A stretch of 53,676 nucleotides of DNA, taken from the NCBI GenBank assembly GCA_000151295.1, contig GG745336.1, positions 392,874 through 446,549 of the forward strand, in the 5' to 3' direction. The notes below the pieces were generated by a model. The model saw nothing but the letters and a program-made list of their open reading frames with translations, did not search any database and was not told the origin of the DNA. Positions 1-53,676 of this stretch are shown here, piece after piece; the first letter of the stretch is position 1, and each line of letters opens with the position of its first letter. The DNA is from Allomyces macrogynus ATCC 38327. Its lineage: Eukaryota; Blastocladiomycota; Blastocladiomycetes; Blastocladiales; Blastocladiaceae. The translations under genes and the position numbers were made by a program.

Positions 1-2081
1 CCGCCCACGGCTTCGCTGCAGTCGCCCGACGATTTCTTGGCGGAAATGCTCGGCGAATTGCACTCGACGCTGCTCGAGTACGAGAACGAGGATACCGAGG
101 CAGGGCCTGTTTCGGCAACGACGCCGGCATCGGCGCACGAATCGGCCAACGATGTCGCAACGTCGGCGGTGCCGCTGTCGGAAGAGGAAGCACGCGCGGC
201 CAAGGGTAATTATTCAGTTCGTGCGGGCGGTTGTCTCATGTTTCGCCCTGGAACGCGACCTGACCAGCTGACCGCGTTGCTTGTCAATGTTTTGTCTCAG
301 CTGCACGCAACCGCGCCCGCGCCGTCAAGGAAATCGTTGCGACCGAGGCCACCTACGTTGACATGTACGCCTTCTCGTGTATTTTCCCCTCCGCAATTTG
401 CACGTCTAACCGCTTGAATGCTTCAACCGATAGGCTCGCCGTCTTGCTCGAATCCGTCGTCTTCCCCTTCCGCGAGGTCGCCAAGAATCCGCCCAAGAAA
501 TCGGCTATCGCGTCCGACGACCCGCAAAAGCTCTTTTCCAACATCGAGGAGATTCACGCCTTCCACCGGTCGCTGCTCGACGGGTTGCAGGAACGCTACG
601 CGCTCTGGGACGAGACGTCGACCATTTCCGACATTTTCTTGACCATCTCGCCGTTTTTGAAAATGTACAAGGTGCGCATCGAGTCTGACTGTTGTCTCAT
701 TTTGCCATGCTTCCGTTCACTCGCCTCGTCTCACGAACTCGCAACAGATGTACATGGCCAACTACCCGATCGCGCTCGAGACGCTCACGCGGCTGCGCAC
801 GGGCCCGTCCAAGCAGTACGGCGACTTTCAAAAGCTGCTCAAGGTCGCGCACGAGTCGCCCGACTTCAAGGGGCTCGACATTCAGTCGTTCCTGATTCTC
901 CCGATCCAGCGCATTCCGCGGTATATTTTGCTCCTCGAGCAGCTGGTCCACTACACGTCCGACTCGCACCCGGACTACGACGGGCTCACCAAGTGCATTG
1001 TCGAACTGCGCAAGACGGCCGACCACATCAACGCTGAACTGCACAAGTACGAGTCACGCAAGAAGGTGCTCGACCTGCAAAACCAGATCATCGGGCGGAC
1101 CTCGCCTTTGCTCGCGCCGGCGCGTCGGTTCCTGCACATGGGCGACGTGCAGACACCGATGCTCATGGCGCACGACGACCGCACGCTGATGCTCTTCACC
1201 GACCTGATTATCGTGACCAAGCGCGTCAAGGACGGCCAGTACGAACTGAAATCCGAATTCGACTTGGCCAACATGTACGTCAAGGCCGAGGACCAGCCGG
1301 GCTCGTCGACCTACTTGTTCCACCTCGTCGCGACCGACGGCGCGAAACACACCTACGCGCTCACACCTACGCGCTCTCGTGCACGACCAAGAAGGAACGC
1401 AACAAGTGGGTGCACATGATCGATACCGCCATCAACGACCTGCAGGCATGTGGTCTCGCGCGTGGGGACGACGACGATCTCGGCTTGGCGGATCCGATTC
1501 GCGCGTCCGTGTTCCACTCGCGCATGTCGGTGTTCCATTCTGGCGGCCGCCGCGGATCGGCCACATCCACGCTGCACTCGATCCCGCCCGTGCCCCCGTC
1601 GCCCACGAGCTCGTCGGTACACTCTCTCCCGTACTACGCGCAACCGGCGTCACCCAATATGGACGCGGTCGCACACATGCCGCGGCGCGGGTCCAACGCG
1701 TCGCAGAGCTCGCACCGGCCGCGGTCGCAGTCGGTCGGGCGGCAACTGTCGGCCGCGCACGCCGCGGCGGCTGCCGCAGCGCACGCGCACGCGGTCCCGA
1801 TGCCGCCGATGCCGGCGACGCCGCCCGTGTATGGAGCGTATGGCGATGCGCCGCCGCCGCGGACTGCGTCGTCGATGGCATTGCACCGATCGCGGTCTGC
1901 GGATGCGATGGCGCAGATGATGGCCGCAGCCATGGGTCGTGCCGGGTCGCCGGTGCGCGGTGGGGGTGGTGGGGCGCGCGCGTTTGCGCCGTTTGCGCAG
2001 TACGGGGTGCCCCCGCAGTTGCCGCCGCGCGGGCGGTCGGTGACGCGGTATGCGTCGGCGGATCATAACCAGGTCGAGTAG
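1..2081 (+). CDS. Rho guanine-nucleotide exchange factor (DH-PH), 5' partial, frame broken by a 14-bp duplication
   Basis: Predicted activator of a Rho-family GTPase at the cell cortex. The reading frame is open from base 1, so the N-terminus lies outside. Proposed exons are 1-205, 301-376, 434-672 and 748-2081, with GT...AG introns of 95, 57 and 75 bp. The DH domain starts with AVKEIVATEATYVDM and contains the conserved helix ILPIQRIPRYILLLEQL near 895-945. A PH domain follows (MLMAHDDRTLMLFTDLIIV, then KERNKWVHMIDTAI). The tail from about 1500 is Ser/Pro/Ala/Gly-rich and low complexity. Inside the PH domain the 14-mer ACACCTACGCGCTC occurs twice in a row (1349-1362, 1363-1376). This shifts the frame, and removing one copy restores it up to the TAG at 2079-2081. 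The second intron has no stop in frame, so it is the least certain one. Confidence 0.85.
1349..1376 (+). repeat. 14-bp exact tandem duplication inside the PH-domain exon
   Basis: Two head-to-tail copies of ACACCTACGCGCTC. Because 14 is not a multiple of three, the duplication throws the DH-PH reading frame out. The downstream frame, starting with the KKERNKWVHMID helix, matches the upstream frame only if one copy is absent. It is either a replication slip in this allele or an assembly artefact. Confidence 0.9.
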
Positions 2082-2853
2082 ACGCGAGACCGAGGTCGTA
2101 GAGATAAACGTGAGACGTGTTCATTCGGTGTTTGGCGAATTTTTTTTTTTTTGTTGGGTGGTCGGTCGGTAAGTTTTGCTCCTCTTTCGTTGCCTGGTTC
2201 TGCCTCTTATTTTTTTTTTGCTTAGTTTTGCCTGCGCTCTTATCGTGCCTTGTCACTCTGGCCATGTGTTTTGTGCTCTTCTCCACCTTGCTCTTGCCCA
2301 TTAGCGGCCGTTTTTGCTCGTCTTCTCCTTATTATTTTGCCCGGCCCGCTCGTGCCCGCTCGCCCACCGGCGCCGTCGTGGTTCCCGCCGAAACGTGGAA
2401 ATCGTCCTGTACAGAATCAATGTGTAGAGAGAGAGAAGAGCGGCGGCGGGCCATGGCGCCAGAGGACCCATTGAAATGAAGTGAAATGAACTTTTCTTGA
2501 ACTGGCGCCCTTGTGCGTGTCTTTTGGTGTTGAAATCCGGCAGCGACAGGGCAGCGAGAACGGGTCGAGTCATGGCGGGAGCAGCACGGGAACACTCACC
2601 GCTTTTGATCTCGGCAGCCGCGCATGTGGCCGCAGATCACACAGTCGCGCGTACTCCCACCTATCCACGACGACGACCGCGATGATGATCGCACGCGACC
2701 ACGAACAGCGCACGACAATGCCGGCGCGCTGACGCTCACATAAAGCCCGACGGGCCCTGCCACCGCCGTCAACACGCACCCAACTGCACACCAAGTGCCC
2801 GTCGACCCACCAACCAACAACCAAGGTCAACCAAGCACCAACCACCACCAACC
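2082..2853 (+). promoter_or_regulatory. Intergenic region with T-rich tracts and the argJ promoter/5' leader
   Basis: No supported gene. The first part has runs of T (about 2140-2152 and 2211-2219) after the RhoGEF stop, consistent with a 3' UTR. A TATA-like ACATAAAG lies at 2738-2745, about 110 bp before the argJ ATG. The leader between them is rich in CCA/CAA triplets (2760-2853), like a weakly structured fungal 5' UTR. Promoter assignment is inference. Confidence 0.45.
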
Positions 2854-4268
2854 ATGCCGCCCGCCTCGGCCATCTCCGCCGCCGCCGCCGCGCGCTCCCT
2901 GCGCCTCGCCTCGCGTCTGACCCCCAAATCGGCTCCGCTGCCGCGCGGGTTCGAGCTCGCCGCCGTGTCCACTGGCGTCAAGAAAAGCGCCGCGCTCGAC
3001 CTGGCCCTGATCCACTCGACCGCGCCTTGCACTGCTGCCGCGTCCTTCACGCAAAACCTGTTCCAGGCGGCTCCCGTGCGCGTCTCGCGCGCTGTCCTCG
3101 ACGCGACCCAGGGCACCGGAATTCGTACGGTCGCGGTCAACTCGGGGTGTGCGAATGCGTGTACTGGGGTCGAGGGGGATAAGGATGCGCAAAAGATGGT
3201 CGATTTGGCGTGTGAGGCCGTGGGGGCGCCGAAGGGGGCCGGGCTGGTCCTGAGTACGGGCGTGATTGGGCAGCGGCTGCAGATGGAGAAGATTAAGGCG
3301 GGTTTGATCAAGGCGGGCAAGGGGTTGGGGAACGGGGAGGAGTCGGCGTTGAAGAGCGCGGCGACAGCGATCATGACGACGGACACATTCCCGAAGTACT
3401 TGTCGCGCGCGCTGACGTTGCCAGAGTCGGGTGTTGGTTTCACGCTGGCCGGCATGTGCAAGGGTACGGAGCGCGATTTCGTGCGGCGGTGCGGTGCGAC
3501 CGTGGACTGACGCAGGAGTGAATTCGTCCAGGCGCCGGCATGATCCACCCGAACATGAAGGTGCACGACCCGACCACCGCCACGCGCCCGCTGCACGCGA
3601 CGATGCTCGGCGTGCTCATGACCGACGCGCCCCTCGCCGCGCCCTCCGCGACCTCGGCGCTCGCGCACGCGCTCGGCGACTCGTTCAACTGCATTTCCGT
3701 CGACGGCGATACCTCGACCAACGACACGATCGTGCTGCTCGCCAACGGGCTCGCCGCCCCGAACACCGCCATGTCCGCCACCGACACGGTCGCGTTTGCG
3801 ACGCACCTGCGCACGTTCGCGCGCGACTTGGCCGCGATGATCGTGTGGGACGGCGAGGGCGCGACCAAATTCGTCTCTGTCCGGGTGACCGCGCCGACCG
3901 AGCCCGCAGCGCGCGCGATTGCCAGCTCGATTGCGACGTCGCCGCTCGTCAAGACGGCGCTCTACGGGCAGGACGCGAATTGGGGCCGCATCTTGTGTGC
4001 GGTCGGGTACGCGAGCGTGCCGGACGGTGCCAAGCTGGATGCGGGCGCCGTGTCGCTCACGGTGCGGTCGAACGGCGGGGAGTTGAAGTTGGTGGAGAAT
4101 GGGCAGCCCAAGTACCCGATTGACGAGACCGTCGCGAGCAAAATCTTGGCCGAGGAGGAAATTGAGATTGTGGTCGACATGGGGCTGGGCAGCAAGGCAC
4201 AGGCCAATTATTACACGTGCGATTTCAGCGACGAATATGTGCATATCAATGCGGATTACCGGTCGTGA
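2854..4268 (+). CDS. argJ: Glutamate N-acetyltransferase / ornithine acetyltransferase (ArgJ)
   Basis: Bifunctional enzyme of the cyclic arginine pathway that moves acetyl from N-acetylornithine to glutamate, and in some species makes N-acetylglutamate from acetyl-CoA. In fungi it acts in the mitochondrial matrix. The exons are 2854-3463 and 3532-4268, joined across a 68-bp GT...AG intron with a stop in frame, giving 448 residues. The splice falls inside the signature AGMCK-GAGMIHPNM and restores it. The self-cleavage site is visible as HATMLGVLMTDAP, where the Thr becomes the N-terminal nucleophile of the beta chain. Other family motifs are AVNSGCANACTG, LSTGVIGQ and GQDANWGRILCAVGYA. The N-terminus (MPPASAISAAAAARSLRLAS) is Ala/Arg/Ser-rich without acidic residues, as expected for a mitochondrial presequence. 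About 13 extra residues sit between the GMIHPNM and ATMLG motifs. Confidence 0.95.
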
Positions 4269-4706
4269 AGCGTGCGATGGGGCGCGTGGAGAGGAGTAGG
4301 CGGAGGGGATTTGGAAATACAGTCTATCGGTTTGTGTCGCTTTTGTTCCGCTTTATCAAGTCCGGACCGTTCCCCAACGCTGACACAGGGCATCGGATGG
4401 ACAAGGAGAGGATGCGGGAGCGTTGGTCATAAGCCGCCGTGCTGCTTGTAGGCTGACAGGAGCTCGATGTGCACGCGTCAACACCACACGGATGTGGTGA
4501 GAAGCAGCAAGAGGACGCGGGCTCTGGCCGCCAAAGTTAGTGGAGCGTCCAAGGGTGCAAAGTTCCAGGTGCACCAACCAGGCCCACCAACCAGGCCCAC
4601 CAACCAGGCCCACCAACCAGGCCTCCAGTTCTTGGCGCAACGTATGTACAGCGCAAACGTTTGTCAGAGGACGACGTTGCACGTCCTTCCATTAGCAACA
4701 ACAATC
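4269..4706. other. Intergenic region after argJ, with a short tandem array
   Basis: I see no gene here. It holds the argJ 3' flank, a 13-bp tandem repeat (listed separately) and the degenerate upstream part of the first LRR-family pseudogene. The corresponding start codon has become CTG (CTGACCAGCATTCAAGAC at 4707, against ATGACCAGCACCCACGAC at 7355). Confidence 0.6.
4572..4623 (+). repeat. 13-bp tandem repeat, four copies
   Basis: The unit CACCAACCAGGCC is repeated exactly four times. It resembles the CCA/CAA-rich argJ leader at 2800-2853, which suggests slippage on that kind of sequence. No function is implied. Confidence 0.9.
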
Positions 4707-6401
4707 CTGACCAGCATTCAAGACTTGGCGCATTCCAGTGCGCGCGCGCTCGCCCACTACCTGCTGCCAGACATCGCCATCGATCGCATTGCCGAATTGT
4801 TGGTCCAGAATCTGCAGGACCGCCGTAGTCTTGTCCACATCGCTCTCGCCGCGCCTAGGCTCTACGCGCCATGCCTCCGCGTTGCGATCCGCACGGCCAA
4901 AGACAAGGGCTCCAACTTGATCGGATCGGAACGGCATGACGAGGATACCCTTCCCAACTTCAGCGAGGGCCAGGCGCTTTCGCGTCGGCACAAGAACGGA
5001 CACTTGCACTGGTATCTGGCTCTGGTCCGACGCGCTGCCGACCGTGCTCCAATTCTATTAAGGACCACCTCTGTCTTGGCTCTGGTCCTTGTTACCAGTG
5101 CCACTATGCCAATGGCGGCAATGTTCGCTCTCTTGTTCATCGTTCTGGATGCTCCATATTCACCACTGTTTTCCGAACCCGATCGTTCCGCCTTATTGTC
5201 GGTCTTTGCGACTGAAGCCTAGCACGACCAATCCACTCCTGTGGAGCATCACTTACCCATCCACAGTGTCTGAACTTGCGCTGTCCCTTGGCCACATGCC
5301 ACCCTTGGCGATTGCACCCAAAATTTTCTGCTGTCTTCCGAACCGACTGGTGACGCTTGTCTTGCATCGATCGTTTGGTGCAGATACACTTGACCCTGAA
5401 GGTCATGCTTTGGCGCTGCTCCTGTACCACGTGCTGGGAACGATCATGACTCTTGAGCTCGGATTTGATGATCTTGACAGGCCACTGCCAATGCCGATTC
5501 GAGTCTGGGCGGCTCTGTAGCATGCCTTGCAGTGGCCGCCAATGCTTGCATTTTTCAAGCTCATATCTACTGCTATAGCAGGGCTTGATGAGATTTGTGC
5601 AGCGCTTCCACGAATTGGCCTCAAGCACCTTAAAATCGACTTCAATGTGACCTGAGACAATGATCCAACTGTGCTTGATCGACTTGCATCGAGCTATCCG
5701 CCATCGCTTGCCTCGCTCAAGGTTCTTGTTTCCAGTGATCGCAATAGTGTGGCTGCAGACGTTTGCACCAATCTTGCGCATTTGCCACACGCAACGCGTG
5801 CGTTGGATGTACATGTCGCTCAGTGTGACATGGTGCTCGCCAGGCTGATCCCGCTCACATCCACACTCCAATTCCTGTGCATCATGGCGCAACGCTCCCA
5901 CAGTGATCCCAATGGGCATGTCCATCTTTTTCCTCTGCCCCCATCGTCTCTCACGCACCTTGACTTCATCTTCTGCGGTATTGGCGCTGCTGCGCTTGCC
6001 ACTCTTGCTCACCATCTGCCACCACGGCATTTGTGCTTTGTCTTGGGCTGAGCAACCTAACAATGGCTGGACTCAATGCGCTGGACATGCTGTGGCCGCC
6101 AGATTTTCGCCAGCTCACGTTATGGAACTCTTGGCAAGTGAGACCAAATGTGGGCGATTGCACAAAGATGTTGCAGTGCGATCGGACTTGCCCACCATGG
6201 ATTGTTCGGTTGCTGACTGGGTTGCGCATGCTCTCCTTGAGCAATGTGCTCATGGCAAGCAGCATGGTGGCGAACTTGCTGCTCTGCATGCCCATGCGGC
6301 CACCGTTTGCGCGGCTGAAGTTGCGTCTGCACTGGTCGTTTTTGGACGAGTCGATGGTGCCACAGCTGGGGACAAAGTTTGATATCTGTGTTGTTACGTG
6401 A
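4707..6401 (+). pseudogene. F-box-like/LRR family pseudogene, copy A
   Basis: Decayed member of the family whose intact copy is at 7355-9028. The start ATG has become CTG. The first block, running from QDLAHSSARALAHYLLPDIA to RLYAPCLRVAIRT, lines up with the N-terminus of the intact copy. Later pieces lie in several frames (for example PLLWSITYPSTVSELALSLG near 5240, then the LRR-like section near 5680-6050). The end, around GTKFDICVVT and the TGA at 6399-6401, matches the intact copy's GTKFHVAFL. Several stops and indels interrupt it, so it is unlikely to make a full protein. Confidence 0.8.
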
Positions 6402-6479
6402 GGTGCTGGAACAATTCTTGGGCAACACATTTGTACGAAGGATCGCAGGAAATTAGGAATGCTGGGCAAGACTCCGCCA

Positions 6480-7219
6480 CGAGCGATTGCAAAGACGCGC
6501 CATGCCTGGGCGTTTCGATTCGCGCGGTCAAAGACGATAGCAGGACGCGGACTGTACGTTGAATTAGTTGGACAGTCAACGACTCTGACGTTTCAGCTTC
6601 ATTGGGCCAGCATGGACACCTGTGCTGTTCGCTTGGCCTGTTTGACGTGCAGCTGACCAGACTTCTCTTCAAAAATGAATGGCACCCCACCGCGACTCTG
6701 ATCATTTCTGAAGCGGCGGCGCTGTTTACTCTCCGATGTCACCTTCAAGATGCGCGGAATTCGTGACATGCCCAGCCGAATCTCTACCCAGTCCACTGGA
6801 ACACTTCCAAAACCTCAATTGCGCAAACACAAAATCGCGTTGTTCTCGGCCTGTATGCAACAGTTGAACCATTGCTGCCTTGCATCAGACAAAACAGTGC
6901 CCTTCCATGGTGCAGCGGCGAAGTGGATGCGTTTGCTGGTTGGCGAGAAAATGAGGTTCAAAGATTTGTCAAAGGGGTTTTGGAAGTGTTCCACTGCATC
7001 GTCGGTTGTTGCATCTGACAATGATCTTCTGTGAAGCATCATGATTCCGCCCACCATCACCAAGCACTGGCGGGCCCTGTACCGGCTCTTGTGCTGTTAA
7101 CTGGTCCTCACATCCTTGACGCTGGAAAGTGGCAGGTTGATGGGACTTCAGGAGGTCCTCTCCGCGTCTCTCCCAATGTCGGTCCAAGGACAATGACGCT
7201 GAGTATGCGTGACAGGTAG
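6480..7219 (+). pseudogene. F-box-like/LRR family remnant, copy A2
   Basis: Only nucleotide-level relics remain. CGCCATGCCTGGGCG near 6500 matches the CGCCATGCCTCCGCG block that encodes the APCLRVAIRT segment in copy A. CATCCTTGACGCT, followed by a GGCAG-TTGATGGGACTT stretch at about 7110-7150, matches copy B near 8200-8235. No open frame spans it. It is a truncated, internally deleted copy between copies A and B. Confidence 0.6.
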
Positions 7220-7354
7220 GAAATTAAACGCACTCATGAGCTCTTGTTGCTGTTCACGAAGCTGCCCATGTTGCATTCTTGCACCACGCTCCGCACTTCG
7301 ATTCACACAACTGCACAGTGTACAGTTCGGAATCCACCTCCACATTCAACAAAA

Positions 7355-9028
7355 ATGACCAGCACCCACGACTTGGCGCATTCAAGCGCACGCGTGCCTG
7401 CCGTCCACCAGTTGCCAGACGTTGTTGTCGATTGCATCGCCGAAAAGCTGGTCTGGGACATGCAGGGCAGCATCAGCCTCATCGAACTCGCTCTTGCCGC
7501 TCCTGGGCTCTATGCGCCGTGCCTCTACGTTGCGATTCGCACGTTCAAGAACCAGATCGACGACGCAACAACGCCGTATCATACTGCCAGCGCCGACGCT
7601 ACTCTCAGCAACAGTGAGATTCAGGAGGCTGGGAACCTTTTCCGCTCATGGGATGACAACACTGGGCGTCTGCAGACATATCTTGCCCTGATCCCGCGCG
7701 CCAAGGATCGGACACCCATCACGACAACCTCGGCTCTCCTTAGTCGCCACTGGTCCTTGTTGCCCGTACCACTCCGACAGTGGCGGCACTGCTCACTCGA
7801 CTGGATGACCCTGCGGCAGCACGACCTTGTTGTTCCTGTTCCGCCCCAGTGTTTGTCACTGCACCTCGAAGAGCCTGGTGAGGGCACATTATTGTGGAGT
7901 CGCATCCCGTTTCCTCCCACTGTGACCGAGCTTGCGCTTAGTCGAGGCAAGGCGCCTTCCATGGCTGATGCACCGATGGTCTTTGGTCGTTTGCCACGCC
8001 AGCTGCAAACACTTGTCTTGCGCGACCTGTTTCTTGATAAAGATGGTCATGATGACGCTTCCATGGCGCTGCTCCTGGACCACGCACCTGCTACGCTCGT
8101 GTCTTTGACCCTTGTCATCTACCGCTACTCTGGAATACCGATCCCAGTCCAAACCCAACGAGCGTTGTGCAGATTGTTACTGCGCTTGCCACGGCTCACG
8201 TCCTTGACGCTCGAATGTGGCAGTTTGATGGGACTTGATGAACTTCTCGCTGCTTTCCGACGAGTGGGTCTCAAGCATCTGAAGCTGACTCTTTTTGTTG
8301 CGGGCGAGGACAATTCGACAATGCTTTCTCCCGTTGCGACGGGCTCCCCTTCTTCTGTTGACTCGCTCACCCTCGATGTTGACAGCAATCGCGACCAGTG
8401 GAGCGCCGACATCAAATCCATCTTTCGACACTTTCCGATAGCGACTCATGCGCTCAACGCCACGGTCACTGCATGGGACCGTTGTCTTGCCTGCCTGCTC
8501 CCATTTGCGCCCAGTTTACAACACTTGACCATCAGCTCTGTTTCCGAACGCGCTCATGATGAGCTTGCACACATGTTCCCTCGGTTCCCAGCGTCATTGA
8601 AAAGCCTGGCTATTTCCGTTGACCTTGGCCCTGTCGCGGCCAAGGCTCTTGCTCGTTATATGCCTTCACAACTTGTGGCGCTGGACCTGAAAGGCTGCGA
8701 CCTGTCCGCGGTCGTCTTGGACTTGCTTGGACCATCGTGGCCACTGACGCTCCGCCAGCTTATTCTACACCAATCTCCACAAACACGGCCTGACCTGGGC
8801 CCAGATTCTGATCCGCTCCGGAGAAATATGACTTGTCCGCTGTGGGTTGCCTTGTTGCCCACAGAATTGCGCTTGCTTGAAATGCGCGACATGTGGATCA
8901 CGGACGGTATGGTCGCGAGCTGGGTGGAGCGCATGTCCACGCGACTGAAGTTACGCGTGAGCGAGTATCTTTTGGACGAGCGGATGGCAGCGCGGCTTGG
9001 GACCAAGTTTCATGTCGCGTTCTTGTAA
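7355..9028 (+). CDS. F-box-like/leucine-rich-repeat protein, intact copy B
   Basis: Family not named with certainty. The protein is 557 residues from the ATG at 7355. An upstream in-frame ATG at 7244 exists, but 7355 aligns with the start-like sequence of copies A and C. The N-terminus (LPDVVVDCIAEKLVWDM, then a Leu/Ala-rich helix ending in APCLYVAIRT) has the spacing of a short F-box-like helical domain. The rest is irregular leucine-rich repeats such as LPRLTSLTLECGSLMGLDEL and LVALDLKGCDLSAVVLDLL. F-box/LRR proteins usually select substrates for SCF ubiquitin ligases. That role is inference, because the F-box match is weak by eye. No intron is needed. It lies in a same-strand array of paralogues. 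Confidence 0.75.
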   Translation: MTSTHDLAHSSARVPAVHQLPDVVVDCIAEKLVWDMQGSISLIELALAAPGLYAPCLYVAIRTFKNQIDDATTPYHTASADATLSNSEIQEAGNLFRSWDDNTGRLQTYLALIPRAKDRTPITTTSALLSRHWSLLPVPLRQWRHCSLDWMTLRQHDLVVPVPPQCLSLHLEEPGEGTLLWSRIPFPPTVTELALSRGKAPSMADAPMVFGRLPRQLQTLVLRDLFLDKDGHDDASMALLLDHAPATLVSLTLVIYRYSGIPIPVQTQRALCRLLLRLPRLTSLTLECGSLMGLDELLAAFRRVGLKHLKLTLFVAGEDNSTMLSPVATGSPSSVDSLTLDVDSNRDQWSADIKSIFRHFPIATHALNATVTAWDRCLACLLPFAPSLQHLTISSVSERAHDELAHMFPRFPASLKSLAISVDLGPVAAKALARYMPSQLVALDLKGCDLSAVVLDLLGPSWPLTLRQLILHQSPQTRPDLGPDSDPLRRNMTCPLWVALLPTELRLLEMRDMWITDGMVASWVERMSTRLKLRVSEYLLDERMAARLGTKFHVAFL

Positions 9029-9285
9029 GGCCCAAGAAGAGTTCATGGGCAATGAACGAAGAGCAAATGAAATTGTGCACATCAACGTTACATCCATGTC
9101 AGTGTAAGACGACCAAACAAGCAGGGGCTCAGCATTCTTGCACGTGTCACACTGTTTTGCCTCACTTCTGACAGCCAAACGACTTGCTTCGGCTCAACGG
9201 TTGCCTTCACGCTCTGTCCATCCTCCCGTTTCTCTGGGCTTAGCGAGTCGATTGCAGCCGCAAACAGTTTCCACAAGCAACAGCC
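9029..9285. other. Spacer between LRR copies B and C
   Basis: No gene seen. This short spacer carries the 3' flank of copy B and the 5' flank of copy C, which begins with ATGACCAGCATCCACCACAA at 9286. Confidence 0.5.
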
Positions 9286-10734
9286 ATGACCAGCATCCAC
9301 CACAACTTGGCGAATTCCAGCGAACGTGCACTCACATCCGTTTGTTGCTGGACGTTGTCATCAAGCGCATTGCGGAGATGCTTGCGCGGGATGGAGGAAA
9401 CCCGCACAAATCTTGTCCACCTCGTTCTCACCTCACTTGGGCTTACGCGCCATGCCTCCGCGTTTTAATTCGCACGGCTCATGGTTCAGATGATGTAGAC
9501 GATTCCGACTATGAACAGCAACCCACATCTCACTTTGGCCCAGTTGGCTCTCTTTCCCGCCATTGGTGTAAGGGGCGTTGGCACTCGTTTCTTTCCCTCA
9601 CACGGCGTGCAGCCGACCGGACTCCCATTGTGCAATCAAATATCACCGCATCTCAACGGTGGTCTTTGTTCTCCGTACCGCTTATCCAGTGGTGACACTG
9701 TTTGCTCAGTTCGGAATCTCACAGTGTCGGACGCTGCACCTTGAGTACCCTGTCAGTCGCCTTTGGCGCCGAATCACATTCCCGCCCATGGTCACTTCAC
9801 TTGTGGTGGGTCGCAAAGGACCACGCCTTGCAGACGCACAAAAATCTTTGGCACTCTTCCCCGCCAGCTGAAGAAACTGGTCTTGTTCGAAATGACTGAC
9901 ACAAACCGCAAGCACAAGGATGTTCTCATTGCATTTTTTCTTGACAACGTGCCTGCAATGCTGACGTCGCTCACGCTCGTGTGTTCCACGTCGAAGTGTG
10001 AATTTCCAAGCCAAGCTTGGCAAACCTTGTCCCAGCTCTTGCCGCTCGCCATTACTTACGTCCTTGACGCTTAAATCTGATGACGTGACGGGACTCGACG
10101 ACATTCTATTGGCACTCCCAAGAATTGGGCTGAAGCACCTCGACCTGTGCTTGACGATTGAGGACAACGATGACCTCCCTGCATATCCTCGATCTTTGGC
10201 TCGCTCTCTCCCATCATTGGTGGACTCGTTCCGGCTCAATCTTTGCATTGGTCATCGCCAGCAGGATGCAGGCATCCAGGCACTTGTTGAGCATCTGCCA
10301 ATGGTGACGCATTCACTCGCAGTCGTAGTCACAGAATGGGTCCAAGCAATTGCCAGTACGTTTCCATTCTTGCAGACTTTGTGACACTTGACTGTCAAAT
10401 CGAGTCAAGACCACCAATGTAACGCGATCACGCATCTGTTTTGTCGACTCCCCGCTTCGCAGATCGGCCTCATCATTTCTGCTGACCTTGGTCTTGCTGC
10501 GGCCAAGGCCCTTGGGCGCCACCTGCCCCCACAACCTGCCCAGTGTGGGTCACGACACTACCCATGCTCAATTTGCGCTGGATGGTCATGACTGATGATA
10601 TTGTCGCATTCTTGATTGAGCGTGTGCTCACGCGCCCACCATATGCACGGATGAAACTCTGCATAAGCCAGCATCTTGTGCACAATCAGATGGTGATGTT
10701 GCTCAGCAAGTTCGATGTCGCCCTCATCAAGTAA
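9286..10734 (+). pseudogene. F-box-like/LRR family pseudogene, copy C
   Basis: It retains the family start (ATGACCAGCATCCAC at 9286) and the family end (KFDVALIK followed by TAA at 10732-10734), but the frame changes several times between. Fragments include LLDVVIKRIAEML with the APCLRVLIRTAHG block near 9350-9480, ITFPPMVTSLVVGRKGPRLA near 9770, and LTSLTLKSDDVTGLDDILLALPRIGLKHLD near 10060-10140 (positions approximate). It is shorter than copy B because of internal losses. Confidence 0.75.
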
Positions 10735-11917
10735 CCAACACCACGCGGAGTACCATCACATCTCCCACACGCAGCAACAATTGACTACCGTTCACGAATC
10801 GATGCGTTTGAGTGCGTCTGCCATGGCCTCTACTTGTTGCCTGATGACGTCTGCTGCGCCCAAGCACCTGCTGTGATCCCCAGGGCGCTTAAGTGCGAGG
10901 AAACCAGCTTGAAGCCGAGCAGGGTCCTCCCGGGGGGGGGGGGGGGCGTTGGCAACCACTCACCACCAACAGATGGACGTTGTGACTACCCCTGCTACCT
11001 GGCGATTCCAGGCGCCCTCAAGCCGAAATCGGCGAGTGCGAGCGAGAACGTTGACGTCCAGCGGATGGCGTGCGCAAGCACGAGCGAGAACGAGATTTGG
11101 CACAGTCGGACATGGTCGATGATGATTCGAGTTGTGTGGTGTAAGGTTGGGAGGGACACGATGCAAGCTTGGAAAACACAGCAAGACACCAGGGAACAAA
11201 CACTTGTTGGCGAATCGGCGAATGCTTGCAGAGACGGTTCGTCAACAATAAGAGCTGGAGAGCTGGCCTTGGGAGGGCGGCCTTATGGGCGGGGGGCGGG
11301 CTAAGGATGCAGGGCACGTCACGTGAGGCTCTTCACCGGTTTTCCAGTTCCCTCACGGCAGACCCCCATTGTTTTTCCCACTGGGTTTTACGGGCTGCAT
11401 GCTTGAGTCGACGGTTTGCCCTCATTAGATTGAGTGGAGGCGCTGTAGCCAACGAAGTGTGAAGTCCAATGACCCTCGACCTCATGTTGCACGATGAAAC
11501 AGAAGCCACAATCGTTGGTGAATGTTCAGGATTTGCCAAGCAAGTCACAGACCTTCGTGAAGCAAAGCTTCATTCCCACTTTCCCTTCGCTTCTCATTTT
11601 CAATCCGCTCAAGAAAAGTGCGGCTCATCTGACAGGACTCAAGATCCTGTTCAATGATGCTGGCAACGACCAGAGAACCTCAAGGACGACAGCAAGATGC
11701 ATGAAGCGACCATGAAGAGTCGCAACTCGCGGCTCGCAAGCCAGGTGGCCTAGAATGCATCGTGATGCGTTGTGGCACAATCGTGTGGTATCACATGTCC
11801 ACCAAGAGTCGACAACCTGCAGCCTCTGTATGCCAACAACAGGTCAGCGACTTGCGTCTTCCCCGCACAACATCTTGGATTGCATCAATCAATCACGCTG
11901 CGACAGAACAGACAGCA
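10735..11917. other. Long intergenic stretch with a poly-G run
   Basis: I find no supported gene in this roughly 1.2-kb stretch. Open frames exist on both strands but show no motif or coding character. It includes an uninterrupted run of about 14 G at 10931-10944, a place where read errors or slippage are likely. The last part is the 5' flank of LRR copy D. Confidence 0.5.
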
Positions 11918-13711
11918 ATGAACCCCGACCTACCGCATCATCACCATCGCAGTGGACCTGCACCGCGCCTGGACCAACTTCCTTACCATATCCTTGACTG
12001 CATTGCCGATTACCTTTGCCGAATGCCCAAGACAAGCTGGCCACACCGCGCATGTGTCTCTGCAATGCACTTTGCGCTCGCTGCTCCTACCACGTTTGCA
12101 CCATGCATGCATGTCATAATCCGCACGCTTAATCCTTTCTCACGACACCTGGGATCCGACATGCGCGACTACGGCGGTTTCCAACCGAAATTCGAGGACG
12201 TTGGGCTCATGGTGGCACTCAATTACGACGGGCGCGCCCAAATGCTGTTGGTCCTGCCGTTACGTGACCACCACCGTGCGCCGGCTGCAACTGTGCGTGA
12301 CACGCAAGGTCGGGTTCGTTTTGCGTCGCCCGTGTCGAGCAAGTGGTCTCTCCTCTACGTGCCACTTGGCCAAGTCTCCACCATTTCTGTTGTTCACGGC
12401 GAACCGATTTCGATTGTCCCACCTCGTTGCCGAAAGCTCGCGGTCCGTGGCAGCTTTGGCGGTTCATGGAGCAGCGTAGTCGTGTTTCCCGAAATCTTGC
12501 ATGAGCTTGTTCTCGACAGTGGCTCTTTGTCGACGACGCTCATTGACGCACGGAATAATCTTATTGATCGGTTTCCCGCTCAACTGCGCACGCTCTCCAT
12601 CATTGATGCATTCCACACGTCTGAACCGAATCGTGACGCCATTTTGACGCTTCTCTTTGAACACGCACCTTCAACGTTGGCTTCGATCACGCTGCACAAT
12701 CCTCACGCAGAGGTACTGCCTGACCGTGCCAAGGTGGCGTTTGTGACGCTCCTCCAACGCTTACCATCGCTGTCCCAGCTTCGATTGGAACCGTGCGAAA
12801 ACATTCATGGGCTCGACGCTGTGATGTCGGCGTTGCCTCGGAGCGGTTTGCGGAAACTTGCTCTGGGGCTCAAGCTGACGACAACCAATGTTAATGGTGG
12901 AGACGAAGAAGCATGGTTCCAATTCGTTGCCAGTTTCCCGACCCTTGTTCAGTCGCTTACTGTGCACTTTCTTGGCCGCCGCCATGACCAGCCAGCCGTC
13001 AAGACTCGCCTGCTTGCACTGGTCCCGCGCTTGCCGCTTGCCACGCGCAAGCTGACCCTGGCTACTCGTACCAGTCGGTGGGATAGCGAACTGAGCGCTG
13101 TTTTCCCGTTGGCGCCAACGCTCCAGTGCTTCTCTCTCAGCACGGGCCAAATGGTCAAGGGCAAGCACCTTGCTCCACTGCTGGAACGGCTTCCGTTGTC
13201 AGTCACGTCCTTTCGCGCCCCGACCACATCGCTTGGGGGCACGGCTGCCATAATGGCGCTCGCCAAGCACTTGCCACCGTCGCTCGTTGTTCTGAACTTG
13301 ACGCGGTGCGGTCTGCTGCTTGCGGATTTGAACAAGTTTGCGCGGTACAGTCCTGGATGGCCCGCGACTTTGCGCGAGCTCCTTCTCCGCGACAATGGGC
13401 ACCGCCCGATCAATTCGATTCTGTGCGAGACGCCCAGAGTTGAGGTGCTGCGTGACACCAAGGTCGCGCCATGGGTTGCCAAACTGCCAGCATCGTTGCG
13501 ATTCCTGGATGTGTATGAAATGCCCGTGTCGGATGGGATGGCAGCAGGGATTTTGGCAAGGATGATTGCACACCAATCAGCATGGCGCCGACTGACCATG
13601 GTCGTGCGCACGGGATACGTGACGGAGGAAGCGCTTGCGAATTTGCGGTCCAAGGTCCACGTCCAGGTTGAGGGGGGACGCGCTTCCGGTTGGCATTCAA
13701 GGTTACAGTGA
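11918..13711 (+). CDS. F-box-like/leucine-rich-repeat protein, intact copy D
   Basis: Open frame of 597 residues from the ATG at 11918 (MNPDLPHHHH). An earlier in-frame ATG at 11762 would add 52 residues of low coding character. It shares the family plan. LDQLPYHILDCIADYLCRM begins an F-box-like helical region, FALAAPTTFAPCMHVIIRT matches the APCLYVAIRT block of copy B, and irregular LRRs follow (LPSLSQLRLEPCENIHGLDAV, PPSLVVLNLTRCGLLLADL). It is clearly diverged from copy B, so the duplication is older than the A-C cluster. The viral element begins 168 bp after its stop. Confidence 0.75.
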   Translation: MNPDLPHHHHRSGPAPRLDQLPYHILDCIADYLCRMPKTSWPHRACVSAMHFALAAPTTFAPCMHVIIRTLNPFSRHLGSDMRDYGGFQPKFEDVGLMVALNYDGRAQMLLVLPLRDHHRAPAATVRDTQGRVRFASPVSSKWSLLYVPLGQVSTISVVHGEPISIVPPRCRKLAVRGSFGGSWSSVVVFPEILHELVLDSGSLSTTLIDARNNLIDRFPAQLRTLSIIDAFHTSEPNRDAILTLLFEHAPSTLASITLHNPHAEVLPDRAKVAFVTLLQRLPSLSQLRLEPCENIHGLDAVMSALPRSGLRKLALGLKLTTTNVNGGDEEAWFQFVASFPTLVQSLTVHFLGRRHDQPAVKTRLLALVPRLPLATRKLTLATRTSRWDSELSAVFPLAPTLQCFSLSTGQMVKGKHLAPLLERLPLSVTSFRAPTTSLGGTAAIMALAKHLPPSLVVLNLTRCGLLLADLNKFARYSPGWPATLRELLLRDNGHRPINSILCETPRVEVLRDTKVAPWVAKLPASLRFLDVYEMPVSDGMAAGILARMIAHQSAWRRLTMVVRTGYVTEEALANLRSKVHVQVEGGRASGWHSRLQ

Positions 13712-13874
13712 TTATTTGCCTTAGTGAATCCGCGTTGCTGTTCCAGAATACACGTCTTTCGTCCAGGTCTATGCTGGCTCGTTTTGTTGCTTGGGATGTG
13801 CACTGATGTGACAACGACTGAGATGACAGCACGCGATGACTTTCTACATCGTCGCGTACAGAAGTGACGCTTTC

Positions 13875-13879
13875 ACAGT
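13875..13879 (+). repeat. Target-site duplication, left copy (ACAGT)
   Basis: The five bases ACAGT directly precede the terminal TGCGTATGCCC of the element and recur directly after its other end at 29772-29776. A 5-6 bp duplication is the expected footprint of an rve-type integrase. Confidence 0.75.
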
Positions 13880-14424
13880 TGCGTATGCCCTTAAGGGCAT
13901 ACGCACCTGTGCCCCAGGGCACAGCCCCAGTGCCCCCAGGGCACGCCCTGCCCGCAAGGGCAGCATGGGTAGAGTCCACCTAACAGTGATTGCTTACCGC
14001 GAGTGAATCTGTAAGAATCCACCTCAATCCACCTTGTGTCCATCCCAAGTCTACCTGCCCTCAGGGCACACCCTGCCCGAAGGGCAGCATGTCAGCGAAT
14101 AAAGGGCGTGTGCGGTAAGCAATCGAGGAATGTTGTGGCGGATCATGTCGATGATGGCACAATGAGTCGTGCCCTGGGGCACAATCTGTGGCAGGTTGAG
14201 GCGAACTGTCTAAGACGTGCCACGCTGCCACCATTTTGTGGTGTTTTTAAAAAGTTTCAATCCGAATGTGGAATAGGGACTGACCAGAGGCTGAATCCCA
14301 CATTCACGTCCGACCCGTCCCAGAACCGCTCAAGAATCGTGGCAATCGTGCCACTTGCTCACCCCGAACACTTCCATGTACTGTCACAGATGCTCGGGGG
14401 TCCACATGCATGAATTCCACATTC
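13880..14424 (+). repeat. Left terminal inverted repeat
   Basis: Positions 13928-14424 are the reverse complement of 29206-29702 (p pairs with 43630-p). I found no difference where I compared them, and a 125-codon frame inside is identical in both. The outer 48 bp differ in length between ends but both finish in the palindrome with half-site GCGTATGCCCTT (13881-13904). The repeat contains many short hairpins of the form GCCC-n-GGGC, for example near 13888, 13912, 13930, 13948, 14059, 14073 and 14169. Confidence 0.95.
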
Positions 14425-15016
14425 GACAGCTGAGGCCCCTCAGTCCACCCTTGAATCGTGAACTGTGAACACACTCGATAGCATGCCGCGGCCAATGGCG
14501 CTTGTGGCAGGCCTGTCCCTGGGTGTACACGGTTTCTCAACAAGAAAATGAATCGTGTACACCTAAACGCTCGGGGGTCCAAACTGTACACGATGTTCAC
14601 GATTTGGGGGTGGTTTTAGAAAGTTTTCTATTTCAATGTGGAATTGGTTTTCATTTTCCCGTCCTAACACCACATTCATTTGGAAATCTTTCTAAAACCA
14701 CCCCCAAACTGTGTACATCGTGTACATGCCTCACCCCGAGCGTTTTAGTGTACACGGTTTGGACCATGGCTTACGGCAGACACTGCATTTGTACACGATT
14801 CTGTACACGGTTTTTATTGAAGGTCACTGATTCGAGCCACCCGAGGCTCCGCGTGCCGCAGGCATGTGGAGAAGGGTGCGCGAGTCCCAGCTTGTGACTT
14901 GGTTCGGGGACGCCAGACCAAGAATGTATTACAAAAGACAAATCAGCAATCGTTCCACAACTTACTCGTCAAACGACTCAAACGCACCTGAGATTTATTT
15001 TGCCAACCTCCAGTAA
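14425..15016. other. Left sub-terminal non-coding region with large imperfect hairpin
   Basis: No gene seen. GGGGGTGGTTTTAGAAAG at 14606-14623 is perfectly complementary to 14688-14705. The pairing continues outward imperfectly for about 25 more bases (GTACACGATG against CATCGTGTAC), giving arms of roughly 40 bp around a loop that contains AATGTGG...CCACATT. The inner end (14820-14893) is an imperfect inverted copy of 28664-28737. Candidate roles are replication origin, encapsidation signal or structured RNA. None is proven. Confidence 0.6.
14820..14893 (+). repeat. Inner inverted repeat, left arm
   Basis: The stretch with GAGCCACCCGAGGCTCCGCG and GGCATGTGGAGAAGGGTG is the imperfect reverse complement of 28664-28737. 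With the outer TIR it makes a composite inverted repeat of about 1 kb whose middle has diverged. Confidence 0.85.
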
Positions 15017-15295
15017 ATGACACTGTGCAAACGCTGCGACATTCCCATTGAAACGCAGCAGTACGAATGCTCAAAGTGCTACACAGAGTTCTGCAACACA
15101 TGTGCACGCGTAACAGCGTTCTGGTTCGGTGGCAGTGGCTCAACCCCAGCACGATGCCAAAGCTGCACAACTATCAACCCAGATCGCTGCGATGCATGTG
15201 GTCTCAAGTTCAAACCAGGCCAAAACGTCTTTGTCTCCACCCCAGGGGCTAATCCGCCGTTCTTTTGCGGACGTTGCGCTCACGACTACTTGTAA
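15017..15295 (+). CDS. Small multi-CxxC zinc-binding protein of the provirus
   Basis: Unrecognised 92-residue protein. It has six CxxC pairs, at residues 4/7, 18/21, 26/29, 47/50, 58/61 and 84/87, with a His at 89. That is enough for three zinc sites and resembles tandem zinc ribbons or a B-box/FYVE-like fold. Such proteins in DNA viruses often bind nucleic acid or host ubiquitin machinery, but no specific role can be assigned. The start context is GTAAATGA, one of the TAAATG starts shared by several genes of the element. It is the outermost gene on the left and points away from the left TIR. Confidence 0.75.
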   Translation: MTLCKRCDIPIETQQYECSKCYTEFCNTCARVTAFWFGGSGSTPARCQSCTTINPDRCDACGLKFKPGQNVFVSTPGANPPFFCGRCAHDYL

Positions 15296-15332
15296 GGTTA
15301 TTCAAAGTATATTTACCATGTACTTTGAATGA

Positions 15333-15542
15333 TTAGTTGAAGTTGACAGTGTAGACTGTTCCTGGCGTCAAAGGCACACGTACAGCAGTCTTCCATGCGT
15401 GCTCATCAAGACCCCTGCGACAACGGACGAGTGGATGGACGCTTCGAACCGGGATAGATCTGATCAGCGACATGGTGTCCGTGTGTGGGCTGCGGGGCGT
15501 TTGCTGGCTCGAGTGTGATGGAGTCGTCTGAGTGGTACTCAT
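15333..15542 (-). CDS. Small protein of unknown function, downstream of penton gene
   Basis: 69 residues from the ATG at 15542. The frame is open further upstream to 15683, but that part looks like leader sequence. The N-terminal third is Ser/Thr/Gln/Pro-rich (MSTTQTTPSHSSQQTPRSPH) and the rest is basic and beta-like, ending VPLTPGTVYTVNFN. It is the last gene of the leftward morphogenesis block and converges on the zinc-protein gene with 37 bp between stops. No family recognised. A small virion component is possible. Confidence 0.5.
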   Translation of the reverse strand: MSTTQTTPSHSSQQTPRSPHTDTMSLIRSIPVRSVHPLVRCRRGLDEHAWKTAVRVPLTPGTVYTVNFN

Positions 15543-15763
15543 GGTTTTTCGTTCGCGTGTGCTTGCGTCTAAACTTGTACGGGAAAAGAAAAAGACACAT
15601 CGTGCGTTTACGAGTTGGGCAATAAAAAAAAGACGGTCAGTGCTTTGGATGACGCTTGCGGGCGTGGTACCCGATGATGGCAAACTCTGACAACAAGACG
15701 ATGACTTGTGCTGTTAGGATAAAGACTTCGAAGAACATTTACAACAATACAAGAAAAATAAAC

Positions 15764-16540
15764 TCATGTCAAGAACGCGATCGTGATCGTCCAGTAGTTT
15801 CCATTAAAGTCCACATTGCGGAGTTTATTGTCGCACAACTCCAAGTCAATCTCGTGGACCTCCTCGGCGATACCTTTACTGTCGAAGTTGAAGAACTCGT
15901 TCCCTGCAAAGTTTTGGTACACGAACGGTTGGCCGTACGATCCCTGGACGTGAAACGAAGTCATCAGCGAGCCGTTATTTGGAAACGAGCTGTGGGTATA
16001 GTCTGCCAACATGCTGCCGATATTACTCTTCAAATGCAGCGTGTCGATTGGCGCCAAGTTGAGCGCATAAGCTCCCGTCTGGGAAGACGACTCAATGGTG
16101 TAAGTATCCAAAGGCGCATAACCGAACCCGAGATGCCGCTCAATGCCATTGTCAAGGTTGCGGATGATGCGGAAGCTCATTGACGAGTTGCTGATTGTCA
16201 CAAACCCTGTGGCCTGATTCCACGTCACGGACCACACGCCCTGCCAGTGAAACTCTGCGTTGGCAGCATTGAGAAGCTCGGTGATTTTATCGCACAACGT
16301 TGTGGGGTTGTAGTAGGCGGGAGGAATAAAAACACCACCGTCGTAAGACGAGAAGCCGACTTTTCCACGAATGCCCAGAACATTGTTGTATTTCGTGATG
16401 TTGTACCACGTATTAGGAATCATGGCAGACACAATCTTTACGCCCTTGGCCTGGATGGGTCGCGGCAAACGAAATGAATTGTTTGAGTCCAGGTCGCGAC
16501 TGGAAATCGTCACGTACTTGACGCGTGGAATGCTTGTCAT
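15764..16540 (-). CDS. Minor capsid (penton-like, single jelly-roll) protein
   Basis: 258 residues. It is the predicted vertex protein of the PLV capsid. The evidence is the alternating beta-strand pattern, the N-terminal segment typical of PLV/virophage penton proteins (VKYVTISSRDLDSNNSFRLP followed by GVKIVSAMIPNTWYNIT) and the position next to the major capsid gene. The C-terminus (NGNYWTITIAFLT) ends on a strand, as in these proteins. Start at the ATG 16540, context CTGTAAATGA. The upstream neighbour is the small 84-residue protein, 22 bp away. Identification is from fold-like pattern and synteny. Confidence 0.8.
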   Translation of the reverse strand: MTSIPRVKYVTISSRDLDSNNSFRLPRPIQAKGVKIVSAMIPNTWYNITKYNNVLGIRGKVGFSSYDGGVFIPPAYYNPTTLCDKITELLNAANAEFHWQGVWSVTWNQATGFVTISNSSMSFRIIRNLDNGIERHLGFGYAPLDTYTIESSSQTGAYALNLAPIDTLHLKSNIGSMLADYTHSSFPNNGSLMTSFHVQGSYGQPFVYQNFAGNEFFNFDSKGIAEEVHEIDLELCDNKLRNVDFNGNYWTITIAFLT

Positions 16541-16562
16541 TTACAGTCTACTGAGAAAATAA

Positions 16563-16817
16563 TTAGACGCCTCCTGCCTGTCCGCCACCGCCGTCTGCAC
16601 TTGTTCCGCGCCAGCTGTCCCACAAGTCGAAGCCCGAGTCCACCCAGTTGGTCGCGGCCATGACAGCCTCTGTGGGTGCGGCGAAACCCGGGATTCCATG
16701 CATTAGACGAGCGACCTCGCGCACGCCCTGGGTGATGTCACGGCGATGGTTGTACACGAAAGCGCCAAGGGATGCGATTGCTGTTTTAAACGACGTCCAT
16801 AGATCAGAGATTTTCAT
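16563..16817 (-). CDS. Small candidate membrane-active minor virion protein
   Basis: 84 residues from the ATG at 16817 (MKISDLWTSF). A short amphipathic helix (WTSFKTAIASLGAFVYNHRR) is followed by a second (GVREVARLMHGIPGFAAPTE) and a Gly-rich end (DGGGGQAGGV). It lies in the capsid operon between penton and major capsid genes. In adintoviruses and adenoviruses this neighbourhood carries small pVI/pX-like proteins that bind DNA or disrupt membranes. The comparison is by position, size and helix pattern only. Confidence 0.55.
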   Translation of the reverse strand: MKISDLWTSFKTAIASLGAFVYNHRRDITQGVREVARLMHGIPGFAAPTEAVMAATNWVDSGFDLWDSWRGTSADGGGGQAGGV

Positions 16818-16860
16818 TGGGGTGTTTACCAATAAGACGAGAAATTAAATCACGGCGCTT

Positions 16861-18183
16861 TTAGTTGAAGACGTCCACTGATCCGTCGATGTTGAAGGAA
16901 ATCGCCGTGGTGTAGCCGACAAACGCGTCGCAGCGCCATGCCACAGTACCGAGAGTATTGTCGACCAGGAACGGTGCGCCAGTTGTAAGCACCTCCAGAT
17001 CGACGCCTGATTTCTTGGCCTTCTCTGAACCTGACACAAGCGACGATGTTTCGAAACTACGAGCAATGACGAATGAACCAGCGGGTGGAGTGAACACACC
17101 TCCCGTGACAGAGCCGCCGTCATTCCACTTTGAGACAGTTAGTGCATCGCCAACAACATGGCCCTTTGTGAAAATCTCTAATTCGCGCAGGGGCTCCACA
17201 CAGGGACTTGAGCAGTCAATCGGGCGTTGCGTGACCATTTCGTCTCCGTTTTTGATGCTGTAAGACGTCAAGCCAGGCTGTCCACGAGCCAGTGGGTCGA
17301 CGTTTGCCTTACCCCAGTACTGCGGTGTGCGAAAACTCATAATCAGAGCTCGCTGCTGTGCATGTCGGTCATTAATAACAACACTACCAGTTGGTGCGAC
17401 AAACGAAGGATTTTTGCGGCTCCACGTCAAACCCGTATACATCACGCCCCCAGCAGCTTGCCACGCAGCGTCGAGCTGGGACAATTGTTCAGCGTGAGGT
17501 ACGATGCTATCGACCGTCAAATATGGGTCTGAGACGACGTATCCGCCGACAGTTCCCGTTGTATTGATGAGGCAGTGCTGCGGGGATGCCAGCGTGATTT
17601 CCACAACCAGGCCTGACGTATGTTTGAGATTGACCCACTTGTCCTGGCTGAAGAGGGCCGAATGCAGAGGGACGAGATACGCCCGGTTCGCCCCTGAACG
17701 GTTGCCACGAGGCCCATATCCCTGTGCAATGGACAAAACCGTGTCTTTCATGGCTCCAGGAGTGGAAACGTCTGAGAGAATCCGGCTCACCAAATTGTAC
17801 CCGTCGATGTCCTCCAGAAGTTGGTCTGCTGAGGTCATGATACGCAAGCGACTGATGACGCTCGAGATGCCTTCCGCAAAGTATTGTTCAGTCGTGTCGC
17901 CTGCAGTCGTGGCCTGAGTGCACGCCGAGTCCTTGTACGTTGATGCCTTGAACGAGAACCGCACCCCCGAGGACAAGTCAACGATTCGATTCACGGCGGG
18001 AAGTTGGAAACGAATGACACTGCTCAGACCATTGCCGGACGCGGAGAACGCTGAACCTTGTGTGCATGGGAATTTCAATGTCTGGCGGTCGGCGGCTGCA
18101 CTCTGGCTGGGTGGCTTCATAACAAGTTCCTTGCCCACGCTGGTCGGGAGGACGTTGCTGAAGTTGGTAACTGCGGATGACAT
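16861..18183 (-). CDS. Major capsid protein (double jelly-roll)
   Basis: 440 residues, about the size of PLV major capsid proteins and shorter than the roughly 600 residues usual for virophages and Polintons. Expected to form the pseudo-hexagonal trimeric capsomers. The evidence is its size, its strand-rich Gly/Ser/Thr composition, its position between ATPase and penton genes, and segments such as VIRFQLPAVNRIVDLSSGVR (strands of the first jelly roll) and LVVEITLASPQHCLI. There is no protease recognition consensus that I can name. ATG at 18183 in the context CCATAAATGT. The spacing to the ATPase stop is 36 bp. Confidence 0.85.
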   Translation of the reverse strand: MSSAVTNFSNVLPTSVGKELVMKPPSQSAAADRQTLKFPCTQGSAFSASGNGLSSVIRFQLPAVNRIVDLSSGVRFSFKASTYKDSACTQATTAGDTTEQYFAEGISSVISRLRIMTSADQLLEDIDGYNLVSRILSDVSTPGAMKDTVLSIAQGYGPRGNRSGANRAYLVPLHSALFSQDKWVNLKHTSGLVVEITLASPQHCLINTTGTVGGYVVSDPYLTVDSIVPHAEQLSQLDAAWQAAGGVMYTGLTWSRKNPSFVAPTGSVVINDRHAQQRALIMSFRTPQYWGKANVDPLARGQPGLTSYSIKNGDEMVTQRPIDCSSPCVEPLRELEIFTKGHVVGDALTVSKWNDGGSVTGGVFTPPAGSFVIARSFETSSLVSGSEKAKKSGVDLEVLTTGAPFLVDNTLGTVAWRCDAFVGYTTAISFNIDGSVDVFN

Positions 18184-18219
18184 TTATGGAATGTTTAGAA
18201 ATGCACAAGAAAAAAAAAA

Positions 18220-19008
18220 TTATTCGTCGTGTTCATCAACGTCCTTGTCTCTGAGAATAAACGAGTGAAACGAGTTGTTGTACCGATACGCGACACCTGG
18301 GTTCTGGAGATTGATGTTCAAAGTCGCGTGTGGAGTTTCAAAGACATTGTCACAGATTGCCAAGAACTCCTCCCATGAAAACGGCCCGCCACACGCTTCG
18401 TAGATTGTGCGTAGCTCTGTTTTATTGTATGTCTCGAAGAGGACGTAATAACTCATATTATTGCGTGCGAGCGGTGAAATGGCTTTGAATTGCTGGACAG
18501 ACATGACCATGGTGCACTTGCGGTGACGTGACAGCGCGATGAACGAGTCGAGGTACCGACTGCGTGCGAACTTGGTGCCAGCAATGTCGTCTAACACAAT
18601 GAGGATATTGTCGTAAGGTTGGCCAGGGTATTTCTCGAAATCGCGCTTCTCCGGGTCTTGCAACATTTCGATATGGCGGAGCTTTTCCTCAAACTTGTCA
18701 ACGTCGTTGATGAAACAGTCGCGCGACACCTTCAGCAACTCTGGGTCGTAGGGCATTCCCGGCGTGTGCTTTAAGATGGGCGTGTCCATCAATAGCTTGA
18801 ATTTGGGATCGAGGTGTGCGGTGGGCGAGAACACATAGATGCGGTCGAAGCAGTGCGCCCAGCACAGCGGCGAGAGGATCATGTTCAGACAGACTGTTGA
18901 CTTACCCGCGGCTTTCGGTCCGAGCAGGCATACTGTCGCAGGAATCTTGGGGACGAGGTACGGACCCCCTCTCTTGGCCTGGTTGTCGAGTGGCTTCACT
19001 GTGAACAT
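18220..19008 (-). CDS. Genome-packaging ATPase (FtsK-HerA/A32-like)
   Basis: 262 residues. Expected to pump viral DNA into the preformed capsid. Walker A is LLGPKAAGKSTVC near residue 29-41. Walker B is NILIVLDDIAG, followed by a Ser/Arg-rich sensor stretch (SFIALSRHRKCTMVMSVQQF) typical of the A32 group. A tail of charged residues (RDKDVDEHDE) ends it. It precedes the major capsid gene on the same strand, the usual PLV/virophage order. Upstream of the ATG is TATAAAGTAATAGG, an AT-rich promoter-like element. Confidence 0.92.
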   Translation of the reverse strand: MFTVKPLDNQAKRGGPYLVPKIPATVCLLGPKAAGKSTVCLNMILSPLCWAHCFDRIYVFSPTAHLDPKFKLLMDTPILKHTPGMPYDPELLKVSRDCFINDVDKFEEKLRHIEMLQDPEKRDFEKYPGQPYDNILIVLDDIAGTKFARSRYLDSFIALSRHRKCTMVMSVQQFKAISPLARNNMSYYVLFETYNKTELRTIYEACGGPFSWEEFLAICDNVFETPHATLNINLQNPGVAYRYNNSFHSFILRDKDVDEHDE

Positions 19009-19035
19009 CCTATTACTTTATACAGGGAAAATGTT

Positions 19036-19908
19036 TCACTGGACGCCTTGGAATCCTTGTGGTAGGTAATGGACCTTGGGCCCACGCGGCTGAATGACTC
19101 TTGGTTCGTCTGCACCAATTTCACGGGCAGGCGCGCGCGGATTGCGTCGGAACCGCGGGACAGTGGCAAAGTACACGTCGACAGCGCGCCGACGATCTTC
19201 CCATGGCAGACGCGGAGTTGGACGGACGGCCTCGACAATTTGCTTCACAGCATCTCCCATGACTTTCTGGTCTTGTAACGGATTAGAGCTCCCACCACCG
19301 CCTGTCCCGCCGATGTTTCCGACCGCGCCTTGAACTTTCTCCAGAGTGCTCGACAACTTGGCCAGTGGGTTGGCCATTGTCCTGTTGAGCACGTCAACGA
19401 CTTTCCCGGGCACATTTTCAATGGCCGCGTTCGTCGCATCAGTTGCAGCAGCAATTTGTTGAGGGACGTCAGTCAAAGCTCCCTGGATTTTATGCTGGTG
19501 TTTCTGAATGTCTTCGCCCAACAAACCGACTTGCCCAATCAGATTCATGTTACGGTCCATGCTCTTCATCATTGCAGCGTCGCGAAGACTTTGCTGTGCA
19601 ACCAAGTTTTGCAGTTCGCTCTTCACCAGCCCACCGACTACGTTCATGGCATTTCCACCCTCTGCATTCAGATTCATCTCGAGACTGTTCAACGCAGACA
19701 ACAATGCAGCGTTCTGCTCCTGGCCACTTGCAAACGTCGCTTGAATGCCTGCAAAGAGCTGCCCCAATGCTGGCTCGATCCCTGGATACGTCTGGATGAT
19801 GTTTTGGATATTCTGGACGTTCTGAGTATTGAGCTGCATGTTGTTCTGGTACAGATTATTCTGCGTGTTGTTCTGAATGTTCTTCTGCAAGTTATTTTGT
19901 TGGAGCAT
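19036..19908 (-). CDS. Gln/Asn-rich helical protein of the morphogenesis block
   Basis: 290 residues from the ATG at 19908. The frame continues upstream only through a GTG at 19956, and 19908 leaves 13 bp after the previous stop. The first 45 residues are extremely Q/N-rich (QQNNLQKNIQNNTQ...). A long helical, partly coiled-coil middle follows. Then come a Gly linker (GGTGGGGSS) and a basic, Pro/Arg-rich end (FRRNPRAPAREIG, PRGPKVHYLPQGF). No family recognised. Its place next to the ATPase and the basic end would suit a DNA-binding or scaffold-like virion protein, which is inference. Confidence 0.7.
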   Translation of the reverse strand: MLQQNNLQKNIQNNTQNNLYQNNMQLNTQNVQNIQNIIQTYPGIEPALGQLFAGIQATFASGQEQNAALLSALNSLEMNLNAEGGNAMNVVGGLVKSELQNLVAQQSLRDAAMMKSMDRNMNLIGQVGLLGEDIQKHQHKIQGALTDVPQQIAAATDATNAAIENVPGKVVDVLNRTMANPLAKLSSTLEKVQGAVGNIGGTGGGGSSNPLQDQKVMGDAVKQIVEAVRPTPRLPWEDRRRAVDVYFATVPRFRRNPRAPAREIGADEPRVIQPRGPKVHYLPQGFQGVQ

Positions 19909-19921
19909 TACGGCCTGGTGA

Positions 19922-20503
19922 TTAGCGCCGGCCTGCGGATTCCAGTTTGCACTCACGGGACCCTGCCACGCCGTTGTTGTTGCGAGCGAGACCGACTGCT
20001 GTTTCGAAAGCCCCGGGCATCTCGACCAAAGCCGTGGGGGGTGCCTCGACCATTTGACGAGCCAGAATCGGTGGAAGGGTCGTGTCCTGCTTCACGAGTT
20101 CGCCCGCGCCCTTCAACACCAGCGCCTTCTCAGGGTCAGACTCTGTCGTCGCGTCGATGTCGAGTTTTGGCCGGTCGTCCGTCACTTGCATGTCGTCGGG
20201 TGGAGGGTACTGGAGTTCAGTATTGGGGTTGGTAGAGGGGCTTTCTGGTTCGTCCACGTCCATACCGTATTCGTCTCGACCCCGACGATGTAAAAACTCA
20301 TTGAGCTCTTTCAGAAGGCCCTTGTACGACCGTGCCCTGATGTGTTTCCCCGCAGGCCCTGGCCCCCCAGAGACGGTGAAAGTAAAGGGATCCACACGTG
20401 AAAATATATCACCGTTTTCCTCGAAAATCTTATCAATAAGGTACTGTGTCTGTGCAGTGCCAGTTTTTGTAGCCCGCTTTTTTACGCCCCCTGCTTTGAC
20501 CAT
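19922..20503 (-). CDS. Unknown basic/acidic two-part protein of the morphogenesis block
   Basis: 193 residues. A Lys/Arg/Thr-rich start (MVKAGGVKKRATKTG) precedes a compact segment with YLIDKIFEENGDIFSRVDPF and SYKGLLKELNEFLHRRGRDE. An acidic, Pro-rich linker follows (YGMDVDEPESPSTNPNTELQ). No family recognised. The compact part has the feel of a small helical domain. It lies second in the leftward block and its stop is 13 bp from the next start. Confidence 0.65.
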   Translation of the reverse strand: MVKAGGVKKRATKTGTAQTQYLIDKIFEENGDIFSRVDPFTFTVSGGPGPAGKHIRARSYKGLLKELNEFLHRRGRDEYGMDVDEPESPSTNPNTELQYPPPDDMQVTDDRPKLDIDATTESDPEKALVLKGAGELVKQDTTLPPILARQMVEAPPTALVEMPGAFETAVGLARNNNGVAGSRECKLESAGRR

Positions 20504-20564
20504 GGTGTGTGGTTATATGTGCGCCACAAAATAAAACAACTTAATACAACTTAGTACAACATAA
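20504..20564. promoter_or_regulatory. AT-rich spacer between two leftward viral genes
   Basis: Short spacer upstream of the 20503 start. On the coding strand it reads GTTGTTTTATTTTGTGG...CATATAACC before the ATG, a plausible promoter. Nothing else is seen. Confidence 0.4.
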
Positions 20565-20825
20565 CTACAGCCAGAGACTGTCCAATAACTCGCGGTCGCG
20601 TGCCAGTTCGCGAGTTTTCAACTTTGCGCGCATCCGGTCCCGGATTTTGGCTGCACGGTCTTGGTCGGTCGTGTCCTTCAACAAACGGTATCGTTTGAGG
20701 ACCTTAGTACGAGCGCCAATAAAATTGTCGAGAAACTCTTGCTTAGCGTCGTCGTCATCCAGTGCATAGAATGACTGCGGCGCGCCCACCTCCTTGGCAA
20801 GTTCGTCGAGTGTTTGGTAGAGCAT
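20565..20825 (-). CDS. Small highly charged helical protein
   Basis: 86 residues, almost entirely helical. An acidic first half (YALDDDDAKQEFLDNFIG) and a strongly basic second half (AAKIRDRMRAKLKTRELARD) end in LLDSLWL. No family recognised. It is first in the leftward morphogenesis block and starts 22 bp from the divergent fibre gene. Start context AATAAATGC. Confidence 0.65.
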   Translation of the reverse strand: MLYQTLDELAKEVGAPQSFYALDDDDAKQEFLDNFIGARTKVLKRYRLLKDTTDQDRAAKIRDRMRAKLKTRELARDRELLDSLWL

Positions 20826-20847
20826 TTATTTTATGGCCAGATAATAA
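20826..20847. promoter_or_regulatory. 22-bp divergent promoter region
   Basis: Only TTATTTTATGGCCAGATAAT plus AA separates the two outward-facing ATGs at 20825 (-) and 20848 (+). It is roughly symmetrical (TTATT...AATAA), so both starts read TAAATG. Control elements must lie inside the neighbouring genes or be this short AT-rich core. Confidence 0.6.
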
Positions 20848-23049
20848 ATGAACAGCAATCTCAACCTGTTTGGTCTCTCAGGGGACAGCCAGTATGCAAC
20901 CGACGCGGAGTTGGCTGCGGCTATCTCCAGTGTCGTCGCGGGAACGTCGTCCACAACTGCAACGCCGCCCATCACCGTAACAAGCGGGAACGTGAATTTG
21001 GCGTACGACACGGTAACATTCGCTGTGAATGCGTCCAACCAACTTACGGTCAAGGATTCCGGGATTCCCGACGCAAAGATTTCGGCTGTGAACGGCTCCA
21101 AGTTGGTGGACAATACCGTCACCAGTGCAAAGATTGTTAGCGTCGACGCTGCCAAAGTCTCGAGCGGCACCTTGAGTCTCAGCGTGATGCCCACAATCCC
21201 ATCAACAAATGTGAGCGGGAGTTTCGCTGATGCCCAGTTGACTTCGCTTGCAACGAGCAAGCTTGTCGGCCAGGTCACCAGTGCACAAGTTGCGGGACTC
21301 GATGCGTCCAAACTGACCGGTACCGTGGCGCTGACGGTGTTGCCTTCGATTCCCAGCACGAAAGTCACTGGTTCGTTCGACGACACACAGTTGACCTCGC
21401 TCGCGACAACCAAGCTCGTTGGTCAGGTCACGAACACTCAAATCACAGGGCTCGACGCAGCGAAATTAACTGGCACTATTTCAACGACCGTCCTGCCTTC
21501 GATTCCCAGCACGAAAGTCACTGGTTCGTTCGACGACACACAACTGACTTCACTTGCGACGAGCAAGCTCGTTGGCCAGGTCGTGAATACCCAAATCGCA
21601 GGGCTCGACGCGGCAAAGCTGACAGGGAGTGTGGCGCTGGCGGCACTACCGAGTATTCCCACGACTTTGCTCACAGGCACAATCGCCGATGCCAGCATTT
21701 CCGGTCTGAGCGCGTCGAAATTGACGGGTCAAGTTGTCGACACTCAGCTCGCTGGGTTAAGCGCGTCAAAGCTGACGGGAACAGTGTCTCAGTCTTTGCT
21801 CGGGCTGGGTCAACAATTCTCGTTCAGCAACACTACTGATGCAACGAGTTCGACGGTGGGAGCATTGACTGTGGCTGGTGGTGTTGGCGTGGCGAAATCT
21901 GCGTACGTTGGCGGGAATGTTGTGGTAACAGGGAATGTCACGGCCGCAACAGCGTCGGCTGGTCAACATCTCACGACGCTCAACCAAGTCAATAGCTTGA
22001 TTTCGACAGCCACAACAGGGATGGTCACCAACACGGCACCCGTGAGTCTGTTGTCGACCACTGATTCATCCAGTTCAACGACGGGTGCGTTGACGGTTGC
22101 AGGGGGTGTTGGCGTTGCAAAAGCCTTGAGCGTTGGATCCACAGGGACGTTTGCGGGTCAGGTCACGCTCAGCACGACGCTCAGCACTACGTCCAAGTCG
22201 ACTGGAGCGCTCGTCGTCCCGAACGGTGGCATCGGTTGTAATTGGATCACGTCAACTGGTGCATACGTCTTTAATTCTGGCAATGCCTCGCTTACACTCA
22301 AATGCAATGAAGGCGGCGGCACAAACGGCGTGGCATACATTGATATCATGTCCGACAGTGTGAAGAAATTCAACATTGCGTTCAACACGAATGCGTCGTA
22401 CGGCTACGGCGAGGTAGGTACAGCGAGTTCAGCTGGGATTCAGCTTGCAACAACGGGCAACGTGGCCGTGGGAGTGGCTCCGAATGTGTCGGGTGCGAAA
22501 CTTCAGGTCGCAGGGAATATCAGTTGTAGCGACGCAACACTTGCAACCCATGCATGCACGTACGGTCAACTCCAAGCGGCAGCCCTACCCCCAACTGTTC
22601 GGTACGGTCAGCTCATGTTTAACAGCACATCTCCCATTGCGTTCAGTTCTATGAGCAATGTCAAACTTAGCGGATCGTATTCTCAGGCCGTCGTTGTCAA
22701 CACAACGTCCCCTGCTGGAGCGTTTATTTCATCGGGCACCAATGGCGTATTCAGTGTTGCCCAGTCTGGGTGGTACAGCGCAAGCATGTGGAGTTGGTAC
22801 ACGTCGACCCCGTCTGCGGAACACACTGCAACAGTTTCCCTGTATGATTACACGTCCAGCACGACAGCTTTAACTGGAAATCTTGGGTTATACTCGTCCG
22901 TGATGGTCAAAAGTGCAAATCCGCAAATGTCGGCGTCTGCTTTTGTCTACCTCGATAGCACTAAGCAGTATTGCATGATGTGGATGTGCGACGTGGCCAT
23001 CTCAGCCGTCAATGTCCATACGACGCTCAACTTGTTCCTGCTGCGTTGA
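20848..23049 (+). CDS. Fibre/tail-fibre-like receptor-binding protein
   Basis: 733 residues. The N-terminal 100 residues are low-complexity Ser/Thr/Val. A shaft follows with three 51-residue repeats (153 bp each, 21187-21645) and a partial fourth. The unit includes IPSTKVTGSFDDTQLTSLAT and a QVxxxQxxGLDAxKLTG end, a pattern typical of trimeric beta-fibres. Two copies of GALTVAGGVGVAKS/A follow (near 21860 and 22083), a motif seen in phage tail fibres and giant-virus fibre proteins. The last 140 residues resemble a C1q/TNF-like beta-sandwich knob (SGTNGVFSVAQSGWYSASMW). It probably projects from the vertices and binds the host surface. It is transcribed opposite to the capsid genes. Confidence 0.8.
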   Translation: MNSNLNLFGLSGDSQYATDAELAAAISSVVAGTSSTTATPPITVTSGNVNLAYDTVTFAVNASNQLTVKDSGIPDAKISAVNGSKLVDNTVTSAKIVSVDAAKVSSGTLSLSVMPTIPSTNVSGSFADAQLTSLATSKLVGQVTSAQVAGLDASKLTGTVALTVLPSIPSTKVTGSFDDTQLTSLATTKLVGQVTNTQITGLDAAKLTGTISTTVLPSIPSTKVTGSFDDTQLTSLATSKLVGQVVNTQIAGLDAAKLTGSVALAALPSIPTTLLTGTIADASISGLSASKLTGQVVDTQLAGLSASKLTGTVSQSLLGLGQQFSFSNTTDATSSTVGALTVAGGVGVAKSAYVGGNVVVTGNVTAATASAGQHLTTLNQVNSLISTATTGMVTNTAPVSLLSTTDSSSSTTGALTVAGGVGVAKALSVGSTGTFAGQVTLSTTLSTTSKSTGALVVPNGGIGCNWITSTGAYVFNSGNASLTLKCNEGGGTNGVAYIDIMSDSVKKFNIAFNTNASYGYGEVGTASSAGIQLATTGNVAVGVAPNVSGAKLQVAGNISCSDATLATHACTYGQLQAAALPPTVRYGQLMFNSTSPIAFSSMSNVKLSGSYSQAVVVNTTSPAGAFISSGTNGVFSVAQSGWYSASMWSWYTSTPSAEHTATVSLYDYTSSTTALTGNLGLYSSVMVKSANPQMSASAFVYLDSTKQYCMMWMCDVAISAVNVHTTLNLFLLR
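21187..21645 (+). repeat. 153-bp coding tandem repeat, three units
   Basis: Units at 21187-21339, 21340-21492 and 21493-21645 encode 51-residue fibre-shaft repeats. A fourth, diverged unit starts at 21646. Units 2 and 3 are nearly identical over their first 50 bases (CCTTCGATTCCCAGCACGAA), suggesting recent expansion or homogenisation. Confidence 0.9.
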
Positions 23050-24187
23050 GGCTCCTGATTCGCTCTGAGCGTCGCAAAACCTGTTCTCCAGGGACCATGA
23101 CAATGTTTGTCGTGCCACGCACTCGGGTTGAGGGATTCACAGCGGGTTTCTTTGGGCGCTCGTAAGTCTCGACCGATGAAATAACTTGCAAGTCCGAGGC
23201 GTTGTAATATCGCGGCATGTCAGAAATCCGGTAACTTGGCGAGCTAATCCCTGTGCCTTTGCGTCGATGAGTAATCGTGTGGAGCGTGTCGCTGTATGTC
23301 GGCTTCGATTTCGACTCCAACGGGTTCTTATTCGGGATTCGATACCGGACTCGCGTGCCAATTTTCAACAGTGTGTCGTGGATAACGTCGTCGTTTCGCG
23401 TGTGCTTCTTCTTCAAGTCTTCGAGCACAGCTTTCGATTCACTCTTGGGCATGTCATGAACTTCATCTGGCGTGCGGTTTGCAAGGGGCTTTCGTGGCAA
23501 ATTATTCAAGGACTCTTCAACTTGGGGGAGAAACTTGGGCCAGTCGCGATGGCCTTGGGCGAGGTACATTGTGAGGTACCGGCGGACTTGTCCGTTCAAA
23601 CTTTCGACTTGACCTTGGCCCATGGGCACATGGGGTTTGCCATTGACAGCACGTACGTTGGGGTCTTTGCGTATCAACTGAAATTCCTTGCCGTTATCCA
23701 TGTGCACGACCGGATTTGATGCAAAGCCCTTGGTTGACGAGATATCTTTCCATGCAATGTAAACAGCGTCCTGGTTCTTTGTACGGAGCGGGCGGAGACA
23801 CAACTTGCGAGACCCAACATCGACGACGTTCATAACGTATCTGTACCGGTCCCACGTCCTACTCTCGCCCATATCAATCAGGTCGCACTGGTAAACGCGT
23901 TGTGTGGATGTCACAGTGATGCGCCTAATATCACGTTTGGGCGGCGGACGTTTGAACTTTTGCCAGAGCTCCTGGGCAGACAGCCACACGTTGACTTGGT
24001 TGCGGTAAATATGTGGCAAGGTAGACGGTGCCTCACGTTGAACTGCTTCGTACAAGCTACGGTAGCTTGCTCCTGGGTATTTTTCATAGTACAACCGCTT
24101 AAGAAATGCCTCTTGGGGGCCTGACAATGGCTGGCGATTTGGATAAGTGCTCCAATCGGGCTCTTTATTCTTTACTGTTTTCTTCAT
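23027..24187 (-). CDS. rve-family DDE integrase (Polinton/retroviral type)
   Basis: 386 residues from the ATG at 24187 (context TTATAATG). It joins the linear element to host DNA and makes a short target duplication. An N-terminal helical region resembles a zinc-binding/HTH module but has no clear HHCC. The catalytic core has QCDLIDM (Asp near 102), VVHMDNGKEFQ (Asp 164) and GQVESLNGQ (Glu 195). The C-terminal part has a chromodomain-like stretch (IGTRVRYRIPNKNP, then YRISDMPRYYNASDLQVI). All three acidic residues are present, so it looks active. Its stop lies inside the 3' end of the convergent fibre gene (23 bp overlap). Confidence 0.93.
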   Translation of the reverse strand: MKKTVKNKEPDWSTYPNRQPLSGPQEAFLKRLYYEKYPGASYRSLYEAVQREAPSTLPHIYRNQVNVWLSAQELWQKFKRPPPKRDIRRITVTSTQRVYQCDLIDMGESRTWDRYRYVMNVVDVGSRKLCLRPLRTKNQDAVYIAWKDISSTKGFASNPVVHMDNGKEFQLIRKDPNVRAVNGKPHVPMGQGQVESLNGQVRRYLTMYLAQGHRDWPKFLPQVEESLNNLPRKPLANRTPDEVHDMPKSESKAVLEDLKKKHTRNDDVIHDTLLKIGTRVRYRIPNKNPLESKSKPTYSDTLHTITHRRKGTGISSPSYRISDMPRYYNASDLQVISSVETYERPKKPAVNPSTRVRGTTNIVMVPGEQVLRRSERIRSLNAAGTS

Positions 24188-24207
24188 TATAACTATGCAA
24201 AACAAAA

Positions 24208-24930
24208 TCATTCGTCTTGGTCCTCTTGAAGACGGTAGTAGTAGTCGGCAACGGTTGTCCCATGGCCACGACCATGGAATTTCGCTGTCAGCTCTACAAA
24301 TGAAATTTCCCCAGTTTGGTAGTGCAGTGTTTCGCGCGTGGTGTGTGCTTTGCGGAAATCCGTGACGGTTGCACTGTTGAGCTCCTTGATTTTCTTGACT
24401 GTCTTGTTGATGAGTTCAGAATATCTGCGTCGACTCTGCTCCTCGTTGCCATCCACCACCAGGTTGTGGAACACAAACGCCTGCCCTGCTGCTGCACGTT
24501 CGGAGACGTTGGCCAGAATCTGTTCCTTGAATGGCGACTCAATCTCAATGTCAATGACGTATTTGCCGCGGTTCTTGTCCTTCTCGCTCATCACCCGATT
24601 GCCGCAAACGAAGAGTTTGTCGTCACGCATCTCCAAGTACGGGAACTCGTCGTGGGGCGCTGTCTGCAGAAAGACAGGGTCGCAACGCAAACCAGTGGCG
24701 GCGCTCAGGAAAATACCCAGCATCCCGTCTTTCAGGGGCTGCACAGGGACAGTCGCTGCCCAAGTCTTGCACTGGTCTACCGAGACAACCAGCGCTTCGT
24801 TTGCTTTCTCGACTTTGCGAATCAGCTCCTTGGTCCGTTTGCGGGCGTGGCATTCTTCATGCAGTTTTACAATGTCGACGTTCGAGAATCGCTGGCCGGA
24901 CAGTTTCACCAAGTTTAGAGCGGCAGCCAT
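24208..24930 (-). CDS. Tyrosine-recombinase-like protein
   Basis: 240 residues from the ATG at 24930. It carries the full catalytic set of the tyrosine recombinase family with correct spacing: SAATGLRCDP (Arg 82), a lysine-bearing hairpin (VMSEKDKNRGKY), HTTR (His 196, Arg 199), RGH (His 223, 24 after Arg 199) and DYYY, with Tyr 232 exactly nine after His 223, as in XerD/phage integrases. The N-terminal 60 residues would be a shortened core-binding domain. It may resolve or circularise replication products, or integrate at specific sites. The stop is 20 bp before the integrase start on the same strand, suggesting co-expression. The family call rests on motif spacing seen by eye. Confidence 0.8.
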   Translation of the reverse strand: MAAALNLVKLSGQRFSNVDIVKLHEECHARKRTKELIRKVEKANEALVVSVDQCKTWAATVPVQPLKDGMLGIFLSAATGLRCDPVFLQTAPHDEFPYLEMRDDKLFVCGNRVMSEKDKNRGKYVIDIEIESPFKEQILANVSERAAAGQAFVFHNLVVDGNEEQSRRRYSELINKTVKKIKELNSATVTDFRKAHTTRETLHYQTGEISFVELTAKFHGRGHGTTVADYYYRLQEDQDE

Positions 24931-24939
24931 GTCCTTCAA

Positions 24940-25404
24940 TTACTTGGTCGTCATCTTGTCGAACAGCTCGCCCGACTGTGAGACCACGTCAAGTCCCTTA
25001 CAGCCGGTCAGCGAACAGACATTGCCCTGGAAACCCTTTGCCAGGCGCAGGCGCTGGTCCTTGGTATTGGCCGAATCGTCTGAGTTGTTCTTTGCAGCGA
25101 CATACGTGTCCAGCAGCGGACGAAGCACGAATTCTGGGAGAGCCGGCTCAGTTGGCTCAGCTGCTGGTTCGGGAGTTTCCTCGGGTTCTTCATCTTGTAC
25201 GTCGACTTCCATGGGCTCTGCAGTGACGACTTCTGGCTCTGGTTCGGGGGCAGTGTTCCGGGCGAAAGTGGCACGGAACTGGTTCGCGAAATCTGCTGCT
25301 GTGGCCGCATCACGTTCAATCTTGGCCAAACGCGAGAGGACTTGCTCTTCGAATGCTACCTGACGGTTGACCAGTTGGATGAGAAGGAGCTCGGTGTTGT
25401 TCAT
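24940..25404 (-). CDS. Acidic coiled-coil protein of unknown function
   Basis: 154 residues from the ATG at 25404. The frame extends upstream to 25539, but through sequence that overlaps the divergent gene. A short coiled coil (LLLIQLVNRQVAFEEQVLSR) is followed by a very acidic Pro/Glu linker (residues about 50-85) and a compact C-terminus (LPEFVLRPLLDTYVAAKNNS). No family recognised. Its stop is nine bases before the recombinase-like gene, so the two are probably one transcription unit. Confidence 0.7.
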   Translation of the reverse strand: MNNTELLLIQLVNRQVAFEEQVLSRLAKIERDAATAADFANQFRATFARNTAPEPEPEVVTAEPMEVDVQDEEPEETPEPAAEPTEPALPEFVLRPLLDTYVAAKNNSDDSANTKDQRLRLAKGFQGNVCSLTGCKGLDVVSQSGELFDKMTTK

Positions 25405-25508
25405 GTTGGTTTGTTGTGCCCTACTTTGTGCCCTACAATGGGGGCAGATAAAATATTTATGCCATAACGCGTTTATCGTTAAGACACTTTTTTCTCGCCA
25501 ACTGGTAA
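25405..25508. promoter_or_regulatory. Divergent promoter region of the provirus
   Basis: 104 bp between outward-facing genes. It contains the AT-rich stretch ATAAAATATTTATGCCATAA at about 25448-25467, the most AT-rich point nearby and a likely shared core promoter. Confidence 0.5.
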
Positions 25509-25988
25509 ATGCTCTCTCTTGAAGAATCTGCTTTGACAACTTTCTGCGACAAAGTCAGCGACAAGCGGGTGTTTGATCCCGAATCTGTCAAGAACTTTAC
25601 GCTGGACAGCGTCAAAGAGTTTCTCAGCGACTCGGACTTTGACGAGCTGAGCTACCGGTTTGCGAAAAACGTTCGTGCGTTGGGTGCTCGTGTCGTTATT
25701 GCCGAGCGACTTCTTGGCCGTAAATTTAAAACCACACCATTCAATTATTTCTCCCACAACCAGACATTGAGCGCCATGATTGATGAGCGGGCTCTGAAAA
25801 CGACCAGCGTTGACGTCCGAAAGGTGATGGCCGAGTTTGGTTTGCAAAGCTACGACGAGCAGTGGATTGATATCCTGGTTGAACACGAAGAAGTTCTACG
25901 GACGCACGCCATGAAAAAACTGGGGGTCGCCTGCTCCAAACCGTTGCCCAAGAAAACTGAAGCAAATGCTGAAAGTGGTTCTGAGTGA
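25509..25988 (+). CDS. Unknown helical protein upstream of the replication gene
   Basis: 159 residues, start context GGTAAATGC. Mostly helical (DSVKEFLSDSDFDELSYRFA, VRALGARVVIAERLLGRKF), with a Lys/Glu-rich tail. It resembles small DNA-binding or regulatory proteins only in composition. No family recognised. It is read in the same direction as the polymerase-helicase gene, 374 bp upstream of it. Confidence 0.7.
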   Translation: MLSLEESALTTFCDKVSDKRVFDPESVKNFTLDSVKEFLSDSDFDELSYRFAKNVRALGARVVIAERLLGRKFKTTPFNYFSHNQTLSAMIDERALKTTSVDVRKVMAEFGLQSYDEQWIDILVEHEEVLRTHAMKKLGVACSKPLPKKTEANAESGSE

Positions 25989-26362
25989 AGTTTGGAGGCA
26001 CAGTTTGAGGATGGCGGCTGTGGCTCAGCGGTGGGGTTTTTTTGCGAAAAAAGTCGTTGTTTTGGAGGCTGCTGCTGTGCCACTCTCGTCCGACGCTTTG
26101 CAAAGTCGAGTTCAGCAGGCTGTGACTATCGTTAAACAGCCCATTTTCTCAGGGTCTTTCGGCCGCCCACTTCCATGAGCCCGTCTGTGCTTCACCATTA
26201 CAGAACACGCACAACGATATTTGCCACGAGCATATTAGCCGTGTTGCGCCCCCGGTTCTGGACAGCATTGGCGCGTTCCTTGCTCCAACACCACCAACCC
26301 ACTTTCCCAAACGCGTTTGAGACGCACTCGACAATTTATTTTCTCGCTCAAGTATAATCAGA
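25989..26362. other. Spacer before the replication gene, with a poly-T/poly-A hairpin
   Basis: No supported gene. Only a 70-codon frame without coding character is present. TTTTTTTGCGAAAAAA at about 26038-26053 forms a perfect short hairpin. AGTATAATCAGA immediately precedes the ATG at 26363 and looks like the viral promoter core. Confidence 0.5.
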
Positions 26363-28665
26363 ATGAACACTGCCAAGATTGCCGCCACGCTCGCCAACAT
26401 CGAAACGCAGTTTGAAGACGGCCGTCGTGTTGTCCTGCACGAGTTCATCTCGGTGCAAAAGGCCTTGGAACTTCTCGAGCGCTACTCTGGGATTGACCGC
26501 GAAGAGAAACGCCAGTTCAAGACGCAGTACATGGCGCGCTACTCCAAGGACTCTGGCAAAGAAACTGTTTATGAGCACAAGACCACGCTGCGGAATGTCG
26601 GCGAGAAGAAATTCGGACGCCTGTACCCGACGAGCAAGTCACTGCAGAACATGTCCAAGGAAACGTTCCGTAACCCACTCACGCACGGCGTGCTCCAAGA
26701 TCTCGACATGGTTGGGGCTGCGCCATCAATCCTGCGCGGCGTTCTCGCGCATTACAACAAGCAGTCGACAGCACTCGACCTTTACGTCTCGGACCGGCCT
26801 GCTGCTTTGGGTCGATACAAGGTGGACAAGACCAAGTTCCTGGCTGTGCTCTTTAACGAGTTCCCGACCTACGCGCTCCACCCGGAATTGGTGGAGATGC
26901 GCCGCGTCCTTTACGACGAGGTCGCGCCGCGCGTCCAGCGTGAATTCCCAGACATTGTCAAGTTCTGCAAGACGCGGGGCGGCGGGGCGGTCAACAAGGG
27001 GTCGCTGTTGTCGAATCTGTTCAACGCCGTCGAGTCGGTCATTCTCATGAAAGCAGTGGACTACTGCCGCGCTCATGATGTTGTGCCGTCGGTGCTCATG
27101 TTCGACGGTCTCATGGTGAAGCGGGACCCTGAGCGTGTTACCGAACGGTTCCTGGCTGGCCTGCACGCGTTTACGATCCAAGAGACGGGCTTTGACGTCG
27201 CATGGGCCGAGAAACCGATTCCCGCTGGTACAGGGGCCAAGTCGTCGTTACCGAACTTCTGCGAGGACCCTCTGAAATTTGCAGCTGATCAAATCGACAA
27301 GTGCGATGGGGTTTACAAGGACCGCCTGGCAATGAAGGTCTTTGAGCACATGGTCTCGCGCAAGTCAGAGGAAGACCAGGAGTCGTGGATGGCTGCTCTC
27401 ATTGCGTATCTCGGCGAGTTCGCGCGCAAGGACCTGAAAGTCGCAGGCCACTATTACTTCCGTCGCACAACGAGTGACCCCTGGGAGCTGAACACTGCGG
27501 GTGAAGTTATCGACGCTGTATTCAGCAAGCCGCTCGTCAAGTTGTTTCCCCAAGTCAAGGGGCGAATCTTCGACTTGCACGCAGAAAAATGGGGTCCGAG
27601 TCGCGACAACGGTCTCATTATTGAACACTTTAACGCATTTCCGGGGTTCAAGGCCAAGAAGCTTGATCGTAAAGTCGACGAGTCGGAAATCAAGCTGTAT
27701 CTCGACTACCTGTTGCATGTCTGTGCGCGTGGACGGGAGCCCGAGTACACTCACATCCTCAAGTGGATCCAAGCGCTGCTCACGACGGGCAAGGCAAATG
27801 GTGTCATGCTGATTTTTTCACGGCCTCGAGGGTGCGGAAAAGGCATGTTCTACACGCTGTTGTGCAAGTACGTGCTCGCGACGACAACTGCATCACGCTC
27901 AACGACCTTGGCGAGCTTCATGAACGGCAGTTCAATGTGCACATCGAAGACAAGCTCCTCGTGCTTGTTGACGAAATCTCGAGGCTTCAAGGCTCAGCGC
28001 GCGCAATTTTCGAAAAGCTCAAGAACGCGCTCACGGACGAGCACTCGGTCATCAACCAAAAGTATACGCGCGTGTACAAGACGAGGAACGTCAACAACTG
28101 GATGGGCGCGACCAACAATCCTGACGCTGTTCCGCTGACCAAGACGGGTCGTCGCTGCTTCGTGAACGAAATCTCGAACCTGTTCCGCAACAACGCCGAG
28201 TACTTTGAAAAGCTCGACGCCTTTGTCAAGGCCAACGCGGATGCCATCTTCACGTACCTGGTCGACCTGGACCTGTCGCACATTCGTCTGCAGGACTTTC
28301 CGCGGAATGAGGACCGCGACGCCATGGTTGAGGCCAGCATTGATCCGGTTCGCGCCTTTTTCAACGAGATCATTGACTATTCCGGTTTTCCGGTTGGGCT
28401 CATGGGTGGCGGTAGCGTGGAAACCAAGTCAGAGCTTGATGTACAGGCCATTTACGACATGTACATTGAGTACGTGCGGAAGCGCTTCCCTGGCGGCGAA
28501 GTTAAGTCGATGAATGGCCTGTCGCGCGATCTGAACAAGGCATTCCGCCCTGACGATGAATCGAAGCGGCTCTTCGAGTCGAAACGCCAACAAGTTTGCG
28601 GGCGCCGTGTTGTGCTGTATGTCTACAAGGGTCCCTCTGTGATGGACGGCATGGACGAGTCGTAA
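26363..28665 (+). pseudogene. Transposon-virophage polymerase (TV-Pol) fused to SF3 helicase, frameshifted
   Basis: Replication protein. The N-terminal half carries the TV-Pol pattern, a family-A-like DNA polymerase known from virophages and PLVs: KFGRLYPTSKSLQN, motif A LQDLDMVGAAPSIL (Asp near 115), a Lys-rich helix (VDKTKFLAVLFNEF), GGGAVNKGSLLSNLFNAVES and motif C VLMFDGLMV (Asp near 248). The C-terminal half is a superfamily 3 helicase, with Walker A FSRPRGCGKGMF (about 27818-27850), Walker B KLLVLVDEIS and sensor MGATNNPDA. Between Walker A and Walker B, around 27875-27890, the frame changes by one base loss (or two gained). The first frame runs on to 28138, and the second frame, open from 27763, continues to the TAA at 28663-28665. 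I see no slippery heptamer, so a lesion or read error is likelier than programmed frameshifting. Confidence 0.88.
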
Positions 28666-28737
28666 GCTGGGATTCGCACACCCTTCTCCACATGCCTTGC
28701 AGCACGCGGAGCCTCGGGTGGCTCATGTCAATGACCT
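28664..28737 (-). repeat. Inner inverted repeat, right arm
   Basis: Imperfect reverse complement of 14820-14893, beginning at the stop codon of the replication gene. It encodes nothing recognisable. Confidence 0.85.
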
Positions 28738-29205
28738 GTTCATAAATTCGTTTTCTCAATCCAATGGAAATCGTGGCAGCGAGTGGGTGTTCGGGGTGGC
28801 CAAGTGCCACGATTCTCAGAAACAGGCCTCAAAAAAGTGCTCGGGGTGGCCAAGTGCCACGATTGCCACCATTTTGGGGGTAGAAAGGGAAACTTTTGAA
28901 CTGAATGTGGTGTTCACGTCCTTTTTTGGTCCACCACTCCACATTGAAATGAAAACTTTTTTAAAAGACCCTAAAATGGTGGCAGCGTGGCAGTGGGACC
29001 CCCGAGTGAATTTTCGACCTTGAGAGACAAGCCCAAAAAAATGGTGGCACGTCCAGTTTGGACCCCCGAGTGATTCTAAGGCTCGGCGCCACGATTCTCA
29101 GAAATGGTGGCAGAATGGTGGCACTTGCTCACCCCGAGCGTCTGTGAAATTACATGGAAGTGTTCGGGGTGGCACACAGCCGTGATTCTGGACGTGGACG
29201 GACCT
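28738..29205. other. Right sub-terminal non-coding region with inverted repeats
   Basis: No gene. It holds repeated blocks CGGGGTGGCCAAGTGCCACG (twice, near 28791 and 28844) and a large imperfect hairpin. GATTGCCACCATTTTGGGGG near 28860 pairs with CCTAAAATGGTGGCAGCG near 28970, with AATGTGG and CCACATT in the loop-side arms. The design is the same as in the left sub-terminal region and inside the TIR, though the sequences have diverged. Confidence 0.6.
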
Positions 29206-29771
29206 GAATGTGGAATTCATGCATGTGGACCCCCGAGCATCTGTGACAGTACATGGAAGTGTTCGGGGTGAGCAAGTGGCACGATTGCCACGATTCTTGA
29301 GCGGTTCTGGGACGGGTCGGACGTGAATGTGGGATTCAGCCTCTGGTCAGTCCCTATTCCACATTCGGATTGAAACTTTTTAAAAACACCACAAAATGGT
29401 GGCAGCGTGGCACGTCTTAGACAGTTCGCCTCAACCTGCCACAGATTGTGCCCCAGGGCACGACTCATTGTGCCATCATCGACATGATCCGCCACAACAT
29501 TCCTCGATTGCTTACCGCACACGCCCTTTATTCGCTGACATGCTGCCCTTCGGGCAGGGTGTGCCCTGAGGGCAGGTAGACTTGGGATGGACACAAGGTG
29601 GATTGAGGTGGATTCTTACAGATTCACTCGCGGTAAGCAATCACTGTTAGGTGGACTCTACCCATGCTGCCCTTGCGGGCAGGGCGTGCCCTGGGGGCAC
29701 TGAGGGCGTGCCCTGGGGGCACTGAGGGCGTGCCCTGGGGGCATGTGCGTATGCCCTTAAGGGCATACGCA
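29206..29771 (-). repeat. Right terminal inverted repeat
   Basis: 29206-29702 is the reverse complement of 13928-14424. Outside it are extra copies of a 22-bp unit (GGGCGTGCCCTGGGGGCACT plus GA) at about 29682-29747, present as three repeats here but not at the left end. The same 24-bp palindrome then follows (29747-29770). Confidence 0.95.
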
Positions 29772-29776
29772 ACAGT
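29772..29776 (+). repeat. Target-site duplication, right copy (ACAGT)
   Basis: ACAGT directly after the terminal CGCA of the element, identical to 13875-13879. Confidence 0.75.
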
Positions 29777-30331
29777 CAAGAACCACAATGAGCGCCGCGG
29801 TCTTCGGAATCGAGTCTCGAGGAGCAGTATTTACCGTCGTCATGATGTGTTGCTGTGGCTGCATGAGCATGCCTCTGATTACGAACAGCAGAAGGGAATG
29901 TGAATGCCAGCGGCCGGCTGATTTGCTCGCTGGAGACGCTGGCCGATTTGCGACGATGGAAAGGATGGGCTGTTGGAGTGAACTTGATGATGATTTGATG
30001 CGGGAGAAAAGGGCAAATTTGATGCTGACAAACACGCGATGGTCCGCTTTGGCTGCTTTTGACTCGTTGGACTCTGCCGCAAATCCGCCGTCAACAACCT
30101 GCCGCCGCGATCACAACCTCCGCGATGGCGACCCTCGAAGCACGGCCAACTGGTGCCGCTGCTGCAACGTCCAACCGCACCGACTTGCAGCAATCCGCGC
30201 GCCGCGTCAGCGGCGTGCACCTGTATAAAAAGCTCGCGCTCTTCGCCGTGGTTCTGGCCATCGTCCTGTTTCGACAACAAGCCGACAGCAACAACAAGAA
30301 CAGCCCACCGACCACCACCACAACTACCACC
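29777..30331 (+). promoter_or_regulatory. Pirin-1 upstream region with TATA box
   Basis: Host DNA resumes here. A strong TATAAAAAG lies at 30224-30232, 108 bp upstream of the pirin ATG at 30332. An open frame continues in phase up to 30059, but the TATA position argues for initiation downstream. The leader ends in an ACC-rich stretch just before CCATGC. Confidence 0.65.
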
Positions 30332-31393
30332 ATGCAGGCTGTGACCCCGCTCATCCGCAACGTGGCCCGTACCTACATGGCGCGCGAGCAGGCCGAGGGT
30401 GTCGGTGCCCGGGTGCGCCGTTCGATTGGCACCGTGGGCCTGCGCAACCTCGACCCGTTCTTGATGCTCGACGAGTTCCGCGTGTCGCCGCCCGCCGGGT
30501 TCTCGGACCACCCGCACCGCGGGTTCGAGACGGTTACGTACATGCTCTCGGGCGCGTTCGAGCACGAGGACTTTGCGGGCCATCGCGGCAAGATTGGGCC
30601 GGGCGATCTGCAATGGGTACGCTTGCTCCTGTACCGCTGCTACTCAACATGTCGCGACCTGAACCTCACGCATGTCATGTGCTCACAATGTAGATGACGG
30701 CCGGCCGCGGTATCGTCCACGCCGAGGTGCCAATCGAAGAGGAAAACTCGGGTTTGCAGCTGTGGGTCAACCTGCCGGCCTCGCACAAGATGATGGAGCC
30801 GCGGTACCAGGAGCTGCTCGGCAAGGACCTGCCGCGCGTGCAGCCCGCCGACGGCGTCGATGTGACCGTGATCGCGGGCGAGGCCTACGGCGCGTCGGCC
30901 AAGGTCCGCACCGTCACGCCGATTTGCTACTTTGACATTCGTGTCGAAGCCGGTTCGTCGACCAAGGTGCCCGTACCTGGCACGTTCAACGCGTTTGCCT
31001 ACGTGCTCGAGGGCGAGGCATTGTTTGGCGGTAAGGCGACCAAGGGCGTGCGCGGCGAGGCGATCGTATTTGATGCGCCGACCGAGGATGACGCCAAGAA
31101 GGCGACAGAGGTGCCCGTTGTCGCTGGCGAGAAGGGCGTGCGGTTCGTTGTGATTGGTGGCGAACCCATCAATGGTATGGCGCCAACTTTGCATTGGTTC
31201 TTCCAGCGACGATCACTGACCTGCGCTCCGATTACCGCTTTCTCTAGAGCCGATCGTTCAGCACGGCCCGTTCGTCATGAACCACCCGCTCGAGATCCGG
31301 CAAGCCATGGAGGACTACTACAGCGGGTCCAACGGCTTTGAGCGCGCCGTCGGGTTCAAGAGCGACATTTCCAAGCGCGTCTCGCGGCATTGA
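30332..31393 (+). CDS. Pirin family protein, copy 1
   Basis: Bicupin Fe(II) protein of 303 residues. In other organisms pirins act as nuclear redox-sensitive cofactors or quercetinases. The exons are 30332-30616, 30694-31174 and 31248-31393, with 77- and 73-bp introns. The metal-binding cupin motif FSDHPHRGFETVTYMLSG (two His and a Glu) and the following GDLQWMTAGRGIVHAE, which spans intron 1, are intact. The C-terminal cupin ends with HGPFVMNHPLEIRQAMEDY. Intron 1 falls exactly between the two halves of the pirin signature. It is paired with a near copy on the opposite strand at 43241-44302. The left flank abuts the viral insertion. Confidence 0.93.
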
Positions 31394-31831
31394 TGTCGCG
31401 CCGCGCTGTTTCTGTTGCCGCCCATTCTGTCCATACCAACCATTTTGTGAATACATCCTCGGCGTGGGAACACATTCTATTTCTGGCGTTCTTTCGTTGT
31501 TTGGTGATCCAGTTGCATCACAACAGACCGAAGATTGCGGTTTCCCCTTGTTCCATCTTGTCTGAACACTCTCTTTCGCTTCGCACCCAACGTGTCGGCA
31601 ACGTGGTAGTGTTGACAAGAGCAACATGGTCGATTCGGCTGTGAAAACTGGCGGTCGCGTCCACGTGTCGCTGCCAGAACGCATCCTTCCATTGTTTTCC
31701 TCTGGGCTCTTTTGCCCTGCTCCACTTCGCCCGAAAGCTCCGCTTCGTCACTATGCGATGTATTTTTCTAACCCACCCCACCTCGTACAGTCCGCCGATG
31801 CAGTCCACAACCGCCTCTCCCACCCGATCCC
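31394..31831. other. Convergent intergenic region
   Basis: No gene seen. It is the space between the 3' ends of pirin 1 and the kinase gene. Confidence 0.5.
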
Positions 31832-32970
31832 TCAAGTCGCGCTCAACACACTGGTCGCACTCGCCGACACCGGCGCCCCTCCAGCGGCATCCTTCGCAGC
31901 GGGGGCCGGCGCGACCTCACTCGGCCCCACCACCACCGCCCTCTCCGACCCGTGCTTCAGGTAAATCCCTGCAAACAGCGGCCCCGGGAACATGGCCGCG
32001 ACCGTGGCCGGCGCGTACTCGGCCGCCAAGACCGCGTGCGACTTGCAGCGCGCCGTCTCGTCCCCACCCTCGACAAGCCAAGGGTGCCCGAGCAATTGTG
32101 CGACGGTCGCGCGCTTGGTGCGGTCCACTTCGAGGCACCGGCGCACGACATCGGCCAGGTTCGGGTCGCTCTGGAACCGCGTCGAGTTGAGCGCTGGCAC
32201 GCCCGCGGAAATGCGCTGTGCGAGCTCGCGCGGCGTGTCGCCGCGGAACGGGAACTTGCCCGTGACGAGCACGTACAGGATCACGCCGAGCGACCAGACG
32301 TCGACGTCCGGGCCTGAGTAAGGGATTTGCTGCGCCATTTCTGGAGGAGTGGGGTGGAGACGGCCGTGGTGAGGATGGAGGAGGGTGAGCGGAAATGGAC
32401 GAGAGTGGAAAGACGGACCTGGACTGGCGTAGGTCCCAGACCCAAGGAAATGCGTGTGCAGCGGGTTCTCGGAAATAACAGTCGCAAACCCGAAATCAAT
32501 CAAGCGGATCTGGCCCGGTTCGTGTGCTTGGGATCCCGAGTTGCGGACGTGAAGAATGTTTTCGAGCTTCAGGTCCCTGAAGATTCAAGGAAACGCGCGT
32601 CAAATGCCGTTAGGCACTCATCATAGGGGGGTACACGTGTACCGGTGACAAAAGCCCTGCTCGTGGCAGTACTGCACTGCCGAGACGATCTGCTTGAAGA
32701 TGATGCGCGCGTCGGCCAGCGTCGCCGGCCGGTTGCCCGGGATCGACTTGAGCCATTCAAACAAGTCACCGCCCGACACGAGCGGGAACGCGAGAAAGAT
32801 GCTCGTCGAGGTCGCAAACACGTCGATGAGCGGACAGATGCGCGGGTGCGTCACGCCCATGGCCAAGAGCGCCGTGATTTCGCCGAGAATCATGCGCTTG
32901 GTGTTGGTGCTGCGCGCTGTCACGAGCCGGTCAATCGACTTGATGGCGACCTGAGAAAGAAGAACCTGGA
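31832..32970 (-). CDS. Serine/threonine protein kinase (CAMK/SNF1-like), 5' end across the assembly gap
   Basis: Catalytic domain in three visible exons: 32950-32643, 32576-32419 and 32340-31832 (introns 66 and 78 bp). A further 3' splice site (CTTTCTCAG) lies beside the gap. Motifs in order are VAIKSIDRL (ATP-anchoring Lys), HRDLKLENIL (catalytic loop, re-formed across the first intron), DFGFA (Mg binding), GSGTYASPEMAQQIPYSG (activation loop and APE-like motif, across the second intron), DVDVWSLGVILYVLVTG and LLGHPWL. The order and wording fit the CAMK/AMPK-related group. The glycine loop is hidden in the gap. The C-terminal tail after the kinase fold is Ala/Val-rich and ends SATSVLSAT. Confidence 0.9.
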
Positions 32971-32973
32971 ATG

Positions 32974-33624
32974 NNNNNNNNNNNNNNNNNNNNNNNNNNN
33001 NNNNNNNNNNNNNNNNNNNNNNNNNNNNNNNNNNNNNNNNNNNNNNNNNNNNNNNNNNNNNNNNNNNNNNNNNNNNNNNNNNNNNNNNNNNNNNNNNNNN
33101 NNNNNNNNNNNNNNNNNNNNNNNNNNNNNNNNNNNNNNNNNNNNNNNNNNNNNNNNNNNNNNNNNNNNNNNNNNNNNNNNNNNNNNNNNNNNNNNNNNNN
33201 NNNNNNNNNNNNNNNNNNNNNNNNNNNNNNNNNNNNNNNNNNNNNNNNNNNNNNNNNNNNNNNNNNNNNNNNNNNNNNNNNNNNNNNNNNNNNNNNNNNN
33301 NNNNNNNNNNNNNNNNNNNNNNNNNNNNNNNNNNNNNNNNNNNNNNNNNNNNNNNNNNNNNNNNNNNNNNNNNNNNNNNNNNNNNNNNNNNNNNNNNNNN
33401 NNNNNNNNNNNNNNNNNNNNNNNNNNNNNNNNNNNNNNNNNNNNNNNNNNNNNNNNNNNNNNNNNNNNNNNNNNNNNNNNNNNNNNNNNNNNNNNNNNNN
33501 NNNNNNNNNNNNNNNNNNNNNNNNNNNNNNNNNNNNNNNNNNNNNNNNNNNNNNNNNNNNNNNNNNNNNNNNNNNNNNNNNNNNNNNNNNNNNNNNNNNN
33601 NNNNNNNNNNNNNNNNNNNNNNNN
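32974..33624. other. Assembly gap (651 N)
   Basis: Unsequenced bases. They interrupt the protein kinase gene upstream of its VAIK exon. Any long open frame through this stretch is an artefact. Confidence 1.
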
Positions 33625-34383
33625 CGCCATGGGCACCGCGCTGGTCGATCCGGGCCCAGTTCAATCGTGCGAGCAGCGTGTCGAGCGCCTCGTCGCGGTC
33701 GAGTTGGCAGTCGACCCGGTATTGGCGGCCATGCACGCCCGCGCATTCGTGATCGCCGCGTTCATATCTTCGACGAGATCGTCAAGCCCCATGGTGGCGA
33801 GCGCGTCGGCCATGATCACGGGTGGAGTCGCGTCGCCTGCGTTGTCGCCTGCTTGTTGCGGCGTCGGGCACGATTCGCTGCGCTGCAGACCGCGCGAGAC
33901 GGATGGGGCCGAGCCGGTGGCAAGCGGCAGCGTCGCCGAGGCCGCTTCGGAGGCCATGAGCTTGGCGAGCGGCCCACGGCGCGGGCCATCGGGCGACCCG
34001 ACCGCCGAGGATGAGGAGACAGGCGGCATCGAAAACGGGGACAGCACGGGGGGAATCGGCCGACAGCACGTCGAGGAGCGATCCGAGGCGAATCAAGCTG
34101 TCTCCGTGAGAATTCTGGTCCACACACGGGCGCGGCAGCTGATCAGGTGTCGGGGTTGGTCCGCAGGGGCTGCAAGAGTCGGCGTGGAAGCGACCGATTG
34201 CGTTTTCGGGAGCCCGACGAGCACTGGGCGCTCGACTGGATCGTTTCTTGCGTCCACGGATTGTGTTGCAGCCAGTGGTAAGGTCTTGTTGACAAGAGGA
34301 TTGAGGGAGAATGTGAGGTCGACGGGGCGGACGCGCGTGTGTGCTTGGATTCTCGTCTTCCAAGGGAGACGACGCTGATACAA
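33625..34383 (-). CDS. Probable N-terminal part of the kinase gene (uncertain exons)
   Basis: Reverse-strand frames here look coding but do not join cleanly. One reads MSRGLQR-like Ser/Pro-rich sequence from 34047, including MADALATMGLDDLVEDMNAA. Another, nearer the gap, reads YRVDCQLDRDEALDTLLARL. A third from 34383 (MYQRRLPWKTRIQ...) may be a leader exon. They are on the kinase strand just upstream, so an N-terminal regulatory region is the simplest reading. Exact exons cannot be fixed with the gap present. Confidence 0.4.
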
Positions 34384-34726
34384 ACGTGACCGTGGTCAGG
34401 GCTTGCATCGTTGTGGACAACAGCAGCAGAACCCCTGACTCCTGATGTGCTTTCGGCCAGTTTCGTCCGCGCTGTCTTTCCTGCCGTTCTATGCCCAACC
34501 GAAGCCGATTCTCGCTATACTGTCACGTTCCGATAGAAGACGCCAACTGACTGACAAGATCGTGTCAATGAACTGATCTTGTTGCTCAACCCACAGCTGC
34601 AGAAGGCAAGCAAGTCAAACACAAGTCGGCTACCAAACTCTATCGCCAACCCAAAGCACCTTCAAATTGTCCGTGAAAAGGTGTAACAGATGAACGACGC
34701 AAAATATGCTACTTCTCGCCAAAACA
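34384..34726. other. Intergenic stretch, nothing recognised
   Basis: AT-richer than its surroundings. No coding frame or motif seen. It lies between the kinase 5' region and LRR remnant E. Confidence 0.45.
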
Positions 34727-35161
34727 TCATGACCTGAAAGAGTGACAAACACTTAAAAGCCGCTGCAAAACAGGTGACCCAGGCTCAAGCTCAATTGGAA
34801 CTTGACTGACTACATAAACCTCATTCAGCATCGCAGGCCAGAAATCGGTCAACAGCTCGACATCGGCGGTGGTCAAACCACAGTGAAACAGATTGTGAGC
34901 GTTGATCTGAGGGGGCATGTTCCGTGCAAGGGCGGCCACAGCACACGTATCACCAAACTCAGGTCTTCGCACTTTCAGCAACCACAACGATACAGGTAAC
35001 CGCACAAGCAGAGGGGCCAGCTGGCATGGGGCCGTATCGCCGGTTGAGTTGAGCGTCAGAGACTCCAATGTTGGCGCAAGTGTTGTGCATCGAAAAATAT
35101 TGCCATTATGCATGCGGAGAGTCAACGACAGGTCTCGGATCGCTGCAGGCAACTGCTGCAC
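34727..35161 (-). pseudogene. F-box-like/LRR family remnant, copy E
   Basis: The open stretch carries family LRRs (LAPTLESLTLNSTGDTAPCQ, LARNMPPQINAHNLFHCGLT followed by LTDFWPAML), comparable to the C-terminal third of copies B and D. There is no N-terminal F-box-like part upstream and the end is abrupt. It is a truncated relic on the opposite strand from the main array. Confidence 0.65.
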
Positions 35162-35923
35162 CAGGCATTGTCTACTCTGTTGCTTCCGAAAATGGTGCCA
35201 TGAGCGACTGATAATAGGGGATTGCGCGGTCTGAAACAGTTCACCGCATCAGCTCAGTTGGTGTCTGACTCAAACCCGAACTGATTTGATTTTCGAGAGT
35301 TGGCGTGCGCAGTGAGATCAGCTCAGTTTGCATCCTGTTCAAAAAACACCGCTCCGCCGATTATATTGGTACCCGGATATGTGCGCGAGATTCACGACAC
35401 CTGGAGCACAATTTATATGCGGGTAATGGCCCTACCGCGCTGTTAAGAGACCGGGAGCAGCCACGAGCCCGTATCCGCCGCCGCGCGTGCGCCCGACGTG
35501 CAAAAACGGTCGAAAAAGTAGCCTAGGATATGTGCGCAGAGGTAAGAAAAATGTTGCTACAAGATGGTGGCCATCGGGTGGGTGGGTGTGATTTTTTTCG
35601 TGTTTTCACGACTATGGTGTGTTGTGCGCGAATGGATTTGAAGGCTGATCAGCTCAGGGGTGCATCTGAGGTGGTTTTTGAGGTCAGATCAGCTTGACCT
35701 GCGAGACTTCCGCGAGACACTGGACTGAACTGAAACAGTGAACTGATCCGGACTGCGCACACCCCTATTCTCTCTCATCGTCTCCCTTTCCAAACCACCG
35801 CCAAGGGATCCGCATCCGCCCAGTGTGTCGAATGTATTCAATGTTTACATCATCAAGTTCTTCATCCATCAAGCATAGATGTCGAAACGAGGTGGACAAT
35901 TTGGAGCCATGACATACGGACTC
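35162..35923. other. Intergenic stretch with dispersed TCAGCTCA-like motifs
   Basis: No gene seen. GATCAGCTCAG or close variants recur at about 35246-35256, 35314, 35645-35656 and 35683-35693, in both flanks of a GC-rich patch. This could be decayed repeat DNA. Confidence 0.4.
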
Positions 35924-37225
35924 TTACTGCAAGGATGCATTCCTTGATGGCCATAAACACTTCAGCGTTATCCACCAGCGCAACAGGTCCATGTGCGTGA
36001 GCGATTTGGGAAGGGACGTGAAAAGATCGGCGAGGTGCATCAAGTCCAGGTCGACCGAATCGAACTTGAGCCGCTCTAACGACGATGTGACAAGGAGCTT
36101 CTGGCATAAAACCACGTCCCGTTGTGGTACTTTGATGAACAGCGCGCGCATCACGACGGGCAACTTGGTCACGAGCGACAGGACGTCGGCTGCAGCGCGA
36201 TCAGTGCAATCGCAGTTCACAGAGAGCGACAGTGACTCGATCACATCTGGCCAACTCGACGCGAGCTGCAAGAGCATTTCGTCAGTCTCGTCCTTGCCCA
36301 TGACGTGCACAAGATCTAGTTTCCGGAGCGTGGAGCGCGGCAGAGCCGATGGCACCTGGTGGAGATCGTGGACCCCGTGACACTTGAGCACAAACAACCG
36401 GAGCGACTGGAGCGACGAGACACTGCGCGCGACGGCCAGCCGCGCGTCCTTAGTCGCAAACGGACCCGAACCCGCCGACTCGGGCCACAGCAGCTCGAGC
36501 GTCTTCACGGAGGGTGGGCAGGACGCGCCCAATCGAGTCGTTCGGAAAGACATTAGTCAGCGTCAACTTGCGCAATCCGTGCGGGAACAGCTGCGCGAAA
36601 ACGGCACCGTGCGCGCCTCCACCGACGACCGGCGCGGGAATCTCGACGGGACGCAGCTCCACGAGCGACAAGGGCAGCGACGACACAGAGCGCCAGTTGA
36701 TCTTCTTCGACTCGAGCACCAGCGCGGACACTGCGTAGACGGCGGCAATAATGTGACTCTCGTCGACCGTGTACTGAAAGAGCTGGTCGATCGAGACCGG
36801 TAATAGAGACCACTTGCGAGACCACTCGACGGTGTGGTCGCGCCCGCGGACCAGCTTATCGCGCGGCGGTAGGATCGCGCGGTCGGCGCCGCGCGGGAGA
36901 AGGCACAGCGAGATTTGGTACCGCGTGGATGGGCCTCGCTGCGCGTGACGAGATAACCGATTGCTTCCTGCGGCGGCATGGGCCAACCGACATTCACAGG
37001 GCTGCGAAACACGGATCGCACGCGACGGACGGCGCCAGTCGTCTTGATCGCGACGCGCAGGCACGGGGCAAACAGGCTGGGGGATGCGAGAGCGAGGTGG
37101 AGCAAAGGGACGCGGTACGGCTCGCCGTCAAGTAGTCCTGTGGCGATGCGAATCAGGACAAACGGCGGCATTCGGTCGAGCGTCGCGGCCGATTGGTGAG
37201 GTTGCAGCAAGTTGGGGGTCGTCAT
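35924..37225 (-). pseudogene. F-box-like/LRR family member, frameshifted, copy F
   Basis: Starts at the ATG 37225 (MTTPNLLQPHQSAATLDRMP) with the family N-terminus: FVLIRIATGLLDG, then LLHLALASPSLFAPCLRVAI. The frame changes near 36920-36945, where TRYQISLCLLPRGADRAI follows in another frame, and again near 36500-36560, where SVKTLELLWPESAGSGPFAT continues. LRRs such as LRKLDLVHVMGKDETDEMLL follow to the end at 35924. With two indels repaired the protein would be full length, so this is a young pseudogene or two read errors. It is the best-preserved member on the right side of the element. Confidence 0.7.
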
Positions 37226-37553
37226 GATCAGATCAGGGAATGTGAGGGATGGTGTCGAGGGTCGGTCGCGGGCGCGTCGTGAAAAGACGAGTTGACTTGC
37301 GAGATGGATAGGCGAGATGGTGGATCTGACCAGAACACGAAAAGAGAGCGAAAAGACTGGAATGCAGCACAACGCGACAGCGGCGTGTATTTCAAGATGC
37401 AAAACAGCTTTCTCCACTCGATGGGGCAATCCTACATACGTTGACCTCAACGAGGACAGGGCACCACAGCGAGACGGCCCGCAGGCGCACGGCGGGCCCA
37501 CGAACAAGAAACCAAATCAACGACGACCAAAAAACACACCAGCTGTCGGCGCT
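37226..37553. other. Short intergenic region between copy F and the C1-THF synthase gene
   Basis: Nothing recognised. It holds the 5' flank of copy F and the 3' UTR of the folate gene, both on the reverse strand. Confidence 0.4.
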
Positions 37554-40522
37554 TTAGAACAGGCCCTTGACGCGACCCGTCTCAAGGTCGAGGTCGACAT
37601 CAAAGAAGCACGGGCGCGTGGGCAAACCCGGCATCGTCTGCATCGTGCCAACCAGCGGGTAGACGAACCCGGCACCGGCCGACAGACGTACGTCGCGAAT
37701 CGGCAGCACAAAACCGGTCGGCACGTTCTTGCGCTCCGGGTCGTGCGAGAAGGACAGGTGCGTCTTGGCCATGCACACGGGCAAGTGGCCAAACCCTTGC
37801 GCCGTGTAGGTCGCCAACTTGGCCGCGGCCAGCTCCGACAACTCAATGTCGTCGGCGCCGTACGTCTTGGTCGCAATCGCGCGAATCTTGTCGGCCAGCG
37901 GCATCTCGAGCGGGTAGAGGTATTGGAACCTGGCGCCGTTCGCGGCCGCGGCATTGCACGCGCGCTCCACGGCCTCTGCGAGCGCGACGGCACCCTTGCC
38001 GCCCTCGGCCCAGTGCGTGCACGGGACAGCGTCAAAGGCACCGGCTTCGCGCGCGGCCTGGGCGACAACCTCGATTTCGGCGGGCGTGTCGGTCGAGAAC
38101 ACGTTGATGGCCACGACCACGGGCACGCCGTAGGCGACCGCGTTGCGAATGTGCTTTTGCATGTTGGCCACACCGACGCGCAGCAGGTCGAGGTTCTCGG
38201 TGCGGTACTCGGCGGGCAGAGGCTTGCCAGGCGTGACGGCGGGGCCGCCACCGTGCATCTTGAGTGCGCGAATCGTCGACGTGAGCACCGCCGCGTTGGG
38301 CGCGAGCCCGGAAGCGCGGCACTTGATGTTGAAGAACTTTTCCATGCCAATGTCGGCGCCGAAACCGGCCTCGGTCACAACGTAACCAGGCTTGCTGCTC
38401 GAGCCGGACAGCGGCGTCGCCAGCTTCATGGCAATCTGGTCGGCGAGAATCGACGAGTTGCCGTGCGCAATGTTGGCAAACGGCCCAGCGTGGACCAGGA
38501 CCGGCGTGCCCTCAAGCGTCTGCATGAGCGTGGGCTTGATGGCGTCGCGCATGAGCACCGTCAGGGCACCGCCAATACCAAGGTCGTCAGCGGTCACGGG
38601 CTCGCCGGCCTTGGAGCTGGCAACGACCATGCGGCCGAGCCGCTCGCGCATGTCGCGCAGGTCCGTGCAGAGCGCGAGCACGGCCATGCACTCGGACGCG
38701 ACAGCAATGTCGAAACCGGTCTTGCGCTCCATGCCCTTCTCCGTGGGTGCCTGGCCGACTGTGATTTGCCGAAGGAAGCGGTCGTTGATGTCAACGCCGC
38801 GCTGCCACGTAATCGTCTCCGGGTCAATGTCGAGCCGCGCGAACCGGCGCTTCTCCTCGGGCGTCAGCTCGGCCGGGTCGGTCTTGGTGATCCCGAGCTT
38901 CTGCAGCCGCTTGAACATGACGTCGGCAAACTTGGCGGGCTTGCCCTTTTGCGCCGGACAGAGACGGTTGAAGAGCGCCGTGTCCGACTGCGTCGCCTCA
39001 TGGAACATGCGCGCGTCAATCGCGGCCGCGAGAAGGTTGTTGGCCGCCGTCACGGCGTGAATGTCGCCCGTCAGGTGCAGGTTGAACTCGTCCATCGGGA
39101 TCACCTGCGAGTAACCGCCACCAGCAGCACCGCCCTTAATGCCCATGGTCGGGCCCATCGACGGCTGCCGAATGCACGCAAACGCGAGCCGATTCAGGTG
39201 CGCGCCGAGCGCCTGGACGAGACCAATCGCCGTCGTCGACTTGCCCTCGCCGAGCGGGGTGGGCGTGATACCCGTGACCACGACGTACCGCGCGCGGCGC
39301 GCCGGGTCGGCGACTTCAATCGGCACGTCCTTCAACCGCTCGAGCACCGACAAGTCAATCTTGGCCTTGAAGGCGCCGTATGGCTCGAGTTCGCGCGGCA
39401 GAATGCCAATCTCGCGCGCCAAGTCGGCCACGGGCTTGGGCGTCTGTGCGAGGGCAATGTCGAGGTCCGACGGGACCGGGTCGAGTAGGGTCAGGGGCAG
39501 CGGGTGAATCGTCGGCCCGGCGAGCGCGGCATCGAGCGCGCGCTTGGCCGCCTCGAACGTGTTTTCGAGCAGCATGCACACGGTCATCGGGCCCACACCG
39601 CCCGGAACGGGCGTGATAGCCGACGCGCGCATCTTGGCGACCGCGTACTCGACGTCACCGACCCACCGCTGGCCCGACTTCTTGGTCGCGTCCGGAACGG
39701 CGTTGGTGCCGACGTCAATGACGACCGCCCCCTGGCGGATCCACTCGCCCTTGATCAGCTCCGGCACGCCCACGGCCGCAATCACAATCTCGGCCTCGCG
39801 CACAAGCATCTTGAGGTCCTTGGTCCGCGAGTGCGCGAGCGTGACGGTCGCGTTGGCCTTTTGCAGCAGGTGGAAGACGGGGAGGCCCACAATGTCAGAC
39901 CGGCCGACGACAATCGCCTGCTTGCCCGCAAGCTGCACATCATAGGCCTTGAGCAGCGCCATGATGCCCTTGGGCGTGCACGCCGTGAAGAGTGGGTGCG
40001 CCGCACGTTTGGCGAGCGAGCCCATGTTGAGCGTGTGGAACCCATCGACGTCCTTGGCGACCGAAACCGCCTCGGTGATGACCGACTCGTCGAGGTGCTT
40101 GGGCAGCGGCAGCTGCACAATGATGCCGTGCACCTCCGGGTTGTCGTTGAGCGCGTGGATGTGGCGCAGCAGCTGTAATTCGCGAGCAAATGGACCATGA
40201 ACAGTATCAGAATGATGGGCGACAGCAACACAGCGTCGAACCGAATAAAACGTACTTCGAGCTGCGTGACCTCGGCGGGCAGCGTGTCGAGCGTGACATT
40301 GATGCCAATCTCGGCCCCGGCCTTGATCTTCATACGCACGTAGAGTGACGAGTCGGGGCGCGCGCCGACCTGGACAATGGCGAGCCGCGGGGCAAACGAC
40401 GGGTGCGCGGCCTTGAGCGCGGCAATCTCGGTCTGCAGGCGCGCGCGCACCGAGGCCGAGACGGCCTTGCCGTCAATCAGGCGCGCAGCCGCATTCGCAG
40501 CAGTGGCAGCGGTCGAGGCCAT
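37554..40522 (-). CDS. Trifunctional C1-tetrahydrofolate synthase
   Basis: 961 residues that interconvert one-carbon folates (methylene-THF dehydrogenase, methenyl-THF cyclohydrolase, 10-formyl-THF synthetase). The exons are 40522-40256 and 40172-37554. The 83-bp intron joins VTQLE to [10 protein letters not shown]. The dehydrogenase/cyclohydrolase part has [17 protein letters not shown] (with the substrate Tyr/Lys region), [25 protein letters not shown] and [13 protein letters not shown]. The synthetase starts with the P-loop [16 protein letters not shown] and has [20 protein letters not shown]. Length fits the family (about 935-975). The same frame is open upstream with a further ATG at 40870 that would add a basic, Ala/Arg/Ser-rich leader, a possible mitochondrial presequence. 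Confidence 0.95.
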
Positions 40523-43240
40523 GGCGGGAATTCGGTCAAAGTTGGTTGCGGGCCGTGGTGCAGCGGCGGCAGCCGAATTGGCACGAGTGCCGAATTGGTG
40601 GTGGTGCGGTAGTTGAGGAGAGCAACCGGTAGCTCGGAGGGAGAAGAGGAGCGGTCGCGGCGATGCCGGAAGAAAAGCGCGTCGTGCAGCAGCCGTGGCG
40701 AGATGCCGAGGTGATGCTGGTGCAGAAAGTTGCAACGTGGGTCCGACTTGGTGGTCGTGCATGGCCCACGCTGCCACTTTGCGAGATCGGCCGACCACCC
40801 CGTCCGACCCAACCCGGCCGCCCGCGCTTGCTCTCCTGGCCACCGCCAACGAAACCCGGTCGATAATCATGGTGCTGTTGAATAGCTCGGTGCACTCGCT
40901 CTTGTCGGTTGGGCCATGCACTGTGGGTGATCGATGTGCGCTGATCAGTGGACCCGTCTGTCTCGGCAGTATACAAAATGGACCACGCTGCTCCTCGCTG
41001 TTGTTCTGCAAGGGCGCACGGACCGGGGCGTCGTCGGCGTCGGCGTGTTGGCACTGGCACCGCGAAGAATCAAGGCGCAATCGGCAGGAGCGACGCCGTC
41101 GTCGACACGGTTGTGGACCTGTGTTGTCGTTGATCGTGGTTGATGGCGGTGGTGCGGTAGAGTGGGAGACAGTTACCTCAAACGTGGCAGCAGGTGACCG
41201 CGCCGCCAAACTGTCTTCTTCCGCCCGGCCGTCCTCTCGTCGTGTCGGACCCGACGAGCTGACCCGCAAAATAATCCTCCGCTCCTGCCTTCGATGACCA
41301 CTCGCAAGCGGCAACGGCCCTCGCACTCATGCATGGCCACATGAATGCGCAAGCGGGCCCTGTTCTCAGCCTGCAGTTTGCTCAAGAATTGCAACCAATC
41401 CTCGACTGATCAGCATCGCCCGACACTGAGCGATCACACTTGCTTGGACGAGTCTCGCCCCGGGGCCGCGATGGTCGCCGCGAGCTCCATCATCTGGCCG
41501 AGCACAAACAGGCAGGCCCCAAATCAAATAGCATTCCCACGTTGGCCGTGCGGCCGTGACTTTCTCAGCAACGGCCCAAACACTTCCGATTTACCATGCC
41601 GCATGCGATCCGCGTCCCTCGGCATTCTCACGGCTCTCACCTTGAGCTCTTGAGCTGGCCAAACCACTGCCGAGCAGCTGTTCCCCGCCGTCTGTGCTCC
41701 CAGTCTTGAGCGCGGAGCACAGCCTGCAAAGTACATTAGCCGCGCCGTCACCCGCCATGCTTTCTCTCTCCCGACCAGCAGTTTGCATTTCGTGGCAGCA
41801 TCGTCTCATGCCCGACCACAAGAGCGCACCTGCTAGCGTGTCGCTCAACGACCTGATCCCGACGCGCGACGATGCCGCGTCAAGCTCCGGGTCCGTCGAG
41901 ACTACGCGCTCGGCCATTTCCCTGCGCGAACCCGCAACCCGGCTCGAGTCGATGGCTGCAGCGTGATCCTGCTATTCGCTCCACCTGCTCCGGCATCGCG
42001 CACGTTCTTGCTTGCGCCGACCGTATTTCGCGAGACGGACACGCTGCTGCCGCGTCCGGTCTCGGCGCAGCACGATGATAGAGAGGCGCGTGGATGGTCG
42101 GTCGCCGCGCTGTGGCCGCTCTGTTACTTGCTGTGCTTTTGCTGCTCATGATGGCCTTGGTGCGTTTGCGTTCATGTCAGAAGTTTGCGAGACAGACTCT
42201 TGGTCGAAAGTAAGTGATCGGCGATCGTTCGTTCATTTCGAGGCTACATCGACTCTGCTCGCTCCAGTTTCGGATCCTTCGCTCGACGGCCCGACGCGCC
42301 TGTGTGTGCCGGATGCGCTCCGCTGGACTCGCAGCTCGGCCGCCATGCCGAACCACGCTTCGACTCGCACTGTGCACGTGGTGTGGTCGGACCCTGGACG
42401 GGGATAAGCATGCTGCGTGGAACACCGTCAGACCAGCTCCCACCCAAGATGAGACGCAGATCGTGTTCCATTGTCTCTCTCACTTGCGCACGACGACTTG
42501 AGCGAGATATCCAGTGGGAGAGCTTGCACGAAACTCTTCAGGAGGCACCCCATCAACAGCCCACCGTGCTGTCGCCGTCATCTCTTCTTCCGACAGTTCC
42601 AACCAACACCACAACGAGCCGATAAAACGAATGAGCGAAGAAAGAACAGGAATAACAGTTGGGCGCCACGTGCGCCAATTGGACGAGGTCCGTTCGGCAG
42701 TCGGTATTTGAAACCCCGCGAATCACGAGCGATGGAAGAACGGGCGGTTCGAGCAAGAGAAAGTCGCAAACACAGAGCAACAGCTCAGACGGAGCGCATC
42801 AAGCTGAGCGGTAACTCGGTTGGGTCTCGCGTGCATGCTGGTCGCAACATCGTTGAGCGCATTCGGCGCGCTGTCGTCTTGCGCTGCAGGACCGACGTTG
42901 GAGACCATTTTGAAGTGCCGATGTGGGTGCTTGCAAGAGAAAAAGAGGGAAGCGAGAACGACGAGGAGGACGTCGCGGATGTCTAGCGACCTGTGACGAG
43001 AACGTGTGCGGCTCTTGAACCATCAGCGGCTTGAGCCATGTCCGCTTGGATGGAGTACAAATCTCGATTGGCGAAGCTGGTGAAGCTGGCGAAGCTTGCC
43101 ATATTTCTCCATATATCTCACAAGCCAACGTAGACAGCAGCGACCACCCACATCCAACATCCTCACGCAGCTCACTGAAAGACAATAAAGAACGCTTAAT
43201 TTGGCACAAGCAGGCACACCAAACAGACTCATAACATGGC
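40523..43240. other. Upstream region of the folate gene and long stretch without a firm gene
   Basis: 40523-40870 may be the alternative leader of the folate gene. Beyond that I see no firm gene. The best coding-looking scrap is on the plus strand at 41758-41966 (SVSLNDLIPTRDDAASSSGS then TTRSAISLREPATRLES), which has normal acidic/polar composition but no family and no clear partner exon. A 9-bp-type repeat (GAAGCTGGY) lies at about 43073-43100. Confidence 0.4.
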
Positions 43241-44302
43241 TCAGAATCGGGACACCTGCTTGGAAATATCGCTCCTGAACCCGACGGCACGCTCAAAGCC
43301 GTTCGACCCGCTGGTATAGTCGTGCATGGCCTGCTGGATCTCAAGCGGGTGGTTCATGACAAACGGACCGTGCTGGAAAACGGGCTCTGGAACAAAAGAC
43401 AACTTCGGTCAGCAAAATACGCGCGCGAACACAGCACGGCACACTGGTTGACGAAGTCGTACCGTTTATCGGCTCACCGCCAACAAAAACGAACCGCACG
43501 CCCTTCTCGCCAGCGACAACGGGCACCTCTGTCGCCTTCTTGGCGTCATCCTCGGTCGGCGCATCAAATACGATCGCCTCGCCGCGCACGCCCTTGGTCG
43601 CCTTACCGCCAAACAATGCCTCGCCCTCGAGCACGTAGGCAAACGCGTTGAACGTGCCAGGTACGGGCACCTTGGTCGACGAACCGGCTTCGACACGAAT
43701 GTCAAAGTAGCAAATCGGCGTGACGGTGCGGACCTTGGCCGACGCGCCGTAGGCCTCGCCCGCGATCACGGTCACATCGACGCCGTCGGCGGGCTGCACG
43801 CGCGGCAGGTCCTTGCCGAGCAGCTCCTGGTACCGCGGCTCCATCATCTTGTGCGAGGCCGGCAGGTTGACCCACAGCTGCAAACCCGAGTTTTCCTCTT
43901 CGATTGGCACCTCGGCGTGGACGATACCGCGGCCGGCCGTCATCTACATTTGACCCACAATGTTCGGTGAGAAGCGGTGCACGACTTGCCCAAAATGCAG
44001 ATGTGGCGCAACCATACCCACTGCAGATCGCCCGCGCCAATCCTGCCGCGGTGACCCGCAAAATCCTCGTGCTCGGACGCGCCCGAGAGCATGTAAGTGA
44101 CCGTCTCGAACCCGCGGTGCGGGTGGTCCGAGAACCCGGCGGGCGGCGACAGGTGGAACTCATCGAGCATGAGAAACGGATCAAGGTCTGGGAGCTCGTC
44201 CGTGCCAATGGATCGGCGCACGGTCACGCCAACGCCCTCGGGCGTTTCGCGTGCAAAGTACGTGCGCGCCACGTTGCGAGCGAGCGGGGCCGCGTCTTGC
44301 AT
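43241..44302 (-). CDS. Pirin family protein, copy 2
   Basis: Same structure as copy 1. The exons are 44302-44018, 43943-43463 and 43386-43241 (introns 74 and 76 bp), 303 residues, or three more from an in-frame ATG at 44311. The exon lengths of 285, 481 and 146 bp are identical to copy 1. Exon 1 differs at many residues (RNVARTYFARETPEGVGVTV) but keeps FSDHPHRGFETVTYML. Exon 2 is nearly identical at DNA level apart from its last 25 or so bases. Exon 3 differs again (HDYTSGSNGFERAVGFRSDI). A TATA-like GCATAAAAGG lies about 100 bp upstream on the coding strand. All metal ligands are present. Confidence 0.93.
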
Positions 44303-44311
44303 GGTGGTCAT

Positions 44312-45400
44312 TGTTGCAGCAAGGCTGACAGTGTTGGCCGGTGTTGGTCGGGTAGAAAGGTGCCTGGCGAGCAATGGATATTCGATATCTTGGCGGGACA
44401 GGAGACCCTTTTATGCAGAGCCGTGGTGCTGGAGCAGCAGCGTGTACTTTGCTGCAAGTGACACTATGGACGCGGTGTTTGACTTCAACACGAAGAGACG
44501 TCGATGCTTTGCGGGGCAGCGACACGGTGGATTTGCTTGCTCCAGAACCGTTTTGTCAGCAGCATGCTTGCTGAGCCGTTTTGCCAGCTCCTCGTCATGG
44601 AAATATAGGAAACTATCATTTTCGCTGGGCCGTTTACCCAGTTCCTCGAGTGGAAAGCATTGGACATCATCAAATTCTTTGGCTGCCCACGGCTCGTCAA
44701 TAGAACGCATTGCCGTGGCAGCTGCATATCGCCAGGAGGCCGACAGAATTCGACACAATCCCGAGAACCAGCTTGCATTTCGGACGTGACAAGTAGGAGC
44801 GCAATGACGCGAGCTCAGGCAACCGCACAAGCACTTGAGAATGATGACCATTGGAATGAAGAGAGCGTTTCAAGTGCTACAGTGTCATGGGCAAAGCACT
44901 AGCGAGAGCGCCCTCGCTTGCATCGTTGCCAGCCAGCATACCAATCAGGACCAGGTCGCAGAGTGCATGAGCGTCAGCATCACAGGTGAATAACAATTGG
45001 GCGCAATCGTGCGAGAGCTGCAACAGCGAAAATAGCTGTCGGAAGAGTTCAGAGCTGCCGTCGCAAAAGAGGAGAATATCGGGAATATCAGCTTGGCGGG
45101 CAATGCGCTGAGGGCAATGCAAAGTCGGGTTGATGGGACTTTCCGTGGCTCTGCCACGCTTCAATTTGATCTTGGCCATGGCCAGGAACGACGAGATGCG
45201 CGGCTGATTATGATGTGACTTTCTCCACCGCTCGGTGTCAGGTTACTGCTTTCCAGATCAATGTGCTTGCCAGGTCACAATGTTCCTGGTTCGTTGCCTG
45301 TGTCGTTCATGCTTTTGATCTCTTTGCTGCAAGTCCTCCACATATTATTGGCGCTTCTGCCGCGAAAATCCTCCGGCACCCGTCCACGCATCAATCCGCC
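44312..45400. other. Intergenic stretch, nothing firm
   Basis: Pirin-2 promoter (TATA-like element near 44405-44415, reverse strand) followed by about 1 kb in which open frames on both strands show no motif. A reverse frame with KEFDDVQCFPLEELGKRPSE and FHDEELAKRLSKHAADK (44411-44851) has some coding character but no recognised family. Confidence 0.35.
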
Positions 45401-46001
45401 ACGACCAGAACCGACATGAAGCAAACCGTGACTCTTGACGTCGTCACGACTTTGCGCGGCGGTGCGCATCCTCACCTCGACCTCGTTCCAAACGACGCGC
45501 GCCGCGTCCGCCATCCGCGCGTCCACCTTGGCCACGACCGCGTCCTCGACCGACCGCATCCACCGCAGCCGCGACCGCCACGTCGCGGACCTCATTTAAT
45601 CCATCGACCAGGTCCGCGAGCAGCGCCAGGTGCAGCGCCGTCGTCTCTTCCATGGGCACGGCCGCTATCCGCGCCGAATCACGGTGAGCTTCCCGCTCAC
45701 GCACGCGTGCACGGGTCACAATGACAATGCACCTCGCGAAAGCCGCAACGTGCGCACGTGCGCGAGCAGCCTGGATTCGACCGGCACGGGCAGCTGAAAT
45801 GCGCGGATCCATGATGCCACGTCGTCGAAGGTCCATGCGCCGGTGTCCGAGGCGGAGCTTGACGTCGCGAGCGGGTGGTACTGGCAAGGCTGCTGGCGAG
45901 GCAGTTGGACATGATGGTTGACGGGGGTCGGAAGCGGGGGGCCGCAGCGTGTCACGGGCCGGAGGTGGTGAAGAAGAGCAACAGCGGCTCAAGCGCAACA
46001 C
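45400..46001 (-). other. Possible SAM-domain gene fragment
   Basis: One reverse frame reads WTFDDVASWIRAFQLPVPVE then SRLLAHVRTLRLSRGALSL (about 45716-45840). This follows the W-x-x-x-D-V-x-x-W-L/I pattern of a sterile alpha motif domain. Nearby frames (TALHLALLADLVDGLN; VEDAVVAKVDARMADAARVV) look helical and coding but lie in other frames, so introns or indels are needed. I cannot draw a full gene model. A degraded gene is equally possible. Confidence 0.3.
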
Positions 46002-46277
46002 GGTGCGAATTAATCAGGTCACGACAGTTGCGCAATGAGTGGGTTCGTGGGAACGCTCATCAGGACAGAAATGGGAGACTGCGATTGCGCCCCTCTCGAA
46101 CTGGTTTCGTTTCTTTGACAGTAAAACGCACGAATGCATGGCCGGCTCGAGTTGAACCAACAAGGATGAAAGAACAGCCACTCGACCCTGTTTGGTATAT
46201 ACACGACACACTGCACAACTCTCCTGCCAACGTTGCCCCCTGCGGCAAGACCAGCTCGCTCAACACCTTCCGTCACG

Positions 46278-46817
46278 CTACACCTTGGCCGGCCCGACCC
46301 GATCCCTCGCCCCTCCACCGGCCGTTTCCCCCGCGACGGCGGCGCGCAAGTGGACGATCGCCGTGACGATCGCAAACTGAGCGCCGATCACGCACGACAA
46401 CTGCAACCCGGCAACAAGTGCTGTAACGAGGTAGAGGAGGAACTTGAGTGCGGCGGGACACCGCGCGCAGACGCTGAGCTGCTCCATGGCGAGCGCGGCG
46501 AGACCGAGCCCGATGGCGGCGATGCCGGGGATGGAGAGCGGGCGGTACAGGAGCGGCAGGGCTCTGGTGCGCGAATGGGACCGTTAAGAACTGGTGGGAG
46601 GCGGAAGAAAAGAGGGTTGAGGATGCGTACTTTCGGAATATGTCAAGCGACGGCCATGAAAACGCGAGTGCGAGGAATCCGCCGTCGATGAGACCTACGA
46701 GAGCAAGTGTAAGTGGCACGAAACATGCCGGCAGCGGGAATGGGTGGAGAAGAACGAACATGCGGCAGTCGTCAGGCCCATGTAATGGCCCCAAATGGAC
46801 CAGAGCACTTTGCCCAT
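46278..46817 (-). CDS. Small multi-pass membrane protein (spliced), unknown function
   Basis: Proposed model with exons 46817-46760, 46694-46631 and 46563-46278 (introns 65 and 67 bp), 135 residues from the ATG at 46817 (MGKVLWSIWGHYMGL). Splicing keeps one frame through four hydrophobic stretches: LTTAACLIDGGFLALAFSW, LSIPGIAAIGLGLAALAMEQ, AALKFLLYLVTALVAGLQL and IGAQFAIVTAIVHL. The four-helix layout resembles small tetraspan/MARVEL-like proteins, but no signature is visible. The agreement of frame, splice signals and membrane segments across three exons is what supports it. Confidence 0.6.
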
Positions 46818-47474
46818 AGCCTGTGAGTAACACACGGTCGTGTTGGTCGCCGCGGGTCGGAGAAGAAATGTTGCCTGCCGTGCTCGTCTGTCACAGCACC
46901 GTTGGAAGAATCTGAGACTTGGCATCGCGCCCACTCGCGGTGCCGTCGCGTATTTATGTGAGGACGAGGAACCGCGCGTTGCCACGATCATTCATGATGG
47001 CCGGGAGTGTTAAAAGGTTGTCGGACAGTGAAGCCTGGATCGTTCGCGCTGACGATGCTTCACAAGCAAGCAATCATGGTTCCATTGCATGAGCGGATGT
47101 CCTTGCGCGAGTTTTTGGTCGGGTTGTGGATCATGATTGTGACAGGGACGCGTCGGACATCATGACAGTGTTTAGTTGTGTTAATGATCTGTCCCCAAGC
47201 CACACTGCCTCCAGCGACATTGCGCTTGGGGGCGCTTGAGAGAAGCAACAGGAAGGTGACCGAAGTCCTCACGAAACCAATTTTATGTCGACACAAAGCA
47301 CGCACACAGCGGGAACCGACAACGGGATGAATGGAGAACGGGTCGAAAGCGGGAACACGGTCCCGCCAGAGGAAATCAAGCAGCCAAGGGAATTCGCGGC
47401 CAAGCAATGGCGCCAGAAAAAGAATCACAAACCCAAGCCCAAAAAATATCGACAAGAGCATCTCACCCTCCCGC
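46818..47474. other. Intergenic stretch, nothing recognised
   Basis: Contains the 5' flank of the small membrane protein and the 3' flank of the phosphoglycerate dehydrogenase gene. No coding frame with recognisable content on either strand. Confidence 0.45.
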
Positions 47475-49016
47475 TCAGTAGAAGACGCGACTGAGAATGT
47501 TCTCCTCGATCGCCGAGATTCCCTGGTGAATGATGCGCAGCTCCTCCTCGAGCTTGCCCTCCTCGAGCGTGACGTCGGCGACCAAGTAGGCCACAGGCCC
47601 GAGCGACTCGGACGTTTGCCGCTCAATGTTGAAGTGCGACAGCAGCTTGTTGATCTTCTTGAGCACACCGGGCACGTTCTTGTGAATGTTGGTGACGCGC
47701 ACGGTCAGCGGGTTGGCCGCCGACAGACTGCGCAGCGTGATGCCCGGCACGTTGACGGCGCCCTGTGACGTGCCCTCGGTCATGTACGAGACCATGGCGC
47801 GCGACACTTCCAGCCCGATCGCGCGCTGCGCCTCCTCGGTCGACCCGCCAATGTGCGGCGAGAGAAGCGTGTTCGGGCACCCGAGCAGCGGCGACTGGAA
47901 GTTGGGCCCATTCTTGGCGGGTTCACTCGGGAACACGTCGACGGCGGCGCCTGCGAGGTGGCCCGACTTGAGACTCGCGGCAAGCGCGTCCACATCGACA
48001 ACGGTCCCTCGCGACGCGTTGATCAGGTAACTGCCGGGCTTCATGAGCGCGAGTTCCTTGGCACCAATCATGTTCTTGGTCTCGGGCGTTTCGGGCACGT
48101 GCAGCGTGACAAAGTCGGCGGCCGTGAGCAAGTCCGTGAGCGACCGCAGTTGACGCGCCGACCCGAGCGCCATGATCTGCTGCAGGTCGTGGAAGACAAC
48201 GCGCATGCCCATGGCTTCGCCAAGCACCGACAGCTGCGCGCCGATATGGCCGTACCCGACAATGCCGAGCGTCTTGCCACGAATCTCGTAGCAGTTGGCC
48301 GAGACCTTGTTCCAAATACCATGGTGCATTTCGCGGTTCCGGTCGGGCAACTGCCGCGCGAGCGCGACAATGTTGCCAATCGTCATTTCCGCGACTGACC
48401 GCGAGTTGGCGTAGGGCGAGTTGAAGCAGGCGACACCGCGCAGCGACGCTGCATGCAAGTCGACCTGGTTGGTGCCGATACAGAAGCAGCCAATCACGAG
48501 CAGCCGGCGCGCGGCCTCGAGCACTTTGGCGGTAACGTGCGTCTTGGACCGGATGCCGAGCACTTGGACGTCGCCAATGCGCGCAATCAGCTCGTCCTCG
48601 GTGAGCGCGCCCTTCATCGTCTCGACCTGGAACCCGGCGGCCTCGAGCGTTTGCACGGCGACCGGGGACACGTTTTCGAGCAAGAGCACCTTGACTTCCG
48701 ACTGGTCGAACCGGTGCAGCATGCGCTTGCTGTTTTGCGCGGCCGTGATGGTGCCGTTCAGGAGCGCAGCGGCAGCGGCTGCGGGCGCAATCGTCAACTG
48801 CCGCCTCGTGTCGTCTGTCGGGGTCGACGTGCCGGACGCGCGCGCGTCGCCCGCGCATCCGGACGCGCGGCGCTCGAGAATGGCGGCGGCGGCCTGCGCG
48901 GCCACGTCGGCATCGGCGAGCGCGGTCACAGTGAGCGGCGCTGTTGCGGGGCGCGGCGCTTGCTGTTGCTGCTGTTGCTGCTGTTGCTGCTGTTGCTGCT
49001 GTTGCTGCTTGGACAT
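47475..49016 (-). CDS. D-3-phosphoglycerate dehydrogenase
   Basis: First enzyme of serine synthesis (3-phosphoglycerate to phosphohydroxypyruvate, NAD). 513 residues from the ATG at 49016 (MSKQQQ). The frame is open upstream to 49193 but without support. An N-terminal tail has a run of 16 or so Gln encoded by CAG/CAA and an Ala-rich stretch (about residues 4-110). The catalytic part starts near VKVLLLENVSPVAVQTLEAA. The Rossmann motif is KTLGIVGYGHIGAQLSVLG, followed by INASRGTVVDVDALA (catalytic Arg), VFPSEP and LLSPHIGGSTEEAQ (catalytic His). A C-terminal ACT domain (VRVTNIHKNVPGVLKKINKL) would bind serine for feedback control. The polyglutamine tail is unusual for the family. No intron. 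Confidence 0.95.
   Translation of the reverse strand: MSKQQQQQQQQQQQQQQQQAPRPATAPLTVTALADADVAAQAAAAILERRASGCAGDARASGTSTPTDDTRRQLTIAPAAAAAALLNGTITAAQNSKRMLHRFDQSEVKVLLLENVSPVAVQTLEAAGFQVETMKGALTEDELIARIGDVQVLGIRSKTHVTAKVLEAARRLLVIGCFCIGTNQVDLHAASLRGVACFNSPYANSRSVAEMTIGNIVALARQLPDRNREMHHGIWNKVSANCYEIRGKTLGIVGYGHIGAQLSVLGEAMGMRVVFHDLQQIMALGSARQLRSLTDLLTAADFVTLHVPETPETKNMIGAKELALMKPGSYLINASRGTVVDVDALAASLKSGHLAGAAVDVFPSEPAKNGPNFQSPLLGCPNTLLSPHIGGSTEEAQRAIGLEVSRAMVSYMTEGTSQGAVNVPGITLRSLSAANPLTVRVTNIHKNVPGVLKKINKLLSHFNIERQTSESLGPVAYLVADVTLEEGKLEEELRIIHQGISAIEENILSRVFY
48963..49007 (-). repeat. CAG/CAA repeat encoding polyglutamine
   Basis: TGCTGTTGCTGC-type trinucleotide repeat on the plus strand, read as about 16 glutamines near the N-terminus of phosphoglycerate dehydrogenase. 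Mixed CAG and CAA codons reduce slippage, which suggests the tract is maintained as protein. Confidence 0.9.
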
Positions 49017-49720
49017 GGCTGCGTGCTGGGTCAGCGGGTTCGAGGAGGTGGGGAGGAGCGTGCAAGAACCGGGGCGGGTCGCGCGGCTTTTGAGGAGGAA
49101 TTGATGGCCCGGACTTGATCGTTCGCGTGGGCCGGCACGTAATAAAGCGCGCGTCGGGTCGGATGCCGAGGCGGAGCAGCGGTGCGGCGGCACGGAAGCA
49201 GCGGGGTTCCTTGGGTGTGCCGGTCGCTGGGCGCGATTGATTACGCTGTGGGCCGCGTGGGGCGCCTTCTGGCGGAGCGGATTGGCGTCAGCGGCGCGTC
49301 GTCGTCGCGCGCAGGCACGGAAGTGGGTTGATCAATCAAGGTGTGGCCGTGCGTGTGCGTGGTGGTCGGAGTCAGTCGGCGGGTGCAGGAAGGGCCCTGC
49401 AAAGCGCGCCAAATGGAAAAGCGACGCCAGGCTGGCAACTTTGCGATGAGCTGGCCCCGGCCGGACGTGGCTGATGCAACGCAACTGGACCCGCTTGATT
49501 TCGAGTCCGTTCGACGACGTCAACGGCACGTGCCACTGACTCGGGCCGACGGCAGGGAGAGGAGCGTCTCTCGCCCTTGCCCTTGCGCACGTCGCGCGCT
49601 TCCAACAAAATGATTGCAAATGATCGTCCCCGTCGTCGTGTCTATTGCTGTGCACCAAGCTCGCCACCATCGACGACGCCCCGCCCGTCGGCCAGCCGGC
49701 TGGCCGACCAGCGCCCCCGG
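49017..49720. other. Promoter of the dehydrogenase gene and 3' flank of the glycosyltransferase gene
   Basis: No gene seen. Both neighbours are on the reverse strand. The part next to 49016 should hold the dehydrogenase promoter. No TATA element is clear. Confidence 0.4.
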
Positions 49721-51250
49721 TCACTGGTGTTGGATACGCATGTCCGGCAAGCCCCAGCACTTCTTGCCAATCCGCGCGGCGACAAAGCACACGGACTCCG
49801 TCTCAATCGCGTCGTATCCTTCGCCGCCGTCCCACGTGTCGCCCACCACATTGTAGATACCAAACGTGACGCCGGCATGCACCACTTCGGCCGACATCAT
49901 GAGCCCTACACGGACGACCCCAGGTAAGTATTGAATCGACAGCAGCCGGATACGAGAGAGAGAGAACACGCACATGTCCCGCCCACCGACGTGAGCTCCA
50001 CCCACTCCTGATCGGCAAACCGTGCGTCCGAGAGCGGCCACGCCTCGCCGGGGACATGCCGCGGTACATAGAGCGTCTTGCCCAGCGGCAACGTGCCGTC
50101 GAGCCGGGGGATCGCTTCATTCGGTCCAGGCGTCGTGCGCCGACCTAGTGCAAACGGAACATTATCATCGTCCTTCTCCACCACTTTGCGGTCCCCGGGT
50201 GTCTCGCACAAACGCACCGACAAACGTATTCCAGTCATAGTACGAGTTCCCTTGAAAGCACGCCGGCACGACGATATCCCGCCCGCTCTCCATGGCCTTC
50301 TTCGCCAGCAAATTCGGGACCCCAACCACGTCCGCGTCCACCCACAGTACCTTCTCATACACCATCTCCATGGCCACGGACATCAACGTGTTGCGCAAGA
50401 CAGCCATCCGCCTCCGCCGCGGCACTTGCACGATATCGTCGTGCCGCCGCTCGCGCGCGACTTTCAGGTCCAAGTGCGCAAAGTAGGCCGTGTCGTGCAC
50501 CGTGTAGACGTCGATTTGAGCGAACCCGTAGAGCGCGGGTGTTGCTTCGACGCGGTAGACGACCGACGCAGCCTCGTCGGCGGCCGAAATGAGCACGGCG
50601 AGCGTCGCCATCCCTGGATCAGGGAGCGAGCCCATGATCATGGTCGCGAGGTCCTCGAATGACCGCCACCGGCCGTACGAGTCGCGGTCCTTGATCGCGA
50701 CGAGCACTAGCAGCGGCATCTCGGCGGCCGTGCGGGTGCGTGCCGGATCGTCGGGGGTATCGGAACGCGTCGACCAGAGCGGCGCGGCGGTGCGCGTAAA
50801 CCGGGTCCTCGTCAGGTGCGGGCCTTTGGTCACGGATTTCAGCACGGCCGGGACAGGTGGCGGCGGTACTGGCGTGACGACCGGATCGGTGGTCGGCGTC
50901 GGCGCAGCGGGATGATCGCCTGCTCCCGCCGTCGGGAAATTCGAGATGCGCGCGTTCAGGTTCTGCAGTGCGGCACCGACGACGCCTGCGGGCGAGTGCA
51001 TCCGGCCCGACGCGTGCGTTGTCGCCGCATCCCGCCGCGTCGGCCCATCATCGGCATGAGGACCAGAAGGGGGCAGCAGAACAACAACGATCACAAAGAA
51101 CGCCAGCGCAAGCAGGGCCATGCGCACGGGACCGAGCGCACGGCGGCGCTGTTCGGCGTGGTTACGCAGGAGGATCCACCATCGCGTCGAGTTGGCGGGC
51201 GCGGCGCGCGGTGGGGATGACGGCGTGAGGAGTGGGATGACGGTCGCCAT
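49721..51250 (-). CDS. ANP1/MNN9-like Golgi mannosyltransferase (GT62), one frame break
   Basis: Type II membrane protein. A short cytosolic tail is followed by a membrane segment (MALLALAFFVIVVVLLPP), a Pro/Thr-rich stem and a luminal catalytic part. Members form the mannan polymerase complexes of fungi. Motifs are LLVLVAIKDRDSYG, RRRMAVLRNTLMSVA, KVLWVDADVVGVPN (metal-binding DxD), IVVPACFQGNSYYDWNTF, TSVGGTWLMMSAE and YDAIETESVCFVAARIGKK with CWGLPDMRIQHQ at the end. The start is the ATG at 51250. An intron at 49906-49973 joins VGGT to LMMSAE. At 50193-50196 a run of four C (G on the coding strand) shifts the frame. One fewer base would join AFVRDTR to the continuing DRKVVEKDDD, so a homopolymer read error is likely. 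Confidence 0.85.
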
Positions 51251-51689
51251 GGCCGGCGAGAGAGCAGTGAGGTGCTCGAAGAATGAGGGTAGGTCGCTGT
51301 AATTGTTGATCTGGAGCAAAGTCGAATGGAGTCGAGTTTGGCGGCCGCTTCCCGCTTTTGCTGAAGTTGAAGATCCACGAGACTGCCGATTGCAAGCGGA
51401 AACGAAGGCGGATGCTCGAGGCAATGACAGCACGCGTTGAGGAGCAAGCTGGTCTTGGCATTTCGCTGTCGGGAAGCCAGCCGCAGCCACAATGTGATCA
51501 GAGCCTCGAGGGCGTGCGCTGCAAATGGGAGACGGCGGTGGGAGACGTGCCTTGCAAGTCACGCAAGTTGCACGTTGACCGCCAGAACGACCATCCTCAT
51601 CGCTGTGCTCGCCGTCGTTGACCAACCGCACCGCGACCGACACTGACCAGCTCATCGCGACGCGCGCCGTCCTCTCCACCGCCCGCACC
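51251..51689. promoter_or_regulatory. Shared promoter of two divergent glycosyltransferase-like genes
   Basis: 439 bp between the start codons of the ANP1-like gene (leftward) and the DUF707-like gene (rightward), with no gene inside. Head-to-head placement of two predicted Golgi type II membrane enzymes suggests coordinated expression. No specific binding motif identified. Confidence 0.45.
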
Positions 51690-53676
51690 ATGGACCAGCT
51701 CCCCGCCTGGCGCACCAAGCCGCCCGCCGCCGCACGCGGCGGCCCCGCCGCCAGCCCGCGCTCTTTGACGCTCCTCATTCTGCTCGCGTTACTCGTACTT
51801 GTTCTACTCGCCCTGCGCAATCCCGCGCCCGAGACGCGTCTTGACCCCGAAAGCTGCGGCCGCTGCCCGCAGCGATCCGTGACGCAGTCGAGGATCGCGG
51901 GTCACGTGCTGCGGCGGGGCTCGCGTTCGAAATTTGACGCGTACGACGACGATGCTGCCGACCGCGGGGCTGCAGTGGCCGCGGCCGCGGCGGCAGCGGG
52001 CCAGGTCGGGCTCGACAAGGCCAAGGCAGCAGCGGCGGTTGCAGCGGGGGACGCCGCGTCCGACGCCAAACAACGCGCTAAGCTGACGGGTCACGCTGTG
52101 CTGGACGAGGAAGATGCTGGAGGCGACGACGAAGAAGAGGAAGATGACGACGACGATCCGCTCCCCTCCGCGGCCCTCTCTACTGACCGCATCCTGCGCC
52201 CGCTCGCGCGCGAGCCCGGTAACCTGACGCCGCTCGCGACCAAGCAATCTCCACGCACCCCCGCGCTCACGCGCAAACTCGGTCTCCTAGCGCTCGTCGT
52301 GACCAAGTCCGTGCGCAAGGCGGTCGCCCCACTCATCACCAAGTTCCGCGCCGAAGGGCTCGACGTGGTCCTCTTCCACACGGACGCGCCGGGCGACGAC
52401 CCGACTCCGGCGTGGGTCGATGCAGTGGGTCCCGTGTATCACGAGTGCACGGCGATTCGCGCCGCGGGCCAGGGCAAATACTGGTTCGCAAAACGGTTCC
52501 TGACGCCGGACGTCGTGCAGCTCTACGACTACCTGTTCCTGTGGGACGCGCATGTCGCGCTGCCGCACGCCGAGTGGTCCCCGAGCCAGTTTACCGCGCT
52601 GCTCAAGCGGTTCCACGTGCACATCGCGCAACCTGCGCTCCTCCGGTCGGATTCGGACCAGGTCACTCTAGGCCACGTGCACACCGGGTCCCCGATCGGC
52701 CGGTACACGACGCGGATCGACATGGCCGTCCCCGTCATTTCTCGCGCGCGTGCAGGGGTGCGTCTGGGCCACGTTGCCCGCACGACGGCGTATCGTTCGC
52801 CGGCGCGAACGACGCGTGGTACCCGGTCTGCGCGACGCTCGGGTACTGCCGGACGGCCGTCGTCGACGCCATGGCCGTGCACTACCGCGCGCCAAAACTC
52901 GACTCTGACGCGGTCGCGAGCGCGGACAAGGAACGTGCCGCACTCGCGTCGCGGCTCCGCGGGATGTGTGCATTGGCCGGCGCAACCGACCCGTGGCGCT
53001 CGCGCCCGCGCGCCAAGAAACGGCTGTGCGCGTACCTCGCGACCCACCCGGTGGATGCGGCTGACGTCGACGCCCGCGCGCGCGCGCTCGGCGGGATGAC
53101 CCTCGCGACGGCCGACTCAGGCGAGTGTCCCGGGTGGCACAGTGTCGCGAACGTGCCGTGGTGGGGCGTCGGGAACGCGCCCGAGTCAGAGGTGGCCAAG
53201 AAACCGGCGCCAGCACCGGCGCCGGCCAAGGAGAAGGACCCGGTCGCGGCGAGTCCGGACCAAGTGGTCGTGCCCAAGGGCAAGGGCGACCTGCCGAACC
53301 CCGTGGAGTTGTCGGAAGACGGCGCATTGCGCGCCAAGCACCCGGTCCCGAAACCCAAGGCCCACGTCGACGAGTCGGCGGCCGAGGAAGTGGCCAGCGT
53401 CGACGAGACTGCGGCGGCGCCCATGGACCAGGCGGCCGCGGACTTGTCGGCGCTCGCGGCCGCAATTGTCGCGGCCTCGAGCAAGCATGCGGCCGCCGCT
53501 GACCCGGCCGTAGCGCGCCCGAACACGGGCAGAGGACGTGCTGGAAAACCCAAAAATGACGTGGCCGCGCTGGCCGCCGTGGCGGTCGGTCAAGGCCGGG
53601 AACGACGACACGGACGAGTTCGGCGGCCAAGCTCGCGGCGCACGCCAAGGGCGAGTGGCCGACCTGGCCAAGATTG
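51690..53676 (+). CDS. DUF707-like putative Golgi glycosyltransferase, frameshifted and 3' partial
   Basis: Starts at the ATG 51690. The membrane anchor is LTLLILLALLVLVLLAL at about residues 28-44, followed by an Ala-rich and then very acidic stem. The catalytic-like part has KAVAPLITKFRAEGLDVVLF, YDYLFLWDAHVALPHAEW (the YDYIFLWDED-type motif of DUF707, here with Ala-His in place of Glu-Asp), HVHIAQPALLRSDSD and MAVPVISRA. Around 52740-52800 the frame changes at least twice. GCVWATLP and AGANDAWYPVCATLGYC with VVDAMAVHYRA continue the family pattern in other frames. A long Ala/Pro/Lys-rich C-terminal region runs off the right edge. The altered acidic motif and the indels leave activity in doubt. 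Confidence 0.65.

What the first reader, a model, noticed from the sequence alone, without database searches (positions are those of the whole stretch)
13880..29771. A complete 15.9-kb polinton-like virus integrated in a fungal-type genome
Both ends, target duplication, capsid module, packaging ATPase, integrase and replication gene are all present on one contig, flanked by clearly spliced host genes. This is a full provirus rather than scattered relics. Only one gene is visibly broken. Full-length PLVs in fungal-type hosts are little described.
Basis: partly seen in the sequence, partly recalled or inferred. Interest (0 to 1): 0.95.

Follow-up and report, generated by a model that had tools for sequence, protein, structure and literature searches.

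The report
Fungal provirus with hairpin-forming ends
A 15.9-kb virus of the polinton-like kind sits in the genome of the fungus Allomyces, one of about 26 full or partial copies there, and its ends are short palindromes whose letters differ between virus lineages while the pairing is largely kept, which suggests that these viruses likely copy the ends of their linear DNA through hairpins.

Summary
Window 13880-29771 is an end-to-end polinton-like provirus of 15,892 bp in Allomyces macrogynus (Blastocladiomycota). It has 5-bp target duplications (ACAGT), inverted repeats of about 550 bp, a predicted double jelly-roll capsid protein, an A32-type packaging ATPase, a retroviral-type integrase and a predicted polymerase-helicase. 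At least two genes are broken, not one. PLV genes in A. macrogynus were already in print (PMC7805220).

What I did not find described is the end structure. Each end is a perfect 26-bp palindrome (11-bp arms, 4-nt centre, TG...CA). Other copies carry 25-26-bp palindromes of other sequence: over 43 ends, 36 are fully paired and 461 of 473 arm pairs match; 8 of 11 pair positions vary among ten fully paired arms. In one lineage the asymmetric centre lies both ways (6 against 7 ends); in another all 7 lie one way. Four lone palindromes, each in its own 5-bp duplication, look like scars of lost elements.

Best reading: integrase insertion is well supported; hairpin-templated end replication by a virus without a protein-primed polymerase is likely but untested. 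Hairpin ends are known from poxviruses and some giant viruses; my searches found no report for this group.

The parts
13875..13879 (.). 5-bp target site duplication ACAGT, left copy
13880..13905 (.). left terminal palindrome, 26 bp (11-bp arms, 4-nt centre TTAA, begins TG, ends CA)
   Evidence: single strand folds as a stem-loop
13880..14424 (+). left terminal inverted repeat
15017..15295 (+). ORF, 92 aa, cysteine-rich, weak zinc-ribbon resemblance below cut-off
15764..16540 (-). ORF, 258 aa, candidate minor capsid/penton (DUF5901, E 4e-5, below cut-off)
16861..18183 (-). major capsid protein, 440 aa, predicted double jelly roll
18220..19008 (-). packaging ATPase, 262 aa (Pox_A32, above cut-off)
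19036..19908 (-). ORF, 290 aa, unknown
19922..20503 (-). ORF, 193 aa, unknown
20848..23049 (+). ORF, 733 aa, repetitive fibre-like protein; repeats match phage host-specificity and tail proteins
23027..24211 (-). retroviral-type (rve) integrase, 394 aa; Pfam match below curated cut-off
24208..24930 (-). C-terminal piece (240 aa) of a protein that is about 400 aa in other copies; residue pattern like tyrosine recombinases by eye only
   Evidence: profile tests negative or without power
24940..25404 (-). N-terminal piece (154 aa) of the same protein, cut off by a stop
25509..25988 (+). ORF, 159 aa, unknown
26363..28138 (+). replicase, first reading-frame piece: predicted polymerase part and start of the helicase part; interrupted
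28102..28665 (+). replicase, second reading-frame piece: helicase part (phage DNA primase family, E 1e-5)
29206..29771 (-). right terminal inverted repeat
29746..29771 (.). right terminal palindrome, 26 bp
29772..29776 (.). 5-bp target site duplication ACAGT, right copy

Best explanation
The stretch 13880-29771 is an integrated polinton-like virus of the fungus Allomyces that was likely inserted by its own retroviral-type integrase, and its linear DNA is likely replicated through hairpins formed by the 26-bp palindromes at its two ends. Shown: exact ends, 5-bp target duplication, TG...CA termini, inverted repeats, gene set, and related copies whose 25-26-bp end palindromes differ in sequence but mostly keep their pairing. 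Predicted: the capsid protein is a double jelly roll, and the replicase is a family A polymerase fused to a DUF5906-type helicase; no protein-primed polymerase was found. Inferred: a terminal strand folds back on itself, primes or templates copying of the end (which keeps the arms complementary and can invert the centre), the joined ends are cut at the palindrome edge, and the integrase uses the resulting TG...CA ends. Loss of the provirus by recombination between its two identical terminal palindromes would leave one palindrome inside the 5-bp duplication, as seen at four lone sites.
Confidence: 0.6

Rival explanations
1. The terminal palindrome is a two-fold symmetric binding site for the integrase or a packaging protein, kept paired by selection on protein binding; ends are replicated in some other way.
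For: Integrases and packaging proteins often act as dimers (general knowledge). TG and CA at the very ends do not vary among the ten fully paired arms. Lineage D shows no inversion of its centre in 7 of 7 ends.
Against: Arms change at 8 of 11 pair positions with pairing kept in 36 of 43 ends; inversion of the centre inside one element (C48, C65) is not expected from protein binding.
Confidence: 0.25
2. The 26-bp palindrome is a host target sequence that was duplicated on insertion (a 26-bp target duplication).
For: The palindrome lies at both ends as a direct repeat and also alone elsewhere.
Against: A 5-bp duplication lies outside it at 8 of 8 elements and at 4 of 4 lone sites, all twelve different; other lineages carry other palindromes.
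Confidence: 0.02
3. The lone palindromes are insertions of tiny end fragments, joined by the integrase, and not scars of lost elements.
For: Each lone palindrome has integrase-style ends and its own 5-bp duplication; a 3.16-kb element at C53 shows that short elements with such ends can insert.
Against: Recombination between two identical terminal direct repeats gives the same product with no new activity; my data do not separate the two.
Confidence: 0.3
4. The element is an ordinary polinton (Maverick) with protein-primed replication and unremarkable ends.
For: Integrase, ATPase, capsid gene and inverted repeats are shared with polintons.
Against: No ORF of that size in the element and no pPolB match over cut-off in the genome; the duplication is 5 bp, whereas 6 bp is given as typical for rve integrases (PMC12220804, passage).
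Confidence: 0.03

Closest known systems
Polinton-like virus genes of Allomyces macrogynus and the integrated PLV of Spizellomyces punctatus (Bellas and Sommaruga 2021, PMC7805220; passages seen)
   Same: Same host species as this window; MCP, ATPase and helicase reported; for the integrated elements of that paper inverted repeats in seven and 5-7 bp duplications in three.
   Different: The passages seen mention no end palindromes (word search: hairpin 0), no copy census and no lone scars; its supplements could not be opened.
PolA-S3H PLVs such as PgVV and Sputnik-type virophages (PMC4642659, PMC11071308; passages)
   Same: Family A polymerase fused to a helicase in place of pPolB (here predicted); double jelly-roll capsid.
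   Different: Here the helicase part is DUF5906-type and the polymerase call rests on a low-confidence model; rve integrase and palindromic ends present.
Polintons/Mavericks
   Same: rve-type integrase, packaging ATPase, inverted repeats, capsid.
   Different: No pPolB found; 5-bp duplication; ends begin TG and form palindromes.
Mavirus-like elements of Cafeteria (EMALEs; PMC8547959, passages)
   Same: Many integrated small DNA viruses in one protist genome, with inverted repeats and short duplications (mostly 3-5 bp).
   Different: Virophage type; the words hairpin and palindrom do not occur in the main text.
Flip-flop hairpin ends of poxviruses (PMC8956199, passages), with asfarviruses and phycodnaviruses named in PMC11788076 (passage); parvovirus terminal palindromes (recalled)
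   Same: Self-complementary ends, with a mismatched or asymmetric part found in both orientations.
   Different: Other virus groups; here the hairpin is inferred from integrated copies only.

Membership tests
[quoted passage not shown]
Polinton-like virus (PLV) | FtsK/A32-type packaging ATPase | tested here: met
   Pox_A32 32.3 bits, cut-off 22.8
Polinton-like virus (PLV) | Minor capsid/penton protein | tested here: inconclusive
   DUF5901 23.1 bits, cut-off 26.4
Polinton-like virus (PLV) | Terminal inverted repeats of hundreds of bp | tested here: met
   About 550 bp, nearly identical
Polinton-like virus (PLV) | PLV-type replication gene (PolA-S3H, AEP-S3H or Tlr1-like) | tested here: inconclusive
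Polinton (Maverick) | Protein-primed family B polymerase | tested here: not met
   No such ORF in the element; PF03175 not over cut-off in the genome, one sub-threshold match at C45 outside the elements, no positive control
Polinton (Maverick) | rve integrase | tested here: met
   rve 27.0 bits, below the curated cut-off 32.6; phrog_4410 (no function given) 2e-8 and phrog_157 transposase 1e-6; conserved acidic residues seen by eye
Polinton (Maverick) | 6-bp target duplication | tested here: not met
   5 bp in 8 of 8 elements with both flanks read
Viruses with hairpin genome ends | Hairpin ends on free genomic DNA | not testable with these tools
   Only integrated copies available
Viruses with hairpin genome ends | Centre of the palindrome present in both orientations | tested here: inconclusive
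   Seen in lineage B (6 against 7) and between the two ends of one lineage-C element; lineage D has one orientation at 7 of 7
Tyrosine recombinase / telomere resolvase (protein at 24208-25404) | Sequence-profile match to the family | tested here: not met
   PF00589: 0 matches in the genome at E<=10, with the control ringing in 14 of 14 genomes; no PDB match with profiles A4 and A5 to any such enzyme
Tyrosine recombinase / telomere resolvase (protein at 24208-25404) | Profile-profile match to phage integrases or protelomerases | tested here: inconclusive
   hhalign prob 0.6 and 0.3; positive control (phage integrases against protelomerases) only 2.5, unrelated control 0.5, so the test has no power

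The most novel reading that the evidence does not exclude
A lineage of double jelly-roll DNA viruses in zoosporic fungi has exchanged protein-primed ends for hairpin telomeres: each linear genome ends in a 25-26-nt self-complementary stem-loop that is copied through itself, inverted at its centre, resolved by a dedicated virus enzyme (perhaps the 400-aa protein whose conserved residues recall tyrosine recombinases by eye) and handed to the retroviral-type integrase as TG...CA ends, with provirus loss leaving lone palindromes as scars.
Probability: 0.35. Interest if true: 0.85.

Novelty: new variant of a known kind. Interest (0 to 1): 0.7.

Why it matters
PLVs and virophages that use a PolA- or AEP-helicase replicase lack a protein primer, and the passages I read do not say how they copy the ends of a linear genome. 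Covarying terminal palindromes across deeply separated lineages (capsid proteins about 30% identical) give that question a concrete, testable answer. The same genome also holds about 26 capsid-bearing loci of differing preservation, a short relative and lone scars, so integration, decay and loss of such viruses in a fungus can be studied side by side.

Tried and rejected
Recoding of TGA in the integrase: an early impression (1-3 TGA in most copies). Rejected: the shared TGA lies just before the start codon, and a second one near codon 289 sits in several older copies that also show Arg to Cys/His/Gln/Trp changes, seen by eye.

26-bp palindrome as target duplication: rejected by the outer 5-bp duplications.

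Tyrosine recombinase for the 400-aa protein: pattern seen by eye only; Pfam, PHROG, NCBIfam and PDB profile searches gave no such enzyme, and the hhalign test had no power. Kept as a lead, not filed as a member.

Relatives in viral contigs: three IMG/VR scans with capsid, replicase and ATPase found none; the capsid scan used a single peptide pattern, so this is weak. Rfam on the window: nothing. The host rRNA search failed three times and was dropped; the host was named from a protein annotated in A. macrogynus that is identical over 398 of 398 residues to a frame of the C59 copy; two other annotated proteins share only 255 of 306 and 258 of 386 residues in their longest exact stretch with the frames compared.

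Sites not read: 7 of 19 sites (all with 3 mismatches) and 4 of 14 sites (one with 2 and three with 3 mismatches), taken as chance. All 10 sites and all 12 were read. Seven of 11 capsid-side pieces gave no recognisable end (two of them partly N). C75:148233 is counted among the 43 ends on its palindrome alone; its flanks match no known end and it has no duplication.

Mended: the count of fully paired ends (36 of 43), the description of the structure matches, the replicase and tyrosine-recombinase membership rows, the integrase cut-off, the gene count, and what each paper search covered. 

Full report
Observation. The element runs from 13880 to 29771. The same 26-bp perfect palindrome lies at both ends, with inverted repeats of about 550 bp; reading the flanks shows ACAGT just outside each palindrome. 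Aligned, the two repeats show one substitution inside the repeat, one mismatch at the alignment edge, and indels of a short tandem unit near the outer end. From the ORF list I take 11 genes in 13 open pieces; no ORF has the size of a protein-primed polymerase.

Host. All annotated protein relatives found for capsid, replicase and the 400-aa protein are from Allomyces, apart from one unnamed environmental capsid protein. One, annotated in A. macrogynus ATCC 38327, is identical over its whole 398 residues to a frame of the C59 copy in the window's own genome, so the genome is that species or a near-identical strain. Allomyces is in the Blastocladiomycota, kingdom Fungi.

Copies. The capsid protein finds 36 matches in the genome, which I group by neighbourhood into 26 loci, several of them fragments; the integrase finds 32 matches. 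The nearest two copies are 88 and 91% identical in capsid protein, most others 50-71%, and five about 30%. Parts of the genome are withheld and read N, so counts are lower bounds.

Ends. The window's palindrome occurs at ten places: six are the ends of three full elements and four stand alone (two exact, one with 1 and one with 2 mismatches), with a reversed-pattern control of 0. All four lone ones sit in their own 5-bp duplication: CGACG, GAGCT, CTGAC, AATGC. The one at C44 lies in an exon of a FAD-dependent oxidoreductase gene (DAO, E 1e-16) and shifts its frame. Other lineages carry other palindromes of the same design. For C48 and C73 they coincide with the outer edge of the inverted repeats found by alignment. 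Most others were found by pattern searches with up to 3 mismatches or by a hairpin scan of expected ends, which favours paired ends. Over 43 ends, 36 are fully paired and 461 of 473 arm pairs are complementary; the 12 unpaired positions lie in seven lineage-B-type ends. Ten distinct fully paired arm sequences exist, and 8 of the 11 pair positions vary among them. Two-base departures from a parent that are exactly compensatory occur at C40:164515, C47:207660, the seven lineage-D sites and C74:770368. Eight of eight elements with both flanks read have exact 5-bp duplications, including a 3.16-kb element at C53.

Centre orientation. Read from the outside inwards, lineage B shows TTGA at 6 ends, TCAA or TCAG at 7 and symmetric TTAA at 2. 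Within one element (C48) the two repeats differ by 8 substitutions and one indel in 674 columns, and three adjacent substitutions lie in the centre. The two ends of C65:850180-870980 also differ. This is what hairpin copying predicts. Against it, lineage D has the same orientation at 7 of 7 ends and lineage C at 4 of 5, and C74 has the same orientation at both ends. So inversion of the centre is shown for some lineages only.

Mechanism. Committed model: integrase-mediated insertion of TG...CA ends with a 5-bp stagger (well supported by the ends, not assayed); end replication through terminal hairpins by a replicase without a protein primer (likely, untested); loss by recombination between the terminal palindromes (plausible). 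The enzyme that would cut joined ends is not identified. A tyrosine-recombinase-like pattern of Arg, Arg, His and Tyr residues in the 400-aa protein is a lead seen by eye; a family search with a working control did not confirm it, and the hhalign test had no power, since its positive control failed too.

Literature, all seen as passages. PMC7805220 reports PLV genes in A. macrogynus and an integrated PLV in S. punctatus. PMC10120064 left fungi out of its survey. [quoted passage not shown] PMC4642659 and PMC11071308 describe PolA-helicase replicases in PLVs. PMC8956199 describes flip-flop hairpins of poxviruses, and PMC11788076 names asfarviruses and phycodnaviruses as well. For hairpin ends in PLVs I searched (26 papers, 20 listed; 44, 15 listed; 58, 15 listed), looking at listings and opening passages of a few, and made word searches in single papers: hairpin 0 in PMC7805220, palindrom 0 in PMC10120064 and PMC4642659, both 0 in PMC8547959 and PMC12220804; in PMC11071308 hairpin occurs once, in a reference title, and in PMC7031253 twice, for a transcription terminator and in a reference title. 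None of this showed hairpin ends in PLVs, which is not proof that no report exists.

Verdict. The provirus is real and complete in extent, broken in at least two genes, and of a group already noted in this host. The palindromic ends make it a new variant worth a direct test.

Noticed in passing
window 20848-23049: 733-aa repetitive fibre-like ORF whose repeats resemble phage host-specificity protein J; possible bacterial-virus origin of a fungal-virus fibre.
   Followed up: partly
G000:C53:365336-368495 (L111, L112): 3.16-kb element with the same kind of terminal palindromes and a 5-bp duplication CGTGT: a short, probably non-autonomous relative; its inside was not read.
   Followed up: partly
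G000:C44:473240 (L042:1501-1526): Lone palindrome with duplication GAGCT inside an exon of a FAD-dependent oxidoreductase gene, shifting its frame: a gene apparently disrupted by a provirus scar.
   Followed up: yes
seven lineage-D ends, e.g. G000:C65:1229872: All seven have the same centre orientation, unlike lineage B; unexplained under free flip-flop.
   Followed up: partly
L048-L060 (integrase copies): Older copies show many Arg to Cys/His/Gln/Trp/stop changes (by eye), as expected from CpG deamination, hinting at DNA methylation of proviruses.
   Followed up: no
window 32974-33624: 651-base run of N: a gap or withheld stretch; it explains the GC dip at 33-34 kb.
   Followed up: yes
P0003 (unnamed source, contig of 7,593 bases): A capsid protein 41% identical to the window's from an unnamed collection: a relative that may lie outside Allomyces.
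   Followed up: no
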